Shown: one piece after another, positions 1-64,000 of the stretch | Layout: every line of letters begins with the position of its first letter | Position numbering within the stretch: the stretch's first letter is position 1 | Source: an uncultured Sphingomonadaceae bacterium | Lineage (GTDB): Bacteria; Pseudomonadota; Alphaproteobacteria; Sphingomonadales; Sphingomonadaceae | Assembly (NCBI GenBank): GCA_947494305.1 | Contig: CANLUL010000004.1 | Span: forward strand, 124,001 to 188,000 | Reading direction: 5' to 3' | Length of the DNA stretch: 64,000 bases | Made by a program: the position numbers and the translations under genes | The notes under the pieces: model-generated | Database searches by the model: none | Seen by the model: only the letters and a program-made list of their open reading frames with translations | Told to the model about the DNA's origin: nothing

Positions 1-2410
1 TGCGTTTAAAAGTATCATTGCCATCGGCATAGCGGATGATTTGTGCAACCGAGTCTTCATTGGTCAGGTTTTTGACATAGCCCTGAATTTTGAAATTCTC
101 ATTCTCAACCCCGATGCGAAAATCTGCTACAGCGGAGCCGCCAGTTTCTGCAAGGTTATGCACCTGAGCAAAACTGGATGACACCAAGCTAACATTGGCA
201 CCTGTGAAGAAGGTCCAGTCACCAGATCCAATTGATCTGCGATAGTCAACATCCGCAAATATCTGATGAACTGGAGCGCGTGGGATGCGATTTCCATCGA
301 TTGAACCAAAGAGCGATTGACAGCCCGGCTCGCCAGGCAACTCATCGCCCGTTGAACAGTTAACCAATCCATCGTCTGCGACATCGTTGAGAACGCCCTG
401 ATTTTGATCAAATCCATCGGTAAAACGACTGTCGGCCAATGCATAGTTTGCAGTAAAAGTGAGGTTATCGCTGGGCCGTGCGACAATTTCCAGCTCCATT
501 CCGGCTATTCTGGCATCACCCGCATTTACAACTGCAGAGACGGCATTTGTCGTGGACTGCACGTTTTGGGTTAACTGATATCCATTTATCTCATTATAGA
601 ACAAAGCTGCGTTTACGGTAAGAGCGCCGTTAAGAAAAACGTTTTTGGAACCAATCTCCCAAGCATCGGCTTCCTCTTCTTGAAAAGTATCCACGCCAGC
701 CTGAACAGCCGTTACACCATTGAAACCGCCAGGTTTCTGCCCTTGAGCAAATGACGCATAGAGAAGATTATCTGGAGAAACTTGCCAATCCAGAAGGACT
801 CGAGGCGAAAATTTCTTGAATGTTGCCGACGAGGTGACCGTGGTTGGCCCGGTATCAACGCCGTTAGTAATAGTACGCGCCACCAAGAACTGATCTACTT
901 TCTCTTCTGTATATCGAGCCTCTACGCCCAAGGTAACGGTGTCCGAAATATCGAAACTTGCTGATCCAAAAATGGCCCAATTCTGAATATCCTGATTGTT
1001 AACGTTACGTGTTACTGCAACGACCTCAGCACCAGCAGAATCCGTGAGAAAGTTGAAAAAACAGCCACCTGCCGGCGAACAAAGAGCCGCACGACGAGCC
1101 TCGGAATTAGCTAGTGCCAATGCGTTGGCATTGGCGGGCAATTCACGAATATCACGACCATCATCGGATTGATCGAAGTAGTAACCACCGATCATGACGT
1201 CAAATCGATCTCCATCATAGGCCAGACGCAATTCTTGGGACCAATCTTCAGTTTGACCTGCATTGGCGAAAGAAAAATCTATGGGGCCACCGTTGACAAT
1301 CCCCAATCCAATAACTGGTCCACCGGGAAAAGCTGGTACGCCAAAGGTAGCAAATGTAGCGGGTTGGAAACTACCAGGGCTATAGTCGCCGTCAGTTAAA
1401 GTGCGATCAGTAACTTTGTTATAACCTGTCAATGACGTCAGTGTGACCTGGTCATTGATTTCATAATCCATCCGAAGGCTTGCGTTGAAGGTTTTGATGT
1501 CCAACCCAACGTCCATGCCACCATTGGGAAATTGCCGCGTATAATCGGTGTTGATTTGACCCGGCTGAATGACACCACAGAAATAGCGACCTGCACCGCC
1601 ATAGAAACTACCATTATCAAAGAAGCAATTGTTGTCGGAAGCATCTTGCGCAAATATTGCAGGTTGCCCATCGTTAGTACGATTATAATATGTGCGCACC
1701 TGTGCTGTAAAAGGCCCCCCGTCATCATAAGCAAAGCCACCCGAGAAGGAATATGATTCCTGTTCGCCGACCTTGTTCCCATCGAACAGGTTCGTATATT
1801 CACCATCGAAAGTATAATATCGCGCAGAAGCAAAGGCCGTTATGGAATCAGTAACAGGGCCACGAATATTGCCGGTAATATCAAATCTGCCATGCTCGGA
1901 AATATCTGCTGAGATATTTCCAGTCAATTGATCAGCTGTGGTTTTCGAAATAATATTGATCGCACCGGAATAGGTATTTCGGCCATAAAGCGCGCTCTGA
2001 GGCCCTTTAACAACTTCAATTCGTTCGATGTTATCAACATTGTAGTCACCTATTGAGCCACTAAAGTAGATACCATCGATAAACACGGCGACACCAGAAT
2101 CACCTAATATATTAGCTTGCCCACGGATAACTGGACGATTGGCATCACGCCCAAAACTATCATCAAATGTCAGGCCCGCTGTCGTCTTAGAAATGTCCGA
2201 AACACTTGTTAGTGCCAGATCATCAATGGTTTCCGAACTGACAACAGCAACCGACGTCGGAACTTCCTGCAAATTTTCAGAAACCTTACGAGCCGTTACA
2301 ATAATGACATTAGAATCTTCAGCACTATCCGTTGTTGTTGGTTGTGCAATTGCCGTGGCAGGAACCATTATAGTCGCCGCCATAAGCCCGCCAATAATCG
2401 AACGCTTCAT
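1..2410 (-). CDS. TonB-dependent outer-membrane receptor, 3' end beyond window
   Basis: Outer-membrane receptor that would import a scarce substrate using TonB energy. I translated the minus strand from ATG at 2410: a signal peptide (MKRSIIGGLMAATIMVPATAIAQ), a TonB-box-like stretch NVIIVTARK, then a plug domain with ERIEVVKGPQSALYGRN, followed by a long beta-barrel rich in aromatic residues. The frame stays open to the window edge, where VKNLTNEDS-type sequence is typical of the last barrel strands, so perhaps 50 residues are missing. It is divergent from the exported VOC gene at 2661. The promoter region holds a 44-bp palindrome centred on a TTTGTCCAGACAAA operator, 73 bp upstream of the start. 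The family call is firm; the substrate is unknown. Confidence 0.93.
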   Translation of the reverse strand, partial: MKRSIIGGLMAATIMVPATAIAQPTTTDSAEDSNVIIVTARKVSENLQEVPTSVAVVSSETIDDLALTSVSDISKTTAGLTFDDSFGRDANRPVIRGQANILGDSGVAVFIDGIYFSGSIGDYNVDNIERIEVVKGPQSALYGRNTYSGAINIISKTTADQLTGNISADISEHGRFDITGNIRGPVTDSITAFASARYYTFDGEYTNLFDGNKVGEQESYSFSGGFAYDDGGPFTAQVRTYYNRTNDGQPAIFAQDASDNNCFFDNGSFYGGAGRYFCGVIQPGQINTDYTRQFPNGGMDVGLDIKTFNASLRMDYEINDQVTLTSLTGYNKVTDRTLTDGDYSPGSFQPATFATFGVPAFPGGPVIGLGIVNGGPIDFSFANAGQTEDWSQELRLAYDGDRFDVMIGGYYFDQSDDGRDIRELPANANALALANSEARRAALCSPAGGCFFNFLTDSAGAEVVAVTRNVNNQDIQNWAIFGSASFDISDTVTLGVEARYTEEKVDQFLVARTITNGVDTGPTTVTSSATFKKFSPRVLLDWQVSPDNLLYASFAQGQKPGGFNGVTAVQAGVDTFQEEEADAWEIGSKNVFLNGALTVNAALFYNEINGYQLTQNVQSTTNAVSAVVNAGDARIAGMELEIVARPSDNLTFTANYALADSRFTDGFDQNQGVLNDVADDGLVNCSTGDELPGEPGCQSLFGSIDGNRIPRAPVHQIFADVDYRRSIGSGDWTFFTGANVSLVSSSFAQVHNLAETGGSAVADFRIGVENENFKIQGYVKNLTNEDSVAQIIRYADGNDTFKR

Positions 2411-2467
2411 CAAAATATCTCCCAATTTTCCAGATTCCTGGATTTGTCTTCCTCGACTCTTCAATTC

Positions 2468-2511
2468 CCACCATCATCAAAATTTGTCCAGACAAATTTT
2501 GATGATGGTGG
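2468..2511. promoter_or_regulatory. 44-bp near-perfect palindrome containing operator TTTGTCCAGACAAA
   Basis: Arms 2468-2489 and 2490-2511 are inverted repeats matching at 21 of 22 positions; the only mismatch is the central pair. The core 2483-2496 is a one-base variant of the TTTGTCCGGACAAA element found at other promoters in this window. It lies in the 250-bp region between the divergent genes at 2410 and 2661, nearer the receptor. Most likely an extended repressor site for the receptor promoter; a hairpin role in the leader RNA is possible. Confidence 0.75.
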
Positions 2512-2591
2512 TGAATCCATTGAAATAATGTGGCATTTTTATCACATTAACTGTCACTTTTCCTCAGACTCACGCATTTTCGGATCAGAAA

Positions 2592-2605
2592 TTTGTCCGG
2601 ACAAA
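2592..2605. promoter_or_regulatory. operator TTTGTCCGGACAAA, head of the 2661 operon
   Basis: Perfect 14-bp palindrome (16 bp with the flanking A and T) 55 bp upstream of the start at 2661 and 96 bp from the centre of the 44-bp palindrome. Two sites in one divergent region suggest each promoter has its own. The rest of 2411-2660 shows no gene. Confidence 0.8.
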
Positions 2606-2660
2606 TATTTCTTGCCATCCGCATCGTAAAGAGGAAAGATACCTCAAGGAGAAAGGACGT

Positions 2661-3716
2661 ATGCGCAACTTGATCAGGTTTTTGATTGCGTTCCATCTAT
2701 TGTGGTCAGGTACAGCCTTTTCCGAAAGCGGACGCTCCTCAAAGCCTTTGCAATCGGGGTTCTCTGAAATCCTGATCACAACAGCGAAGCCTGCTGAATG
2801 GATCACTTTTCTGACCGCTGATGCGGGGTGGGAAATTCGCCATCGAAAACCATTGGTTTCGGCGGACATAAAACTGCTTGAGTTACCCAACCAAGCCACG
2901 GGCGAATCGATATTGTTGGCAAACAAAGGTAGTGATCGAGGATTCATCCGCTTGATACTGCTGAAAAATATCAAACAGGATCATATCCGGATCGATGATC
3001 GCCCTTGGGACACCGGAGGGATCTTCGATTTCAATATGCGTGTGGTCGGCCTTTACACACTAAGAGAAAAGCTTTTGGCCAAGGGATGGCATGGGGACAG
3101 CGAACCAATCCGATATGTTTTTGGGCCATTTGAAGTTATCGAATGGATCGCACGCGGGCCGGATGGTGTTAGAATTGCATTTATCGAACGATTAAGGCCT
3201 GCACTGGAAGGGTGGCCAAATTTATCGGTAACAAGCCGGGTTTTCAACAGCACCACAGTCGTCAAAGACATGAAAACATCCCGTGCCTTCTTCGAAAAAA
3301 TTATGGGAATGAAGCCCTATCTTACCAGCAACAAACCAAGCGACAAGGCCGGTCCCAATGTACTGGGGCTCCCCCACAACATCGCGACGATGATCTCACG
3401 CGATGTCGTTATCCTGCATCCTGAAGGCAAAAATGATGGATCTGTTGAGCTACTGCAATTTGTGGGTGCTACCGGCACCGATTATTCCAAGCGAGCAAAG
3501 CCATACAATCTTGGGATATCTGCACTCAGGTTTCCAGTAGACAACCTTGATCAATCGCTGAAACTATTGTCAGAGGCGGATGTAAAGATCGCTTCAGGCC
3601 CCATAAAAATGACCCTCAATCCATATGGTAGCATTCGCATCGCAGGTATCGACAGTCCTGACGGCGTACGGCTCGAATTATTCGAAATAACAGAGAAAGG
3701 TAATCGCAATGAGTGA
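2661..3716 (+). CDS. exported tandem-VOC (glyoxalase-fold) protein
   Basis: 351 residues. A hydrophobic N-terminal signal peptide (about residues 1-21, ending near SGTAFSE) is followed by two betaalphabetabetabeta VOC-type units, about 35-180 and 190-345. Recognisable VOC turns are RPWDTGGIFDF, RGPDGVRIAFIER and DSPDGVRLELFE. VOC proteins act as metal-dependent dioxygenases, lyases, isomerases or binding proteins; which applies here cannot be read. The start has a purine-rich RBS (AGGAGAAAGGA) and follows the operator at 2592. The stop overlaps the Tat-exported nitrilase-like gene by 8 bp, so both products probably work outside the cytoplasm. A paralogue with the same architecture lies at 9678-10697. 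Confidence 0.8.
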   Translation: MRNLIRFLIAFHLLWSGTAFSESGRSSKPLQSGFSEILITTAKPAEWITFLTADAGWEIRHRKPLVSADIKLLELPNQATGESILLANKGSDRGFIRLILLKNIKQDHIRIDDRPWDTGGIFDFNMRVVGLYTLREKLLAKGWHGDSEPIRYVFGPFEVIEWIARGPDGVRIAFIERLRPALEGWPNLSVTSRVFNSTTVVKDMKTSRAFFEKIMGMKPYLTSNKPSDKAGPNVLGLPHNIATMISRDVVILHPEGKNDGSVELLQFVGATGTDYSKRAKPYNLGISALRFPVDNLDQSLKLLSEADVKIASGPIKMTLNPYGSIRIAGIDSPDGVRLELFEITEKGNRNE

Positions 3717-4860
3717 TGACAAGGGACTGTCACGGCGCTCCTTATTCGGTGTAGGAGCCGCCGCTGCAGCCGCTGCTACCATTAATTGGAGTGATTTCGC
3801 TCAGGCTGCGGACAAGAATAACAAGCGCCCGATCAGTTTCACCCCCGATGGAAAATACGAAACAGTTCCCTTGGCTAAAAACATGATAAACCTCGGAATC
3901 GTCCAATCGCGTGTTGTTCCGGTAGAACTGTCTAACCTTAAACAATCGCGCAAAGCCAACGTGCAGCACATGTGTGATCTCATAGATGCCGCCAACGGTT
4001 TTAGCGGAAGCAAGGACCTGCTGTTCTTTCATGAATTTCCGATCACTGGCTTTTATCACGGCTGGAATCTGAAGGAGGCGCATCAAGTTGCCATCGAGCT
4101 TCCGGGTGAAGAAACGGAAGTGCTTGCCAAAAAGGCACGCGAATATGGTTGCTGGCTGGTTTTTGGATCATATGCCCGAGATCCGGATTGGCCAGACAGT
4201 CTTTTGTCGATCACATCAGTGATGAACGACAAAGGTGAAATTATCGACAAGCATTGGAAAGCCCGAAACATCAAAGGCTTTTTTCCAGGCGGTCGCGAAT
4301 TATTCACAACCACTATCTATGATGTTCTCGATCAATATATTGAAATGTATGGTGAGGATGCGGTTCTACCGGTCACCAGAACACCCCTCGGCAACATTGT
4401 GACCAGCAGTGTGCAGAGGGAGCCGGAATTGTTTCGCGCCTTCGCGATGAAGGGAGCAGAAATCATTCTCCGCACCGCAACAGGCGGATTCACACCGGTC
4501 GATATACAAGCAACATCCCTATACAATGGCGTCTATACCGCCATTGCCAACAACGCTGCCTCTCCCGAGAACAAATATTATTTCGCCGATGCAGGGGGAG
4601 GAAATTCTGCTCTTTACGGTCCCAGTGGCAAAGAAATTGACAAAGCGGAAACTGCTTTTGAAACACTTGTAACTGCTCGGATTCCGATAGCAGACTTCAG
4701 AGCGCGGCATCGACAACCGCTGGTACACACAGAACTTATCATGCCTGTCTACGAGCGATATAGATCCCGCTATGGACCCAACCTGCTCGCTGATTACAAG
4801 CCTACCGACTATGATGACGCTGGTCGTCACCTGCGAAACAAGACGCGCTGGCCAAAATAG
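3709..4860 (+). CDS. Tat-exported nitrilase-superfamily protein with Ser at the catalytic Cys position
   Basis: 383 residues. The N-terminus LSRRSLFGVGAAAAAAA is a twin-arginine signal, so the protein should be folded before export. The rest matches the carbon-nitrogen hydrolase fold: FFHEFP gives the catalytic Glu (E109), KHWKARN the Lys (K184). In the nucleophile segment, where the family has a Cys six residues before the Pro of the PE motif, this protein reads VTSSVQREPELFRAF, giving Ser233. Known nitrilases and amidases require Cys, so classical amide or nitrile hydrolysis is doubtful; a Ser-based enzyme or a binding protein is possible. A paralogue with the same replacement lies at 33630-34784. 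Translationally coupled to the exported VOC gene. Confidence 0.82.
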   Translation: MSDDKGLSRRSLFGVGAAAAAAATINWSDFAQAADKNNKRPISFTPDGKYETVPLAKNMINLGIVQSRVVPVELSNLKQSRKANVQHMCDLIDAANGFSGSKDLLFFHEFPITGFYHGWNLKEAHQVAIELPGEETEVLAKKAREYGCWLVFGSYARDPDWPDSLLSITSVMNDKGEIIDKHWKARNIKGFFPGGRELFTTTIYDVLDQYIEMYGEDAVLPVTRTPLGNIVTSSVQREPELFRAFAMKGAEIILRTATGGFTPVDIQATSLYNGVYTAIANNAASPENKYYFADAGGGNSALYGPSGKEIDKAETAFETLVTARIPIADFRARHRQPLVHTELIMPVYERYRSRYGPNLLADYKPTDYDDAGRHLRNKTRWPK

Positions 4861-4894
4861 ATGATTTAGCGATTGCAATGATCCCACGCTTCAG

Positions 4895-4914
4895 TAATTT
4901 GTCCGGACAAATTA
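4895..4914. promoter_or_regulatory. 20-bp perfect operator palindrome ahead of the 4927 operon
   Basis: TAATTTGTCCGGACAAATTA is fully self-complementary, the longest perfect version of the element apart from the 44-bp copy. It ends 12 bp before the ATG at 4927, and the RBS AGGAG (4916-4920) abuts it, so bound repressor would cover the translation start region as well. Confidence 0.85.
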
Positions 4915-4926
4915 TAGGAGATTCTA

Positions 4927-5232
4927 ATGCCAGCATATATGATCGTTACGGCTAACATTAAGGATCGCGATGCATTTATTGCAGGATATGGTGCCGCAGC
5001 CGGAGCATTGGTCGAGAAATTCGGCGGCAAATATGTACTGCGCGGTCCGGGGGCTGAACTGCTGGAAGGCGAATTTGGCGACGGCGCCTCCATGGTGATT
5101 TCCGAATGGCCCGACATGGAAGCGGCCCGTAAGTTTTGGAACTCTCCAGAATATGCAGAAGCAAAGAAGCTCCGCGCAGGCGTTGCGGATTGCCAGGTTC
5201 TTCTAATTGAAAGCCCAAAAATCAATGACTGA
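4927..5232 (+). CDS. DUF1330 family protein
   Basis: 101 residues, a ferredoxin-like alpha/beta-barrel monomer of the DUF1330 type: MPAYMIVTANIKDRDAF at the start, KYVLRGP in the middle, SMVISEWPDMEAARKFWNSPEY towards the end. Proteins of this size and fold often dimerise as small monooxygenase- or isomerase-like enzymes, but DUF1330 has no agreed function. First gene of a ten-gene operon, with a good RBS directly after the operator. Its stop overlaps the start of the next gene by 8 bp. Confidence 0.85.
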   Translation: MPAYMIVTANIKDRDAFIAGYGAAAGALVEKFGGKYVLRGPGAELLEGEFGDGASMVISEWPDMEAARKFWNSPEYAEAKKLRAGVADCQVLLIESPKIND

Positions 5233-5698
5233 TATTATTAAACGCACCACACTAATGGTTCGCGATGGTGACCAATCATCCAACTGGTATGAAACTGTGT
5301 TCGGCATGACCAAATGGATGGACACGCCCTTCACACTATCCGGAACACAGCTTGCAGCTGGAAAAAAAGGTGATCAGACAAGGCTCATCATTTTGAAATG
5401 CGAAGATGATCTGATCGGGATGATCGGATTGCTTGAATGGCTCGACCCCAAGATGGATGCCCCGGATGAACTACCGACTGAAATCAAGTTTGGAGCCCCT
5501 ATCTTCGTAGTTCAATCGGATGACGCCAAAGGCGCAGTTGAAAGAGCACGAACGCTTGGTTCCCGCATTCACAGTGAACCTAGAGAATGGCAAGTTACCG
5601 GAGCCGATGGTCGTAAGAAAGATATGATAGGCTGTTCCTTCTGGGATCTGGACGGTTATTTTTATGAAGTAAATCAAGTTGTGAAGGTTCACGACTAG
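5225..5698 (+). CDS. VOC family protein (single domain pair)
   Basis: 157 residues beginning MTDIIKRTTLMVRDGDQSSNWYETVFGM, a standard VOC first strand and helix, and ending with GCSFWDLDGYFYEVNQV, the usual second-unit end. The ATG at 5225 is chosen over an upstream TTG at 5207 because the alignment with VOC proteins starts there and it overlaps the previous stop. Likely a cytosolic metal-dependent enzyme or binding protein. The DLDGYFYEV segment supplies a metal-ligand-type Glu. Substrate not readable. Confidence 0.8.
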   Translation: MTDIIKRTTLMVRDGDQSSNWYETVFGMTKWMDTPFTLSGTQLAAGKKGDQTRLIILKCEDDLIGMIGLLEWLDPKMDAPDELPTEIKFGAPIFVVQSDDAKGAVERARTLGSRIHSEPREWQVTGADGRKKDMIGCSFWDLDGYFYEVNQVVKVHD

Positions 5699-6787
5699 GT
5701 GAATGTGACCAATCTCAACGCTTTTGATGCGCTAGCTGCAAACAAGCAGATTGATGATAATGCCAATTATCAATGGTGCGTAGCTGGGCGCCCAGAAGGC
5801 AATGTCCTTCCGTCAGATTTTCAATGGACCGCCACCGATATCCCCGAGCCCAATGAAGGGGAAGTTCTTCTTAAAACGCACTATCTAGGCCTCGCCCCGG
5901 TTATGCGCTTCTATATGATGGGTGGCAGCCCATCGGGCGAAGCCGAGCTTTCGATTGGTGATGTTATTCATGGTCGCGGCGTCGCACAAATTGTCAAATC
6001 TCGCCATCCAGATTGGCAAGAAGGCGAAATGGTGCAGGGCCAGATGGGCTGGCAAACCTACAAAGTCAGTACAATGTCGGAGCAAGAGAAGTTTTTTCGC
6101 ATGCCCAATAATGGCTTGTCTGCTGCATTGGGCTCAGGTGTCTTGGGAATGACCGGCCTGTCCGCACATGCTGGTTTTTTTGCTTGCGGGGATCCCAAAC
6201 CAGGTGATCGGATGGTACTTTCAGGGGCCGCTGGCGGGGTTGGTTCAATGGTTAGTCAATTGGCCGCCAATGTTTCAGGTTGCGATGTCGTCGGTATGGC
6301 TGGTGGGCCAGAAAAATGCGCCTTCATTTTGGAACATGGCTGCTCGGCAGCCATTGACTACAAATCAGATGATATTGAGGCAAAGCTCGATGGGCTGCGT
6401 CCCAATGGGATCGATCTTTACTTTGACAATGTCGGCGGTGAAACCTTGGAAGCATGTTTGGAACGCTTGCGGATGCATGCCCGCATCGTCCTTTGCGGTT
6501 CTATCAGCGAATATACCCGCGATGTACCCTTCAAGCTCTCTAACTATACACGATTGCGGGCCACCGACAGCCGGATGCAGGGCTTTTTCGTCTACAACCA
6601 CCTAAACAACTGGGAACGTGTGATGGATGATCTGGCTGGATGGATCCATGATGGCAAATTGAAACCAGCGCAGGACATCGAACAGGGATTTCAGAATATG
6701 CCAAAAGCATTGGCAAATCTATATTATGGCGCAAATGTTGGGGTGCAATGCTGCTCTGTGCGCGGAGAACCGGAGGAATGGTTATGA
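5699..6787 (+). CDS. MDR-family NADP-dependent oxidoreductase (CurA/leukotriene-B4-dehydrogenase-like)
   Basis: 362 residues with a GTG start directly after the previous stop (a second GTG lies two codons on). The N-terminal GroES-like domain (PNEGEVLLKTHYLGLAP) is followed by a Rossmann domain with SGAAGGVGSMVSQLA (about 180-195) and LYFDNVGGETLEACL, hallmarks of zinc-independent reductases that saturate the C=C bond of alpha,beta-unsaturated carbonyls. Expected cofactor NADPH. In this operon it would reduce an enone or enoyl intermediate after oxygenation. Overlaps the next gene by 4 bp. Confidence 0.88.
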   Translation: MNVTNLNAFDALAANKQIDDNANYQWCVAGRPEGNVLPSDFQWTATDIPEPNEGEVLLKTHYLGLAPVMRFYMMGGSPSGEAELSIGDVIHGRGVAQIVKSRHPDWQEGEMVQGQMGWQTYKVSTMSEQEKFFRMPNNGLSAALGSGVLGMTGLSAHAGFFACGDPKPGDRMVLSGAAGGVGSMVSQLAANVSGCDVVGMAGGPEKCAFILEHGCSAAIDYKSDDIEAKLDGLRPNGIDLYFDNVGGETLEACLERLRMHARIVLCGSISEYTRDVPFKLSNYTRLRATDSRMQGFFVYNHLNNWERVMDDLAGWIHDGKLKPAQDIEQGFQNMPKALANLYYGANVGVQCCSVRGEPEEWL

Positions 6788-7236
6788 ATACGAAGCCACA
6801 AGTACGGTTTCAACGTGCCAACTTTGTTGTTGAAGATATTGATCGTGCACTTGATTTCTATGAGGGCGTGCTGGGTTTTGATGTGACCTTTCGAAAGGGA
6901 CATAATCCTGAAAGCTATTCTATCCCAGTTTTTGAAATACCCGAGGGCGCGGAACTTGATTTCGCCATTCTTTCTCTTCCTGATCAACCACGTGTTATGG
7001 CACTCTCCGGTATCAAGAATGTAGAACATCTGCCCTATCCTCGCCCAAGACGCAGCGCGATCGTACTGGATGTAGACGATCCTGACAAAGTAATGGCTGA
7101 GAGCCGAGCGCTAAATTTGAAAGTTTACGACGAAGGTAGATTGGAAACCCACGATGGCAGAATTGGCCGTGAGATTGGAATTGTTGATTTTGATGACAAT
7201 CTGGTTGTGATCTATCTAATACCGGAAGCGCAATAA
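6784..7236 (+). CDS. VOC family protein
   Basis: 150 residues: NFVVEDIDRALDFYEGVLGFDVTF at the start and a second half ending DDNLVVIYLIPEA. The ATG at 6784 sits 7 nt after GGAGG, which decides it over the ATG at 6778. A glyoxalase/dioxygenase-fold enzyme of unknown substrate. Third VOC protein of this part of the island; stop and next start share one base. Confidence 0.82.
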   Translation: MNTKPQVRFQRANFVVEDIDRALDFYEGVLGFDVTFRKGHNPESYSIPVFEIPEGAELDFAILSLPDQPRVMALSGIKNVEHLPYPRPRRSAIVLDVDDPDKVMAESRALNLKVYDEGRLETHDGRIGREIGIVDFDDNLVVIYLIPEAQ

Positions 7237-8582
7237 TGGTGGATGCTACAGATACATCAGAAATGAAGGCAAAATCAGCGCCCTATCCAAGCGCCGCTGC
7301 GGGTTGGTTCCTCGTCATCATGCTCACTATCGCCTATGTCTTTAGTTTTGTGGATCGCTACATTCTTGGTCTGCTCATCGAGCCAATCAAAGCAGAATTC
7401 GGTCTCTCTGACCGATCAATAGGCTGGCTGCTTAGCGCCTTCACACTTGTCTATGGATTCGTTGGAATCTTTATGGGTTGGTTGATTGATCGAGGAAAGC
7501 GTGTCTGGATCGTGTCAATTGGCATTGCTCTCTGGTCGGCAGCAACAGTTGCGACAGGTACGGCAAAGAACTTTGTATCTTTGTTTGCGGCCCGTATGGG
7601 TGTTGGTGTTGGTGAAGCGACTTTGAGTCCTGCTACTTTTTCTATGATTGGGGACAGTTTCCCAACAGAAAAGCGAGGGAAACCCATTGCCTTTTATTCA
7701 TCGGCTCTCCCCTTGGGAGCCGGTATTGCATCCTTACTAAGCGGGGCCATTATCGCCTGGACAGCCGCAAGTGGCAGTCAAACACTACCCTTTTTTGGGG
7801 AGCTTTCGCCTTGGCGTTTTACGCTAATTGTCGTCGGCCTTCCCGGTATTGTATTGGCCGCCATGTTCCTGTTCATGAAGGAACCTGCGAGGCGTCCAAC
7901 GACTTCCACTGACGTTATCGGTGGCAGCGGCTTTTTCGATGCTCTCAAATATATCTGGGACAACAAAACGCTGTATATTGGATTTGTCCTGATCATCTGC
8001 ACAATGACGGCAATTGCCTATAGCCAAGGGTTTCTTGCGCCGACTTTTGAACGCACATGGGGATGGTCTCCTCAAAAATATGCCTTCATTAACGGTGTAG
8101 CGTTGCTGATCATTGGGCCTGCAAACATGCTGATTATGGGAACATTATCTGATTGGTGGACCAAAAAAGGCGTGAAGGATGCGTCTTTGCGCATCCTCTA
8201 TGTGGGCTTTTTCATCATGGTCCCCACAGCATCTTTACCGTTGTTCATGCCAACAGGAGAGCTGGCCTTTGCGATATTGTGCATCAATACAATCGGCATC
8301 GGTATAGTATCGGCGATCGGGGTGACTTCTTTGCTGGTGATTACGCCGGCCCAAATTCGTGGTCAGATTGTTGCGCTTTATTATCTGGCTATAAGCTGGT
8401 TCGGATCACTCGGACCAATTGCTGTAGGTGAGCTCTCTAGCGGTGTATTTGGCGAAGAAAATTTGCGGTATGCGGTCGCAACCGTACCCTTTATCTTTGC
8501 CATTGTTCCGCTTCTCATGATGCCAATGACCAGAAGACTCTATCTAAGACAGATGGATCGTTTGGGAGAATCTACAGAATGA
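7236..8582 (+). CDS. MFS transporter
   Basis: 448 residues with about 12 membrane segments. The segment FVDRYILGLLIEPIKAEFGLSD and the loop GWLIDRGKRVW correspond to the MFS signature between TM2 and TM3. It resembles spinster/ACS-type organic-anion symporters. It would move the pathway substrate or a product across the inner membrane. Embedded in the operon by 1-base and 4-base overlaps, so its cargo should belong to this pathway. A second MFS gene lies at 30781. Confidence 0.9.
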   Translation: MVDATDTSEMKAKSAPYPSAAAGWFLVIMLTIAYVFSFVDRYILGLLIEPIKAEFGLSDRSIGWLLSAFTLVYGFVGIFMGWLIDRGKRVWIVSIGIALWSAATVATGTAKNFVSLFAARMGVGVGEATLSPATFSMIGDSFPTEKRGKPIAFYSSALPLGAGIASLLSGAIIAWTAASGSQTLPFFGELSPWRFTLIVVGLPGIVLAAMFLFMKEPARRPTTSTDVIGGSGFFDALKYIWDNKTLYIGFVLIICTMTAIAYSQGFLAPTFERTWGWSPQKYAFINGVALLIIGPANMLIMGTLSDWWTKKGVKDASLRILYVGFFIMVPTASLPLFMPTGELAFAILCINTIGIGIVSAIGVTSLLVITPAQIRGQIVALYYLAISWFGSLGPIAVGELSSGVFGEENLRYAVATVPFIFAIVPLLMMPMTRRLYLRQMDRLGESTE

Positions 8583-9382
8583 TCAGAAAAGGTTATTCCG
8601 ATGGTCCATTCGGACAAGTCCATTGGCGGATGATGGAAGCACAAGGCGCAGCAACGAAGTCAGATTTATATTGCATGCATCCCGGTCCCTTTAGCGGAAT
8701 TGCCTACACTAACATCATGCCGCACCTTGCGCTTAATCGGCGGGTAATTGCACCAGACTACCCCGGCTATGGTGGATCAGATCCGTTCAAAGAACACCCT
8801 TCAATAGAAGAATATGCTCACGCCATATTCGCTGTCGTGAAGGATCTGTCCGGCGACACTCCGATAGACTTGACGGGTTTTCACACGGGTAATCTAGTGG
8901 CTGGAGAAATGGCTGTCACAGATCCTTCGAGCATAAATAGATTGGCATTTGTTGATGTGCCTGCCTTTGATGCCGAAACCAGTGCGAAATATCGTTCGAT
9001 GGCGGCCCAGCCGTTTGAGATTAGTGATGACAAGGAATGTTTAGCAAAACCATGGAATCGGGGTGTTACCAGTCGCATCTCTGAACAAGGGCCCGCACGC
9101 GCAATCGAGATGTTTGCCGAGCAGTTGCGCGCCGGACGCAATATGCATACCGCCTTTGACGCAGCATTCACTTATGATGTTTACGATCGGCTACCTCAAA
9201 TAACACATGCTTGTTTGGTATTGGGCACACAATCAGATCTTCTCGACGCAACCCGCTGGGCCGGAGCCAATATCCCAAACGCCACGTTTGTGGAACGGCT
9301 CGATATTGAAAAAGGCGTCCTTGATCAAAATGCAGAAGCGACGGCGAAAGAAATTCTCACATTTTTGGATGGAGTAGATTGA
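8579..9382 (+). CDS. alpha/beta-hydrolase-fold protein lacking the nucleophilic Ser
   Basis: 267 residues. HPGPFSG forms the oxyanion region and PDYPGYGGSD a typical strand-5 loop. The nucleophile elbow, normally G-x-Ser-x-G, reads GFHTG, placing His102 where Ser should be, and no His is seen where the C-terminal catalytic His is expected (DIEKGVLDQN). It therefore lacks the standard triad. The other alpha/beta-hydrolase gene (46049) has the same G-F-H-x-G elbow. It may be a cofactor-independent lyase or dioxygenase-like enzyme, or non-hydrolytic. Overlaps the MFS gene by 4 bp. Confidence 0.8.
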   Translation: MIRKGYSDGPFGQVHWRMMEAQGAATKSDLYCMHPGPFSGIAYTNIMPHLALNRRVIAPDYPGYGGSDPFKEHPSIEEYAHAIFAVVKDLSGDTPIDLTGFHTGNLVAGEMAVTDPSSINRLAFVDVPAFDAETSAKYRSMAAQPFEISDDKECLAKPWNRGVTSRISEQGPARAIEMFAEQLRAGRNMHTAFDAAFTYDVYDRLPQITHACLVLGTQSDLLDATRWAGANIPNATFVERLDIEKGVLDQNAEATAKEILTFLDGVD

Positions 9383-9684
9383 TGTCACATTATGCGATTT
9401 ATTGCCGCGACAAGGCGGGATCAGAAGATCAGCGACAAGCCGCAAGCCCAGCGCATCTCAAGCATGTTGAAAAGCACCTTGATCATTATTTTATCGCTGG
9501 CCCTATCAGAGATGAAAGCGGAGCGACCGTAGGATCCTTACTGATCGTCAAAGCCGATAGTGTTGATGAAGCGCGTGCATTTCTTGAGCAAGACCCCTAT
9601 TTCTCTGCCGATATTTGGGAAAGCATTGAAATCCATGATTTCATGCCCGCAGCGGGAGATTGGATCGGCGGCAAAATATGGTGA
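9382..9684 (+). CDS. YciI-like protein
   Basis: 100 residues of the YCII-related fold: MSHYAIYCRDKAGSEDQR, HLKHVEKHLDHYFIAGP, then SADIWESIEIHDFMP. YciI-family proteins are small ferredoxin-like barrels with conserved His and Asp residues, a few of which act as dehydrochlorinases or isomerases. Start ATG at 9382 shares its A with the previous stop. Probably a small ring-processing or isomerising enzyme here, but that is inference. Confidence 0.8.
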   Translation: MSHYAIYCRDKAGSEDQRQAASPAHLKHVEKHLDHYFIAGPIRDESGATVGSLLIVKADSVDEARAFLEQDPYFSADIWESIEIHDFMPAAGDWIGGKIW

Positions 9685-10697
9685 CCCGCTTGATCGGTTT
9701 CTTTGTCCTGATATTTGGACATCTACTTCCGGCTCAGGCGCAAAATATTTCTCCCTGGACTGAAACGGTTGTCAACGTCCGAGATATCCAAGCATCATCG
9801 GCTTTGTTTCTGAAACTGGGTCAGTGGCGGATCGTCAGTGAAGATGCCATGACCGAGGGTGAGTTTCGCTACTGGAAGTTGCCAAACAATAGCACTGGTC
9901 GATACAGGCTAATTTGCGCACCAAAAGCCAGGAGCGGTTGCATCAGATTTATCCAGATCAACGGTACAGACAAACAGATGCCGATACGGGCGGCGCTACG
10001 TCCCTGGGATACTGGTGGTATATTTTCAACGATGGTGCGGTCCGATAACGTCGAACAATTATATCGGGACGCGCTGGAACTGGGCTGGTGGGCAGAAAGC
10101 CCGCCCATACGGTTTCAGTTTGGGAGTTCGGATTTGCGCAATGTTGTACTGCGCGGACCTGATGGAGTAAACTTGGCCGTTTATGAGCGAATCTCTCCCA
10201 GTTTTACTGCTTTTCCGCTAGGCCGGATAAGTCAGGGATTCAATTCCATGCGGATGGTTCGCGACAAAAATATTGCTCGGGATTTCTATCGCTATAAACT
10301 TGGATTTGGTATCCTATTCGATGCTGATAGTGATTTCCCTGATCCAGCATTCTCCAATCTGAGCATACCACTAAACTACACGCCAAAGATAAAACGAATC
10401 GCTACCGCCCTGCATCCCACGCCAGGGGAAACAGGGCGAGTTGAGGTCATGCAGATTTCTGGGTTTACGGGTCGCGACGTCAGTGGTCAGGCAACGTTAC
10501 CAAATTTGGGTATCATTTCAGTTCGATATCCGGTTGATGATCTCACACGCTATCGCAAACAACTTGAGTCCAAAAGCGTAAGCATCGAATATTCTGCAAA
10601 GCGTGTCCCGATTGGGGGGCTAGGGGTGATAAATTTAGTCGCAGTGCGCGATCCTGATGGCAGCATCACAGAATTTTATGAGACAGTACAGGAATAG
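9678..10697 (+). CDS. exported tandem-VOC protein, paralogue of the 2661 gene
   Basis: 339 residues. ATG at 9678 opens a clear signal peptide (MVTRLIGFFVLIFGHLLPAQAQ). Two VOC units follow; RPWDTGGIF, LRGPDGVNLAVYERISP and AVRDPDGSITEFYE align with the corresponding segments of the protein at 2661-3716 (RPWDTGGIF, RGPDGVRIAFIER, DSPDGVRLELFE). The shared unusual export of a VOC enzyme argues for a periplasmic step. It overlaps the YciI gene by 7 bp. Confidence 0.8.
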   Translation: MVTRLIGFFVLIFGHLLPAQAQNISPWTETVVNVRDIQASSALFLKLGQWRIVSEDAMTEGEFRYWKLPNNSTGRYRLICAPKARSGCIRFIQINGTDKQMPIRAALRPWDTGGIFSTMVRSDNVEQLYRDALELGWWAESPPIRFQFGSSDLRNVVLRGPDGVNLAVYERISPSFTAFPLGRISQGFNSMRMVRDKNIARDFYRYKLGFGILFDADSDFPDPAFSNLSIPLNYTPKIKRIATALHPTPGETGRVEVMQISGFTGRDVSGQATLPNLGIISVRYPVDDLTRYRKQLESKSVSIEYSAKRVPIGGLGVINLVAVRDPDGSITEFYETVQE

Positions 10698-10700
10698 CTT

Positions 10701-11291
10701 ATGGCTCGAATTAAACCACTCACAGTTGAAGAACTGCCAGAGGAAACACAGACTGCATTGCGCTTCTCGGAAAATCTAATGGGCTATGTGCCCAACTCCG
10801 TGATGACAATGGCCCATTGGCCAGAGTTACTGGTTGCTTTTCGCGGACTTGTTGCAACAATTTATGGTGTCAGTGAAATCGACAATGGCCTGAAACGCCT
10901 AATCGGCGCTGTCGTGAGCGCAGCGGCAGGTTGTCAATATTGTAAGGCCCATACAACACTAGGCGCGCTTGACGTCGGTGTTGACGAGGAAAAGATTAAG
11001 GCGGTTTGGGAATACCAAACCAGCGATCTTTTTTCCGACGCAGAAAGAGCAGCGCTCGATCTTGCCTTTGCGGCAGGACAGGTTCCCAACGCAGCCACAG
11101 ATTCCCATTTTACAGCACTCGACCCATATTATGATGAACGTCAAAAGACTGAAATCATGGCGGTGATCTCCATGTTTGGCTTTCTTAATCGCTGGAATGA
11201 TAGTTTAGCTACAGCGCTTGAAGACAAACCATTTGAATCAGCAAATAATCTCTATACTTCCGATCAATGGCAACCAGGTCAACACCGATGA
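10701..11291 (+). CDS. carboxymuconolactone decarboxylase (AhpD-like) family protein
   Basis: 196 residues, mostly helical. The segment GCQYCKAH (C78, C81, H84) is the CxxC-x2-H signature of AhpD-type CMD proteins, which use the cysteines for thiol-disulfide or peroxide chemistry; true 4-carboxymuconolactone decarboxylases lack it. A role in removing peroxide formed by the oxygenases is plausible. Starts 3 nt after the preceding stop and overlaps the next gene by 4 bp. Confidence 0.88.
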   Translation: MARIKPLTVEELPEETQTALRFSENLMGYVPNSVMTMAHWPELLVAFRGLVATIYGVSEIDNGLKRLIGAVVSAAAGCQYCKAHTTLGALDVGVDEEKIKAVWEYQTSDLFSDAERAALDLAFAAGQVPNAATDSHFTALDPYYDERQKTEIMAVISMFGFLNRWNDSLATALEDKPFESANNLYTSDQWQPGQHR

Positions 11292-11797
11292 CCAGTGCTA
11301 AATCTATGCTGATGTTTGTGCTGGTGCACCTGTCGATACCAACATATGTGTTGGCTGCACAGCCGACCGCCAAAACCGACATGTCAGTTGCCGACAGTCA
11401 GCAGATTTCAGCATGGGCTGCGCAGTGGAAACAATTGATCGAAGCGGGGCATATCGAAAAAATGCGCGATATGTATGAACCCGATGCAGTGCTGATGTCC
11501 AATGGAGCACCGCCACAAATCGGCGTAAATGCGATATTGAAATTTCTTGGCCGGAATAAAGTAGCAGGCAATAAGGTTACCATCGACTTCGCCAATGAAG
11601 ACCTGACTTTGGAAGGTGATCGTGCCTATCTGACCGCAAAGTACTGGATGACCATTACGCTCGCTCGCGGTAGCTCAATAAATGTGATGGGCAGATCGTT
11701 CTTAGTCTTTAAAAAGAACCAAGATAAAAAATGGAGGCTCTGGAAAGACATAGACAATCAAGCGCCGGATGTTCGGTCTGAAGATCGTCCAAACTAG
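11288..11797 (+). CDS. exported NTF2-like (SnoaL/DUF4440-type) protein
   Basis: 169 residues. ATG at 11288 begins a signal peptide (about 1-24, ending YVLAAQ). The mature part has the cone-shaped NTF2 fold: QWKQLIEAGHIEKMRDMYEPDAVLMSNGAPPQIG and KKWRLWKDIDNQ. Such proteins are small hydrolases, isomerases or binding proteins. Last gene of the operon; its stop overlaps the convergent minus-strand gene by 4 bp, so no separate terminator is visible between the two operons. Confidence 0.78.
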   Translation: MTSAKSMLMFVLVHLSIPTYVLAAQPTAKTDMSVADSQQISAWAAQWKQLIEAGHIEKMRDMYEPDAVLMSNGAPPQIGVNAILKFLGRNKVAGNKVTIDFANEDLTLEGDRAYLTAKYWMTITLARGSSINVMGRSFLVFKKNQDKKWRLWKDIDNQAPDVRSEDRPN

Positions 11798-12696
11798 GCG
11801 ATTTCAATTAGCTCCAGCAGTTCACCAGCGGGCCCGATCGTGGTCGCTGATCTGCGCCCCAGATAAGGAGCGACAGCAATTTTGACTGGAGGTTTAATCC
11901 AATTCACCGAAATCGCATCCAGATTTTCAACCGCTAGACTTACCAATCCGTTTCCGGGTGGTAACATACCTTCATGACGAGGACGACTAGATGCCTCCGC
12001 AGGGTAATCATCCACCTCGGCGATGGGAAGTCGATCATTTTGAACCATGGTCAAATCAGATGTTGTCCCCGAAGGCAATCCGAAAGCATCGTTGATCATG
12101 CTATATTCCAGCGTGTAAGTATCGCCCTCAGTGAAGTTAAGCTTCTCTTTATACCAGTCCACCGAAGCCGCACGATCTGCTGTAGCGAGAATGACGATGA
12201 AAATATGGTCTGTCAGCGCGTGTGCTTTAGGTAGATCGGTAGACGGGGTATCCTCTCGAACTTCATTGAGATAAACCATCTCACGGCCAGGACCGAGCGC
12301 CTGCATCGGGACAAAATAGGGCAATCCTTCCAATTCTTTTGGTGGTCCGACAATGTCGAATTGGCTGCCTTGCAAACGATCCGGCCAGCCGAAGACATCC
12401 TGTACCGTAAACTCATATGCGGCCCATCCATAAGTCGTTGTCGGCTTGAAATCCGGATGATCGGGTTGTTCGACGAGGCGTATATGACAATCCGCGCCGC
12501 TAGCCATTTGTAACGTTGCCATTCGAGCGTCTGCGATATTGGGACAGCCCCATGCCGCCGCCAATTCAAAACCGACTGATCCGTCCTGAATCAACTTTAA
12601 ACCCAGCACATCATGATAACTTCTAATGCCGGCTTCAATATCTGGAACTGCAGATACACCACCAAGGATTGAACCATGTTGAATGGCATGAGTCAT
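11794..12696 (-). CDS. two-unit VOC family protein
   Basis: 300 residues. From ATG at 12696: SILGGVSAVPDIEAGIRSYHDVLGLKL is a VOC first unit, and DHIFIVILATADRAASVDWYKEKLNF starts a second one. No signal peptide. The last gene of the minus operon; one base separates it from the crotonase stop. Arrangement resembles extradiol-type dioxygenases, but metal ligands cannot be assigned confidently by eye. Confidence 0.78.
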   Translation of the reverse strand: MTHAIQHGSILGGVSAVPDIEAGIRSYHDVLGLKLIQDGSVGFELAAAWGCPNIADARMATLQMASGADCHIRLVEQPDHPDFKPTTTYGWAAYEFTVQDVFGWPDRLQGSQFDIVGPPKELEGLPYFVPMQALGPGREMVYLNEVREDTPSTDLPKAHALTDHIFIVILATADRAASVDWYKEKLNFTEGDTYTLEYSMINDAFGLPSGTTSDLTMVQNDRLPIAEVDDYPAEASSRPRHEGMLPPGNGLVSLAVENLDAISVNWIKPPVKIAVAPYLGRRSATTIGPAGELLELIEIA

Positions 12697-12697
12697 A

Positions 12698-13462
12698 TTA
12701 GAACTCCGGTTTGCGTTTTTGAAGGAATGCACTCACTCCCTCTTTGAAATCGTCACTTTCAAAGGCCGCGTCAAACATTTGGGATGAAGCAGCATCATCA
12801 TCTGCCTGCCCTTCCAAAATGCGTTGAATGATATGCTTGCTCATCTGCTGGCTGTGGGAGGAAACTTCGGACATGGTTGTCGCCAAGGCCATCGCTTCGG
12901 CATATGGATCATCCGCAACCTGGGTGACGAGACCGATCCGCTCCGCTTCCTGCGCGTCCATGATTTGGCCGGTGAACAAGATCCGTTTAGCCTGCGAAGG
13001 GCCTACAGCATCGACCAAAAGTTTGGTATCATGTAATGGATAGACCAAACCGAGCTTGGCAGGAGTGACCCCAAACCGTGCGCCAGGGCCAGCAATCCTC
13101 ATATCGCAAGCCAACGCAATTCCGCATCCGCCGCCAACGCAGTCACCATCAACAATTGCAATCGTTGGTTTGACTGCCTGTGCCAATTCATGTTGCACTT
13201 TGCCGATAGCCGCCTGATTTTTGGCCCGCCATTCAGGATCAGTGGATCCAGTACTAAACTCACCAATATCTGCACCGGCGCAGAATGCGCTGTCTTTTTT
13301 GCTGGCATTGACGGTTAGAACACGGATCGATGAATCCGCCATTGCCTCAGCAAGTAGTTCCGGGAAAAGCTCCCACATCTCTTGATTGAAGGCATTGCGC
13401 TTCTCGGGGCGGTCAATGACCAGCTGGGCAATCGTGCCATTTTTTTCCAGACGAAGCGTCAT
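12698..13462 (-). CDS. enoyl-CoA hydratase/isomerase (crotonase) family protein without the two hydratase Glu residues
   Basis: 254 residues. Oxyanion-hole segments FCAGADIGEF (60-69) and VGGGCGIALACD (109-120) mark the crotonase fold. The two glutamates of classical enoyl-CoA hydratase (GGGCE and PEI) are replaced by Gly114 and Ala135 (TPAKLG). It should bind a CoA thioester but is probably not a plain hydratase; isomerase, decarboxylase or ring-cleaving hydrolase roles are known in the family. Overlaps the NodB-like gene by 4 bp. Confidence 0.86.
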   Translation of the reverse strand: MTLRLEKNGTIAQLVIDRPEKRNAFNQEMWELFPELLAEAMADSSIRVLTVNASKKDSAFCAGADIGEFSTGSTDPEWRAKNQAAIGKVQHELAQAVKPTIAIVDGDCVGGGCGIALACDMRIAGPGARFGVTPAKLGLVYPLHDTKLLVDAVGPSQAKRILFTGQIMDAQEAERIGLVTQVADDPYAEAMALATTMSEVSSHSQQMSKHIIQRILEGQADDDAASSQMFDAAFESDDFKEGVSAFLQKRKPEF

Positions 13463-14331
13463 ATAGGATCAGCCTTTGCCAAATGTTTAGCAATTTGATG
13501 GCGCGTCGTGACCCAAACATCCTGCTTTGAACGCACATGTTTGAAAAATTCTTCCAATGCCCAGATACGCCCGGGACGACCAATGATACGTAGGTGTAAA
13601 CCCAAAGACATCATCTTCGGATTGCCGTCTTCTCCTTCGCGATAAATTTGATCAAAATTGGCCTTGGCATAGTCCAACCATTGATGCGGCGTCAGCGCTG
13701 GGTCGGTCCACATTTTCATATCATTGTTATCAAGTTGATAGGGCACGATGGCAATCGGTTTCTCTGGCACTGTTTCCTTGTCCCAGAACGGAATATCACC
13801 GGAATAGTTGTCCATGTGATAATCGAAGCCTTCTTCGATAAGAATTCGCCGCGTATTGTCGGTATGGAAATAGCGCGACAGCCAGCCATACGGACGAGTA
13901 CCTGTTGTTTTCTCGATCGATGTCACTGCTTTGTGGATGAAGTCGCGTTCTTTCGCTTCATCCATCTTGAATTGATGTACCCAGCGATAGCCATGACTAA
14001 CGGGTTCATGCCCCATCTCTGCGATTGCTTCTCCAATTTCTGGATAATTTTCGAGGCTCATTGCCGCAACAGTCCAACTCGCCATTATCTCATAGTTTTT
14101 GAGTAGCTTGACGATGCGCGGGGCACCTGCCTTGATCCCGTAAAGATAATTGCTTTCATTGCCATAGTTGCGAATTGGCGATTTGATATGGATTCCCAGC
14201 TCATCAACCGGTTCCATCCCGCGATCACCACGCGCAATGGTCATTTCGCTACCTTCCTCAACGTTCACAACAACGCTCAGTGCCATTTTTGCGCCATCCG
14301 GCCAGTCCATGCGTTCTTCGGTAAGCGCCAT
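13459..14331 (-). CDS. NodB-like polysaccharide-deacetylase-fold hydrolase (PuuE/allantoinase-like)
   Basis: 290 residues with no signal peptide. VVNVEEGSE supplies the acidic metal ligand and SHGYRWVHQ (H113 and H119) the His pair, in the RW arrangement seen in PuuE-type allantoinases; GTRPYGWLSRYFHT is the following conserved loop. This subgroup hydrolyses cyclic amides or imides rather than polysaccharides, from memory of the family. One of three such genes in the window (others at 43475 and 44395). A cytosolic ring-opening step on an imide-, ureide- or lactam-like intermediate fits the operon. Confidence 0.85.
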   Translation of the reverse strand: MALTEERMDWPDGAKMALSVVVNVEEGSEMTIARGDRGMEPVDELGIHIKSPIRNYGNESNYLYGIKAGAPRIVKLLKNYEIMASWTVAAMSLENYPEIGEAIAEMGHEPVSHGYRWVHQFKMDEAKERDFIHKAVTSIEKTTGTRPYGWLSRYFHTDNTRRILIEEGFDYHMDNYSGDIPFWDKETVPEKPIAIVPYQLDNNDMKMWTDPALTPHQWLDYAKANFDQIYREGEDGNPKMMSLGLHLRIIGRPGRIWALEEFFKHVRSKQDVWVTTRHQIAKHLAKADPI

Positions 14332-15134
14332 CAGTGCATTTCCTCCCCGCCAGAGATATTGAGCGCTTCGCCGGTCATGTAGAAAGCATCTTCACTCGCC
14401 AGCCAAGCACATACCGCCGCAGTGTCTGTAGGCAGACCAGGTCGCCCCATTGGATTGCTCTTGCTCATATTGGCGAGATAATCCTCGACCGTGTCGAAGC
14501 CAAGCAGCTTCGAGAAATACTCATTCTGCTGCGCACCCAATCCGGTTGTGACGTGATTCGGACAGACGGCATTGACGGTTATCCCGTGCGCTCCCAGTTC
14601 CACCGCACTCGCGCGCGTTAGTCCCACCATACCGTGCTTTGATGAAACATAGGCCGGTAAATGCGGGAAACCGGTCTTGGCTGCCTGTGAAGCGATATTT
14701 ATAATCCGTCCACCATGACCAGCCTTAACCATCGCCTTGGCCGCAGCTTGTGTGCAATAAAATGCTCCAGAGAGATTAACGCCAATCACCTGATCCCATT
14801 CCTTGTCGGTATCAACCTCAAGCAATGGCTTCATCATGAATCCAATTCCGGCGTTGTTGACAAAAACATCAACCGAACCAAATGCGTCCACTGACTGGGC
14901 AACCAGTGCCTGACATTGAGAAGCATCGCTGACATCGCAGGCGATTGCCGCAACCTCGACACCGCGACCACGCAGCTCATCTGCCACACCGTTTTCTTCG
15001 TCTCCAATAGTTAAATCAGAGACGACGCAATTTGCCCCTTCATCGGCAAAGCGCTGCAAGATTCCCTGCCCCAACCCTTTTTCCTTGCCTGAGCCGGTGA
15101 CAACAATCGTCTTTCCTTCAAACCGTCTGGACAT
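14331..15134 (-). CDS. short-chain dehydrogenase/reductase
   Basis: 267 residues. VVTGSGKEKGLGQGI is the nucleotide-binding glycine motif, VNNAGIG the structural NAG motif, NIASQAAK with PAYVSSKHG the Ser-Tyr-Lys catalytic triad, and PNHVTTGLG the late loop. NAD(P)-dependent oxidation or reduction of a hydroxy/keto group. The stop shares a base with the next start; likewise at its 5' side with HapK-like. Confidence 0.93.
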   Translation of the reverse strand: MSRRFEGKTIVVTGSGKEKGLGQGILQRFADEGANCVVSDLTIGDEENGVADELRGRGVEVAAIACDVSDASQCQALVAQSVDAFGSVDVFVNNAGIGFMMKPLLEVDTDKEWDQVIGVNLSGAFYCTQAAAKAMVKAGHGGRIINIASQAAKTGFPHLPAYVSSKHGMVGLTRASAVELGAHGITVNAVCPNHVTTGLGAQQNEYFSKLLGFDTVEDYLANMSKSNPMGRPGLPTDTAAVCAWLASEDAFYMTGEALNISGGEEMH

Positions 15135-15439
15135 CAGAGGTCTTCAGTCAAAATGAAAGCCGGGCCATCGGCATAATCCTGAAACGGGGCCGCCGCAGCT
15201 TGGAATTCTTCATTAGACACATCAGCGACAAAATCGTCCATGTTGGTGATGTCGATAATCTCGAAATATTCATAAGGTGCCTTGTCATCTGAACCGAAAA
15301 GGCCGGTCGCCTTATGCACGGTAAAACTGTTCACTGATGGCAGGGCACTGGCGGTTGGGACATCCTTTGTCTTGGCCCATTCTTCATATTCTGCCACGTC
15401 CGTGCCTGATTTCAGATTAAACGGTACGATAATACGCAT
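15134..15439 (-). CDS. REDY-like protein, HapK family
   Basis: 101 residues beginning MRIIVPFNLKSGTDVAEYEEWAK and containing FTVHKATGLFGSDDKAPYEYFEIIDI, which I recognise as the HapK/RedY family of small dimeric alpha/beta-barrel proteins. Family members were named from prodigiosin-type pyrrole biosynthesis, where RedY-like proteins help condensation, but many occur in sphingomonad catabolic clusters with no known role. An RBS-like purine stretch (GAGGAGAAACATC) precedes ATG. Sits 18 bp after the amidase stop. Confidence 0.82.
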   Translation of the reverse strand: MRIIVPFNLKSGTDVAEYEEWAKTKDVPTASALPSVNSFTVHKATGLFGSDDKAPYEYFEIIDITNMDDFVADVSNEEFQAAAAPFQDYADGPAFILTEDL

Positions 15440-15457
15440 GATGTTTCTCCTCTCATG

Positions 15458-16645
15458 TCATTTCAAATAATTATCCGGTCGGCGATAGCCGCGCAATTTG
15501 TCATCTAGTTTCCGTGCCAAGGCAAATAGATCAGCCTCGCAGCCTTTTGATGTAATGATCTGCAATCCCAGTGGCATGTCATTATCATCGAATCCCGATG
15601 GAATGCTGATTGCTGGAAGATCAGAGATATTGGCAAGACAAGTATAATCCGCCTGATTGGCAGGAGCATCTTCACTATGCGGGAACGCTGCTTGCGGTGT
15701 TGTTGGCAGAATGCAAAAGCCATGCTTCGCAACCAGTTGCTGCATGGTCTCGGCTGTTTGCTTCAAGATCGCCTGATCGTCTTCCCAATCCGCTGCCTTA
15801 CGCGCCGGACCATAAGCAATTAGCTTTCGAAAACCATCTGACAATTTGGACTGATCATGGACATCAAACTGCTTTGCCAAAAATTTTGCTGCTTTGATAA
15901 ATCCTGCAAAGCGAATCCGGGACAACGTATTTTGTAGCTGTGACACGGCAATGGTCTCGCCCGCCCAACGCATGATGTCCCGGAAGTTTTCGATAACCTC
16001 CAGTTGGCAATCGACTCCGGTTTCCACCAATGTCGCGAGTGATCCAGTCGCGGCTCTCTCTTCGCCAAAGTCGCTGATAATCCGTGTTGTCTTCTCAAGC
16101 AGATCGAGATTGCGCGCGATTGGGCCGATACAGTCTAATGATTGCTCGGTCAGTTCCAGTCCTTCCTGGCTGATCGACGACTGCGCCGGTTTAAACCCAT
16201 AGACACCGCAATAGGCAGAAGGAACGCGAACCGAGCCCATCGTATCGGTGCCAAGCGCAACATCACACAATCCTGCCGCCACAGCGGCTCCGCTACCGCC
16301 TGATGAACCGCCCGGAGTGTAGCCCTCTTTATGCGGATTATAGGTTTTGCCGAACCATGGATTATCGGTCTTCGCCCCAAGCGCAGCCTCCTCCATATTC
16401 AGCATACCAATTACCATACCGCCAGCTTCACGGATTTTTGCGACAACAGCGGCGTCATTTTCAGCGATGCGTTCACGAAAGACTTCGCATCCTGCCGTCC
16501 ACGGCATATTGCGAACCGCGATATTGGCTTTCACGCCAATGGTCACACCGGCCAGCACTCCAGAACTGCCATCCGCTTGCCGATCAAAATAGGTGAAAGC
16601 GTTAAGCGGCCCGTTTGCCGATTCTAGGGCATCCCAATCAATCAT
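15458..16645 (-). CDS. amidase signature family hydrolase
   Basis: 395 residues. The Ser-cisSer-Lys triad is intact: GVKANI (K39), TPGGSSGGSGAAVAAG (cis-Ser114) and GTDTMGSVRVPSAYCG (Ser138). It should hydrolyse a carboxamide, releasing ammonia or an amine and a carboxylate. Shorter than many family members (450-500) but complete. It is overlapped by 4 bp by the upstream PaaK-like ligase, so amide cleavage and CoA activation may be consecutive steps. Confidence 0.92.
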   Translation of the reverse strand: MIDWDALESANGPLNAFTYFDRQADGSSGVLAGVTIGVKANIAVRNMPWTAGCEVFRERIAENDAAVVAKIREAGGMVIGMLNMEEAALGAKTDNPWFGKTYNPHKEGYTPGGSSGGSGAAVAAGLCDVALGTDTMGSVRVPSAYCGVYGFKPAQSSISQEGLELTEQSLDCIGPIARNLDLLEKTTRIISDFGEERAATGSLATLVETGVDCQLEVIENFRDIMRWAGETIAVSQLQNTLSRIRFAGFIKAAKFLAKQFDVHDQSKLSDGFRKLIAYGPARKAADWEDDQAILKQTAETMQQLVAKHGFCILPTTPQAAFPHSEDAPANQADYTCLANISDLPAISIPSGFDDNDMPLGLQIITSKGCEADLFALARKLDDKLRGYRRPDNYLK

Positions 16646-18003
16646 AGGTTACGTTCGTCAATCAAACGGATAGGTTTTTGACGTGTATCGATTTGGGTAT
16701 CTTTAGCCGTCTCGCCAGTTCCCACAACTTCGACTCCAACTTCAATTCCAATGCCCTTGCGCAGGAGGTCTGCGAGCTCAGATTGATTGCTGTCTCCCCG
16801 GCTTTCCAGTGTCACGTGCATCTCATCTCGACCGGAATCATCTCGCACGACGCGACAAACATACTCGCCGGTCAAATCGCTGCGGTCCTCGATTATCGCG
16901 CCAATCGCATGCGGAAAAATATTGATCCCGCGCAGTTTGACCATATTATCGCTGCGGCCCTTGAAGCCGGTTATCCGCTTGAACACCATACCGGTCGAGT
17001 TGCTGTCGGTACGTTCTTCGGTAATGTCATGTGTATTGAATCGAATACAGGGCGCGATATCGTCCTTGAACAGACAGGTAACAACCATGTCCCCGGTTTC
17101 GCCCGAGGCAACTGGCTCGCCACTGTCGACGTCCAGTAGTTCCAGATATTGTGCATCTTCCCAGACATACATGCCATCTCGCTCAGGACCTTCCCCAGCA
17201 ATGGTGCCAGTATCACCGACACCATACCAGTCATATGCTTTTGCACCCTGCCAAGCAGCCTCAGTGGAAGCGCGATCCTCTGTCCCCAAATGGCCAATAA
17301 TCATTTTCAGATTTATGCGATCGAATAACTTTTCTGCAGCCGCAGTGTCGGCAAGTTTGCGAATATAGTCGACGAAGCCAACCATGCAGGTGACGTTAAA
17401 GTCAGCCATCAAATTCACCTGATTGACCGAGCGTGTCTCGATGCCAGTACCCGCACTCAAGAACAACGAGTTGGTGAAATGAGTGACAGCCTCCCGAATG
17501 TAGTGACCGCCATTGATCATGCCATGACCGTAAACAGATTGAACTACATCCTCTCGGCCAAGTCCCATCCAACGATACATGCGGCCAACCAGAAGATTAG
17601 TGATCTCTCGACCTTTGGGACCAAACATAAGGGGTTGCGGTCGTCCTGTCGTGCCGCTGGTGGTATGGAACACAACGGGAGTATCCCCACGACCATCAAA
17701 ATCACCATAGGGCGGTGAGTCATTAACCGACGCCATTAAATCCGTCTTGTCGTAAACCGGCAATTTATTGATATCCGATAGCCCACCAATATCACCTGCT
17801 TCTATACCCTGATTTCCCCAAAGACGTTGATAGAATGGAATTTCCCACCCGCGCTTCACTAGCTTTCGAAACTGTTTGTCCTGAATCGCATAAAGCTCGT
17901 CGCGTGACATATTGGTGTAGCGCTCCACAAACCGATCGCCGACCGGATATTGTTCCAGCATCGCTTTGGCATCAAAAGATTCAAAATAGGTTGGAAAAGT
18001 CAT
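16642..18003 (-). CDS. phenylacetate-CoA ligase (PaaK)-like adenylate-forming enzyme
   Basis: 453 residues. The ATP-binding loop TTSGTTGRPQPLMFG, the motif YDWYGVGDTG and a C-terminal domain starting KGRSDNMVKLRGINIFPHAI match PaaK-type aryl-CoA ligases; a Lys near the end (RQKPIRLID) can serve the adenylation half-reaction. It would convert a carboxylic acid to its CoA thioester using ATP. Neighbours supply candidates: the amidase product, the crotonase and the SDR. Overlaps both adjacent genes by 4 bp. Confidence 0.9.
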   Translation of the reverse strand: MTFPTYFESFDAKAMLEQYPVGDRFVERYTNMSRDELYAIQDKQFRKLVKRGWEIPFYQRLWGNQGIEAGDIGGLSDINKLPVYDKTDLMASVNDSPPYGDFDGRGDTPVVFHTTSGTTGRPQPLMFGPKGREITNLLVGRMYRWMGLGREDVVQSVYGHGMINGGHYIREAVTHFTNSLFLSAGTGIETRSVNQVNLMADFNVTCMVGFVDYIRKLADTAAAEKLFDRINLKMIIGHLGTEDRASTEAAWQGAKAYDWYGVGDTGTIAGEGPERDGMYVWEDAQYLELLDVDSGEPVASGETGDMVVTCLFKDDIAPCIRFNTHDITEERTDSNSTGMVFKRITGFKGRSDNMVKLRGINIFPHAIGAIIEDRSDLTGEYVCRVVRDDSGRDEMHVTLESRGDSNQSELADLLRKGIGIEVGVEVVGTGETAKDTQIDTRQKPIRLIDERNL

Positions 18004-19307
18004 TGTAGCTCCGTCGCATAGGCAAGAGGGTTTTCGAAAATTCTAGGGTCGCATTCGTCGCTAGCTAGACGTCGACATAGATCATGTTTCTGCTGTGACT
18101 GCGCGGTGGTCATCGGCGCTTCTGGACTGCCCAGGTTGGCATCAATTTGCCTTTCAATCCGGTCACCATTCTTCAGAATGATATCGAGTCTTTGAGGGGC
18201 AAGAGCATTGGTATCAACACTGCCATCCAAAGTAACTTTCACTTTTTCACCCAATGCCGCGAGCTCGGGCGAGGACAGTCCTTCCGAACAGAAAAAATCG
18301 GGATCAATGACGCCGTCTCGCAACATCATCGGAGCCAACAAAGGCAGACAAAGTCGGGCATAGGCAGGGGTCATAGCGGTCTTAAAGGGTCGACCAACCA
18401 GACGATGAATTAGCGGCGGAGCAAACAGCTCAATTGATTGCACGTCATCGAGAATCAAATTATGTTGCTCTCGAATGCTGGCAAGTGCACCGAGCGCGCC
18501 GTGACTAGCACGACCCGATGGGAAAGGTTTGATGGAAACTTCGGATATGCGCCATATCTTGCCAAGATCTCGGGTATAGTTTGAAAGATCGATATCTTCC
18601 ATAAGCTTGTCATATCCAAACGGCCCCTCAAACACATCATGTGGCCCATTCATTCCTGCTTTCACGAGATCGACCGCACTGATCGCTGAACGGGCCGCAT
18701 TGGCAATTTGAAGAGGCAGGGCGATAGAGGCTTCGACATGTGCTTGCATAGTCCCACCGGCATAGCTGTATGCCAGTCCCAACACGTCGCCATATTGGTC
18801 GGGATCCAGACCTTCTAGTCGAGCTAAGGCTAGTGCCGCGCCAATAATCCCTGCGGTCGCTGGGCGAAAAAAGGCCATAGGGCCCGTCGCTGCGATACCA
18901 AGGCCACTCGCAATATCTACACCCACAGCTAATGCTGTAAGAAATTCACTCGCATCACTTCCACCCCGGCGATCTGATGCGGCTAACAGTGCGGCTGTCA
19001 CCACCGACAATGCATGGACCACTGCCGGCTCATGCACCGCATCCCATTCCAGGCAATGAATCGCAAACCCGTTAAAAAAGGCTGCTGAGGGGGTCGGCAA
19101 TCTATGATTATCGATCAATGTTCGCGCATCGTTGCTCGTTCCCCAGCCTGTCACTGCGGGCAGAAGTAGACCTGCTTCTGGTGAATTTGCTCCAGCCGCT
19201 CCTCCGGCCAGTGTATCACCCAAAAGACGTTCTGCATCGACGCAGACATTGGCTGGTAGCTCGTGCTCTTTTGCTGCAAAATCCAAGATTTTCTGCGTTT
19301 CGGTCAT
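18000..19307 (-). CDS. MmgE/PrpD family protein
   Basis: 435 residues; ATG at 19307 (ATGA overlap with the upstream stop) preferred over 19316. The mostly helical N-terminal domain contains DTLAGGAAGANSPEAGLLLP and HCLEWDAVHEPAVVHALSVVTAALL; the small C-terminal domain includes VSIKPFPSGRASHGALGAL. The family covers 2-methylcitrate dehydratase, cis-aconitate decarboxylase and iminodisuccinate epimerase, so an alkyl-substituted di- or tricarboxylate substrate is plausible. Second of a tandem, divergent pair of MmgE/PrpD genes. Confidence 0.9.
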   Translation of the reverse strand: MTETQKILDFAAKEHELPANVCVDAERLLGDTLAGGAAGANSPEAGLLLPAVTGWGTSNDARTLIDNHRLPTPSAAFFNGFAIHCLEWDAVHEPAVVHALSVVTAALLAASDRRGGSDASEFLTALAVGVDIASGLGIAATGPMAFFRPATAGIIGAALALARLEGLDPDQYGDVLGLAYSYAGGTMQAHVEASIALPLQIANAARSAISAVDLVKAGMNGPHDVFEGPFGYDKLMEDIDLSNYTRDLGKIWRISEVSIKPFPSGRASHGALGALASIREQHNLILDDVQSIELFAPPLIHRLVGRPFKTAMTPAYARLCLPLLAPMMLRDGVIDPDFFCSEGLSSPELAALGEKVKVTLDGSVDTNALAPQRLDIILKNGDRIERQIDANLGSPEAPMTTAQSQQKHDLCRRLASDECDPRIFENPLAYATELQ

Positions 19308-20548
19308 GATAACCAATCCCTCAGCATTTGATGAATGCTACTTACATCATCGTCTTCAAGTGCCAGATGTACGGCGCGGTCTGCCTCTTTTTCCGGCAAC
19401 CCGCCCCAAGCAATTAGTTGGCGCGCCTTTTCGATTACTTGTTCGTTGGACATTGGCCGTTCCGGATCGCCGAGCGTATCAACTAGCTCGATGCTTTTTT
19501 CACCGCATGTCACGCGCGCGCCATAATGTGCGGGATACCGCTCGGTAATATCTGACATCTCTTTGACAATCACGCGGCTGCGACCTTGGGAAAAATTAAT
19601 GATGGTCTCAGGTTCAAAATCGGCCAATTCTGGAACGCCTTTTTCAGCAACAATGGCAACTGCATGTTGCAAAGAAAACTTGGCATCGACCACTGTTCCG
19701 GGATTAGGTCGATCACAAAAAACTATTGCATCTGCGTAGGTTTCAACCAGTATTCTGTCGTCCAGAAAACCGTGCTTCTTCTTAAGCTCCAGCGCCGCAT
19801 CAATCACTGGATGTGCATGACGGCAGGCACCCCAAGGCTTGAAGCTAACGTCGTGGATGCGCCATTGGTCGGGGAACTCCATTGGCGTGGGTTGATCACA
19901 AGTGGCAGCGTATAAACCTTGCGGACCTTCAAGAATGAATCGAGGACCAGAAAGCCCACGGAACGCATGATAGCCAGCCGCTTTTCCGTTGCGGCATGCC
20001 GAATCGATATGCCATTGCTTTGCTTCACACGGTTCATTTCGCATTTGCCAGAGACCTCCGGAAACAGATCCCGCAAGCCCCATCGCTGAAACCAGCTGAT
20101 TCTCATCACTATCGTTCAAACTGGCGGTAGCGACGGCGGCTCCGAATTGACCAGCTGTCGAGGTATTGTGATACATTGAGTAATGCTTGGCATCAAAGGT
20201 GGCGCCGATGGCAATCGTAGCTTCATAACCTTTGACTGCAGCATCCAATATGCGATTCATATTGACTTTACTGTTCGAAATTAGCGTTGGCCAGATTACG
20301 GGACCTGGATGCAATATTGAACTGCGGTGGATATCGTCCATCTCCAGAACATTACCTAGCATCACAGATGCGCCAAAAATATTGTCCGCTGAGTAGGATC
20401 TTACCAAGCACCCTACCTTGCTCTGCCGCGCGCCTGCCACGCAACCCAACCAATCGAGCAAATGCAGCCGTGCCCTTTGGCGTGTTGCGTCATCGATCGA
20501 CCGCATCAAGTGCTTGGCCAATTTCTCGGTCAGGCTCTCTTGCGTCAT
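19304..20548 (-). CDS. MmgE/PrpD family protein, first gene of the minus operon
   Basis: 414 residues. Family segments seen: HLLDWLGCVAGARQSK, EMDDIHRSSILHPGPVIWPTL and VSFKPWGACRHAHPVIDAALEL. It differs clearly from the neighbouring PrpD, so the two may form a heteromer or act on different isomers. The start lies 25 bp from the operator overlapping the GntR start codon; only 26 bp separate the two divergent genes, so one bound repressor should control both. Confidence 0.9.
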   Translation of the reverse strand: MTQESLTEKLAKHLMRSIDDATRQRARLHLLDWLGCVAGARQSKVGCLVRSYSADNIFGASVMLGNVLEMDDIHRSSILHPGPVIWPTLISNSKVNMNRILDAAVKGYEATIAIGATFDAKHYSMYHNTSTAGQFGAAVATASLNDSDENQLVSAMGLAGSVSGGLWQMRNEPCEAKQWHIDSACRNGKAAGYHAFRGLSGPRFILEGPQGLYAATCDQPTPMEFPDQWRIHDVSFKPWGACRHAHPVIDAALELKKKHGFLDDRILVETYADAIVFCDRPNPGTVVDAKFSLQHAVAIVAEKGVPELADFEPETIINFSQGRSRVIVKEMSDITERYPAHYGARVTCGEKSIELVDTLGDPERPMSNEQVIEKARQLIAWGGLPEKEADRAVHLALEDDDVSSIHQMLRDWLS

Positions 20549-20573
20549 CTGTCTACCCGCCGTAAGATCGCAA

Positions 20574-20587
20574 TATGTCCAGACAAC
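20574..20587. promoter_or_regulatory. degenerate operator TATGTCCAGACAAC overlapping the GntR start codon
   Basis: Matches 11 of 14 positions of TTTGTCCGGACAAA and keeps the inner TGTCC-AGACA, with the same central CA variant as the site at 2483. The ATG of the regulator (20575-20577) lies inside it. It sits between the divergent starts at 20548 and 20575, so it is placed for autoregulation and for control of the minus operon. Weaker match could give weaker binding than at target promoters. Confidence 0.65.
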
Positions 20588-21321
20588 AAATACAGACGAA
20601 AAAAAAGCCCCGCTACCTGGAAATGGCTGATCAATTGCGAGAAGAAGTATTGCGCGGGGACTATTCTGATCCCGGAGACTTTCCGACGGAATCTGTCCTG
20701 TGTAAGAAATATGATGTCAGCCGATACACGGTTAGAGAGGCGCTTCGGAAACTCACTTCTGAAGGCCTGATTTCCCGTAAACGGGGATCGGGTACTGTTG
20801 TCCAACCAGCGACCGCACGTGCTGGGGCGTTGCACCAGCCGCTCAGCAATGTTGGTGAAATCCTTCAATATGCGCGTGACACGACGATTAGTTTTGAGAA
20901 AATGGAACCGCAAGCCATTCCAGCCAAAATCGCCGAACAAATTGGAACCACGCACAAACGAAAATGGTTCGTGTTTCACGGTAAACGGCGCAAGGCCGGC
21001 CGTAAACGGCCGATTGCTGTCACCGTTGCTTGGGTCAATCCTGACCTCGCCGATGCTGTCAAACAAATCGATGTGGGGGGCGCAACGCTGTTTGGGCAGA
21101 TCGAAGAATATGGCAAAATTACTGTCTCGCGAGTCACCCAAGATATTCAGGCCATTTCTGCGTCGAAACATTTTGCCAAAGATTTGGGTCTTGAAGAAGG
21201 CGATCCAATCTTGCGCATTTTGCGCTGCTACTTTGACGAAAATGATCGCATGTTTGAGATTTCGGCCAGTTACCATCCTGGCGATCGATTCGCCTATTCT
21301 ATGCATATTGAAGTCGACTAA
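20575..21321 (+). CDS. GntR-family regulator, HutC/UTRA subfamily, probable island repressor
   Basis: 248 residues. Winged helix-turn-helix at about 13-78: FPTESVLCKKYDVSRYTVREALRKL with the wing LISRKRGSGTVV. The UTRA ligand-binding domain follows at about 100-245 (ending RMFEISASYHPGDRFAYSMHIE). HutC-type repressors bind palindromes of the GT...AC kind and release them on binding a pathway intermediate. Its own start overlaps a variant of the palindrome present at all operon heads from 2483 to 46040, which makes it the natural candidate repressor. It ends 5 bp before the stop of the convergent CoA-transferase operon. Confidence 0.93.
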   Translation: MSRQQIQTKKKPRYLEMADQLREEVLRGDYSDPGDFPTESVLCKKYDVSRYTVREALRKLTSEGLISRKRGSGTVVQPATARAGALHQPLSNVGEILQYARDTTISFEKMEPQAIPAKIAEQIGTTHKRKWFVFHGKRRKAGRKRPIAVTVAWVNPDLADAVKQIDVGGATLFGQIEEYGKITVSRVTQDIQAISASKHFAKDLGLEEGDPILRILRCYFDENDRMFEISASYHPGDRFAYSMHIEVD

Positions 21322-21326
21322 GACGT

Positions 21327-22409
21327 TCACTTTTGCAGTTCCGGCGCATCGCTAGCTTGCCACTTATCTTCCGATGCGAAACGAAAAGACGGCGCGATTT
21401 GGTGATTGTCATCCGCTTGAATCAGCAAACCTCGTTCGCGTAAGAAATCTTGATCCAGCGCTTCTCTGAAATTCAGAATCGGTGAGAATGCGACGTCCTT
21501 ATCCTCAAACCATCGCACCCAAGCATCCCGAGTTTTCGAAGCAAATGTTGCCCTTAAAAATGCAGTAAGTGGCGCTTGTCCCTCCCCGGCCTCGTTCTCA
21601 GCTAACGGCAGTAGATCCAATCTATCCAATGCGTTCAGCAGGTTTTTGGCAAATTTAATCTCTCTCGCACCCAGCACCACATGTTTGCCGTCTGATGTCG
21701 CATACACATTATAGAAGGCCGCTCCGCCGAGTGAACGTTGTGATTGTGATTGGGGTGCTTGACCGCCACTAATCGCTCCTCCGGCAATGTGGGCGCACCA
21801 TGGCATCATAGAATCGAACATGGCAATATCGACATAGTCACCTTTACCAGTCTGCTGACGACCGAGAAGTGCCATCAATATGGCTGACAGGCCGTTTAGT
21901 CCGGCGGCCATATCGGCCGATGGCACACCTGGAACCACCGGCAAACCATCAGGACCGTCATTAACCGACAAAAATCCAGAAAGAGCCTGCACTGCCAAAT
22001 CGTGTGCGGGATGATGTGCCATTTCTCCTTCTTGTCCAAAGGCGGAGATTGAACAGTATACGATACCAGGATTTTCGGCTGAAACCGCGTCATAATCAAA
22101 GCCCAATCGCTTGATGACACCGGGACGAAAACCTTCAATCATGACATCCGCAGTTGCAATTAAATCCCAAAGGCTTTGCCTTCCAGCATCGCTTTTCAAA
22201 TCAAGAGCAATCGCTTCTTTGCCACGATTAAGATTGCGAAACCAAACCGACTGTCCCGCCTCCATCGGCTCCATCTGCCTTGCGGGATCGCCGGTTGGCG
22301 GTTCAACTTTGATAACCTCAGCGCCATGATCCGCCATCATTAGCGTAAGCATGGGTCCTGGCAAAAACAGCGACAGATCAAGGACTTTAATACCGGAAAG
22401 CTTTCCCAT
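21327..22409 (-). CDS. CaiB/BaiF family (class III) CoA-transferase
   Basis: 360 residues from ATG at 22409. GIKVLDLSLFLPGPMLTLMMADHGAEVIKVE is the N-terminal signature, and D166 in VPSADMAAGL aligns with the aspartate that forms the glutamyl/aspartyl-CoA intermediates of the family. Moves CoA from a donor such as succinyl-CoA to an acid. Last gene of the five-gene CoA-ester operon and paired with another CaiB gene directly upstream. Confidence 0.9.
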   Translation of the reverse strand: MGKLSGIKVLDLSLFLPGPMLTLMMADHGAEVIKVEPPTGDPARQMEPMEAGQSVWFRNLNRGKEAIALDLKSDAGRQSLWDLIATADVMIEGFRPGVIKRLGFDYDAVSAENPGIVYCSISAFGQEGEMAHHPAHDLAVQALSGFLSVNDGPDGLPVVPGVPSADMAAGLNGLSAILMALLGRQQTGKGDYVDIAMFDSMMPWCAHIAGGAISGGQAPQSQSQRSLGGAAFYNVYATSDGKHVVLGAREIKFAKNLLNALDRLDLLPLAENEAGEGQAPLTAFLRATFASKTRDAWVRWFEDKDVAFSPILNFREALDQDFLRERGLLIQADDNHQIAPSFRFASEDKWQASDAPELQK

Positions 22410-22413
22410 TGCT

Positions 22414-23628
22414 TCACACAACCCCGTCAGCGCGCAATTCGGCTATATCGGCATCGCTCAATCCAAGGTCACCGAGGATGTCATTGCTATTCTCCCCTAA
22501 TAACGGCCCAGCTTTGTTGGGCAGACGATCACCGTTTATCTTGATCGGACTGGAGAGCACTTCCATTTTTGCATTGTCTTGATGGCTTACGGTGTCACGC
22601 ATACCGATGGTTTGCAGCCATGGATTATCCAATGCTTGATCCAGTTGATAAACTGGCGCGATGGGCATTTTACCCTCCAGCAGTTCCAACCAATGCTTCA
22701 CCGGTTTCTCGCAAAAGACAGCATCCAAAAGATCAGATAGCGCTGCTCGATTTTCCAATCGATTGGCCGGCGTATCAAAACGTGGATCGCCAGTTAACTC
22801 GCTTTGTCCGATCGTATCGCACAAAATTGGCCAAAATTTTGGAATCTGGGCCATCACAAACATCCAGCCGTCAGATGCTTGGAACATTTGACTAGGCGTA
22901 GCCGAAGGATGTGCTCCGCGATTGATACGCTTCGTAACATCGCCTTCATTCATATACCAGATTGCTGGATAGCTGGTTTGATGCAAAGCAGCCGAAAGCA
23001 GATCGACATCGACATCGCATCCCTCTCCCGATCTTTGCGCATCCAAAAGAGCAGCCAGCAAACCGACAGCCATCTGCGTCCCCGACATGAAATCAACCAT
23101 CGATAGTCCGAAACGAACGGGTGGCCCTTCAGGGTCCCCTGTAAGAGAACAAAAGCCTGCTTCCGCTTGCATGAGATAGTCGTATCCCGGCCATTTAGCA
23201 CGCTCGTTGTCACGGCCATATGCTGAACAATGGGCACAAACGATGGCGGGATTGATCGTCTTTAGGCTCTCATAATCCAGACCGATTTTGGCCGGCACAT
23301 CACCGCGAAGATTGTTGGCCATGACATGAGATTTTTTAACCAACTCATGGAGTATTTCAGTGCCCTTTTCGCTGCGAAGATCGAGGGTAAGGGACTTCTT
23401 GTTCAGGTTGAACGTCTGAAAATACAGACTCTCCTGTTCGCGCAGCCAATGTGGCCCAACATGGCGAGCTGTATCACCGCCTTTCGGCGGCTCAATTTTT
23501 ATTACCTCTGCACCCATTTGGGCGAGGAACATCGTACCATATGGGCCGGCTCCATATTGTTCAGCGGAAAGGACACGAAAGCCCTTCAGAGGTTGCTTTA
23601 CGCTCAAGCGGGATTCCTTTTCACCCAT
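22414..23628 (-). CDS. CaiB/BaiF family (class III) CoA-transferase
   Basis: 404 residues. FRVLSAEQYGAGPYGTMFLAQMGAEVIKIEPP at the N-terminus and catalytic D179 in LSMVDFMSGTQ. It overlaps the acyl-CoA dehydrogenase by 25 bp, implying coupled translation. With the downstream CaiB it may form a heteromeric transferase or provide two specificities, for example for a dicarboxylate and its isomer. Confidence 0.9.
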   Translation of the reverse strand: MGEKESRLSVKQPLKGFRVLSAEQYGAGPYGTMFLAQMGAEVIKIEPPKGGDTARHVGPHWLREQESLYFQTFNLNKKSLTLDLRSEKGTEILHELVKKSHVMANNLRGDVPAKIGLDYESLKTINPAIVCAHCSAYGRDNERAKWPGYDYLMQAEAGFCSLTGDPEGPPVRFGLSMVDFMSGTQMAVGLLAALLDAQRSGEGCDVDVDLLSAALHQTSYPAIWYMNEGDVTKRINRGAHPSATPSQMFQASDGWMFVMAQIPKFWPILCDTIGQSELTGDPRFDTPANRLENRAALSDLLDAVFCEKPVKHWLELLEGKMPIAPVYQLDQALDNPWLQTIGMRDTVSHQDNAKMEVLSSPIKINGDRLPNKAGPLLGENSNDILGDLGLSDADIAELRADGVV

Positions 23629-24797
23629 TGTTTGGAAATAATCATACGCTGCATTTCATTAGTGCCTTCTCCAATGCACATCAGGATAGAGTCTCGATAA
23701 TAGCGCTCAATTTCATATTCCTTGGAGTAGCCGTACCCGCCATGAATACGCAAACCTTCTTCAGAGTTCTTCACTGCCGCTTCGGATGCAAAAAATTTGG
23801 CCATACCGGCTTCCATGTCACAACGCTCGCCGCGGTCATAAGCCTCGGCTGCATCCATGGTCAGCAAGCGTGCTGCTCTCGCGCGGGTTACCATTTCGCC
23901 CAATTTGAGCTGGATCGCCTGATGCTCACATATAGGTTTTCCCATTGTTTCTCTGATCTGCGCATATTCGGTGGCAAGGCGAAGAGAACCCTCTGCCAAT
24001 CCGACACCGCGTGCGGCGACGTTGATCCGACCCAATTCCAATCCCCCAGTGGCTTGGAAAAATCCCTCACCTTCGATACCGCCAATCAGATTGTCAGCTG
24101 GGATACGATAATTATCGAAGGTCAATTCAGCACTATCAATGGACTTATAACCTAGCTTGTCGAACTTCTTGCCAACTCCAAATCCGTCGCCTTTAGGGGC
24201 GATCATCAGACTCAGCCCTTTGTAACGAGGGTCTGCTTTTGGGTCAGTTTTCACCAACAAGGCAAAACACCCACCTTGAATACCATTGGAAATCCAAGTT
24301 TTTGTTCCGTTGATCACATAATCATCGCCATCGCGCACAGCCATCGTTCGGATAGCCTGTAGATCGGTGCCAGCATTGGGTTCTGTCAGCGCCAACCCAC
24401 CCCTAATCTCGCCAGTGGCAAATTTCGGAAGCCATAGCTTCTTTTGTTCTTCGGTACCGAAACGCTCAACCGCCGCGGCCATTATCAAATGCGAGTTAAA
24501 AATCCCGGTAATCGCCATCCAGTAAGAGGAGACATAAGAAACGATCTTCGCATAGGTTGTCGCGGGCAATCCTAAGCCGCCATATTCTTGACCAATAGTA
24601 GCTCCGAACAAACCCATTTCAGCCATTTGCTCCACCAGTTTTTCTGGCCAGATATCCCCATGGTCATGCTCCATGACCACTGGCTTAACTTCACCTTCCA
24701 CCCATTTTTCAATAGCGTCCAGGAAGGCTCGCTCATCATCGGGATCAATCGTTCTTGGTATAAACTCTTCTGTGGGTATTTCAGCTGCACTAGCCAT
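23604..24797 (-). CDS. acyl-CoA dehydrogenase
   Basis: 397 residues with a normal family length. Substrate-binding loop GGLALTEPNAGTD, FAD-interacting segments TKTWISNG and IHGGYGYSKEYEIERYYRDS, and the catalytic base in IGEGTNEMQ. FAD-dependent alpha,beta-oxidation of an acyl-CoA, electrons to ETF. Upstream MaoC hydratase and CitE-like lyase can take the enoyl-CoA product onward, and an acyl-CoA dehydrogenase also belongs to the Pseudomonas itaconate locus (recalled). Confidence 0.94.
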   Translation of the reverse strand: MASAAEIPTEEFIPRTIDPDDERAFLDAIEKWVEGEVKPVVMEHDHGDIWPEKLVEQMAEMGLFGATIGQEYGGLGLPATTYAKIVSYVSSYWMAITGIFNSHLIMAAAVERFGTEEQKKLWLPKFATGEIRGGLALTEPNAGTDLQAIRTMAVRDGDDYVINGTKTWISNGIQGGCFALLVKTDPKADPRYKGLSLMIAPKGDGFGVGKKFDKLGYKSIDSAELTFDNYRIPADNLIGGIEGEGFFQATGGLELGRINVAARGVGLAEGSLRLATEYAQIRETMGKPICEHQAIQLKLGEMVTRARAARLLTMDAAEAYDRGERCDMEAGMAKFFASEAAVKNSEEGLRIHGGYGYSKEYEIERYYRDSILMCIGEGTNEMQRMIISKQWVKRNPA

Positions 24798-24854
24798 TAT
24801 TCACTCCTGAAATCTTTGGCACCCTTTACTTTCGGGCCTTATGAAAACTCATAG

Positions 24855-25364
24855 CTATTCGTCGGAATTGCCAAATCCGCGTTTCCAAATGAGCATCGTG
24901 CGTTCAAAAGTGCACACGACATCGTCATTCTGATTCTTGCCGATGGTCTTGATCGTAACTATGCCTTGTTCTGGACGCGAAGATGATTCCCTTTTTTCAA
25001 GCACTTCACTCTCGGCGTAGAGAGTATCTTCACAAAACAGAGGGTGCGTCATCTTGATTTTATCCCAGCCAAGGTTTGCAACCGCCTTTTGACTTGTATC
25101 AGAAACGCTCATTCCGACCATCAAGGCAACGGTCAGTGGCGAGCATACCAATGGCTTCCCAAACTCGGTATTTTTTGCAAACTCATAGTCGAAGTGCAGA
25201 GGATGGGTATTCATCGTCAATAATGTGAAATGTACATTGTCGGTATGCGTAATAGTCCGACCCGGACGATGCTCGTAAATATGACCCACTTCAAAATCTT
25301 CGAAATAGCGGCCAAATGTTTCTCGGAATCTTCCGGGACTGACTTCTATAACTCCATCACGCAT
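24855..25364 (-). CDS. MaoC-like enoyl-CoA hydratase (mesaconyl/itaconyl-CoA hydratase-like)
   Basis: 169 residues. GRYFEDFEVGHIYEHRPGRTIT, TDNVHFTLLTMNTHPLHFDYEF with the hot-dog hydratase Asp/His region, and GKPLVCSPLTVALMVGM. This form, with HxxP near the active site, resembles mesaconyl- and itaconyl-CoA hydratases that act on branched dicarboxyl-CoA esters. The CitE-like lyase gene 29 bp upstream would cleave the resulting malyl-type CoA ester. Assignment to that specific reaction is inference. Confidence 0.88.
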   Translation of the reverse strand: MRDGVIEVSPGRFRETFGRYFEDFEVGHIYEHRPGRTITHTDNVHFTLLTMNTHPLHFDYEFAKNTEFGKPLVCSPLTVALMVGMSVSDTSQKAVANLGWDKIKMTHPLFCEDTLYAESEVLEKRESSSRPEQGIVTIKTIGKNQNDDVVCTFERTMLIWKRGFGNSDE

Positions 25365-25393
25365 TTTTCATTATCCTTGCTATTTTGTTCGCT

Positions 25394-26203
25394 TCAAACC
25401 GAAGCCAGTATTCGGCGATATCGCTCCATAATTGGGGCCTCTAACATATGACCATTGTGACTAATGGCCTTACCATCCGCAGCATCATAGGCAGCAATAG
25501 CCTCTTTTGCTTCGGCAATATCAGCATCGCTTGGTCGCATCACTTTTTGAATGGTTGCAAGCTGTTTTGGATGAATAGCAGCCTTCGCACGGAAGCCCAG
25601 TTGCTTGGCTTTTTTGCACTCTTCATCAAGCCCCACATCGTTGCTCATATCGATGTACGGAACATCTACGGCTGCCACATTTGCAGACGCGCAGCACATG
25701 ATAAACTGACTGCGTGCGACAAGAAGTGGTTCCCATTCCATTTTTGTGCCTAACTCGGCCGAAAAGTCGCCGCCGCCAAACATCATCGCAGCAACACCTT
25801 CACTAGCAGCGATTTCATCACCAGCGCGAAGCCCTCTCACAGTTTCTATCAGCGGTATGAGACCGTCGATCCGATCCCCTATTATCGCCTGAACAATTTC
25901 AACCTCCGTAGCACTTTCGATCATTGGCAGTAAAATCACAGAAGGTTGATGCTCGCTTTCTACCAACGCCAACAAATCAGCAAGTCCTGCTTTTGTTTTC
26001 ATACCATTGACCCGAACAGCAGTTTTTTTCCGTTCGAGCTCCGTCAATGCACTAAGCACAGAGCTCCGCGCTTCTTCTTTTTGATCCTCAGGAACCGAGT
26101 CTTCCAGATCAATGCAAATCATATCTGCACCGGCAGATGCCGCCTTTTCAAAGCGCTCCGGGCGGTTTCCGGGCACGAACAATAAATTGGTGAAACTGAT
26201 CAT
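25394..26203 (-). CDS. HpcH/HpaI/CitE-family CoA-ester lyase
   Basis: 269 residues from ATG at 26203; an upstream ATG at 26269 would read through the operator, so it is rejected. Motifs: LLFVPGNRPERFEKA, CIDLEDSVPEDQKEEAR, RVNG, IPLIETVRGL (Glu) and FGGGDFSAELG (Mg-binding Asp). The family contains malyl-CoA, beta-methylmalyl-CoA and citramalyl-CoA lyases. First gene of the minus operon with MaoC hydratase, acyl-CoA dehydrogenase and two CoA-transferases. No clear RBS, so the start could move. Confidence 0.9.
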   Translation of the reverse strand: MISFTNLLFVPGNRPERFEKAASAGADMICIDLEDSVPEDQKEEARSSVLSALTELERKKTAVRVNGMKTKAGLADLLALVESEHQPSVILLPMIESATEVEIVQAIIGDRIDGLIPLIETVRGLRAGDEIAASEGVAAMMFGGGDFSAELGTKMEWEPLLVARSQFIMCCASANVAAVDVPYIDMSNDVGLDEECKKAKQLGFRAKAAIHPKQLATIQKVMRPSDADIAEAKEAIAAYDAADGKAISHNGHMLEAPIMERYRRILASV

Positions 26204-26243
26204 ATTGTTTGAATCATCTAAATTTCCAAATTGCCCCTTCACA

Positions 26244-26259
26244 ATTTGTCCGGACAAAT
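26244..26259. promoter_or_regulatory. operator ATTTGTCCGGACAAAT between divergent 26203 and 26316 genes
   Basis: Perfect 16-bp palindrome, 41 bp upstream of the CitE-like start and 57 bp upstream of the DUF1838 start. A single site probably serves both directions. Confidence 0.85.
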
Positions 26260-26315
26260 CTAAAGTCAACCGGAATTTGAAATTATTTGGTCAAATCGTC
26301 TTTTGGAGAGCTTTT

Positions 26316-27221
26316 ATGAAAACCATTTTCAAACTTGGCGCGGCGCTTGCTGTTGTTGCCGCTACATCGGTGCTTACCCCTGTATCTGCGAAGATGCTGG
26401 ATCCCAATAAACCGGAAGACGCGCTTGAAATCATGAAGCGCACGCAATGCGGTGTCGCTGATGGGGTAGCTGCTGTTTATCACTGGTCGGGTAAGGTTTA
26501 TTCTCGTGTGCGCGGTGAACCGGACAAGCATTTGTTCAATGGTGAAGGAATGAATGTACGACAATGTGTTCGCATCGAAGACCCAAAACGCGGCGTTGGC
26601 TATCGACAGGTTAGCCGGGAAGTGATGTTCTATCTGGATCCCAAGACCAACGAGGTGTTAAGGACTTGGGAAAATCCATGGACTGGCGAGACTGTGGATG
26701 TGATGCAAATTGCCAACGATCCCGTTAACAGCCGCGGAAACTACCCCTATTCGGCAGATGGAAAGCCATATAAAATACCGACACTGAGACGTCAGGGCCA
26801 ATGGATGTTCATGCCGTTTGAGGTCCCGCTATTCTACCACAACGTCTTGGCTGGTAACTATCAGGACTATGTTGGCAACAAATATCATGCGATGGAGATC
26901 TTTGATTTCGCATTCTTGGCCGATGAAATGCTGGATACGAAAAATCCGACCGCCTATCCTACAATTAGCTGGGTTCGTATTTCTGATTGGATGCCCTGGA
27001 TGAAAATGCGTGGTCGCCAGGGACAGATGGTTTTCAATGCCATGGGAGCAAAGTTGAAGAGTTATGACGAACTGCCTGATGTTATCAAGGATGAGATCGC
27101 TCAAAACTATCCCAAATATACCACACCTCCTCCGGGAGATGATCCACGCAAGAATGAGACGACTTGGACTGTGTTCAAGAAAATGATAGACGAACAAAGA
27201 GCAGCAAAGAAAAAGGAATAA
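26316..27221 (+). CDS. exported DUF1838 family protein
   Basis: 301 residues. ATG at 26316 follows a GGAGAG RBS and begins a signal peptide (MKTIFKLGAALAVVAATSVLTPVSA). The mature part matches DUF1838: LFNGEGMNVRQCVR, SREVMFYLDPKTNEVLRTWENPWTGETVDV and NDPVNSRGNYPY. The family has no known activity and is seen mainly as exported proteins in proteobacterial catabolic clusters. Single-gene unit ending in a clear terminator; divergent from the CoA-ester operon. Confidence 0.87.
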   Translation: MKTIFKLGAALAVVAATSVLTPVSAKMLDPNKPEDALEIMKRTQCGVADGVAAVYHWSGKVYSRVRGEPDKHLFNGEGMNVRQCVRIEDPKRGVGYRQVSREVMFYLDPKTNEVLRTWENPWTGETVDVMQIANDPVNSRGNYPYSADGKPYKIPTLRRQGQWMFMPFEVPLFYHNVLAGNYQDYVGNKYHAMEIFDFAFLADEMLDTKNPTAYPTISWVRISDWMPWMKMRGRQGQMVFNAMGAKLKSYDELPDVIKDEIAQNYPKYTTPPPGDDPRKNETTWTVFKKMIDEQRAAKKKE

Positions 27222-27250
27222 TTTCCTTCAACAAAAGTTTTCTCCCTGGG

Positions 27251-27280
27251 AGGTCGGTGTAAAAACCGACCTTCTTTTTT
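27251..27280 (+). terminator. rho-independent terminator after DUF1838 gene
   Basis: Stem AGGTCGGT (27251-27258) and ACCGACCT (27265-27272), six-base loop, followed by TCTTTTTT. Lies 29 bp after the stop at 27221. The run of A on the other strand is too short for a strong reverse terminator for the convergent gene at 27298. Confidence 0.88.
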
Positions 27281-27297
27281 CTGCTCAATCCAAACAG

Positions 27298-27975
27298 TTA
27301 GATTGGCTTAACATTGCCAAGAAACGCTGTTGCAAGCAGCAACAGATACACAACCCATACCCAAATACGGGTTTTGTTCATGGTGTTAAGCAGCGGAATC
27401 TCGGTTGCGTCCGACGACCCTTCCTCGATCAACTTGCCCAATTGTGGGCCAACCGGTTTGAACGCTACATCAATCATGATGGCCGCAGCAAAAATAACAC
27501 CAAACATTAAAGCCTTGGTAGCAAGCCAGACGGGGGCAAGCGGTTCTCCCTGCATGAGTGAAACGATCCCCAGGCCCAGATAAAATATGGTTAGACCGAC
27601 CTTCAAGACTGATTCGATCTTGCGATCCCGCATCGCGCGTTCTGTTTGATCATATATATGTGCATCCCAGACCAGCCATATCCAGATTGCGCCTACCGCC
27701 CAACTGAACATAACCACCCAACTTGGCAAGTCCCACCACCCACCGGCATCAACCATGGTAATCGTTAACGGCACCATAAGCGCCCAAGCCGTCCGCGGAA
27801 CCATGTCTAAGTTTACAAGCAATTGCAGCAAAACGAGTCGCTGCGGCAGGTCATATTTTTCCCGGCGCCGAAATTCTTGTCCAAGCAAAAAAACACCCAC
27901 GTCAGCGCCTAGCCACAACACGAATAGAATAATGTGTACAAAAACCAGCAGCTGATAAATCCCAATATCAAACAT
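27298..27975 (-). CDS. four- to six-TM integral membrane protein, paralogue of 36436 gene
   Basis: 225 residues. TM1 carries a His (QLLVFVHIILFVLWLGADVGVF), then RTAWALMVPLTITM, WVVMFSWAVGAIWIWLVW, GLTIFYLGLGIVSLM, ALMFGVIFAAAIMIDV and a final WVVYLLLLATAFLGNVKPI. The first helix, the Arg-Thr before TM2 and the last FLGxVKP match the protein at 36436-37128. No named family recognised. The TM1 His could ligate a metal or haem. Divergent from a TonB receptor and an operator; perhaps an inner-membrane partner of uptake or of electron transfer. Confidence 0.75.
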   Translation of the reverse strand: MFDIGIYQLLVFVHIILFVLWLGADVGVFLLGQEFRRREKYDLPQRLVLLQLLVNLDMVPRTAWALMVPLTITMVDAGGWWDLPSWVVMFSWAVGAIWIWLVWDAHIYDQTERAMRDRKIESVLKVGLTIFYLGLGIVSLMQGEPLAPVWLATKALMFGVIFAAAIMIDVAFKPVGPQLGKLIEEGSSDATEIPLLNTMNKTRIWVWVVYLLLLATAFLGNVKPI

Positions 27976-28068
27976 TTTCCCTCCTAATGCGTCCTTTTTG
28001 CAACATATTGTTACTCAAATTGATAGCACGCGAATCAAATTCTTGCTTATCTGTATACAAGATGTAGA

Positions 28069-28082
28069 TTTGTCCGGACAAA
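28069..28082. promoter_or_regulatory. operator TTTGTCCGGACAAA ahead of TonB receptor 28108
   Basis: Perfect palindrome 25 bp upstream of the GTG start at 28108 and 93 bp upstream of the divergent membrane-protein start at 27975. Immediately upstream (28050-28061) is a partial TGTATACA palindrome resembling the second operator type of this window. Confidence 0.85.
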
Positions 28083-28107
28083 TAAAAAGCCTCTGGAGAC
28101 CACAACC

Positions 28108-30660
28108 GTGAAAAATTTTCTTCTAGCTTCGACCGCTTTTGCCTGCGTGGCAACAGCTTCACCAGTTTATTCCCAGGCCAGTGATGGCGAAGAAGCGCAA
28201 GAAGGTGGTTTAAACGTTATCGTTGTGACGGCTCAGCGACGGGAAGAAAGCGTACAGGATGTCCCGATTGCGATCAGTGCATTTGACTCAGCCGAACTTG
28301 AAACACGGGGCATTTCAAACGCGCTAGAAGTCACCCAGTTTGTGCCTAATTTGGTGGGTCTCAACAATACCGGCCTTGGAACCGCGAACAGCTATTATCT
28401 TCGAGGAATTGGTAACACAGAGTCCATCGCAACCTTCGACCCTCCAATCGGTACATATGTAGACGATATTTACATGTCGCGGCAAAACGCAAACAATCTC
28501 TCCTTCTTTGATGTTGACCGAGTTGAAGTTCTTCGTGGGCCGCAAGGAACCCTCTTTGGACGCAACACAACGGGCGGCGCTGTCAGCGTATTTCTGAAAG
28601 AGCCGGGTGATGAAGTCTCCGGCTTCGCTGAAGTCGGCTATGGAAGCTACGAACGGATCATGGGTCGTGCATCTATCGATCTGCCACTTGCTGATAGCTT
28701 TGCAATCAAGGTCTCTGGTTATTTCCAAGAGGACGAAGGCTATGCACAGAACACAACGACTGGCGAACGTACCAATGAGAATGATGGCTGGGGTGTCCGG
28801 CTGGGTATTCGCGGAGAGCTTTCAGACAATGCTCGATGGACGGGCTCATACATTCGGACGTATTCAAAGTCTGCCAATTTGCTCAATTTCGACTGCGATC
28901 CCAATAACCCAACCAATTGCTCCGGCCGTTTTTCGGCGACTGGTTTATTGGAAAACCAAAGCTTTGGTTTTCTAACCGGTCCAAAAGATAATTTTGGATT
29001 AGGTAATGAAGTCGACTTGAATTTCATCTCATCCAATCTCGAATTGGGTATTAGCGACAATCTCGACGTCAATATTATTACCGGCTTTGTTGACATACAG
29101 CAGGATTTCGCTTTGGACTTTGCCGATGGTCGCAGCCTTCCAGGAATTGCAAACCCTGTTCCTCCGGTGCTTGGTTTTACTAGCGGTGGATTTACAATTT
29201 CCAATGAAGGCGAACACACGCAATTTACACAGGAAATTAAACTGACCGGGTCTCTTGCAGACGGTTTGATCGATTTTGTTGCAGGCGCTTACTATTTTCA
29301 TGAGGATAATCGTACAAACTTTGCTGATATTTTCTCACTAAACCTTCCGACTGCACCGGCACCGGCTGGCTTCCCCTTGCTGCTCGCCGACCGCGAGATA
29401 CGGAATGAAGCAGAAGCCTGGGCAGGCTATCTCCAGGCCGATGTGAATGTGACGGACCAGATAAAACTGACGGCAGGTATAAGATATACCGACGAAGAAA
29501 AAACATTTTCGATCCGGGACAATCGCCCGGTTGTAGGCACCAATGCAATGGGTCAACGAACTTGTTTCGGCCCATTTCAATTCGGTCCAAGCACCTGCAT
29601 CGAGGATGCAAACCTGATCGCAGCAAATGGTCAGGCTATTCCCCAGACGCAGACTGTCAAGATTTGGACACCTCGATTCGCACTCAACTATGCAGCGAGC
29701 GACGATATTCTGCTTTTTGCATCAGCAACGCGCGGATTTAAATCAGGGGGCTGGAATGCCCGCGGCACTGCCCCTGGAGAGTTACTCCCCTTTGACGCTG
29801 AGACTGCTTGGAGTTACGAAATCGGTGCTAAAACCGAATTCCTCGACAATCGGGTGAGATTAAATGTCACCGCGTTTTGGCTAGATGTTGAGGGTCTCCA
29901 AACCCCATCTGCATTTATTCGAAACAACGGATCTATCGCCTTCATAACCCGTAACTTTGCGAATTATCGCAATAGAGGGCTCGAAGTCGAGTTAAGTGCC
30001 GCACCGGTAGACGGATTAAATCTGTTCGCATCACTTGGTTACCAAGACGACGAATATCGATTTAGCTCCAGCACACCAACATTTGATGCATTTGGTGTGC
30101 AATCAGTGCCAGCGCAGCAAGCAGCGTGCTTAGCACAGTTGGCTCAGGGACTCGTTCCTAATGGACCGACGGGCAACGATCCTCGAGCAGCAGATAATGC
30201 TACTTCATGCGGAGTGGGCATTGTCGCACCGGACGGTTCAATTGCCGAACCTGTCCGTACACCGGATTGGACTCTGTCGATTGGCGGAACCTATGATGCT
30301 GACTTGGGCGGAGGGCTTTCATTGGTCCCCTCTGTTAACGCCAGCTGGCGCAGTTCAAGCGAAGTGGGCACCAGTGCTGTTACCCTCTTCGATGGCACGA
30401 TTACCGGCCCAAATTCTGGCTTTGTTTATCAGGCCAACACGTTGGGTATTGGAAATCCGATCGTGCCAAACACGGGATCCTTCAGTAGCAGTCGTTGGAT
30501 CGTAAATGGTTCAATCGCATTAAAGAGCGATACGGGATGGTCAATCACTGCTGAATGTAAAAACTGTTTCGATGAAGAGGCTGTGGAGTCGGCACTTGCA
30601 AATTTCAGTTACCTGAATCCTCCAAGAACTTTCCTGATTAAGGGACGGATTAACTTCTAG
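28108..30660 (+). CDS. TonB-dependent outer-membrane receptor
   Basis: 850 residues with GTG start after a GGAG-containing leader. Signal peptide (MKNFLLASTAFACVATASPVYSQ), TonB box NVIVVTAQRREESVQDVP, plug domain with DRVEVLRGPQGTLFGRNTTGG, barrel, and terminal Phe (GRINF). This is the iron-type receptor layout that sphingomonads expand for organic substrates. The operator directly before the start implies derepression with the catabolic operons, so it likely imports the island's substrate. Confidence 0.95.
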   Translation: MKNFLLASTAFACVATASPVYSQASDGEEAQEGGLNVIVVTAQRREESVQDVPIAISAFDSAELETRGISNALEVTQFVPNLVGLNNTGLGTANSYYLRGIGNTESIATFDPPIGTYVDDIYMSRQNANNLSFFDVDRVEVLRGPQGTLFGRNTTGGAVSVFLKEPGDEVSGFAEVGYGSYERIMGRASIDLPLADSFAIKVSGYFQEDEGYAQNTTTGERTNENDGWGVRLGIRGELSDNARWTGSYIRTYSKSANLLNFDCDPNNPTNCSGRFSATGLLENQSFGFLTGPKDNFGLGNEVDLNFISSNLELGISDNLDVNIITGFVDIQQDFALDFADGRSLPGIANPVPPVLGFTSGGFTISNEGEHTQFTQEIKLTGSLADGLIDFVAGAYYFHEDNRTNFADIFSLNLPTAPAPAGFPLLLADREIRNEAEAWAGYLQADVNVTDQIKLTAGIRYTDEEKTFSIRDNRPVVGTNAMGQRTCFGPFQFGPSTCIEDANLIAANGQAIPQTQTVKIWTPRFALNYAASDDILLFASATRGFKSGGWNARGTAPGELLPFDAETAWSYEIGAKTEFLDNRVRLNVTAFWLDVEGLQTPSAFIRNNGSIAFITRNFANYRNRGLEVELSAAPVDGLNLFASLGYQDDEYRFSSSTPTFDAFGVQSVPAQQAACLAQLAQGLVPNGPTGNDPRAADNATSCGVGIVAPDGSIAEPVRTPDWTLSIGGTYDADLGGGLSLVPSVNASWRSSSEVGTSAVTLFDGTITGPNSGFVYQANTLGIGNPIVPNTGSFSSSRWIVNGSIALKSDTGWSITAECKNCFDEEAVESALANFSYLNPPRTFLIKGRINF

Positions 30661-30688
30661 AATTCCAATAAACATTTATAAAATCAAG

Positions 30689-30717
30689 AAGGCGAGCCGT
30701 TAAGGTTCGCCTTTTTT
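30689..30717 (+). terminator. rho-independent terminator after TonB receptor
   Basis: Stem AAGGCGAGCC (30689-30698) and GGTTCGCCTT (30704-30713) with one G-T pair, five-base loop and a run of six T. Ends the receptor unit 29 bp after its stop and isolates it from the operon at 30781. Confidence 0.9.
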
Positions 30718-30747
30718 GATCTGGCATATTAGTCTGGAAGCATTATA

Positions 30748-30761
30748 GTTGTCCGGACAAA
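30748..30761. promoter_or_regulatory. operator GTTGTCCGGACAAA ahead of the 30781 operon
   Basis: One mismatch (first base) to the 14-bp consensus; the inner TTGTCCGGACAA is perfect. It ends 19 bp before ATG 30781, just upstream of the RBS TGAGG. Confidence 0.8.
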
Positions 30762-30780
30762 TTTTCGAATCTGAGGTTTT

Positions 30781-32073
30781 ATGACAGATACAACGGCCGA
30801 ACGTGGTGAATTTGCATTGGGATGGAAGGTTTTGCTTGCCAGTGTATTGGGCGTTGCATGTGGTGCTTCGCCGATTCCATTCAATGTTGTTGGCTTCACG
30901 GTGGAGCCGCTGATTGAAGAATTCGGTTGGTCCCGCACACAGATTCTGTTTCCCATCACAATATTTGGCATAATCGCCGCCCTCCTCGCTCCATTTTTTG
31001 GATCTCTGGCGGACAAATATGGTGTGCGTAAAGTCGCACTCTATTCGCTGATAGCATTTGGCGTTTCTTTCGCGATGGTTTCGCTGACTCCAACAGCAGC
31101 TGTGACCTCAACATTGTATATCTATTATGCTTTTTGGGTGCTTATCGGGTTGGTTGGGATCGGCTCTACACCGGTCACCTGGAGCCGGGCCATCAATCTC
31201 TGGTTTTACAAAAACCGAGGATTAGCGCTCGGAATATTGCTTATGGGTACAAGCCTGGCGGCGATCGTCGTTCCTAAATTGGCGGTGTGGGCAATCGAGA
31301 CATATGGTTGGCGCAATATGTTCCTGATCATTGCTGGATTGCCTTTAATCTTGGCTCTACCCTTTGGATATTTCCTATTCCGCGAACCAAATGCCGACGA
31401 GCGGCCAAAAGCAATTTCAAGCGATAGTGGTAATCTGACCGGCGTTACGCTTGGTACTGCGCTCAAGGATTACCGTTTCTGGCTTATCTGGTTCTCCATT
31501 GCGATGATAGCAGGGGCTTTTGGTGGTGCGTTTATCAATATGCCTACCATGCTTTCGGACAGAGGCTTAGAAGCGCAAACCGCTGCCTCGGTAATGGGTG
31601 TATTGGGTATTGGAATCTTTTCGGGGCGGATCATAACCGGAATGTTGCTCGACCGATTTTGGGCGGGTTTTGTCGCCTTTCCATTGCTCTGCCTGCCTGC
31701 AATATCTTGCTACATATTGCTTGGAGATACGATTATGTTCCCAATGGCCGCATTGGCCGGCTTTCTATTAGGATTCGCGGCCGGAGCAGAGAGCGATTTG
31801 ATCGCGTACCTTACCGGACGATATTTTGGCATGGCACATTATGGCAAAATATACGGTATGCTATATATGCCGTTCGGATTCTTCTCAGCTTTATCGCCAC
31901 TAATCTATGCATATGTTCGTGATAGCATGGACAGCTATAACCCCATTCTGTCGGTCGCGATTTTTATATTTGTAATTGGGGGAGGCCTGCTACTTCTACT
32001 GGGCCGTTATCCGACAAGCTTCCCAGAAGACTTGTCAGATCCAACTGACAATCTGGCAACGGAGGCAAATTGA
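30781..32073 (+). CDS. MFS transporter (monocarboxylate-porter-like)
   Basis: 430 residues, about 12 TM helices. The N-terminal GWSRTQILFPITIFGIIAALLAPFFGSLADKYGVRKV gives the TM2-TM3 MFS loop; VTWSRAINLWFYKNRGLALGI resembles oxalate/formate and monocarboxylate porters. It would carry an organic acid. First gene of the five-gene operon with the FAD oxidase, overlapping it by 1 bp. Confidence 0.9.
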   Translation: MTDTTAERGEFALGWKVLLASVLGVACGASPIPFNVVGFTVEPLIEEFGWSRTQILFPITIFGIIAALLAPFFGSLADKYGVRKVALYSLIAFGVSFAMVSLTPTAAVTSTLYIYYAFWVLIGLVGIGSTPVTWSRAINLWFYKNRGLALGILLMGTSLAAIVVPKLAVWAIETYGWRNMFLIIAGLPLILALPFGYFLFREPNADERPKAISSDSGNLTGVTLGTALKDYRFWLIWFSIAMIAGAFGGAFINMPTMLSDRGLEAQTAASVMGVLGIGIFSGRIITGMLLDRFWAGFVAFPLLCLPAISCYILLGDTIMFPMAALAGFLLGFAAGAESDLIAYLTGRYFGMAHYGKIYGMLYMPFGFFSALSPLIYAYVRDSMDSYNPILSVAIFIFVIGGGLLLLLGRYPTSFPEDLSDPTDNLATEAN

Positions 32074-33623
32074 TGGCCACCAAAGTTAACCTGAGTGCAA
32101 CAGATTTCATTGCCGAAACCGGCGTAGAAACACTTACCGATGAGACAAATCTCAATTTCTATGCCCATGATGTTTATGAGCGCGGCGCCGATCTAATGGC
32201 TGTTGTAAGACCCAAGGATAAAGAGCAGTTGTCTGCCGCCATCACAGCAGCGACATCACAGAATATTTCCGTTATTCCTCGTGGTGGCGGAATGAGTTAC
32301 ACTGGCGGCTATACATCTGACCGGTCCGGAGCAGTGCTGTTTGATCTGGCGGAAATGAACCGCATATTAGACATTAACGAAACCGATATGACTGTGACGG
32401 TCGAAGCTGGCTGCACGTGGGCGCAACTATACGAAGCCCTGCAGCCCAAAGGATTGAGAACACCGTTTTGGGGAACTCTATCCGGATTAAAGGCCAGCAT
32501 CGGTGGCGGGATGAGCCAGAACTGCCTTTTCTGGGGATCAGGCCGATATGGCACCGCTGCGCAAAGCTGTATCGCACTGGAAGTGGTATTGGCTGACGGT
32601 ACAATCATGAAAACGGGTGCAGAACATACACGCCCATATGGTCCGGACCTTACTGGTATTTTCCTCGCAGACACCGGCGCACTGGGTATGAAAGCGACAA
32701 TCACCATGCGCTTGATCCCTGAAGTGGAAGCGCATGGCTATGCCAGCTTTACGTTTGAAACTTATGAAGAAACGCTTACTGCAATGGCAGAAATTGAACG
32801 ATCAGGTGTTGCAACAGAATGCTTCGGCTTTGATCCGCGGCTCAACGCAATCCGGATGCAACGCGACAGCTTGACCAGCGATGCCAAGGCGCTAGGCAAG
32901 ATGATGAAGAAACAGGGGTCAGTCTGGGGCGCCCTGAAAGAGGGTGCCAAAGTTGTGACTGCTGGTCGCAGTTTCATGGATGAAGCAAAATTTTCGCTGC
33001 ACGTTCTTACCGAGGCTCGAATTCAAGCAGCGGCTGACGATGATCTGGAGCGCGCTCGAAAACTAGCTCTGGCAAATGGTGCAACGGAAACGGAAAACAC
33101 GATTCCCAAAATCATCCGCGCCAATCCTTTTGGACCGCTTAACTCGATGCTTGGTCCAGAAGGACAGCGTTGGGCACCGGTTCATGGCTTATTGCCGCAC
33201 TCCAAGGCCATTAACTGCTATAAGGCACTTAAGAATCTTGAAGTCAAATATGCGGATGAAATGGAGGAGCATGGTATCTTCACAGGAACTCTCGTGTCAG
33301 CGGTTAGTGGATCGGGAGCAATTATAGAGCCCTGTCTCTACTGGCCGGACGCTTCCAATCCTGTGCACGAAGATACGATTGAGGATGCTCATTTTGCAAA
33401 ACTTCCAAGACTCGAACCCAATGCAAAAGCATGGGAACTGACGCAGAAGATTAAGAAAGAAATCGTCAATCTGCTTCACGAACATGGCGCAGCCCATTTA
33501 CAGATTGGTCGGACCTATCGCTATCGGGATAGCCTTGACCCCGCAGCCGACAAATTTCTGCAGGACCTAAAAAAATCGCTCGACCCCAAGGGTCTAATGA
33601 ACCCTGGATCGCTGGGCTTGTAG
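32073..33623 (+). CDS. FAD-linked oxidase of the vanillyl-alcohol-oxidase/PCMH type
   Basis: 516 residues; ATG at 32073 follows GGAGG. The PCMH FAD-binding domain has VIPRGGGMSYTGGYT, GCTWAQLYEAL and GTLSGLKASIGGGMSQN, and the C-terminal FAD-linked oxidase domain ends SLDPKGLMNPGSLGL. Such flavoenzymes oxidise hydroxy acids, phenolic alcohols or lactams. Whether FAD is covalently bound is not clear. Likely an early oxidation step of the pathway, after uptake by the neighbouring MFS protein. Confidence 0.92.
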   Translation: MATKVNLSATDFIAETGVETLTDETNLNFYAHDVYERGADLMAVVRPKDKEQLSAAITAATSQNISVIPRGGGMSYTGGYTSDRSGAVLFDLAEMNRILDINETDMTVTVEAGCTWAQLYEALQPKGLRTPFWGTLSGLKASIGGGMSQNCLFWGSGRYGTAAQSCIALEVVLADGTIMKTGAEHTRPYGPDLTGIFLADTGALGMKATITMRLIPEVEAHGYASFTFETYEETLTAMAEIERSGVATECFGFDPRLNAIRMQRDSLTSDAKALGKMMKKQGSVWGALKEGAKVVTAGRSFMDEAKFSLHVLTEARIQAAADDDLERARKLALANGATETENTIPKIIRANPFGPLNSMLGPEGQRWAPVHGLLPHSKAINCYKALKNLEVKYADEMEEHGIFTGTLVSAVSGSGAIIEPCLYWPDASNPVHEDTIEDAHFAKLPRLEPNAKAWELTQKIKKEIVNLLHEHGAAHLQIGRTYRYRDSLDPAADKFLQDLKKSLDPKGLMNPGSLGL

Positions 33624-33629
33624 AGGCTG

Positions 33630-34784
33630 ATGGAACTTGATCGAAGACAAGTTCTTGCCACAACCATTTGCGCAGCGATGGCATCACCGAGTTTTGCGGC
33701 AACAGAAAAAGATGGTAAAAAGCAAACAATGACAGACATCGAAACATATTCCGCCGTCGCCATGCAATTGGCTGCACGTTCGATTGAAAAAACGCCAGAT
33801 AAGGTTACCGCACGCAAGCAGATGATGGCAATGATCGGCGAGGTGGAAAGCAAAATTCGCTCTGCCACAGTTTTCATCAAACAATATGCTGGGAGCCCAG
33901 TGAAACTGGCAGTACTACCGGAATATCTGCTAACCAGTTATCCCGGACGGATTTCAATTCCGGATTTCGCCGATAAGGCGGCTTTGGAGGTAGGCGGTCC
34001 CGAATATGAGGCTCTCGGCGCTATGGCACAAAGGCTGGGTATGTTCATTGCCGGCAACGCCTATGAACTGGATGAGGATTTTCCCGGTCTGTATTTTCAG
34101 GCTTGCTTCATCATTGCACCATCGGGGGAAGTCGTGCTGCGGTATCGGCGGTTGAACAGCATGTTCGCTCCTACCCCGCACGATGTCTGGTCGAGATATC
34201 TGGATATCTATGGACTGGACGGTGTGTTTCCGGTTGCAAAAACCGAGATCGGGAACTTGGCGGCGATCGCTTCGGAAGAAATTCTCTACCCGGAAATCGC
34301 TAGAGCTTTGGCACTGCGCGGTGCGGAGATTTTTGCGCATAGTAGTTCTGAAATTGGTTCTCCATTGGATACACCAAAGGATATCGGCAAGCGGGCACGC
34401 GCTCAGGAAAACATGGCCTACGTTATATCTGCTAACACCGCAGGTATTGAAGAAACCTCCCTTCCTTTGGCCTCGGCAGATGGCAACAGCATGGTGGTGG
34501 ATTACAAAGGCCGTGTGATGTCTGAGTCCAACACCGGTGAGACATTTACTGCCTTTGCGGATATCGACATTGGAGCTCTGCGAGCAGCAAGACGCAAACC
34601 CGCCATGACAAATTTCCTGGCACGGCAACGCTTGGAATTATTTACCGCTACCTATGCCGGAAACTCTCCACAAAAAGCGGATGGATTGATCCAGAACAAT
34701 GAAGTTCAGTCTCCAGACCGCGAATATTTTCTGCGTACGCAAGAACAAACGATTGAACGTATGATCAAGGATGGCCTGATATGA
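33630..34784 (+). CDS. exported nitrilase-superfamily protein with Ser and Arg in the active site
   Basis: 384 residues. N-terminus LDRRQVLATTICAAMASPSFAA is a probable Tat-type signal. The nitrilase fold continues: LPEYLL gives Glu98; the Lys position reads RYRRLNS (Arg174); and the nucleophile segment IGNLAAIASEEILYPEIARALALRGAEI has Ser215 in place of Cys. Two of three catalytic residues are thus changed. It is a paralogue of the protein at 3709-4860, with the same export and the same Cys-to-Ser change. It overlaps the methyltransferase by 4 bp. Confidence 0.8.
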   Translation: MELDRRQVLATTICAAMASPSFAATEKDGKKQTMTDIETYSAVAMQLAARSIEKTPDKVTARKQMMAMIGEVESKIRSATVFIKQYAGSPVKLAVLPEYLLTSYPGRISIPDFADKAALEVGGPEYEALGAMAQRLGMFIAGNAYELDEDFPGLYFQACFIIAPSGEVVLRYRRLNSMFAPTPHDVWSRYLDIYGLDGVFPVAKTEIGNLAAIASEEILYPEIARALALRGAEIFAHSSSEIGSPLDTPKDIGKRARAQENMAYVISANTAGIEETSLPLASADGNSMVVDYKGRVMSESNTGETFTAFADIDIGALRAARRKPAMTNFLARQRLELFTATYAGNSPQKADGLIQNNEVQSPDREYFLRTQEQTIERMIKDGLI

Positions 34785-36013
34785 ATGATGATCAAAAACT
34801 CGATGTAGCCCCTCCCTATAACGCTGTGGCACGACACGGAGTTTCTCCAAATCCCAGCCATGATGAGATAGCCCGCTTCGATTTCCTCGCCAATTTCAAC
34901 AAGTTCATGGCAAGCGCTTTGGGCACCGGCAATCAACTAGCTTATGATAATCGGGTCCTGCCGAAATTCAAAAAAGAGCATGGCCGTGAACCAAAGGACA
35001 GGTTCGAGATTCGTAGAGCAATGAATGAAGATCCGTTCCATCTTTTCTGGTCTGCATTGAAACGTAACAGCATGGAAATGCGACAGCAAAATGGACGGGC
35101 AATCGTGCTTCGCCAAATTGATGAGCTCAATGCCAAGGCTCGCCAGTTTAATGAAGGTCGTGATACGCTGGAACTTAATCCTGAGATTGAGGTACCCCGA
35201 TACCAAAGCGCAGTTGATATTCATTGCATGCCGGGAAGCTATCACGGCGAGGAATTACCGGGAGACGTTTCTGCAGGTGCCAATTATGATTGCGGAATTT
35301 TTGCTACAACTGGCGGTGGTCTTGGTGCGCTTACCGATGGCGGCGGAATGGCGCTTGTAGAGTGGATCAAGAAAGAGCGCCCAGGCTGGGCACCGCGTCG
35401 CGTTCTAGATATCGGCTGCACTGTTGGACATAACATCGTACCATTGGCGTTGGCATTTCCGGATTGTGAGGTTGTTGCCATTGATACGGCAGCTCCAATT
35501 CTGCGTTATGCGCATGCAAGAGCGCAGTCTTTGGGCGCTACCAACATACAATTTATTCAGGCCAGTGCGGAGGATCTATCGCGCTGGGATGATGGAACAT
35601 TTGACTGGGTGCAAACAACGATGTTTCTGCATGAGACTAGCGGCAAGGCACTGCCAAGCATCCTGAAGGAAGGGTATCGCGTTCTAGCAGATGACGGCTT
35701 GATGCTTCACCTGGAACAACCAGAATATCATGATGGCATGCCACTATTTGAGCAATTCCTGCGCGACTGGGATGCGTTTAACAACAACGAGCCATTCTGG
35801 TCATCCATGCATGCACTCGACATGAAGGACGAGATGATCTCTGCCGGGTTTGACCGAGATGAGCTCTTTGAGACTGGCGTTCGGGCTGTCGTTGATCGTG
35901 AAATATTCCCTGAGAATGCGACAGGTGAAGGTGAAGATCATGGTCGCGCAGCATTCTGGCACGCCTATGGTGCATGGAAAAATGCAAGCGCTATACAGGA
36001 GGCCGCAGAATGA
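34781..36013 (+). CDS. class I SAM-dependent methyltransferase with unusual N-terminal domain
   Basis: 410 residues. The SAM-binding core starts at RRVLDIGCTVGHNIVPLALAF (about 207-227), with VVAIDTA and the WVQTTMFLHE motif. The first 190 residues form a separate domain with PRYQSAVDIHCMPGSYH; a matching segment (IEVHLMPGSY) occurs in the paralogue at 40405-41592. The GC[TV/TI]GHN form of motif I is shared too. Target of methylation is unknown; a small-molecule intermediate is likely. It overlaps by 4 bp a small helical partner gene, an arrangement repeated at the paralogue. Confidence 0.87.
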   Translation: MNDDQKLDVAPPYNAVARHGVSPNPSHDEIARFDFLANFNKFMASALGTGNQLAYDNRVLPKFKKEHGREPKDRFEIRRAMNEDPFHLFWSALKRNSMEMRQQNGRAIVLRQIDELNAKARQFNEGRDTLELNPEIEVPRYQSAVDIHCMPGSYHGEELPGDVSAGANYDCGIFATTGGGLGALTDGGGMALVEWIKKERPGWAPRRVLDIGCTVGHNIVPLALAFPDCEVVAIDTAAPILRYAHARAQSLGATNIQFIQASAEDLSRWDDGTFDWVQTTMFLHETSGKALPSILKEGYRVLADDGLMLHLEQPEYHDGMPLFEQFLRDWDAFNNNEPFWSSMHALDMKDEMISAGFDRDELFETGVRAVVDREIFPENATGEGEDHGRAAFWHAYGAWKNASAIQEAAE

Positions 36014-36372
36014 CTGATTCAGCATTTGATTGGATGGCCGCAGCCAATAAGAAAGCCAAGGGCAAGCGCCCTGAATATTTTGATGATCCGGAAGACGAGC
36101 GGATGTTGTCAATTCTGATGGCCGTGGCCGGCGAGGTATCAGTCTTGCGTGAGCGCATGGATACGGTCGAGCGCCTGCTTGAAACCAAAGGAACAATAAG
36201 CCGAGACGATATTGAAAGCTATGTTCCAGACAAAAATGCCGCATATGAACGCGGCGTGATGATCCGTGAATATATCTACCGCGTGATGCGTGGCCCGCAT
36301 CAGATGGTGGAGGAGCTGAAAGAAGCGGAACCATCTCTCGAAGAACTAAGCAAGGAACTGAGAGAAATTTAG
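36010..36372 (+). CDS. small helical partner of the methyltransferase
   Basis: 120 residues, predicted mainly helical, charged and without signal or membrane segments. RPEYFDDPEDERMLSILMAVAGEVSVLRERMDTVERLL matches in pattern PKFFDDPGMDRYVAVIMNMVQEMWVQEERL of the 83-residue protein at 40154-40405, which also accompanies a methyltransferase. I recognise no named family. Translational coupling to the enzyme suggests a subunit or chaperone. Confidence 0.75.
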   Translation: MTDSAFDWMAAANKKAKGKRPEYFDDPEDERMLSILMAVAGEVSVLRERMDTVERLLETKGTISRDDIESYVPDKNAAYERGVMIREYIYRVMRGPHQMVEELKEAEPSLEELSKELREI

Positions 36373-36420
36373 TCTTTCTCCGCAGGTAGCAAGAGTTTTA
36401 GAGCTGCCCGCAGAGATAAT

Positions 36421-36452
36421 CGGTCAAACCAAAAATCAGAAAGGTTTGACCG
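36421..36452. terminator. inverted repeat between convergent genes, possible terminator
   Basis: CGGTCAAACC (36421-36430) and GGTTTGACCG (36443-36452) pair perfectly across a 12-base loop. It overlaps the last codons of the minus gene at 36436. No strong T-run follows on either strand, so termination is only possible, not clear. Confidence 0.4.
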
Positions 36453-37128
36453 CGCCCAAAAAGCAAACACTCGCAATGGTGATCCAGTAGATATATGCAG
36501 ATATCCGAGCCTGCCCGATTTCCCGCTCTAGCGCCGCTTCCTGTGCTGCATCGGGTCCTTGGGATAAAATCCGGAACCGTTCCGTCCAACGCCGCATAAC
36601 CAACCGCAGGAACAAGCCAATACACAACGCAAAGGCATAAAGTGCTATTTTGGCCGGGTACCAGAAGTTTCCAGGGCCGGATTCAATTGGACCACTTTCA
36701 CCAAACGCCATGAATGAAATAACGAGCAATCCCAGTATCAGCGGATAACGCAGTTTTTCTTCAAGCATTGTTACAGTAATACCGATGTCGGTTTCACGCT
36801 TAAGAAAGGCCGTCCATGTCATCGCCAGCCAGATGGCAAAAAACAACCACATCAGCCAGATACCAGCGCCCTCAAGAAGCGGGACAAAGCCATATAGTTT
36901 GCCCATGTGCAATCCCAGCGGAAGCAGTAGAACAATTCCCGTTCTCGCTAAAATATCGATGCGATATGCGGTCTCCATATGGCGCTTGCGCTCTTCCAAC
37001 GATAACTCGCGATTGGTGACATTATAGCTTGTTTGAAAAACACCCCATTCACCGCCCAGCCAATAAACCATGGCCAATATGTGGATCCATCTGAGGATCG
37101 ATAACTCATTTGCCGTTAGAAATTCCAT
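36436..37128 (-). CDS. integral membrane protein, paralogue of 27298 gene
   Basis: 230 residues from the ATG at 37128 (an ATG at 37131 is adjacent; AGGGGAG precedes both). TM1 LRWIHILAMVYWLGGEWGVF, then RTGIVLLLPLGLHM, GIWLMWLFFAIWLAMTW, YPLILGLLVISFM, WYPAKIALYAFALCIGLFLRL and terminal YWITIASVCFLGAVKPF. The TM1 His, the Arg-Thr before TM2 and the terminal FLGxVKP are shared with 27298-27975. Function unknown. Divergent from the operator at 37161. Confidence 0.75.
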   Translation of the reverse strand: MEFLTANELSILRWIHILAMVYWLGGEWGVFQTSYNVTNRELSLEERKRHMETAYRIDILARTGIVLLLPLGLHMGKLYGFVPLLEGAGIWLMWLFFAIWLAMTWTAFLKRETDIGITVTMLEEKLRYPLILGLLVISFMAFGESGPIESGPGNFWYPAKIALYAFALCIGLFLRLVMRRWTERFRILSQGPDAAQEAALEREIGQARISAYIYWITIASVCFLGAVKPF

Positions 37129-37158
37129 CATTGCTCCCCTGCAATATTCGTGATTAAT

Positions 37159-37176
37159 AATTTGTCCGGACAAATT
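37159..37176. promoter_or_regulatory. operator AATTTGTCCGGACAAATT between divergent 37128 and 37231 genes
   Basis: Perfect 18-bp palindrome in a 102-bp divergent region. It starts 31 bp upstream of the membrane-protein start and ends 55 bp before the start at 37231. The reading frame of the plus gene is open across it, but a GTG start at 37150 would translate the operator and is rejected. Confidence 0.85.
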
Positions 37177-37230
37177 GCTCTTGGCAAGAGAAAAATGGAC
37201 TGGCATGATGATTTTATTGGAGAAAAACTG

Positions 37231-37959
37231 ATGAAGCATCGCATAATTGAAGGCCGACTGGAATACACCTCACGCAAACCGGAGATGGAGGGACAAAATC
37301 GAGGTTTTGAAACCTTCATGTTTACCCGTCATGGTGATGGCAAAGTTACCATGCGTGCGCACTGTGAGATTTATGAGCCAGAACCAACGGTCATGCGCGA
37401 CATCATCTATGCAATGGATGAGAATAGTCAGCCGATGGATCTCCATGTTCGTCTAACCGTCGGTGATGCATTCATGGGCTCTGGTTGGATGCGATTTGAC
37501 GGCGAGCATATTGAGATGGAAAGCTATGGTCCAGGCATTGGTCGCCTGTCCCAAAAAGTTGAAGCAGAGTTGCCACTGACCGGCTTCGGTACCCACCCAA
37601 TTGTTTCTGATGGCTATATGCTATCGACCCAAGATTGGAACAAGACCGACAAGCGCCTGCTCAACTGTTACCTCCCCTCACCTGACCACCGCGGCGCTAC
37701 CCCGCCGCAAATTGCTCAGGTAAAAATTGGGGCGATGTATCTGGGTAAGGAAGAAGTAACGGTCCCTGCAGGAACCTTCCAATGTAAACATCTGCAGTTT
37801 ATTGACGATGCAAGCATCATTCCGGGAACCGGCGGGATGGCTGGCGAGCACCCTCCTTATGATGTGTGGATTACCGATGATGAGGACGGCATTTTTGTTC
37901 AAGGTGGTGTCGGCGGATATATGATGACCTGGTATGAACTCGCCGAGCTAAAGCGATAA
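37231..37959 (+). CDS. unknown beta-rich protein
   Basis: 242 residues, no signal peptide. Predicted beta-rich throughout; the segment KEEVTVPAGTFQCKHLQFID followed by PYDVWITDDEDGIFV recalls DUF3108-like beta-barrels that bind hydrophobic ligands, but the match is by eye only. ATG at 37231 has GGAG 8 nt upstream; an ATG at 37195 is the alternative. Co-transcribed with the FAD monooxygenase that starts 2 bp after its stop, so it may handle the same substrate. Confidence 0.65.
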   Translation: MKHRIIEGRLEYTSRKPEMEGQNRGFETFMFTRHGDGKVTMRAHCEIYEPEPTVMRDIIYAMDENSQPMDLHVRLTVGDAFMGSGWMRFDGEHIEMESYGPGIGRLSQKVEAELPLTGFGTHPIVSDGYMLSTQDWNKTDKRLLNCYLPSPDHRGATPPQIAQVKIGAMYLGKEEVTVPAGTFQCKHLQFIDDASIIPGTGGMAGEHPPYDVWITDDEDGIFVQGGVGGYMMTWYELAELKR

Positions 37960-37961
37960 AA

Positions 37962-39116
37962 TTGAAGATCGTTGTTATCGGAGCAGGTTTGGGCGGATTG
38001 ACCGCAGCAATCGCGTTGCGTCAACAAGGTATAGATGTCGAAGTCCATGAAGCCGCCGGTCAATTAGAAGAAACCGGTGCGGGCCTAACCCTTGGCCTGG
38101 GCGCACAACATGTTTTTCGCGCGCTGGGCCTGCAAGATGTCATTGCTGTGGAAGCCTGCCCTGCTGGTACCTTGCCCTTCTTGCACTATCGTGATGCCCG
38201 CGTTTTGATGGGTGATTTTGATCATGGTAGTGGCCAAGCGGATGATGGCGCGGCTAATATCGTCCGACACATTTATCGTGCGGACTTACAGAAGGTCCTG
38301 ATTGCTTCCCTCGGGCAACTGGGTGGTACGATATGCACTGACCATAAACTGATAGAAATTGATGATAACGGCGACCATGCCATTGCTAAATTCGCCAACG
38401 GTGAAACAACAAAGGGAGATCTTATCATTGGTGCAGATGGGGTGCGCTCCTCGGTTCGGGCCATTCTATATCCCTCCGACGAACCCAGGTTTACCGATCA
38501 TGTTGCATATCGTTTTTTGGTACCGATGACCCAAGCCAAACCGTTTATGACATTGGGCAGAAGCGCGATCTTCATTGGACCACAGCGAACCTTCAATCGC
38601 TATACCATGTGTCAGGGTGAAGTGGTGAATTGTGCCGGTTTGGTTGAAACATCAGAACCTGTCCCCGAAGGCTGGTCCATTGGCGCGAGTCAAGACGAAC
38701 TAGCGCAAGCCTTTTCCGGATGGCATCCCGATATTCTGGGCCTAATCGGCCACGCATCGCAAATAATCAAATGGGGCCTCTATGATCGCAAACCACTGGA
38801 TCGTTGGTCAAATGGTCGCGTGACAATGCTCGGAGACGCCGCTCATGCGATGCTTCCCTTTTTGGGTATGGGTGCAGCGATGGCTATTGAGGATGGCTAC
38901 ATTCTGGCCAAAACATTAGACATGGAACCCGACGTCACCAAAGCACTGGCCCGCTATGAGGCAGCGCGAAGACCGCGCACCGAGCAGGTTCATGCAGCTT
39001 CAATCATGCAGGGTAAAGTCACTCAAGCCATTGATCCTGACACTTTCAAGCCTTCATCCGCACCGATGAACAACATGGAAATGATGGCATTCAATCCAGT
39101 AACGGCGCCATTTTAG
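37962..39116 (+). CDS. FAD-dependent monooxygenase, class A (salicylate/6-hydroxynicotinate-hydroxylase-like)
   Basis: 384 residues with a TTG start just after the preceding stop. FAD-binding GxGxxG in VVIGAGLGGLTAAIAL, the DG motif IIGADGVRSSVRA, and the GD motif MLGDAAHAMLPFLGMGAAMAIED. NAD(P)H-dependent hydroxylation of an aromatic or heteroaromatic ring is the usual reaction. In nicotinate-type pathways (recalled) the analogous NicC is followed by a ring-cleaving enzyme, a deformylase, an isochorismatase-type amidohydrolase and a racemase-family isomerase, families also present here. Confidence 0.92.
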   Translation: MKIVVIGAGLGGLTAAIALRQQGIDVEVHEAAGQLEETGAGLTLGLGAQHVFRALGLQDVIAVEACPAGTLPFLHYRDARVLMGDFDHGSGQADDGAANIVRHIYRADLQKVLIASLGQLGGTICTDHKLIEIDDNGDHAIAKFANGETTKGDLIIGADGVRSSVRAILYPSDEPRFTDHVAYRFLVPMTQAKPFMTLGRSAIFIGPQRTFNRYTMCQGEVVNCAGLVETSEPVPEGWSIGASQDELAQAFSGWHPDILGLIGHASQIIKWGLYDRKPLDRWSNGRVTMLGDAAHAMLPFLGMGAAMAIEDGYILAKTLDMEPDVTKALARYEAARRPRTEQVHAASIMQGKVTQAIDPDTFKPSSAPMNNMEMMAFNPVTAPF

Positions 39117-39124
39117 ACGCGCTT

Positions 39125-40150
39125 CTATCCGGCTGCGCGTATCAATATTTTACCGAAATGCGACCCGCTTTCCAGATGACGAAATGCATCCGGTGCCGCA
39201 GCAAAGGCAAACTCCTTGTCGACAGGATTATTGATGCCTTGTTTTGCCACGACATCGATGGCCGAGACCATCATCTCTCTGCTTCCTGAAGCCAGTCCTT
39301 TGATGGTAATATTCTTGCCAATCAATGCGCCCTGACTGGCGCTGGCTTGCGCTTGGGGCGTTCCTGACAAGGCGCCTAAAGTACCAATTTTTCCATTAAC
39401 CGCTGTCGCCGCCACCGTTTCCTCCAGTGCGGGGAAACCTAGCGTATCCACAACAACATCGGCTCCACGTCCATTCGTCTGTTCCATCAATGCGGCAGCC
39501 CAGTCGGGACGTTCGCGATAGTTGGCTGTAAAATCAGCTCCCATTTCCCGGGTGCGCGCCAGTTTTTCCTCACTAGAAGATGTAATCGCAAAATCAGCTC
39601 CCAAGGCCTTTGCCAATTGCAAAGCAAATATAGAAACACCGCCAGTACCTTGCGACAAAACCAGTTCGCCTGGTTTTACATCTCCAAACGCGACCATTGC
39701 GTGCCAAACGGTGCCTGCAACTACTGACAAAGATGCTGCCGTCTGATCCGAAATTGCCTCCGGCAAAGCAATGGCTGCATCCGCCGGCAGCAAGATTTTC
39801 TCGGCCAACCAACCATCCTTGGTTACCCCTAGATCAGCGCCAAATATTCCGAAATTATAGGCTCCGTCCAACCAAGTCGTGAAATGAGGAGCCATTACAC
39901 GATCGCCTATATTGAAACCTTCAACACCATCTCCAATAGCTTCGATCATCCCAACACCATCAGAAAGTGGCACGCGAGTTTCCGGAAGATCAGTGCCGTA
40001 GGCACCACCGATAACCATCAAATCTCGATAATTTAGGCCAGCAGCGGTCACTTTGATCAATAGTTGTCCTGCACCAGCAACCGGATCATCCCGTTCTGAC
40101 AATATAAGACCATCAATGCCGGTCCTTGCTCCCATTTGCCACGCTCTCAT
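39125..40150 (-). CDS. MDR-family NAD(P)-dependent alcohol dehydrogenase/quinone reductase
   Basis: 341 residues. GLNYRDLMVIGGAYGTDLP in the N-terminal domain, Rossmann motif LSQGTGGVSIFALQLAKALGA, and SGSHFGKILI at the end. It lacks an evident catalytic-zinc Cys-His set (PLSDGVGMIEAIG replaces the GHE motif), so it is a quinone-oxidoreductase-like, zinc-free member. Last gene of the eight-gene minus operon; convergent with the FAD monooxygenase. Confidence 0.88.
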   Translation of the reverse strand: MRAWQMGARTGIDGLILSERDDPVAGAGQLLIKVTAAGLNYRDLMVIGGAYGTDLPETRVPLSDGVGMIEAIGDGVEGFNIGDRVMAPHFTTWLDGAYNFGIFGADLGVTKDGWLAEKILLPADAAIALPEAISDQTAASLSVVAGTVWHAMVAFGDVKPGELVLSQGTGGVSIFALQLAKALGADFAITSSSEEKLARTREMGADFTANYRERPDWAAALMEQTNGRGADVVVDTLGFPALEETVAATAVNGKIGTLGALSGTPQAQASASQGALIGKNITIKGLASGSREMMVSAIDVVAKQGINNPVDKEFAFAAAPDAFRHLESGSHFGKILIRAAG

Positions 40151-40153
40151 ATA

Positions 40154-40405
40154 CTATTCCCCCTCGCGCAGCGGCGCAAAAATACGATTTATAAATTCCT
40201 GGAGCTTGGCTTCTTTTTGCTCGGGCGAGGCTTCCAAGCCTTCTAGCGCCATCAACCGCTCTTCCTGAACCCACATCTCCTGCACCATATTCATGATTAC
40301 AGCGACGTAGCGATCCATGCCGGGGTCATCAAAAAATTTTGGTTTTCCATCTGGTCCGTAAATTTCCTTCGGAGTATCATCCGGTTTAAATGCTGGCTCC
40401 GCCAT
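40154..40405 (-). CDS. small helical partner of the second methyltransferase
   Basis: 83 residues, start ATG at 40405 sharing one base with the methyltransferase stop. KPKFFDDPGMDRYVAVIMNMVQEMWVQEERLMALEGL corresponds to the 120-residue partner at 36010-36372, but is shorter at its C-terminal end. The duplicated gene pair makes it likely a genuine partner of the enzyme. No named family recognised. Confidence 0.72.
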   Translation of the reverse strand: MAEPAFKPDDTPKEIYGPDGKPKFFDDPGMDRYVAVIMNMVQEMWVQEERLMALEGLEASPEQKEAKLQEFINRIFAPLREGE

Positions 40406-41592
40406 TATTCTTTCCACGCTCCAAAGCCAAACCACATAATACCCTCTGCGAGGCGCCCAGTTGTTTCGCTGTCCACCGCATTCGCATCTTCATTGGCAAT
40501 CGCTTCCGCGACAGCATCTTCACCATAAATTCCAATACTGGGAACGACGAATTGAAAATAGTCCTCCGCACCAAAACCTCCGTTCTCGCATAGTGACTTC
40601 GGATCTTCATCGCGAAAACCTTTGTAGAATGGTTCGCTGTTATACCAACTGTCCCAATCCAGATAGAAGCCTTCAAAAGCGCCCATCTGATCATTCGGTG
40701 GCAATTCCATATGCAGCAGCAGCCCGCCCGGTTTCAAAACACGATAGGCCTCTTCAAACGCCTTGGCTCGCGCTTTTGCAGACAGCTCATGCAGAAACAT
40801 CGATGAGAAAACGAGGTCGAAACTTTCGTCCTCATAGTCTAATGCATCGGCAGACATTTGTTTGAAATGGACTTCTTGGCCTTGCATTTTCGCCCTCGCA
40901 GATGCGTAGCAAAGTCCTCCTGCCGCCGCATCAATTGCCTCGACTTTAGCGTCAGGGAAGGTCTGCTTCCACGGCAAAGTATTGTGACCGATCGTACAAC
41001 CGGTATCCAGGATGCGCTCTGGTTTGAACTCCGGAAACTTTCCGGACACATAGGCCGACATGGAAAGTCCGATATCATCCAGATTAGCGCCCATAAGGCC
41101 CATGGAGAACACAGCCAGACCTTGATCGTAGACCGCGCCAGCTTCCAGTGAATTGCCGCCCCGAGTATAGCTTCCCGGCATTAAATGCACTTCAATGGCA
41201 TCAACGTTGCGAGGAATGTCCATATCGGGATTCAAAGTGACGGAACCTGGAATATTGTCCACTTTCTTGGCTTCTGCTTCCATCCGTTCCAGATCACGTT
41301 CGACGATCGAACCGGCCGCATTCCAAACCATTTTTTGTGCCTGTACCCGCATCGCAGAATAGATGTTGAAAGCTGGATCACCCCGCATTGCGACATGCGC
41401 TTCATTGCTCGTCTGGGGCGATCGTCCGTTTTCCCGAGCAAACGCCGGGGCCGCCCGTTCGTCAAAGGCCGTGTGCAAATCCGCGGCCAGATCATTCAAG
41501 ATGAAGGAGCGAATGCCAGACACAAACCGTCCCCTCGCCGCCTCATCGGTTGTCAGTTCCGGTTTCATTGGATGTTTTAGTTCCACGCCCAT
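40405..41592 (-). CDS. class I SAM-dependent methyltransferase, paralogue of 34781 gene
   Basis: 395 residues with AGGAG six bases before ATG. The SAM core RILDTGCTIGHNTLP (about 193-207), VEAIDAA and LVFSSMFLHELSAKARAKAFEEAYRVLKPGG align with the enzyme at 34781-36013. The N-terminal 190-residue domain also corresponds (LNPDMDIPR, IEVHLMPGSYT). Divergence is high, so the duplication is old and the two copies probably act on different intermediates. Confidence 0.87.
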   Translation of the reverse strand: MGVELKHPMKPELTTDEAARGRFVSGIRSFILNDLAADLHTAFDERAAPAFARENGRSPQTSNEAHVAMRGDPAFNIYSAMRVQAQKMVWNAAGSIVERDLERMEAEAKKVDNIPGSVTLNPDMDIPRNVDAIEVHLMPGSYTRGGNSLEAGAVYDQGLAVFSMGLMGANLDDIGLSMSAYVSGKFPEFKPERILDTGCTIGHNTLPWKQTFPDAKVEAIDAAAGGLCYASARAKMQGQEVHFKQMSADALDYEDESFDLVFSSMFLHELSAKARAKAFEEAYRVLKPGGLLLHMELPPNDQMGAFEGFYLDWDSWYNSEPFYKGFRDEDPKSLCENGGFGAEDYFQFVVPSIGIYGEDAVAEAIANEDANAVDSETTGRLAEGIMWFGFGAWKE

Positions 41593-41601
41593 CTTGCTCT
41601 C

Positions 41602-42057
41602 CTATTCAACTCGTTTTTCGTCACAAAGGGTGCGCTTGTAAGGCACCCCATCACGAAACCATTGCCAAATCCGTGCCCTCGATTGACCATCGTCAGCAAT
41701 TTCGATCATCTCGGTATACCGCTCGCCGGGAGCGTCTTTTCGGTCAAGTCGCAATAGTAACAGTCCTTCACTATCCCAACCATAGCCAGAGAAGCGATCT
41801 GTTTCCCAATAGACTTTTCCATCCCGATAGACGCCGCCAAATTCATATTTCGCTGTTGTTCCATCTGACCAAATCAAATCATTGTGCTGAATGTAAGCAT
41901 ATTCACCAGAGTCGGGAAACTCGCAGTGAGTGACAACCTGATGCTCATCGATCAGCGTTCCATTTGCCGCCTGGTGCCGATAGATACCATCCCAATGCCC
42001 TTCATGCGCCAACATGCTGGGCATATTTTCTGCCAATAGTTTCCGCCATCCGCTCAT
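41602..42057 (-). CDS. uncharacterised beta-rich protein, paralogue of 47425 gene
   Basis: 151 residues. LAHEGHWDGIYRH, GTLIDEHQVVTHCEFPD, NDLIWSDGTTAKYEF and IADDGQSRARIWQWFRDG recur as corresponding segments in the protein at 47425-47925. Probably a lipocalin/FABP-like barrel (a DUF3598-like identity is possible) that binds a small hydrophobic ligand. Enzymatic role unknown. Overlaps the aldehyde dehydrogenase by 4 bp. Confidence 0.7.
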   Translation of the reverse strand: MSGWRKLLAENMPSMLAHEGHWDGIYRHQAANGTLIDEHQVVTHCEFPDSGEYAYIQHNDLIWSDGTTAKYEFGGVYRDGKVYWETDRFSGYGWDSEGLLLLRLDRKDAPGERYTEMIEIADDGQSRARIWQWFRDGVPYKRTLCDEKRVE

Positions 42058-43478
42058 GTAAAATTCTGTTCTGCAAAGTCGCTAATTTTGGCTGCTTCGC
42101 CGCTTTGTCTAATCAATACGCGCTTTCGAAAAAAGCGCATCAAACCGCTGCTTCCCATACGAGAAGCACCCAGCCCGGAATTTTTAAAACTTGATTTTTC
42201 TGCCTCCCAGACCATCGAAGTCAGCGATCCATCGTTGATCGATATACCACCGGCGTTTAGCCTGGAACCCACCCGTTCTGCCTCTTCCAAATTCCCAGCA
42301 ACAACGGCTGCGGAAAGCCCAAAATCTGTCGCATTCGCCATCATTACGGCCTCGTCAACAGTGTCAAACGCGCGCACTGGAATGACAGGGCCAAAGTTTT
42401 CATCAGAAATTACGGTCATTTGTGAAGTAACATTGGTCAAAACGGTAGGTCGCAAATAGTGGCCACCATCCAGTATCTCCACCTTACCTCCAGTCAGGAT
42501 TTCCGCCCCTTTTTTGACAGCATCATCTATCTGAGATTGCGCTATTTCGGCCTGCTTATCAAAAATAAATGGGCCTATATGCCCCTGATTGATATCCGGA
42601 TGGTTTAACTCCACAGCCTCGGCCTGTGTCACAAGGCTATCGAGAAACTCCCCGGCAATTTCTTTAGCAACATAGACCCGCTCAATAGACTGACAGGCCT
42701 GTCCCGTATTCACAATGCTAGCTCTTAAAGCGGTTGCAGCAGCTTTCTCAGGATCAGCGCTAGCCAAAACGATCATTGGGTCTTTTCCGCCCAATTCGAG
42801 ACTGGCTGGAATGAACGCCTTTGCTGCTGCTTCTCCAACCTTTCGTCCGGTAGCAACTGATCCGGTGAAACAAACATAGTCGACATGCTCAATCATCGCT
42901 GCACCCGTTGCACCATCTCCTTCCACAATGGACAGAACGGCTGCGAGTTCTGGCACCGCCTTTACGGTATCCATCAAGGGAGCAATGAAGCGTGGTGTGA
43001 CCTCCGATGGCTTAATCAATACTGCACATCCCGCCATCAACGCCGGAATGGCATCAATGAGAGCCAATGTCATTGGGAAGTTCCAGGGACTGATCACACC
43101 CACAAGTTGATAGGGTACAAGCTGCGTTGATGTTGTGATTGTAGGTTGCGACGTTGGTTGATCAGTCACTTGCTCTTGGGCAATCAGCTTCGGCGCTAGC
43201 TCTACCCACCGCCTTATCTGTCCCGGTACTCCAGCCGCTTCTATCTTTGATATGCCAGATCGACCGGTATCGTCGGTAAGTGCTGAAATGATGACGCCCA
43301 AATTCGCTTCAATTGCCGTGGCCCATTCGATCAAAATGACACCGCGTTCATTTGGTGTTTTGTGAGCCCATTCTGATTGAGCTGACCGCAATCTGTCTGC
43401 TTCCGAAGCAATGGCATTTTGGTCCAGCGGACTTATTTTATAGTCCGTTTCACCGGTTCTGGGATTCCGCACTTTCAT
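42054..43478 (-). CDS. aldehyde dehydrogenase family protein
   Basis: 474 residues from ATG at 43478 (ATGA overlap with the NodB-like stop). VISPWNFPMTLAL (oxyanion Asn133), SLELGGKDPMIV (general-base Glu228) and NTGQACQSIERVYV (nucleophile Cys262) are all intact, with the C-terminal NDGSLTSMVWEAEKSSFKNSG. NAD(P)-dependent oxidation of an aldehyde or semialdehyde to an acid, probably a ring-cleavage or side-chain product. Confidence 0.95.
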   Translation of the reverse strand: MKVRNPRTGETDYKISPLDQNAIASEADRLRSAQSEWAHKTPNERGVILIEWATAIEANLGVIISALTDDTGRSGISKIEAAGVPGQIRRWVELAPKLIAQEQVTDQPTSQPTITTSTQLVPYQLVGVISPWNFPMTLALIDAIPALMAGCAVLIKPSEVTPRFIAPLMDTVKAVPELAAVLSIVEGDGATGAAMIEHVDYVCFTGSVATGRKVGEAAAKAFIPASLELGGKDPMIVLASADPEKAAATALRASIVNTGQACQSIERVYVAKEIAGEFLDSLVTQAEAVELNHPDINQGHIGPFIFDKQAEIAQSQIDDAVKKGAEILTGGKVEILDGGHYLRPTVLTNVTSQMTVISDENFGPVIPVRAFDTVDEAVMMANATDFGLSAAVVAGNLEEAERVGSRLNAGGISINDGSLTSMVWEAEKSSFKNSGLGASRMGSSGLMRFFRKRVLIRQSGEAAKISDFAEQNFT

Positions 43479-44398
43479 TGCTGTGCCTTCCAACTGTCCA
43501 TAATTTCATCACCGCGGGCAAAGCCGATATCATCCCGTGCAGCGAAACCGGTAATCAGTTTTTCAAAACTAGAAATCCGATAAGGCAATCCCATAATATA
43601 GGGAGTCAGATGCATCGGAAGCATGCGGCCACCATGGCTCTCGGCTTCTGCCAATAACCAGTTTGCCGCATCCTCCATCGATTCAGCATAGCTGTCCACC
43701 GATTGCTGTTGCACATTGATGATTTGGCGATCCGATAGCTCGTGGTTCAGCGGAATATTGATAACCGGGCCGGACTGCGTATCGAACTGGTAGGGCAATT
43801 CGTCATTGACCCAGTCGCACATATATTCAATCCCGGCATCTACAAGCAGCTTCGCGGTATTAAAGCTTTGAGATCGAGCAATAGATAGCCAGCCCCGGGG
43901 CCGCGTGCCCACAACTGCTTCCAATCCATCCAGAGCTGTTGCAATCAGCGCCTGTTCTTCCGCTTCATCCATGCCGCTGGCTATAGTACCGTTCATGTCC
44001 ATACTATGCGCGATAATCTCATGCCCGGCGGCAACGATGTCCTGCACTAGGTCCGGATAACGCTGCGCAATTGCGCTATTTGTCGCGACAGAAACCTTGG
44101 CACCGACTTTCTCGAACGCGTCAAGCAGGCGGTATATGCCAATGCGCGTTCCATATTCCCTTGCCGTGTAGTGGCGGTAATCAGGATAGGCTGTTTGCAT
44201 ATGTCCAGGTGCCCTGAAAGGATCATCTGTTGGAACAATGGGAAACCATTCCAGGCTGATAACGGGCCAAACCAAGAGTTTCTTTCCGTTTGGCCATGTG
44301 ATGGGAGTGCGCTCAAAGAAATTGGAATAGGGATAATAATCGTGATCCATACCGCGTCGGCGTTTTGGATATTCGAGATAGTTAGAGTCCAAACTCAT
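43475..44398 (-). CDS. NodB-like polysaccharide-deacetylase-fold hydrolase
   Basis: 307 residues from ATG at 44398 (ATGA overlap). PVISLEWFPIV corresponds to the acidic-ligand strand, GHEIIAHSMDMNG to the metal-binding His strand, and GTRPRGWLSIARSQSFNT to the next conserved loop. No export signal. The usual second His (HxxxH) is not obvious after AHSMDMN, so metal binding may differ from PuuE. Tandem with a second family member at 44395. Confidence 0.82.
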   Translation of the reverse strand: MSLDSNYLEYPKRRRGMDHDYYPYSNFFERTPITWPNGKKLLVWPVISLEWFPIVPTDDPFRAPGHMQTAYPDYRHYTAREYGTRIGIYRLLDAFEKVGAKVSVATNSAIAQRYPDLVQDIVAAGHEIIAHSMDMNGTIASGMDEAEEQALIATALDGLEAVVGTRPRGWLSIARSQSFNTAKLLVDAGIEYMCDWVNDELPYQFDTQSGPVINIPLNHELSDRQIINVQQQSVDSYAESMEDAANWLLAEAESHGGRMLPMHLTPYIMGLPYRISSFEKLITGFAARDDIGFARGDEIMDSWKAQQ

Positions 44399-45285
44399 AT
44401 GCCACCCCCAACCTGCGCACGATAGGCATCCACAATATTGCCCGCTTTGGAAATCCATGCACGGCCATCATTTGCGATATGCTCAAGCACCTTTTCAAAG
44501 GGTCCAATGCGATGTGGCTGCCCGATCAAATAGCTATGCAATGGAATACACATGACCGTTCCGGATTTTTCCCCTTCGTCGGCTAGCCGATCATATTGCC
44601 TTATCAACGTGTCGGCATATTCCCGCGGCGACATGTTATAAATGAAAAAGCCATAGTGATCATTTACCTCAAGGCTATACGGGATAGCAGTCAACTGACC
44701 GGTTTTGACATTTACATTAGTGGGTTGGTCATCATGATAGAGATCGCAAGTATAGTCGAGACCATATTCCGCCAACAGGTCCAGCGTGCGCGGCGTATGG
44801 GTTAATGCAGGTGCGAGCCAACCCCGAATATTCTGGCCGGTGGCTCGCTTCACCGTTTCAATCGAGTCCTCGATTATCGCGCGCTCCTGCGCTTCGTCCA
44901 TCCCATAGGAATAGCGTGTGTTGTAAATACCATGACTGAAAAACTCCCAACCACGTTCATTGGCATCGTCCACTACTTCCGGGATATGATCGCACAAAGC
45001 AATTGACAGGCTGATCGATCCCGGAAAACCATGTTTCGACATAACATCTGCCATACGCCAGTGGGAAACCCGATTGGCATGATCCCGGTGTGAATAACCA
45101 ACCACATCGGGATGCGGCTTTGGCCAACTCTTGCGATGGGGATTGACCGCGGGATCGAGCTCATAAAATTCCAAATTAGGTGCCACCCAAACGGCACAGG
45201 TTTTCCCTTCTGGCCATTCCAGCTTGGGCCGGCCGCGATAGCCGGAATATTCATACAAACCTGGGTCGGCGGAACCCTGTTTCAT
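44395..45285 (-). CDS. NodB-like polysaccharide-deacetylase-fold hydrolase
   Basis: 296 residues from ATG at 45285. VAPNLEFYELD carries the acidic ligand; EFFSHGIYNTRYSYGMDE the first metal His; NIRGWLAPALTHTPRTLDLL the later loop; IPLHSYLIGQPHRI a late His. The form with SHGIYNTRY resembles fungal and bacterial ureidoacid or allantoinase-like amidohydrolases. With the two other NodB-like genes it suggests several C-N bonds in ring or chain form are cut. Cytosolic. Confidence 0.84.
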   Translation of the reverse strand: MKQGSADPGLYEYSGYRGRPKLEWPEGKTCAVWVAPNLEFYELDPAVNPHRKSWPKPHPDVVGYSHRDHANRVSHWRMADVMSKHGFPGSISLSIALCDHIPEVVDDANERGWEFFSHGIYNTRYSYGMDEAQERAIIEDSIETVKRATGQNIRGWLAPALTHTPRTLDLLAEYGLDYTCDLYHDDQPTNVNVKTGQLTAIPYSLEVNDHYGFFIYNMSPREYADTLIRQYDRLADEGEKSGTVMCIPLHSYLIGQPHRIGPFEKVLEHIANDGRAWISKAGNIVDAYRAQVGGGI

Positions 45286-45959
45286 CAACGCGCCTCCAAC
45301 CAGTCGACAACTGCCTGAACCGGTTCCACGTCCGCATATTTTAACTGCAGATCGGTCAGGTTGGCAAAGTGGTAGCTTTCATGTTTGTCTGCACATGTTT
45401 CAATCGGAACAATTGCTCTATACCCATGACTTAGCGCATCAACCGCCGTTGCCCGGACACAACCCGATGTTGAGCCACCGGTCACCACCACGGTATCAAC
45501 TTTGTGCCAGACCAAATAGCTGGCCAATTGGGTCTCAAAAAACGCACTGGGCATGCGCTTCGTATATTGCAGGTCATCGGCATCAATTTCACAACGCGGA
45601 TCGAGCTGATGCCGTTCGGATTCATATTTGATGTTTTGCAAAGAGTCTTCAGTATCAGTTCGTGTACCCCAAACACCTGCATCGCCTGCGTCATTCTTGT
45701 AGGCGACACGTGACCATATTACCGGCATGCCTTTAGAACGCGCCAAAGCAGAAATCTGATTGATATATTCAATCTGCCTTGGATCAGTTTCATAGGCGGT
45801 CTTAAATAGGTCCGTTCTGGTATACGCTTGTTGGACATCGACATTCACAATTGCCAGTTTCTCGCCGAAACCGAATTTCTTTCGTTCGGGATTGCCGATC
45901 ACCGCATCAAAAATCTCTTTTGCAGTGCGTCCATCTTCGACCATTTTTGTACCGATCAA
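45285..45959 (-). CDS. isochorismatase-family cysteine amidohydrolase (N-carbamoylsarcosine/maleamate-amidase-like)
   Basis: 224 residues. The TTG start at 45959 is supported by AAGGAG nine bases upstream; the ATG at 45944 lacks one. The catalytic Asp41 (VNVDVQQAY), Lys134 (YTKRMPSAFFET) and Cys167 (GGSTSGCVRATAVDAL) are all present. Members split C-N bonds of carbamoyl amino acids, maleamate, nicotinamide or ureidoacrylate. First gene of the eight-gene minus operon, divergent from the alpha/beta-hydrolase-like gene over the operator at 46027. Confidence 0.9.
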   Translation of the reverse strand: MIGTKMVEDGRTAKEIFDAVIGNPERKKFGFGEKLAIVNVDVQQAYTRTDLFKTAYETDPRQIEYINQISALARSKGMPVIWSRVAYKNDAGDAGVWGTRTDTEDSLQNIKYESERHQLDPRCEIDADDLQYTKRMPSAFFETQLASYLVWHKVDTVVVTGGSTSGCVRATAVDALSHGYRAIVPIETCADKHESYHFANLTDLQLKYADVEPVQAVVDWLEAR

Positions 45960-46024
45960 CGCAATAATCTCCTTTTCAGAATCAATTTATTTACAATAAT
46001 CACAAGAAAAAGCTTGTCGAGAGA

Positions 46025-46042
46025 AATTTGTCCGGACAAATT
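46025..46042. promoter_or_regulatory. operator AATTTGTCCGGACAAATT between divergent 45959 and 46049 genes
   Basis: Perfect 18-bp palindrome. It ends six bases before the ATG at 46049, so it covers that gene's RBS region, and starts 65 bp from the isochorismatase start on the other side. Confidence 0.85.
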
Positions 46043-46048
46043 AGAAAG

Positions 46049-47416
46049 ATGATTACTCGCCACTTTATCGATGTTCCTACTGATTCGGGTTTCCGCCGTG
46101 TGCATTATCGCCAGGCGGGGAGTGGCCCACCCCTATTGATGGTACACCAAAGTCCGCGCAGCTCGAAGGAATATGAAGAGCTTATGCAAAAATGGGCGAA
46201 GCACTTCACTTGTATCGCACCGGACACGCCAGGTTTTGGCCAATCGGCCCCCTTGAAAGGCATTCCAGAAATTGACGCCTTTGCTGACGCATTAATCGAG
46301 TTATTGGATGCATTGGGAATAGCGAAATGCGCCGGATACGGATTTCACAGCGGCGGGATCATATTGGTCACGGCTGTTAAACGAAATCCAGAGCGATTCA
46401 CAACATTGGCGATTGGTGGTTATGCAATTTGGTCGCAGGACGAGATGGAACTCTTCGATCAGAAGTATTTGCCTGAGTTTCATCCGTCCTCTTACGGTGA
46501 ACATTTGACGTGGTTGTGGAATCGCATACTGGAACAGACTTGGTTTTTCCCTTGGTTTGCAACGGAAGATAAGTTTCGGTTAACCGTGGCGCATGATGAT
46601 CCCGATCGGGTGGATGCTGTAATCAGAGAAATGCTCGATGCCGGGAATGCCTATCAAGCCGGATATGGAGCGGTCTTAAGAGCGCCAAGGGATATACCGG
46701 ACATTGATGCAGATATACCGCCATGCCTGATCAGCGCTTACGACGGCGACCCTCTGCAAGATCATATTGATCGATTGGGCGAACTGCCACCCACATGGTC
46801 AGCCCAAAAGGTCGCTAGTCCGGCGGAACACCAACAAGTAAGCTTGGACCACCTGGTTGTTGCCAACACCCCTGATATCGAATCGCTAAACGAGACAAAA
46901 AATGCTGGCTTCATACATGTAAAAACCGACGAATTTGATGGATTACTGCATTGGAAAGGTGATCGTGGTAGCGATATTTTGAGGCTGAACGTCCCGGGTA
47001 AGGCATGGGCCAATATCGCAGATGATAACATACTGCATATTGAATTGCCTGGGCACGGACTATCGGACAATTGGCGGCACGAACCACCGACAAACTGGTC
47101 TGGTTGGCAAGCTGTTATAGATAACTGCATTATGCAATTCGAAACAAAAGATATCCAATTTCCAGAAATGCCCATCGGCGATCCCGGCAAACTATATCCA
47201 GATCTAATTCCAGATCGATTTGGTCATTATCTTCAAACCGCTTGGCAAATCGCCCGCGCCCAACAAATGTTTGAACCTTGGTACATGGCTGACAAGGACC
47301 ATGAAATCGCCATCGATCAAGTACATCTCGAGCCGACCGTTCTGGCCACCAAACACCGGGACTTACTGAATGCTCGCTGCGCAAGACAATATCACCAAGC
47401 CCTGCAATCGCGTTAG
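46049..47416 (+). CDS. long alpha/beta-hydrolase-fold protein with His at the nucleophile elbow
   Basis: 455 residues, ATG at 46049 chosen over a TTG inside the operator. The N-terminal half has MVHQSPRSSKEY, APDTPGFGQSAPLKGIPEI and the elbow YGFHSGG, where His100 replaces the nucleophilic Ser, as in the protein at 8579-9382. The C-terminal 200 residues add a second, degenerate-looking unit with ILHIELPGHGLSDNW and a QVHLEPTVLATKHRDLL end. Normal family length is 260-300, so this may be a fused tandem. Activity cannot be assigned. Confidence 0.78.
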   Translation: MITRHFIDVPTDSGFRRVHYRQAGSGPPLLMVHQSPRSSKEYEELMQKWAKHFTCIAPDTPGFGQSAPLKGIPEIDAFADALIELLDALGIAKCAGYGFHSGGIILVTAVKRNPERFTTLAIGGYAIWSQDEMELFDQKYLPEFHPSSYGEHLTWLWNRILEQTWFFPWFATEDKFRLTVAHDDPDRVDAVIREMLDAGNAYQAGYGAVLRAPRDIPDIDADIPPCLISAYDGDPLQDHIDRLGELPPTWSAQKVASPAEHQQVSLDHLVVANTPDIESLNETKNAGFIHVKTDEFDGLLHWKGDRGSDILRLNVPGKAWANIADDNILHIELPGHGLSDNWRHEPPTNWSGWQAVIDNCIMQFETKDIQFPEMPIGDPGKLYPDLIPDRFGHYLQTAWQIARAQQMFEPWYMADKDHEIAIDQVHLEPTVLATKHRDLLNARCARQYHQALQSR

Positions 47417-47424
47417 GATAAACA

Positions 47425-47925
47425 ATGGGAATTAAAGAAGATATGCCAATTCTGGCCCGCCATGAAGGTGTTTGGGATGGAATATATAGTTACTTCAACG
47501 CCGAGAACGAAAAAATCGACGAACATGCTTCACGACTGATTTGCCGTTTTCCGGATGATGGCCCGGCGCCGTATCACCAGACAAACCACTATACGTGGTC
47601 TGACGGAAAAACGGAAATTCGCGAGTTTCCGGCTGAGTATCGTGACAAGCGTGTCTGGTGGGACAATGATCTAATCAAAGGCTGGGCTGCAGAAGTGCCG
47701 TTGGATGAATATAACCGCACAGTGATGCTTTACTGGCAACGCCAAGGCGATCCCTCACTATATCTTTATGAGCAGATTCAGATTTCCGATGATGGACAAA
47801 ATCGTTGTCGTACCTGGCATTGGATCCGCGACGGTGCTTTAGAAACACGCACGGCGATTAACGAAAAATTTGTAACCAAAGACTGGTTGGAGATAGATAA
47901 ACAAATGGGAATGAAAACTGACTGA
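47425..47925 (+). CDS. uncharacterised beta-rich protein, paralogue of 41602 gene
   Basis: 166 residues. LARHEGVWDGIYSYFNAENEKIDEH, NHYTWSDGKTEIREFPAEY and ISDDGQNRCRTWHWIRDG match the protein at 41602-42057 in order. Possible ligand-binding barrel of the lipocalin/FABP kind. It lies 8 bp after the alpha/beta-hydrolase-like gene and 10 bp before the aconitase-like large subunit. Confidence 0.7.
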   Translation: MGIKEDMPILARHEGVWDGIYSYFNAENEKIDEHASRLICRFPDDGPAPYHQTNHYTWSDGKTEIREFPAEYRDKRVWWDNDLIKGWAAEVPLDEYNRTVMLYWQRQGDPSLYLYEQIQISDDGQNRCRTWHWIRDGALETRTAINEKFVTKDWLEIDKQMGMKTD

Positions 47926-47935
47926 ATCCCGGACA

Positions 47936-49312
47936 TTGTTTGATAAGCTGTGGGACAGCCATGTCGTATCGTACCTTCCAGGTGGCGGGTCGTTGCTAGC
48001 GATTGACCGTGTATTCTTGCACGAGCGTACGGGAGCAGCTGCGCTAAACGCTCTGGCAGATGCTAATCGCAAGGTTGTTGATCCCTCGCGTGTTTTTGCT
48101 GTGACTGATCATATCGTCGACACCCGGCCAGGCAGAACAGATCAAACCCTGATGCCTGGTGGGCAAGCTTTTATAACAGAAACGCGCGCGGCGACTCTTG
48201 CAGCTGGTATAACCCTTTTCGACGTGAACGACCCTGACCAAGGTATAGTCCATGTCATCTCTCCAGAGCTCGGCGTTGTGCTGCCGGGCTGCACCCTAAT
48301 TGCGCCAGACAGCCATACTTGTACCCAAGGTGCTTTTGGAGCACTTGCTTGGGGTATTGGATCATCCGAGGCCGAACATGCCATGGCAACAGGAACTTTG
48401 CGCCTTAACAAACCCAAGTCTATGCGGGTGACTTTTACCGGCAAACTCTCAACCGGTGTTACACCCAAAGACATGATAATGGCTTTAATCGCGCGTCACA
48501 GTGCCGCAGGTGGCAAAGGGCATGCGGTTGAATTTTCCGGCGATGCGGTGCAGGCGCTCGATATGGATGGGCGCATGACTCTATGCAATATGACCACCGA
48601 GTTTTCAGCCATGTCTGGATTTATCGCTCCCGATGAAAAGACATTCTCATATCTTAAAGGCCGTCGATATGCCCCTAAAGCGGCCAATTGGGAGCTAGCA
48701 GTCGACAATTGGCGGTCTCTTTATAGCGATAAAAACGCGATATTTGACCAGGAGATTGAAATTGATGCCAGTGAAATCACACCGATGGTTAGCTGGGGCA
48801 CCAGTCCAGAACATAGTATCGGTATCGATCAAGCCATTCCTGAAAGCGCCGCGGAACGATCTTTAGAATATATGGCCTTAGATGCTGGAACCCCGATTAA
48901 GGAAACGACTATTGATGCCGCCTTTATTGGCAGCTGTACCAATAGCCGCCTGTCCGATTTACGGCGTGCAAGCACGCTCTTGAATGGTAAAAGAGTAGCC
49001 GATGGGATTAAGGCAATCTGTGTTCCTGGCTCGTCAAACGTGAAACGCGAAGCTGAAAAAGAAGGCCTTGACCAGATCTTTCTAAATGCCGGCTTTGAGT
49101 GGCGGGAGAGCGGCTGTTCCATGTGCTTCTACGCGGGCGGCGAAAGCTTTGATGCTGGTTCGCGCGTGATTTCAACAACCAATAGGAATTTTGAAAGCCG
49201 GCAAGGCCCCAATGTAAAAACCCACATCGCAAGCCCAGAAACTGTTGTTGCCAGCGCAATTGCCGGGACTATCGCCGATCCGAGGGAACTTCTCGAAAGC
49301 GTTACCGCCTGA
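47936..49312 (+). CDS. aconitase-superfamily hydro-lyase large subunit (LeuC-like)
   Basis: 458 residues; TTG start at 47936, whose LFDKLWDSHVV matches the LeuC N-terminus (no strong RBS, so uncertain). The three [4Fe-4S] cysteines are Cys334 (IGSCTNSRL), Cys394 and Cys397 (SGCSMCFYAGG). The last loop departs from the CLAMNPD of isopropylmalate isomerase, suggesting another substrate; dimethylmalate/citraconate-type hydratases are relatives. Coupled to the small subunit, an HMG-CoA-lyase-like gene and a CoA-transferase rather than to leu genes. Confidence 0.92.
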   Translation: MFDKLWDSHVVSYLPGGGSLLAIDRVFLHERTGAAALNALADANRKVVDPSRVFAVTDHIVDTRPGRTDQTLMPGGQAFITETRAATLAAGITLFDVNDPDQGIVHVISPELGVVLPGCTLIAPDSHTCTQGAFGALAWGIGSSEAEHAMATGTLRLNKPKSMRVTFTGKLSTGVTPKDMIMALIARHSAAGGKGHAVEFSGDAVQALDMDGRMTLCNMTTEFSAMSGFIAPDEKTFSYLKGRRYAPKAANWELAVDNWRSLYSDKNAIFDQEIEIDASEITPMVSWGTSPEHSIGIDQAIPESAAERSLEYMALDAGTPIKETTIDAAFIGSCTNSRLSDLRRASTLLNGKRVADGIKAICVPGSSNVKREAEKEGLDQIFLNAGFEWRESGCSMCFYAGGESFDAGSRVISTTNRNFESRQGPNVKTHIASPETVVASAIAGTIADPRELLESVTA

Positions 49313-49929
49313 TGCCCGAACGGTTCTCCACATTAACGTCGCGCCCTATGCCGCTTATACGCGACAATATAGATACCGATCAGATTATTCCTTCTCGGGA
49401 GATGAAAAGTACTGGTAAAACCGGACTGGCGGATGGTCTCTTTGCTGGCTGGCGTTACACCGAAATTGGCGGGCGCGAAGCGAATGCCGATTTCGTGATG
49501 AACGATCCCGATTTTGCCGATAGCCAGATTATTTTGGGCGGCAGTAACTTTGGTTGCGGCTCGAGTAGGGAACATGCCGTTTGGGCCCTCGCCGAATATG
49601 GATATCGCGCAGTAATCGCACCCAGCTTCGCCCCAATTTTTGCCGGAAACTGTATTCGCAACGGCGTATTGCCTGTCGTCCTTGATGAGATAGAAATCGC
49701 TGAAATTGAAAAATCGAAGACCATAATCACAATCGACCTACCGGCACAGACAGTCAGTTTGCCAAATGGTCAATTCTGGCCTTTTGCATTGAACGACGAA
49801 TCGAAAATAATGTTGCTGGAAGGGCTGGATGCAATTGATCTCAGTCTAAAACAAGCAGATGCGATCGGTGTGTGGCAATCTGCTGATCGCGTGCAAAGGC
49901 CGTGGATATATTTGGGAGCCGAACAATGA
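49312..49929 (+). CDS. aconitase-superfamily hydro-lyase small subunit (LeuD-like)
   Basis: 205 residues. DNIDTDQIIPSRE and LGGSNFGCGSSREHAVWAL are the LeuD swivel-domain signatures, and AEYGYRAVIAPSFAPIFAGNC the following strand. Forms the heterodimer with the gene whose stop it overlaps by one base. The substrate-recognition loop after DTDQ (MKSTGKTGLADGLFAGW) resembles that of LeuD, so a C4-C7 hydroxy-dicarboxylate is expected. Confidence 0.92.
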   Translation: MPERFSTLTSRPMPLIRDNIDTDQIIPSREMKSTGKTGLADGLFAGWRYTEIGGREANADFVMNDPDFADSQIILGGSNFGCGSSREHAVWALAEYGYRAVIAPSFAPIFAGNCIRNGVLPVVLDEIEIAEIEKSKTIITIDLPAQTVSLPNGQFWPFALNDESKIMLLEGLDAIDLSLKQADAIGVWQSADRVQRPWIYLGAEQ

Positions 49930-50858
49930 CAAAATCCATCACCATCAGCGAAGTGGGACCACGCGATGGCCTACAGAGCGCTGGCGCCGTTATGGCGACA
50001 GAGGCCAAAAAAGCCTGGATCAAGGCAGAAGCAGAAGCTGGCGTTACTGAGATTGAAGTCGGTAGCTTTGTACCACCGAAGTTGCTTCCTCAAATGGCCG
50101 ATACGGCAGAGATTGTCGAATATGCCAAGTCGATTCCCAATCTCGATATTGTCACCCTGATCCCCAACTTGAAAGGTGCAGAGCGCGCCATCGCGTGCGG
50201 TACAGACAAAATGTCGATCCCCTTCTCCATGTCTGAAACCCATTCAATTAACAATGTCCGCAAAGATCATCCCGCCATGATTTCCGAGATCAAAGCGATA
50301 GCGGATTTGGTTTCCCAGCAACCCGTGGGACAAAGGCCTCATTTTGAAGTTGGGCTTTCAACGGCTTTCGGCTGCACAATGGAAGGTCCGATTTCGGATG
50401 ATCAGATTGTCCGATTGGCAGAAGCGGCGATGGAAGCCGGCGTTGCCGAAGTCGGTCTATCGGACACGACCGGCTATGCAAACCCGGCACAGGTCACTCG
50501 ACTGGTCCGCAAAGTAAAAGCGGCGGTTGGTGCTGATAAATTGAACACCCTTCATCTGCACAACACACGGGGGTTGGGGCTTGCCAATGTCATGGCGGGA
50601 TTGGAGGAAGGTATTACCACTTTTGATGCTTCCTTAGGCGGGTTGGGCGGCTGTCCTTTCGCCCCCGGTGCTTCGGGAAATATCGTGACAGAGGATCTAG
50701 TCTTCATGCTGGAAGCCATGGGGATTGATACCGGCATTAATTTGGAAAAGCTCCTGAAAGTGCGCGATATCGTCGCCAGCGCTTTACCGGATGAACCCCT
50801 TTATGGATTTACACCTGACGCGGGCCTCCCACTCGGTTTTGAGAAAGCAGCAGCATGA
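49926..50858 (+). CDS. HMG-CoA-lyase-like aldolase
   Basis: 310 residues from ATG at 49926 (ATGA overlap). EVGPRDGLQ (catalytic Arg and Asp), IEVGSFVPPKLLPQMAD, HLHNTRGLGLANV (the metal-binding His pair, with Asn replacing the HMG-CoA lyase Asp) and GGLGGCPFAPGASGNIVTEDL (catalytic Cys loop). Cleaves a 3-hydroxy-3-alkyl-glutaryl or malyl-type CoA ester to acetyl- or propionyl-CoA and a keto acid. Downstream CaiB transferase would supply the CoA ester. Confidence 0.92.
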   Translation: MTKSITISEVGPRDGLQSAGAVMATEAKKAWIKAEAEAGVTEIEVGSFVPPKLLPQMADTAEIVEYAKSIPNLDIVTLIPNLKGAERAIACGTDKMSIPFSMSETHSINNVRKDHPAMISEIKAIADLVSQQPVGQRPHFEVGLSTAFGCTMEGPISDDQIVRLAEAAMEAGVAEVGLSDTTGYANPAQVTRLVRKVKAAVGADKLNTLHLHNTRGLGLANVMAGLEEGITTFDASLGGLGGCPFAPGASGNIVTEDLVFMLEAMGIDTGINLEKLLKVRDIVASALPDEPLYGFTPDAGLPLGFEKAAA

Positions 50859-52030
50859 CACAACCCACTCCACTTGCAGGCTTAAAGGTAATCGAATTCA
50901 CCCATATGGTCATGGGGCCAACCGTTGGCGCTGTTCTCGCTTCGCTGGGAGCGGAAGTTATTCGGGTGGAGCCGATTGGCGGAGATCGCACCCGCAATTT
51001 GGTTGGATCGGGTTCCGGTTATTTTCCCATGTATAATCGGCACAAAAAAAGCATCTGCCTCAACCTAAAAGATCCGGATGGCCTAGACATTGCTAAAAAG
51101 CTGGTTGCCAATGCTGATATCCTGGTGGAGAATTATCGGCCGGGAGCCATGGATCGACTGGGTCTTAGCTATGAACAACTTTCGAAAGACAATAGGCGCT
51201 TAATCTACTGTTCTGAAAAAGGGTTTCTTCCCGGACCCTATGAAAACCGAACGGCACTGGATGAAGTAGCGCAGATGATGGGCGGCCTTGCCTACATGAC
51301 TGGACCTCCTGGAAAGCCACTACGCGCTGGCTCCAGTGTAATTGATGTGACGGGCGGTATGTTCGGCGTGATCGCCATCTTGGCGGCTGTTGAGGAACGC
51401 CATCGGACCGGCGAAGGACAAAAGGTTCAAAGCTCCCTATTTGAAACGACAATCTATTTGATTGGGCAGCATATGGCACAAATGGCGGTTACTGGGGAAG
51501 CAGCTGACCCTATGCCGGCACGTATATCGGCATGGGCAGTTTACGATGTGTTTGAAACAAAAGATGATCCGATATTTATCGGTGTTGTCACCGATGCTCT
51601 CTGGGAAAAGTTCTGCAAGCTGTTTGGATTGGATGATCTATGGGCGGATGAAAGCATCCGCGAGAATAATAACCGCGTCGCAGCGCGTGACCGCATCATG
51701 CCACAAATTCGCGAATTGGTTTCGGGTTTCACCAGACAGGAATTGACCGATAAACTGGAAGGTACTGGACTTCCCTTTGCTCCTATTGCCAGACCAGAGG
51801 ATATGTTTGACGATCCTCATCTGATTGAAAGCGGGGGACTCGAAACAGTGACATTGCCAGACGGGACTGAAGCAAGGCTTCCGGCATTGCCGATAGAAAT
51901 GAAAGGTCAACGTCCGGGCGCTCCTTCTGCATTGCCGACAGCTGGTGCAGAAACCACGGAGATTTTGCAGGCAATTGGCCTTGATTTGGAAAGGATCAAA
52001 GATCTCACTGACGCAAAAAGTATTGCCTGA
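50855..52030 (+). CDS. CaiB/BaiF family (class III) CoA-transferase
   Basis: 391 residues. GLKVIEFTHMVMGPTVGAVLASLGAEVIRVEP and catalytic Asp164 in SSVIDVTGGMFG. It overlaps the HMG-CoA-lyase-like gene by 4 bp and closes the operon that began at 46049. Expected to activate the hydroxy-dicarboxylate made by the aconitase-like hydratase for cleavage by the lyase. It is the fourth step of a self-contained hydratase, transferase and lyase set. Confidence 0.91.
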   Translation: MTQPTPLAGLKVIEFTHMVMGPTVGAVLASLGAEVIRVEPIGGDRTRNLVGSGSGYFPMYNRHKKSICLNLKDPDGLDIAKKLVANADILVENYRPGAMDRLGLSYEQLSKDNRRLIYCSEKGFLPGPYENRTALDEVAQMMGGLAYMTGPPGKPLRAGSSVIDVTGGMFGVIAILAAVEERHRTGEGQKVQSSLFETTIYLIGQHMAQMAVTGEAADPMPARISAWAVYDVFETKDDPIFIGVVTDALWEKFCKLFGLDDLWADESIRENNNRVAARDRIMPQIRELVSGFTRQELTDKLEGTGLPFAPIARPEDMFDDPHLIESGGLETVTLPDGTEARLPALPIEMKGQRPGAPSALPTAGAETTEILQAIGLDLERIKDLTDAKSIA

Positions 52031-52146
52031 TCCAGGTAGGTTGATTTTCTGGTTGACCATTTGACAATGATGAACGCAGGAAGCTGCTATACGCAAAAAG
52101 GCGATCGGAACCGCGGCATGCTACAATTCAATCAAGTGCAATCAAA

Positions 52147-53217
52147 ATGACCGTGCCCGGACATAAATCGCCCATGGCAGCTGATCTGTTCGGTGAGCTG
52201 CAGCTAACGGAACCAGCCAAGAAAAAGGGATTGGGAGCCTATGTGCCGGGCTTGTTGCTCGTTCTGGTGACCGCCTTTGCGGCGCTATGGCTGAACAATC
52301 AATATGGCGCTCCCGCGATTTTGATGGGGCTATTAATGGGTCTCGCTCTCAATTTCGTGAACAAGGATGAACGTCTTGCGGTTGGATTGAACTTTTCGTC
52401 TCAGACCTTGTTGCGTTGGGGTATTGTCTTGATTGGCACACAAATTACTTTTGGCCAAGTGGTCGAATTGGGTTTCACGCCATTTATAGCGCTGATCGGT
52501 ATTATGGCATCGGTTATTCTGATCGGTTCTTTAACGGCAAAAACATTGGGGCAAGATTTTCGGTTTGGTCTACTCGCTGGCGGAGCCACAGCAATTTGCG
52601 GCGCGTCTGCCGCACTGGCAATCTGGGGGCTAATTGGCGAAAGGCGGATAAATCAATCACAGTTCACAATCGTCTTACTCGGCATCACCCTGGCAAGCGC
52701 ATTTGCGATGACATTTTATCCTCCGATTGCAAGCCTTCTGGGTCTAGATGATGCACAAGCAGGGTTTCTGATCGGGGCATCTATCCACGATGTCGCTCAG
52801 GCTATAGGCGGCGGATTTTCTTTTTCTGAAGAAGCAGGAGAAGTTGCAACAATCGTGAAATTATCACGTGTAACATTACTGGCCCCGGTTCTGATAATAA
52901 TTGCTCTTGTCCTTAAAAAGGATGACGATGCAAAAGAGAATGGTGCACAAAAATTTAGCTTCAAAAATGGCATCCCTTGGTTCGTCATAGGTTTTTTGTT
53001 GATAGCTGGATACAATAGCTACCAACCAATTTCACCGGAAATCGCCCAGCTTGGCGGCAAGCTCGCAAAGATGTTGCTGTTGATGGCCGTTATCGCCGCA
53101 GCTTTAAAATCAAACATGTCCGGATTGCTGTCACACGGATGGCGCAGTTTTGCTCCAGTCGTTGCCGCGACAGCAATCTCATTCATACTCGCGCTGTCGG
53201 CGGCTTATCTGGTCTGA
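52147..53217 (+). CDS. YeiH-type putative sulfate exporter (UPF0324)
   Basis: 356 residues with about 10 TM segments. GGATAICGASAALAIW and ASIHDVAQAIGGGFSFSE are the family signatures. Family members are proposed to export sulfate made during sulfite or organosulfonate metabolism, though the evidence is limited. The 116 bp before it show no operator of either type and no clear terminator, so it may be read through from the 46049 operon or have its own promoter. No organosulfur enzyme was recognised here. Confidence 0.88.
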   Translation: MTVPGHKSPMAADLFGELQLTEPAKKKGLGAYVPGLLLVLVTAFAALWLNNQYGAPAILMGLLMGLALNFVNKDERLAVGLNFSSQTLLRWGIVLIGTQITFGQVVELGFTPFIALIGIMASVILIGSLTAKTLGQDFRFGLLAGGATAICGASAALAIWGLIGERRINQSQFTIVLLGITLASAFAMTFYPPIASLLGLDDAQAGFLIGASIHDVAQAIGGGFSFSEEAGEVATIVKLSRVTLLAPVLIIIALVLKKDDDAKENGAQKFSFKNGIPWFVIGFLLIAGYNSYQPISPEIAQLGGKLAKMLLLMAVIAAALKSNMSGLLSHGWRSFAPVVAATAISFILALSAAYLV

Positions 53218-53241
53218 TTTCGCTCTCAGAGCTGAGTGGAT

Positions 53242-55788
53242 CTAGAACTTAAATCCAGCCTCAACCCCAAATCTGCGCAATGCGCCGGGTGAAATGAATG
53301 ATCCACCAAATTCAACCGCCGGAATAACCTCATTGAGATATTCCTCTTTAAGCAAGTTATCGGCGAACGCGGTAATGCTCCAGTTCTCCCCTTCAAAGCC
53401 TATGCGCAGATCGAGTACACCAAATGCTTTCCGCTGCGTAATGGAATAGTCGGCGTCACCGACAAATGCCGGCAATACCAGTTTATTTGGGGAATTTGCG
53501 TCTGCCGGCAATGGCAACAAGCCACTGAACAGTGTCGGGCTGGTGTTGTTTTGCACACTGTGGAACCATGTCGGTCCAGTGATGCGATAATCAGCACGCA
53601 TGACCAAATCAAAACTACTGGAAATCGGAGCCACGACTTGTGTACCCAAGTTGATCGTATAGTCGGCGGTATAAGGTGATTTATTGCCAACGGTATTTGG
53701 TCTTGAGGCGTTGGCTTTGATCTCGCTTTCTGTGACGTTTACCGATCCAAAGATATTCCAGCCTTCGACAATTTCCGCATTGGCATTAAATTCGAGACCA
53801 TAGAGTTCGACTTCATCGATATTGGATACCACGCGAAGCAATCCGAATGCGCCGACGAAAAACTCGAAAAACTGCATATCGTCAACATCGGTATAGTAAC
53901 CGGCTAAATCGAAAGTGATCCGGCCATCTGCTATAGTCCCTTTCAGGCCAGCCTCAAAGGCGCTGGATGTTTCCTTGCGGAAAATATCGTTGATCAAGAC
54001 ATTCGTGCCAATAAACTGATTAAAGTTCTGATCCACAATCGTGGCAGCACCCTGATTGTTAAATCCGCCAGACTTAAAACCAATGCCCCAGTTCGCATAA
54101 AAGTTGAGATCGTCAGTTAACCCGTAACGCAGAGACAATTTGGGCTGCAGTTGTTTAAATGTCTGGTTCTGATCTGGAATTGGGCCAAAGGCTTGCCCCG
54201 GATTGATTGGAGCGCCCGTGATCGGGTCTATCGCAACGGGCACCTGATTGGATACTTCCCGCTCTTCGATATCATAGCGCAGTGCCAGTCCAACATCGAA
54301 ATTATCGGCGACTTCATAATCCAGTGATCCAAATGCTGCATAGACGTTGGTATTGAAATTATCTGAAAACAACTGCGATGTTGGATTGGAACTATTCGCA
54401 TCGTTGAATAGCTGTCGTATTATTCCTTGTCCCAAGTCAGCCCCGATGCTGACCCCTACATCACGATCGATGTTCAGGAAATATGCACCAACCTGCCAAG
54501 CCAGAGGACCATCGCCATTAGAGGCCAATCGGATTTCGGCGCTGATATCTGTTTGTTCACGAATTTGATATTGTGTGCCATCACATGTCGTTGGACTATA
54601 AGGTCCAAATGTGGATCCGGTCACAGGATCGAAAATAAACGGAATCGGTGTGGTACCGACGAAACCTGGCTGATTCACTGCAAAACCGGTCAATTGAGCA
54701 GTTGATCCGAAACAGCTATTGGATGCTGCAACGGAAGCAGGCGTCGCACCGGGAAATGTAAACCGCGCAAAATCGGCCGAGGTACCATCCGCTGTCAAAG
54801 CCTGATCAACATCACTGTACAGAGCCCAGGCAGTCAAAGTCATCGCATCAAATTCATGCGTAACCTTTGCCGACGCCTCTAAGGTTTGTTGATCGTTGGT
54901 CGGCCGAATATTGGAATAATAGTTAAATGGATGATCGTTCACATCTTCAAAAAATGCAGGATTGGTAGCCGCAAAATTGGGAAGATGGAAAGCTGCATTA
55001 AAGTTGATCGAAGCGCCCGAAAGATCAGCATAGCGGGCTTTCAGATCTAACTCGGTAGCATCGCCAAGTTGCGCCACAAAACGCCCGTCGATTGACCAAG
55101 TTTCCTGATCGTCAACTACTTTCGCATTGTTTAGGAACGTATTTCTATAGAATCCGTCAGTGGTATTGTAGGAACCGGAAAGCACCAATCCAGCATCTTC
55201 ACCAACAGGCACCGATACATAAGCCGAGGCGCGATACGTATTGTCTTCAGCCGCGCTAACTTTTATGCCACCTTCCAAAATATCACTCGGCTTCAATGTC
55301 TGAATGACAATGGCACCAGCAGCAGCGTTACGCCCATAGAGCGCGCCTTGTGGGCCTTTCAAAACTTCGATCTGACGCAAAGTGCCTTGATCTTGGTTAA
55401 GCTGTGCGGTGTTGGTTTTCAGAATCCCATCGACTACCAAAGCAACGGAGCTTTCAGCATCCCGGGCACCGTTAATGCCGCGAATGTTAATCTGAGTATC
55501 TCCTGCCTCTGCTGTTCCGCTTACAATCGTTACACCGGCCGTTAGTTGCACAAACTCATCCGCTTGTTGCACTCCGGTACGCTCCAAAGCATCTGCTGTG
55601 AACACGGTCACCGAAGCGGGAACTTCTGTTAGCAATTCGTCTTGCCGGCGAGCCGTCACGATGATGACGTTGCCGTCATCGTTGTCGTTGGCTTCCTGGT
55701 CGCCCGCTGATTGCGCAGCAGCCGGTGCGACTGTCATCAACGCGGCAACGCCAGCTGACAGTGATAATAAGGTTTTCGTGCGACTCAT
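53242..55788 (-). CDS. TonB-dependent outer-membrane receptor
   Basis: 848 residues. Signal peptide (MSRTKTLLSLSAGVAALMTVAPAAAQ), TonB box NVIIVTARRQDE, plug motif RQIEVLKGPQGALYGRNAAAG, barrel and terminal Phe (VEAGFKF). It lies 49 bp downstream of the two NTF2-like genes in the same direction, so it can be transcribed from the divergent region at 57446. No TTTGTCCGGACAAA site was found upstream, setting it apart from the other two receptors. Confidence 0.95.
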   Translation of the reverse strand: MSRTKTLLSLSAGVAALMTVAPAAAQSAGDQEANDNDDGNVIIVTARRQDELLTEVPASVTVFTADALERTGVQQADEFVQLTAGVTIVSGTAEAGDTQINIRGINGARDAESSVALVVDGILKTNTAQLNQDQGTLRQIEVLKGPQGALYGRNAAAGAIVIQTLKPSDILEGGIKVSAAEDNTYRASAYVSVPVGEDAGLVLSGSYNTTDGFYRNTFLNNAKVVDDQETWSIDGRFVAQLGDATELDLKARYADLSGASINFNAAFHLPNFAATNPAFFEDVNDHPFNYYSNIRPTNDQQTLEASAKVTHEFDAMTLTAWALYSDVDQALTADGTSADFARFTFPGATPASVAASNSCFGSTAQLTGFAVNQPGFVGTTPIPFIFDPVTGSTFGPYSPTTCDGTQYQIREQTDISAEIRLASNGDGPLAWQVGAYFLNIDRDVGVSIGADLGQGIIRQLFNDANSSNPTSQLFSDNFNTNVYAAFGSLDYEVADNFDVGLALRYDIEEREVSNQVPVAIDPITGAPINPGQAFGPIPDQNQTFKQLQPKLSLRYGLTDDLNFYANWGIGFKSGGFNNQGAATIVDQNFNQFIGTNVLINDIFRKETSSAFEAGLKGTIADGRITFDLAGYYTDVDDMQFFEFFVGAFGLLRVVSNIDEVELYGLEFNANAEIVEGWNIFGSVNVTESEIKANASRPNTVGNKSPYTADYTINLGTQVVAPISSSFDLVMRADYRITGPTWFHSVQNNTSPTLFSGLLPLPADANSPNKLVLPAFVGDADYSITQRKAFGVLDLRIGFEGENWSITAFADNLLKEEYLNEVIPAVEFGGSFISPGALRRFGVEAGFKF

Positions 55789-55837
55789 TTTAATATCCTT
55801 CCCTGAATGGAATTTCCTTTTGCAAAGCTTCTAATGT

Positions 55838-56236
55838 TCAAACCAGAACATTGGCCCCGCTCATATAAACATAAACTTCCTGAAACTTGCCGTCTCTGAT
55901 GCGCCAAAAATTGGTATTGTTGAGGATCGTTGTTTGACCCTCTGCATCCACCAGTTCCGCGACAAAACTAGCCGTAATCCGGCCATTGGCTTCATCCACA
56001 GTGCAGGTAAAATCCTTGTGCACAATGGTTTCATAACTGGCAAAGAAATCCTCAAACATGCGTTTGATTTCGTCCTTACCACTGTGACGTGTGAAGGATG
56101 TTTGCGTACAAAGCAGCGCCCCATCCTGAAAGCAGTTTAATGTCGCTTCCAAATCCTTTTTATCCACACTGCCAAAATATTGATTGATTGCCAAGTTGAT
56201 CAAATCATCGCGAGAAAGGCCGGGTTCATATTGCAT
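55838..56236 (-). CDS. NTF2-like (SnoaL-type) protein
   Basis: 132 residues: INQYFGSVDKKDLEATLNCFQDGALL, HSGKDEIKRMFEDFF and FWRIRDGKFQEVYVYMSG give the NTF2 cone fold. No signal peptide. Paralogue of the gene directly upstream (shared CFxxDAxL and VYMSGxN ends). Such pairs can be the small subunits of ring-hydroxylating dioxygenases or heteromeric isomerases, but no large subunit lies nearby. Start codon overlaps the upstream stop (TGATG). Confidence 0.82.
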   Translation of the reverse strand: MQYEPGLSRDDLINLAINQYFGSVDKKDLEATLNCFQDGALLCTQTSFTRHSGKDEIKRMFEDFFASYETIVHKDFTCTVDEANGRITASFVAELVDAEGQTTILNNTNFWRIRDGKFQEVYVYMSGANVLV

Positions 56237-56667
56237 CAGGCGTCTCCCTCTTTCAGTAAATTGTCACCACTCATGTAGACTACAACATGTTGGAACAGCC
56301 GATCTTTCAAATAAAAGCGATTGCAATTCTCATAACGGAGTTGATCACCACCATTCGGTGTTATCAAAACGGTAAATTGCGAACAAACTGCATTGCTTTG
56401 CGGATCAGCGACGTGGACAAAATTGCCGTGCCAGATATCTTCAAAATCAGCGAACAGCTTTTCAAACATCGCCCGGATTGCATCACGACCAACATGCGTA
56501 GTGTCCGATGTTGCTTCATGGAGTACGGCATCGGGGTGGAAGCAATTCAATACTTTCGATAGATTTTTGTTGTCCACACCATCAAAGTAACGCTTCGTAA
56601 CGATATCGACATAAAAAGGATAAGGTAGTGCCTCCTGCCCTGCCATACCGGTTGTCCATTCAGCCAT
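56236..56667 (-). CDS. NTF2-like (SnoaL-type) protein
   Basis: 143 residues from ATG at 56667, which shares a base with the racemase-like stop. VTKRYFDGVDNKNLSKVLNCFHPDAVLHEATSD, HVGRDAIRAMFEKLF and FYLKDRLFQHVVVYMSGDN parallel the downstream paralogue. A heterodimer of the two is plausible. Function unknown. Confidence 0.82.
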   Translation of the reverse strand: MAEWTTGMAGQEALPYPFYVDIVTKRYFDGVDNKNLSKVLNCFHPDAVLHEATSDTTHVGRDAIRAMFEKLFADFEDIWHGNFVHVADPQSNAVCSQFTVLITPNGGDQLRYENCNRFYLKDRLFQHVVVYMSGDNLLKEGDA

Positions 56668-57419
56668 TAATACCATCCTTTTCTGATATCGTCGTCCTTC
56701 GGCACTTCCGGCGCAGGAAATGCTTTTTTGCTATGAGTCAGGCCTAGCTCCAGCAGCGTTTCGAGAAATTTGTACGCCACCTGTCCGGGATTGAGCACCG
56801 GAATGGGCAGGTTTTCATCCAGGAACTGCGCGGACTGATGCATTGTGGTGGAACCAAGTACGATGACATCTGCCCCATCTTCATCCATCGCCGCCGTAGC
56901 TTCTTCTTTCAGTTTGTCGAAGATCACTTCTTCTTTACCTGCCAACAACTCTGTCACATCTGGTCGCGTTTCAATTGAGCGCAGCGACGCAACGCGTTCC
57001 CACCAACCATATTCAGTCAGTGTCTTTTCATAGAGTGGGAACCATTCAGGCCACATCGTGAGAACGGTGAACTTCTTGCCAAGCATCATTGCCGCCGCAA
57101 AAGCTGCCTCACCCGGACCGACAACCGGGATTTTCAAACGTGATCGCAATGCGCGCATACCGCTGTCACTGACTGTATCAATGAGGACGCCGGCATAACC
57201 CTCTTCCTCTGCCTTGATACCGGCCTGAAACACGGTCCAGTCCATCAACATTGTGTCGTGATAACTATCCCCCAAAGCAGCACCCCAAGGAACGGCAACA
57301 AATTCGGGTTGAAAACCCTCTCGCACAAAATCATCAGGAAGCTGCTCTGCACGCGCAGAAACACCAGCCTGATCCATCGGAATCGGCACTATGACTTTGA
57401 TACGCTTAGGGTCAGCCAT
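56667..57419 (-). CDS. Asp/Glu/hydantoin-racemase-superfamily protein lacking both catalytic Cys
   Basis: 250 residues from ATG at 57419 (GAGAGAGAG upstream). IKVIVPIPMD, VLIDTVSDSGMRALRSRLKIPVVGPGEAA and DGADVIVLGSTTMHQSA match the two-domain fold of hydantoin racemases, maleate isomerases and arylmalonate decarboxylases. Both nucleophile positions are changed: the first CfxD motif reads TVSD (Thr82) and the second LGC reads LGS (Ser190). A different mechanism or a binding role is likely. First gene of a minus operon with two NTF2-like genes and a TonB receptor. Confidence 0.85.
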   Translation of the reverse strand: MADPKRIKVIVPIPMDQAGVSARAEQLPDDFVREGFQPEFVAVPWGAALGDSYHDTMLMDWTVFQAGIKAEEEGYAGVLIDTVSDSGMRALRSRLKIPVVGPGEAAFAAAMMLGKKFTVLTMWPEWFPLYEKTLTEYGWWERVASLRSIETRPDVTELLAGKEEVIFDKLKEEATAAMDEDGADVIVLGSTTMHQSAQFLDENLPIPVLNPGQVAYKFLETLLELGLTHSKKAFPAPEVPKDDDIRKGWY

Positions 57420-57445
57420 AAAACTCTCTCTCAAAGCAACCTTCT

Positions 57446-57457
57446 ATTGTATACAAT
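57446..57457. promoter_or_regulatory. operator ATTGTATACAAT between divergent racemase-like and GntR/FCD genes
   Basis: Perfect 12-bp palindrome located 27 bp from the racemase-like start and 75 bp upstream of the regulator start. TNGT...ACNA is the form of site expected for FadR-type GntR proteins. The same sequence, extended to 14 bp, occurs at 59415-59428. Confidence 0.8.
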
Positions 57458-57531
57458 TACTGCCCGTCAAGCGTAAACTCGGTTTCTCTCGGGACTTGCC
57501 CGTTACGGCATTTTGCGCCACAAAGCCTGCT

Positions 57532-58182
57532 ATGAGCAGGGCATCTGACACAGCATATCAAAAAATTCGGAGCTATATTCTTCAAGGCGATGCCGCACCT
57601 GGTATGCAATTGACCGAAGAAAAACTTGCAGAGATAGCCGGGGTTTCCCGGACTCCGGTCAGAGATGCAGTGCAGCGACTGGAAAACGAGATGCTATTGG
57701 TGCGCAGTGAATCCAAGCGTCTATCGGTTGCAGATTGGTCGGATGGTGAAATCGACGAGATGTTCACCCTAAGAGCTATGCTTGAATGTCATGCAGCCGA
57801 ACGTGCGGCTATCAGAATGGATGAGGAAAGCGTTCAACGGCTAAGATCAATCAATGACAATCTAAAAAAGGCGATAAACAAAACGCGGCCTGACATCGCG
57901 ACGTTTCTGAATGCCAATCGGCAGTTTCATGATCTGATATTGATCCGCGCGCAGTCACCGAGACTAAGTAAAATGCTGCCGGCACTGATTGAACAACCGG
58001 TAGTCCGGCGAACCGCCAACCAATATTCAAAAGCTGACTTGATGCAGTCGGGACAAGATCATGACGAGCTTATTGCCGCCTTTGCCGCTAAAGACACGCA
58101 TTGGGCGGGCGCGGTGATGACCAGCCATATTCGCCGGGCTTTTCATACGTTTAGCACCATCGCTGATGGCGGCGAAAAATGA
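57532..58182 (+). CDS. GntR-family regulator, FadR/FCD subfamily
   Basis: 216 residues; ATG at 57532 preferred over an upstream in-frame ATG at 57391 because the HTH alignment starts shortly after. Winged HTH: LTEEKLAEIAGVSRTPVRDAVQRLENEMLL. The all-helical FCD domain carries metal-site residues in NRQFHDLI, GQDHDELIAAF and MTSHIRRAF. It should regulate the divergent racemase-NTF2-receptor operon and the CaiB and hydantoinase operons through ATTGTATACAAT, independently of the HutC-type regulator. Confidence 0.92.
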   Translation: MSRASDTAYQKIRSYILQGDAAPGMQLTEEKLAEIAGVSRTPVRDAVQRLENEMLLVRSESKRLSVADWSDGEIDEMFTLRAMLECHAAERAAIRMDEESVQRLRSINDNLKKAINKTRPDIATFLNANRQFHDLILIRAQSPRLSKMLPALIEQPVVRRTANQYSKADLMQSGQDHDELIAAFAAKDTHWAGAVMTSHIRRAFHTFSTIADGGEK

Positions 58183-58185
58183 TTG

Positions 58186-59367
58186 TTAGATAATCCCTCG
58201 CTCCTCGAGGTCGGCCATCGCCGCGCTGTCCATCCCCAACAATTCACCATAAATAAGTTCGTTATGTGCCCCCAAGGCTGGCCCCACATGATCAATATGA
58301 CCGGGCGTTTTCGATAGTTTTGGCGCTACATTTTGCATCACAAAATTGTCATGCTGCGGATGATCGACTTCGACCAATGCTTCACGTGCTTTATAGTGCG
58401 GATCTTCCAACATCTCCGGCGCGCGGAAGACATTGCCCGCAGGAACCCCATGCTCTTCGCATAGATCAAGAAGCGCAGCACTCGATATGTTCTTGGTCCA
58501 TTCGGCAATCAGATCATCCAGTTCTGTCTGGTTTTCACCGCGGGCGACATGGGTTGCATAGCGTGGATCTTCGCCCAATTCCGGACGCCCCATCATTTTG
58601 GCCATGCGTTTCCAAACGCTGTCCTGGTTGCCGCCAATCAATACACTCCCGTCACTTGTCGGATAAACATTGGAAGGTGCGATCTTGGGAAGAATAGATC
58701 CGGTACGCTCGCGGATATGGCCAGCGACTGTATATTCGGCCACCGTTGATTCCATATTGGCAAGCACGGCTTCATAAATTGCCGAATCGACAACCTGCCC
58801 CTCACCTGTAACATGCCTGTGTTGCAATGCCATCAACGCCCCTAAACATGCATAGGTGGCTGCAAGCGAATCACCGATAGACAGACCGGCACGACTTGGT
58901 GGCCGGTCTGGCTCACCAATAATATAGCGCATCCCGCCCATCGCCTCACCAATGCCACCATAACCAGCACGATGGGAATAAGGACCTGTTTGGCCATATC
59001 CCGATACGCGGATCATGATCAGGCCTTTGTTGATTGCGCTTAGTGTTTCATAATCAAGACCCCATTTTTCCATGGTCCCTGCTCGGAAATTTTCTAGCAA
59101 AAAATCTGACTTTGCAGCCAGTTTCCTTACGATGCCTTGCCCTTCTTTTTCGCGCAAATTAAGCGTGATTGACTTTTTGTTCCGTCCAACAACGGAAAAC
59201 CAAAGCGGAATACCTTGCCCCCAAGTCCGCATCGCATCACCAACTTTTGGCGGCTCAATCTTGATAACCTCGGCGCCGTGATCCCCCATGAGCTGACCAC
59301 AATAAGGACCTGCGATTAGTTGACCCATTTCTATTAACCGCAGACCGGATAATGCGCCTTGCGCCAT
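58186..59367 (-). CDS. CaiB/BaiF family (class III) CoA-transferase
   Basis: 393 residues from ATG at 59367, 9 nt after GGGAG. LSGLRLIEMGQLIAGPYCGQLMGDHGAEVIKIEPP and Asp166 in AGLSIGDSLAATY. Fourth CaiB of the window. Its stop is 3 bp from the regulator stop (convergent), and its promoter region contains the second ATTGTATACAAT. Likely attaches CoA to the acid formed by the hydantoinase-like pair, or detoxifies it; not certain. Confidence 0.92.
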   Translation of the reverse strand: MAQGALSGLRLIEMGQLIAGPYCGQLMGDHGAEVIKIEPPKVGDAMRTWGQGIPLWFSVVGRNKKSITLNLREKEGQGIVRKLAAKSDFLLENFRAGTMEKWGLDYETLSAINKGLIMIRVSGYGQTGPYSHRAGYGGIGEAMGGMRYIIGEPDRPPSRAGLSIGDSLAATYACLGALMALQHRHVTGEGQVVDSAIYEAVLANMESTVAEYTVAGHIRERTGSILPKIAPSNVYPTSDGSVLIGGNQDSVWKRMAKMMGRPELGEDPRYATHVARGENQTELDDLIAEWTKNISSAALLDLCEEHGVPAGNVFRAPEMLEDPHYKAREALVEVDHPQHDNFVMQNVAPKLSKTPGHIDHVGPALGAHNELIYGELLGMDSAAMADLEERGII

Positions 59368-59414
59368 AATAATTACTCCCACATGTTGCTTATAGCTATA
59401 CAAAGACAAAACCG

Positions 59415-59428
59415 AATTGTATACAATT
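59415..59428. promoter_or_regulatory. operator AATTGTATACAATT between divergent CaiB and hydantoinase A genes
   Basis: Perfect 14-bp palindrome, 48 bp from the CaiB start and 46 bp from the hydantoinase A start. One regulator dimer could control both. Second copy of the 57446 site. Confidence 0.8.
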
Positions 59429-59474
59429 TATCAAGCCGCGCTATCCACTAAGCGGTTAATGTGAAGAGGATAAT

Positions 59475-61532
59475 ATGGGATATAGACTTGGTGTTGATGT
59501 CGGCGGAACTTTCACCGACCTGCTTCTATTCAACGAAGAATCTGGTGAGTTTTGGCGAACCAAAACACCTTCAACGCCTCATGACAGCTCGGAAGGTATC
59601 CTGAACGGCGTCAATATAATCTGCGACGATGCCGACGTTAGGCCCAGTGAAATTGACTACTTCTTACACGGTACAACAGTAGCCACCAACGCGGTTTTAG
59701 AAGGCAAAGGCGCTCGCGTCGGCCTTATCACTACCGAGGGTTATCGCGATGTTATGCAAATTGCGCGAAGCTTTGTTCCGGGCGGATTGGCCGCCTGGAT
59801 TATTTGGCCAAAACCACAACCGCTTGCCGCGCTAGAAGACACGGTTACCGTAAAAGAGCGCATGGATGCAGATGGCAATGAAGTCCGCCCACTTGATGAA
59901 AACAGTGTCTCAGACGCGATTGGGCATCTGAAATCTCAAGGTGTCGAAGCCGTCACTGTTTCGTTGATGAATGCCTATACCAATGGCGCACATGAAAAAC
60001 GGATCGGCGAAATGATCACTTCCGAAATGCCTGATATTCCGATTTCATTGAGCCACGAGGTGCTTCCTGAAATGCAAGAATATGAGCGAACACTGACTAC
60101 CGTCGCCAACGCAGCGGTTCGCCCGGTAGTGGGCAACTATGTGTCCAGTTTGCGTTCTAAGCTAGCCGATGCTGGTATGGAAGGGCGCTTCTCGTTGTTG
60201 CGTTCAGATGGCGGCTTAATGTCTTCCCAAAAGGCAGAAGAGCATCCGGTTAACATATTGATGTCGGGGCCAGCAGGCGGTGTTACCGGTGCTGTTTGGG
60301 TGGCGAAAAATGCCGGACTAAAGAACATTCTCACGCTTGATGTTGGCGGGACTTCCACCGACGTTGCGTTGATCGAAAATCTTGAGCCTCGCCGGGTCCG
60401 CACAACAGAAGTTGGACATCTATCGGTACGGGCATCATCACTTGATGTGAAAACGGTTGGCGCGGGTGGAGGTTCCATTGCCTATGTACCCGAACTGACC
60501 GGAGCGTTGCGCGTTGGCCCCGAAAGTGCCGGTGCTGTTCCTGGGCCAGTAGCTTATGGCAAAGGCGGCGAAGCGCCAACCGTAACAGATGCCAATGTGG
60601 TATTGGGCTATCTCCCAGAGAACCTACTCGGCGGCTCCTTTCAACTAGATCGCGAAGGCGCAAAAAAAGCTGTCCAAACAATAGCCGATGCGCTCGGGAT
60701 CGACTTAATGGCAGCGGCGCGCGGCATTATTGATATTGTGAATGAAAACATGTTCGGTGCACTCCGGATGATTTCTGTTCAACAGGGCTACGATCCACGC
60801 CATTTCGCATTGATGGGTTTTGGAGGTGCCGGACCACTGCATGTCAATGCGGTTGCAAAGCTAATGAATAGCTGGCCCGCCGTTTCCCCCGTCTCTCCTG
60901 GCGTGCTCTGCGCTTTGGGCGATGCCACAACCCGTATGCGAACGGAAACTGCGCGATCTTTCTCCAGGTTCGCGACAAAGACTGAAGCATCGGAATTGAT
61001 CAGCATATTGAAAGAAATGGCCGAACAAACACGCTCCGAATTGCTATCAGAGGGTGTGGCGGAAGAAGATATTATCAGCGAGTTCGAAGTGGACGTTCGC
61101 TATGCGGGACAGGCTTTTGAGGTTCCGCTCACGATTACACCAGAAGTATTGGAGCAAGATGGAATCGAAGGTATTTTGGCGCGATTCAATGAGGAACATA
61201 ATCGCCTTTTCACTTTCAACATGGACACCCCGCATGAAATAGTGAACTTGCGCGCTGTAGCGCTTGGGCAATCGCTTGACCTTCCTGCGATTGAGTTACC
61301 CAAAGGCAATGGTGATCCCTCTCAAGCAAAAATTCGGGATCACAAACTGTGGATGGACGGCGCGGAACAGGATGGCGCAATATATGATCGCTCTAAACTG
61401 AAGCAGGGCGATATCATAGCGGGTCCTGCCATTGTCGTGGAAATGGATTCAACTACTTTGATCGAAACAGGTTGTGTGGGTGAGGTTGATGCCGTTGGCA
61501 ATATCCTTATTAATCTGGCGGAGGGACAATAA
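59475..61532 (+). CDS. hydantoinase/oxoprolinase subunit A (HyuA-like)
   Basis: 685 residues. RLGVDVGGTFTDLLLF starts the N-terminal domain (Hydant_A_N), ILTLDVGGTSTDVALIEN the ATPase-like domain, and GFGGAGPLHVNAVAKLM the later nucleotide loop. Family members couple ATP hydrolysis to opening of 5-oxoproline, N-methylhydantoin, or to carboxylation of ketones. RBS AGAGGA. The adjacent B subunit gene starts one base after the stop. Likely opens a cyclic amide here. Confidence 0.93.
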   Translation: MGYRLGVDVGGTFTDLLLFNEESGEFWRTKTPSTPHDSSEGILNGVNIICDDADVRPSEIDYFLHGTTVATNAVLEGKGARVGLITTEGYRDVMQIARSFVPGGLAAWIIWPKPQPLAALEDTVTVKERMDADGNEVRPLDENSVSDAIGHLKSQGVEAVTVSLMNAYTNGAHEKRIGEMITSEMPDIPISLSHEVLPEMQEYERTLTTVANAAVRPVVGNYVSSLRSKLADAGMEGRFSLLRSDGGLMSSQKAEEHPVNILMSGPAGGVTGAVWVAKNAGLKNILTLDVGGTSTDVALIENLEPRRVRTTEVGHLSVRASSLDVKTVGAGGGSIAYVPELTGALRVGPESAGAVPGPVAYGKGGEAPTVTDANVVLGYLPENLLGGSFQLDREGAKKAVQTIADALGIDLMAAARGIIDIVNENMFGALRMISVQQGYDPRHFALMGFGGAGPLHVNAVAKLMNSWPAVSPVSPGVLCALGDATTRMRTETARSFSRFATKTEASELISILKEMAEQTRSELLSEGVAEEDIISEFEVDVRYAGQAFEVPLTITPEVLEQDGIEGILARFNEEHNRLFTFNMDTPHEIVNLRAVALGQSLDLPAIELPKGNGDPSQAKIRDHKLWMDGAEQDGAIYDRSKLKQGDIIAGPAIVVEMDSTTLIETGCVGEVDAVGNILINLAEGQ

Positions 61533-61533
61533 A

Positions 61534-63390
61534 ATGGTCGCTACAATTATTGAGACGAACAACTCGCCGTTTGAGAAAATTGACATTGATCCGGTGACCC
61601 TGGACATTATCGAGAACGCACTCCGCAACGCTAGAATTGAAATGGATGCGACATTGGTGCGCACGGCTATGTCTCCGGGTATCCGGGAACAAGGGGATGC
61701 ATTCCCGCTCATTGCCGATCATAATGGCAAGATGATTGTCGGTCAGTTTGGTAGTTTTATTGACGGTTTTTTGAGTCAATATGATGGGACACTGGAAGAC
61801 GGGGATATGATCTTTCTATCAGATCCCTATAGCTGCGACGGTGCGGTTAGTCACAATAATGACTGGCTCGTTCTGCTCCCGATATTCAAGGATGGCAGGC
61901 TGATTGCCTTTACCGCAATGTTTGGACATCAATCTGATATTGGCGGTAAAGTCGTTGGTTCGATGCCGATTGATGCCAAATCGATATTTGAAGAAGGTGT
62001 TCGCATTCCACCCGTAAAAATTTGGAAAAAGGGTGAGTATAACGAAGACTTGATCAAGCTCGTCATGCACCAGACCCGCAAACCAGATTGGTGTCAGGCC
62101 GATCTCAACGCGATCATAGCATCATGCCGCGTCGCTGCCCGTCGTGTCATCGAAATGGCGGATCGTTTCGGCGATGATATTTATGTCTCAGCAACTCAGG
62201 AACTTTTGGCTCGCAATCACCGCGCAATGAAAACCCTGATCGGCGAAGCTATTGGCGAAGAACCGGTTAGCTTTGAAGATTATATTTGCGACGATGGCAT
62301 CGGCGCGGGTCCTTATAAAATCAAATGTACAATGTGGCGTGAAGACGGAAAAGTCATACTCGATTTCGAAGGGACTGATCCGCAAAGCCAAGCATCGATC
62401 AACTTCTTCCTCAATGAAAATATGTTCAAGATGTTCTTCGGCATCTACATGATCATGGTTTTTGATCCGCAGATATTATTCAACGACGGGTTTTACGATC
62501 TAATCGATGTACGCATTCCGGAAGGGTCTCTACTCAAGCCGAAGTTTCCAGCTGCTCTGTCAGGACGCACCCATGCGCTGGGACGTATTTTTGATATTCT
62601 GGGCGGCCTACTAGGTCAGAAAACACCCGAGTTTCTTAATGCAGCTGGCTTCTCATCATCGCCGCACCTTTTTTATTCCGGCAATGATAAAAATGGTGAT
62701 TGGTTTCAGTTGTTCCAGATTGGCTTTGGCGGCATTCCCGGAAGACCATTAGGAGATGGCCCCGACGGCCATTCGCTTTGGCCTGGCTTTACCAATGTGC
62801 CAAACGAATTTCTGGAACGTTATTTCCCGCTAAGGATCGAGAGATATGAAACGGAACCGGATAGCGGCGGAGCTGGCCTTCACCGCGGCGGCAATGGAAT
62901 TCATCTCACATATAGATTCCTCGCTTCCGGAACAATTTCAATTCACGATGACCGCTGGTTTGTTCCACCTTGGGGCGTGAATGGTGGTCAACCAGGCGAG
63001 CGGGCACGTAAAGTCCTAGAAAAAGAAGATGGCTCGACCACGATTATCGGCAACAAGGTCGAAGACGTTCATGTGGAAGAGGGCGATCAGTTACATTTTG
63101 TCACCTGGGGCGGTGGAGGCTGGGGCAATCCGTTGGAACGGGATCCAGCGCTGGTAAAACTGGAAATAGCACAAGGGCTTCTGACTGATAATGGTGCCCG
63201 CGATTATGGGGTCGTCATCTCTAAAGATGGCAGCGTCGACAATGTTGCAACGGAAGCGTTGCGAACAAAAATGGCAGCTGAAATTCCGAACAGCGACAGT
63301 CCGTTCAATTTTGGACCCGATATCGAAACGCTTCGATCCAATTGTGTAGAGGAAACAGGGCTACCCGCCCCGACACAACCAAGCTATTAG
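61534..63390 (+). CDS. hydantoinase/oxoprolinase subunit B (HyuB-like)
   Basis: 618 residues from ATG at 61534. DPVTLDIIENALRNARIEMDATLVRTAMSPGIREQGDAFPLI is the family N-terminus; FLSDPYSCDGAVSHNNDWLVLLP and QLHFVTWGGGGWGNPLERDP are later signatures. Partner subunit of the upstream A gene. The usual hydantoinase B length is 550-600 and this is complete. No carbamoylase or N-methylhydantoin gene is adjacent, so the precise substrate is open. Confidence 0.93.
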   Translation: MVATIIETNNSPFEKIDIDPVTLDIIENALRNARIEMDATLVRTAMSPGIREQGDAFPLIADHNGKMIVGQFGSFIDGFLSQYDGTLEDGDMIFLSDPYSCDGAVSHNNDWLVLLPIFKDGRLIAFTAMFGHQSDIGGKVVGSMPIDAKSIFEEGVRIPPVKIWKKGEYNEDLIKLVMHQTRKPDWCQADLNAIIASCRVAARRVIEMADRFGDDIYVSATQELLARNHRAMKTLIGEAIGEEPVSFEDYICDDGIGAGPYKIKCTMWREDGKVILDFEGTDPQSQASINFFLNENMFKMFFGIYMIMVFDPQILFNDGFYDLIDVRIPEGSLLKPKFPAALSGRTHALGRIFDILGGLLGQKTPEFLNAAGFSSSPHLFYSGNDKNGDWFQLFQIGFGGIPGRPLGDGPDGHSLWPGFTNVPNEFLERYFPLRIERYETEPDSGGAGLHRGGNGIHLTYRFLASGTISIHDDRWFVPPWGVNGGQPGERARKVLEKEDGSTTIIGNKVEDVHVEEGDQLHFVTWGGGGWGNPLERDPALVKLEIAQGLLTDNGARDYGVVISKDGSVDNVATEALRTKMAAEIPNSDSPFNFGPDIETLRSNCVEETGLPAPTQPSY

Positions 63391-63396
63391 CCCTTT

Positions 63397-64000
63397 ATGT
63401 GTATTGTAGCAGTTGCCTGGAAGTATCACCCGCATTGGAAAATGGTGGCGCTGGGTAATCGCGATGAATTGCATGCGCGGCCAGCAACACCGATTGCGCG
63501 ATGGAAGGATCAGAACCATCTAATTGCGGGGCAAGATGTGCAGGCCGGAGGAACATGGCTAGGCATATCTGAGCAGGGACGATTTGCAGTCGTCACGAAT
63601 GTGACTCAATCCTCGCCACCAGAACCCAAGGCCGCCTCACGCGGCACGCTATTGAAAGATTTCTTGAGCGGTGATGGTCAATATGCGCATCTGGATCATG
63701 TGGACTTTTCCAGTTTCAATCCGTTCAATCTTCTCACTATTTCCGGGAACTCTGCGACACTGGTGTCGAATCAAAGTGACCAGGTTCACCAAGAGTTAAA
63801 TTCCGGTATCTACGGCTTGTCCAATGGGCAATTGGACAAGCCATGGGAAAAATCCGCGCATCTCGATCAATCCTTGAAAAGTTGGTTGTCCAAAGATTCA
63901 AAAAATTTTGGAGAGCTTCTGTCAAAATTGGAAGATCGGAAGCCATTTGGCGCTCAAGGAGAAATCACAGATAACTCGAGCGAGACCTTTCGGCCGGAGC
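63397..64000 (+). CDS. NRDE/TANGO2 family protein, partial at window end
   Basis: 201 codons read before the edge. MCIVAVAWKYHP (Cys2 is the Ntn-hydrolase-like nucleophile position), LGNRDELHARPATPIARW, QAGGTWLGISEQGRFAVVTNV and YGLSNGQLDKPWEK are the family hallmarks. TANGO2-type proteins are linked to haem and lipid handling; bacterial ones are largely uncharacterised. Starts 6 bp after the hydantoinase B stop, so it may be a third member of that operon. The C-terminal 50 or so residues are outside. Confidence 0.9.
   Translation, partial: MCIVAVAWKYHPHWKMVALGNRDELHARPATPIARWKDQNHLIAGQDVQAGGTWLGISEQGRFAVVTNVTQSSPPEPKAASRGTLLKDFLSGDGQYAHLDHVDFSSFNPFNLLTISGNSATLVSNQSDQVHQELNSGIYGLSNGQLDKPWEKSAHLDQSLKSWLSKDSKNFGELLSKLEDRKPFGAQGEITDNSSETFRPE

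Follow-up and report, generated by a model that had tools for sequence, protein, structure and literature searches.

A palindromic operator, ATTTGTCCGGACAAAT, and a GntR-type protein of the HutC subfamily encoded at 20575-21321 appear to form one repressor/operator regulon (probability about 0.88) in the window, which is the whole 64,000-nucleotide stretch analysed here from an uncultured Sphingomonadaceae bacterium. Computation places the sites almost exclusively in one part of the genome, links them to the regulator gene, and finds their placement conserved in relatives; binding and repression are what these data lead us to expect. Because the palindrome marks nearly every promoter and accompanies one regulator gene across relatives, the 50-kb block of breakdown genes very probably comes on as a single unit, for the digestion of a nitrogen-containing compound.

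The operator and its distribution in the genome

A motif scan of the window for the 14-mer TTTGTCCGGACAAA finds six exact copies, two that differ at one base, and one that differs at three; these nine positions and their deviations are those that an earlier note on this DNA had reported (Table 1). At three or fewer mismatches there are 12 matches in the window against 3.64 expected, and 12 were reached in 0 of 100 shuffles. Three-mismatch matches at 13442, 44079, and 45448 were dropped as operators because they lie inside open reading frames, that at 13442 only just past the start of ORF 12698-13462. The partial copies at 22802 and 17876 are half-sites only, again as reported earlier. Alignment of the sites extends the 14-mer to the longer consensus ATTTGTCCGGACAAAT; the central dinucleotide is CG in most and CA or TG in some, and the 2483 operator forms the centre of a longer perfect palindrome.

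In the genome-wide search proposed in the earlier note, the 3.35-Mb genome holds seven exact copies of the 14-mer, all in one 50-kb stretch (C4:119900-170040, in the window and the 4.1 kb upstream of it), and there is no exact match in this genome for the reversed word used as a control. At one mismatch or fewer, 10 of 11 sites fall in the same stretch, the remaining one being at C1:1514662. At two or fewer, the palindrome has 32 matches vs 20 for the reversed word, thus two-mismatch sites are largely background. Two of the sites lie upstream of the window, at C4:119900 (exact) and C4:121538 (one mismatch).

With gene starts corrected from homology, seven of the nine sites, in six intergenic regions, lie between divergent genes, instead of the five first proposed. 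The palindrome heads every large operon, as was also proposed, provided that 39125-40150 is counted with the leftward operon that starts at 45944; between it and the next gene lie 254 bp that contain no site.

Table 1. Operator sites and predicted transcription units, in window positions. Fractions give the loci of relatives in which the site is present.
Feature	Position	Strand	Context or gene content	Loci with site, or basis
Operator TTTGTCCAGACAAA, 1 mismatch	2483..2496		Upstream of TonB-receptor-like gene (start ~2410, -)	8/8 orthologues
Operator, exact	2592..2605		Upstream of 2661-4860 (+)	0 usable orthologous loci for 2661
Operator, exact	4898..4911		Upstream of 4927-11797 (+)	Before orthologue in 5/12
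Weak operator TATGTCCAGACAAC, 3 mismatches	20574..20587		Overlaps regulator start codon; upstream of divergent operon 20548-to-11794	7/25 and 6/22; upstream of the 20548 operon head, 7/25
Operator, exact	26245..26258		Between divergent lyase (start ~26203, -) and DUF1838 gene (start ~26316, +)	17/17 and 14/18
Operator, exact	28069..28082		Between divergent membrane protein 27975-27298 (-) and TonB receptor 28108 (+)	15/17 and 12/12
Operator GTTGTCCGGACAAA, 1 mismatch	30748..30761		Upstream of 30781-36013 (+)	Only 2/19
Operator, exact	37161..37174		Between divergent membrane protein (start ~37131, -) and beta-barrel protein (start ~37231, +)	6/8 and 5/15
Operator, exact	46027..46040		Between divergent isochorismatase (start ~45944, -) and alpha/beta hydrolase (start ~46049, +)	11/19 and 10/10
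Two predicted operons (sites 2592, 4898)	2661..11797	+	VOC proteins, CN hydrolase, DUF1330, MDR-type reductase, MFS, alpha/beta hydrolase, YCII, CMD, SnoaL-like	
Predicted operon	11794..20548	-	Two MmgE/PrpD, PaaK-like CoA ligase, amidase, HapK-like, SDR, PuuE-like hydrolase, enoyl-CoA hydratase, VOC	
GntR/HutC-type regulator, presumed repressor	20575..21321	+		Pfam GntR HTH and UTRA; co-occurrence with the word
Predicted operon	21327..26203	-	RipC-like lyase, RipB-like hydratase, acyl-CoA dehydrogenase, two CoA-transferases III	
DUF1838 protein	26316..27221	+		Pfam
Hydrophobic (membrane-like) protein	27298..27975	-		No Pfam family
TonB-dependent receptor	28108..30660	+		Pfam
Predicted operon	30781..36013	+	MFS, FAD oxidase, CN hydrolase, methyltransferase-like	
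Hydrophobic protein	36436..37131	-		Weak DUF2269 match
Beta-barrel protein and FAD monooxygenase	37231..39116	+		Fold match DUF1849 (beta-barrel protein)
Gene group	39125..45944	-	Isochorismatase, two polysaccharide-deacetylase/PuuE-like hydrolases, aldehyde dehydrogenase, calycin-like, methyltransferase-like	
Quinone-oxidoreductase-like gene	39125	-	In 39125..45944	Named from sequence alone
Gene group	46049..52030	+	Alpha/beta hydrolase, DUF3598-like calycin, LeuC/LeuD-type hydratase, HMGL-like lyase, CoA-transferase III	

The HutC-type regulator

The 20575-21321 product matches PF00392 with 59.8 bits (cut-off 27) and PF07702 with 74.8 bits (cut-off 23.8), giving it the N-terminal GntR HTH and C-terminal UTRA domain that liken it to the HutC subfamily. 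The genome holds one regulator of this type at E 1e-30, and the orthologue in Parasphingorhabdus marina DSM 22363 is 83% identical. HutC operators are palindromic, with GT and AC 4 nt apart, and a consensus quoted for them is NyGTMTAKACNy (PMC4494728). The exact sites hold GTCCGGAC, i.e. GT-4 nt-AC, and follow the spacing rule of that source. They differ from the quoted consensus in having CG rather than TA at the centre, which stands there as a consensus position and not as a requirement of the subfamily. Unlike in known HutC systems, about 17 units are gathered in one block.

A regulator dimer would bind at or directly downstream of the promoters and stop transcription. Repression would cover about 17 predicted units over ~50 kb, from C4:119900 to window position 52030, where the last unit having a site ends. 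A small effector, probably an intermediate of the pathway, may bind the UTRA domain and free the repressor, upon which the TonB receptors and MFS transporters for uptake would be turned on together with the breakdown genes.

Conservation in other genomes

Among 298 Sphingomonadaceae genomes, the exact word is found in 37 and the regulator in 40: 34 have both, 3 the word alone, 6 the regulator alone, and 255 neither, an association that the Fisher p-value overstates since the genomes are related. The regulator is present in 26/26 genomes with at least two exact copies and in 8/11 with one. The regulator region was fetched for 22 of the genomes with both; 13 have an exact copy there, 7 have only sites with one or two mismatches, and G250 and G173 only three-mismatch sites. 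As 9 of the 22 thus have no exact copy by the regulator, some of the exact copies counted may be due to chance. In G072, two of the three exact sites (C1:469711 and C2:134268) look like chance because they overlap several competing ORFs and no regulon gene was matched nearby.

A further check suggested earlier was the conservation of sites in orthologous clusters. In 35 locus sets from relatives, a site is present upstream of operon-heading orthologues in 133/222 cases vs 7/474 for internal genes, and the site centre is at most 110 bp from the inferred start in 135/140. Head and internal genes were divided according to the window's sites, and head gene 2661 contributes no usable locus. The count excludes stretches G072b, G072d, and G278b, locus L188 (G204), the window genome, genes starting past 52100, matches with identity <40% or coverage <60% or beginning past query residue 40, and windows leaving the stretch. 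Starts were trimmed by homology; with untrimmed starts, where seven proteins have wrong N-terminal extensions, and with matches beginning past query residue 70 excluded, the figures are 115/213 vs 8/482.

The regulator, the motif, and the genes are found again in G831 and G385, which represent another alphaproteobacterial family and another class, with regulators 33-36% identical to the 20575 protein. Sites also stand next to regulators of 38-47% identity (G250, G173, G030, G286, G038, G012). A distant site in G278 lies ahead of an MDR-like and an alpha/beta-hydrolase-like gene, and G278 and G089 match the operator better at the 20574 position than the window does. The fetched stretches of G919, G570, G764, G940, G1011, G998, and G907, which contain isochorismatase/PuuE or calycin relatives, have no site with one mismatch or fewer.

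Two other explanations of the sites can be weighed against these data. Some other or further regulator could act on these operators, with the 20575 protein being a mere neighbour; the site at the regulator's start region is weak, and among 25 regulators examined 12 have a recognisable site at their own promoter and 13 have none. We consider this improbable in view of the co-occurrence counts, the HutC spacing, and the recurrence of sites with regulators as divergent as those just described; moreover, a Pfam scan of the regulon genes other than 39125 and the first TonB-like gene found no other regulator family. Several near-identical copies in one region might also suggest a repeat or mobile sequence, but conservation ends at a 16-bp core beyond which the flanks diverge, and other genomes carry the sites ahead of the corresponding genes, which contradicts such an origin and makes it barely conceivable. 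Near-exclusivity in the genome, co-occurrence over 298 genomes, conserved placement, and HutC spacing strongly support a single regulon with the HutC-type protein, as the earlier note had it.

Predicted catabolic functions

We assign the regulon to the catabolism of a nitrogen-containing compound. The chances are about even that fragments of it are opened as cyclic imides and then processed as substituted C4-dicarboxylates by two routes. PuuE-like hydrolases would open the cyclic-imide fragments, and the isochorismatase, the amidase, or the CN hydrolases would hydrolyse the half-amides. The substituted C4-dicarboxylates could then pass through RipB/RipC-like chemistry in one route, and through LeuCD-like hydration followed by an HMGL-like lyase in the other.

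We take the steps of the Rip pathway in the order generally given; the dimethylmaleate route consists of dimethylmaleate hydratase and then dimethylmalate lyase. RipC and RipB of itaconate degradation are the best NCBIfam matches of the first branch, at 244.3 (cut-off 375) and 230.9 (cut-off 340), both below the equivalog cut-offs. The window differs from the Rip and dimethylmaleate routes in that its hydratase is of the LeuC/LeuD type and its second lyase of the HMGL type, and the substrate would have to bear other substituents. In NCBIfam, LeuC passes two subfamily models and is below the equivalog-domain model (529 vs 560.25), and LeuD passes its model (175, cut-off 116.25). Plain leucine biosynthesis was considered for LeuC; another LeuC, 46% identical, is encoded elsewhere in the genome, so the LeuC/LeuD pair of the window is probably not the sole isomerase. 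In G764 a DmdB-family subunit (above cut-off) and a lyase lie beside a PuuE pair, and G907 has the same gene types; in both, the DmdB-family hydratase pair adjoins a methylisocitrate/dimethylmalate-lyase-type enzyme. The PDB matches of the G764 lyase begin with methylisocitrate lyases and include 2,3-dimethylmalate lyase lower down.

The products of 13462-14331 and 44398-45288 resemble PuuE by profile and PDB sequence search, with TIGR03212 (PuuE) scores of 243.7 and 106.4, respectively, far below the cut-off of 424.6; 43478-44458 has a Pfam match to Polysacc_deac_1. HxnM, proposed as a cyclic imidase, has been linked to PuuE relatives (PMC9304392). Judging by the families present, the gene setting differs from that of PuuE and HxnM systems, being one of neither purine nor nicotinate catabolism.

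One pathway or several

The earlier note, which does not name a pathway, went from a shared operator to one pathway. A shared operator does not imply this, and at least two gene sets are separable; that the whole regulon serves one pathway is something we infer. It may be, though we rather doubt it, that the regulon is genuine and under the 20575 protein yet serves two or more unrelated substrates. Near the regulator, the fetched stretches of G286, G250, G038, G173, and G030 hold the amidase/ligase/MmgE core. In G072 the isochorismatase/PuuE/LeuCD set (module 2) keeps an exact site and is separated from the regulator by ~0.41 Mb, and the isochorismatase/LeuCD set was not found in the fetched stretches of G047, G107, and G204. 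In favour of a single substrate, however, both sets occur in the fetched stretch of 9/14 genomes, and G831 has most of the genes within one 40-kb stretch. One compound with differently substituted rings would in any case need several branches.

A linear tetrapyrrole as candidate substrate

The favoured substrate, itself unlikely, is a linear tetrapyrrole (a bilin or chlorophyll breakdown pigment), because the predicted fold of one protein in the regulon resembles that of phycobilin lyases. Foldseek matches of the predicted model of 47425-47922 include BFA1/DUF3598, phycobilin-lyase (CpeS, and Ycf58, by its name presumably CpcS-type), and nitrobindin structures at E 2e-6 to 4e-3, among them 3bdr (4.2e-6) and 4tq2 (5.2e-5), with a TM-score (query) of ~0.56-0.68 and 11-15% identity. 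The predicted calycin fold is shared with phycobilin-lyase-type proteins; the same matches also include lipocalins and designed barrels.

Calycins bind many ligands, which counts against the tetrapyrrole reading. Heme oxygenase (PF01126) and PaO (PF08417) have no match in the genome at E <= 0.001. One gene adjoining the upstream site C4:119900, called hemA-like (5-aminolevulinate synthase) on its sequence, was dropped as a tetrapyrrole link because it has no match at E 1e-30 in the fetched parts of 28 other stretch sets. A limited search of the open-access literature by title gave no bacterial tetrapyrrole-breakdown pathway of this kind, and nothing relevant by title on how the cluster is composed, on the word together with GntR, on DUF3598, or on maleimide/bilin catabolism.

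Maleimides are oxidation products of tetrapyrroles. If a tetrapyrrole is the substrate, it would be imported by the TonB receptors, carried on calycins, and cut oxidatively to substituted maleimides or succinimides; PuuE-like imidases would open the rings, and two ring types would enter the two lyase branches, all governed by one HutC-type repressor with operator ATTTGTCCGGACAAAT.

The analysis joins ~55 predicted genes, for many of which no function is known, into a single unit open to testing, together with its regulator, its operator, and a list of genomes with or without them. Should the substrate be a tetrapyrrole, these would be genes for a step in the turnover of pigment carbon and nitrogen.

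The predicted operator word and its distribution

All nine places at which an earlier note had located the 14-bp palindrome TTTGTCCGGACAAA were recovered by a word search of the window, six copies being exact, two having one mismatch and one having three. Rather than many unrelated copies, the genome (11 contigs, 3,348,108 bases) holds seven exact ones, every one inside C4:119900-170040 of the contig carrying the window (C4), the window itself spanning C4:124001-188000; plain arithmetic gives a chance expectation of about 0.01 for an exact 14-mer in a genome of this size. With at most one mismatch, 10 of 11 genome sites fall in that interval, as do 10 of the 11 places with the core TTGTCYRGACAA (reversed control, 1). 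With two mismatches allowed, sites no longer stand out from background (32 genome-wide versus 20 for the control), and the word search found no site with at most one mismatch past 46040 on C4. Alignment of the 11 sites of the region gives a predicted 16-bp operator, ATTTGTCCGGACAAAT, whose outer A is kept in 98% and outer T in 93% of 57 exact copies in the stretches compared, window included.

Within 2462-2518, site 2483 lies in the middle of a perfect inverted repeat with 21-nt arms and a 2-nt centre. As RNA, its two strands fold at -34.2 kcal/mol (z -8.3) and -32.8 kcal/mol (z -9.4); no arm is longer than 13 at the remaining 112 sites with at most one mismatch.

The regulator and its co-occurrence with the word

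HutC-subfamily operators mostly carry GT and AC 4 nt apart, with the consensus NyGTMTAKACNy, according to a passage in PMC4494728; GTCCGGAC agrees with it save for its CG centre. Operator and regulator belong to the HutC kind. Among 298 Sphingomonadaceae genomes (regulator called at E ≤ 1e-30, word exact), the word is found in 37 and the regulator in 40: both in 34, the word only in 3, the regulator only in 6, and neither in 255 (Fisher p 4e-35, shared ancestry ignored). The regulator is present in 26/26 genomes with at least two copies of the word and in 8/11 with one. The word-only genomes (G014, G170, G291) have a single copy each; the regulator-only genomes are G030, G113, G132, G218, G219 and G253, and G203, of the same genus, has neither.

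The regulator region was examined in 22 of the 34 genomes having both. It holds an exact copy in 13, sites with one or two mismatches only in G204, G072, G286, G038, G012, G020 and G105, and three-mismatch sites only in G250 and G173. A site lies within 200 bp upstream (at most three mismatches) of 12/25 regulators, window included, among them ones of only 38-47% identity (G250, G173, G030, G286, G038, G012). Therefore, autoregulation is plausible in this genus, not general.

Placement and conservation of the sites

Start codons were corrected from homology before sites were assigned to intergenic regions. As a result, the five sites formerly placed between divergent genes become seven, in six regions (see table). 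The mechanical ORF 46028 starts within the operator because the word itself contains a TTG; translation probably starts at 46049. The distance from site centre to inferred start is at most 110 bp in 135 of 140 cases, which fits a repressor blocking promoters.

Conservation in orthologous clusters, proposed earlier as a check, was borne out in 35 locus sets from 33 genomes. A site (at most two mismatches, between 250 bp upstream of and 30 bp into the orthologue) stands before 133/222 orthologues of head genes, the first genes of operons with a site in the window, versus 7/474 of internal ones. Best kept is that of lyase 25394 (17/17 loci), together with those of the TonB-receptor genes (8/8 and 12/12), hydrolase 46028 (10/10) and membrane protein 27298 (15/17). 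Poorly kept are those of 30781 (2/19), MmgE/PrpD 19304 (7/25) and the regulator gene (6/22). Four of the seven internal matches stand before 34781, which suggests that the promoter moved there in those cases.

Genes past 52147 mostly lack a match in the relatives' stretches, some of which end soon after the cluster. 52147 has relatives at 44-47% in G285, G092 and G060, and several genes of this part have relatives in G218 (47-84% identity).

With the calycin and the isochorismatase as queries, relatives outside the family were reached. In G831, from another family of the same class, the greater part of the gene set is present, together with regulators of 36% identity and with sites, among them exact copies at C1:2981127 and C2:609829. 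G385 (other class) has core genes, a regulator of 33% identity, and TATGTCCGGACAAA at the start of its MmgE/PrpD operon. No site with at most one mismatch, and no more than part of the gene set, was present in the stretches examined from G919, G570, G764, G940, G1011, G998 and G907, three of which are contigs shorter than 10 kb. G072 carries its isochorismatase/LeuCD set about 0.41 Mb from the regulator, still with an exact site, and G278 has an exact site far from the cluster, ahead of two genes that by their sequence are MDR-like and alpha/beta-hydrolase-like. These remote sites speak for regulation in trans.

The word is nearly exclusive to the region, co-occurs with the regulator, and is placed at promoters. 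Based on this, it is very probable that the sites and the 20575 protein form one regulon, in which the protein would bind the sites and block the promoters until released by an effector. The earlier note concluded from a single regulon to one pathway; that second step we only infer.

Genes of the probable regulon and proposed chemistry

Sites, regulator, predicted regulon members (Pfam and NCBIfam matches) and associated loci
Feature	Position	Remarks
Sites in six divergent intergenic regions	2483/2592, 20574, 26245, 28069, 37161, 46027	20574 overlaps start codon of regulator gene
Sites upstream of single-direction operons	4898, 30748	
Regulator gene	20575-21321 (+)	GntR HTH and UTRA domains, HutC subfamily (domain match)
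TonB receptors		one by family match; second, before 2410, named from sequence
Transporters, VOC		two MFS proteins; five proteins with VOC (Glyoxalase) domains
Oxidoreductases		flavin enzymes, acyl-CoA dehydrogenase
Hydrolases		amidase, two CN hydrolases, isochorismatase; three polysaccharide-deacetylase-type (two tested, PuuE-like)
CoA and acid metabolism		PaaK-like ligase, two MmgE/PrpD, CoA-transferases III, RipB-like and RipC-like enzymes, LeuC/LeuD-type subunits, HMGL-like lyase
Separate gene set without sites	52147-63390	named from sequence: TonB-like receptor, two SnoaL-like, racemase-like, GntR-type regulator, CoA-transferase-like, hydantoinase A/B-like pair
ALA-synthase-like gene (hemA, named from sequence)	C4:118456-119676 (L001)	divergent neighbour of site C4:119900
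Amine-oxidase-family flavoprotein, alpha/beta hydrolase	L001:17575-19877	headed by second upstream site, C4:121538
G764/G907 loci	L181:5288-9863; L186:12099-14821; L186:18047 to L187:639	

The RipB, RipC and PuuE matches lie below NCBIfam cut-offs; those to LeuD, two LeuC subfamily models and an HMGL subfamily model lie above. The regulon's LeuC-type gene is not the sole one, a second (46% identity) being at C1:1739856.

Substituted maleimides point to tetrapyrroles; a tetrapyrrole is the favoured candidate substrate of the regulon, held at a low probability. The regulon calycin 47425 is weakly like DUF3598 (Pfam), and its predicted model (pLDDT 92.7) best matches BFA1, a Ycf58 protein, a DUF3598 protein and the phycobilin lyase CpeS in the PDB, with nitrobindin and lipocalins lower. 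However, calycins bind many ligands; it also counts against a tetrapyrrole that neither heme oxygenase nor PaO had a match in this genome, as does the amine oxidase at C4:121575, which is closest to a monoamine oxidase. Adjacency of hemA was rejected as a tetrapyrrole link, being absent from 28 other stretch sets searched.

In part of PMC9304392, HxnM is proposed as a cyclic imidase and linked to PuuE relatives. The PuuE-like and isochorismatase genes of G764 and G907 lie near a LeuC-type/DmdB-family hydratase pair and a gene for a methylisocitrate/2,3-dimethylmalate-type lyase (compared with the PDB for G764 only). The G907 locus also has a UbiX-type gene. The link to HxnM and these neighbourhoods suggest, from gene content, a route that may lead from an imide via a half-amide and a substituted maleate or succinate to a malate-type acid and lyase products.
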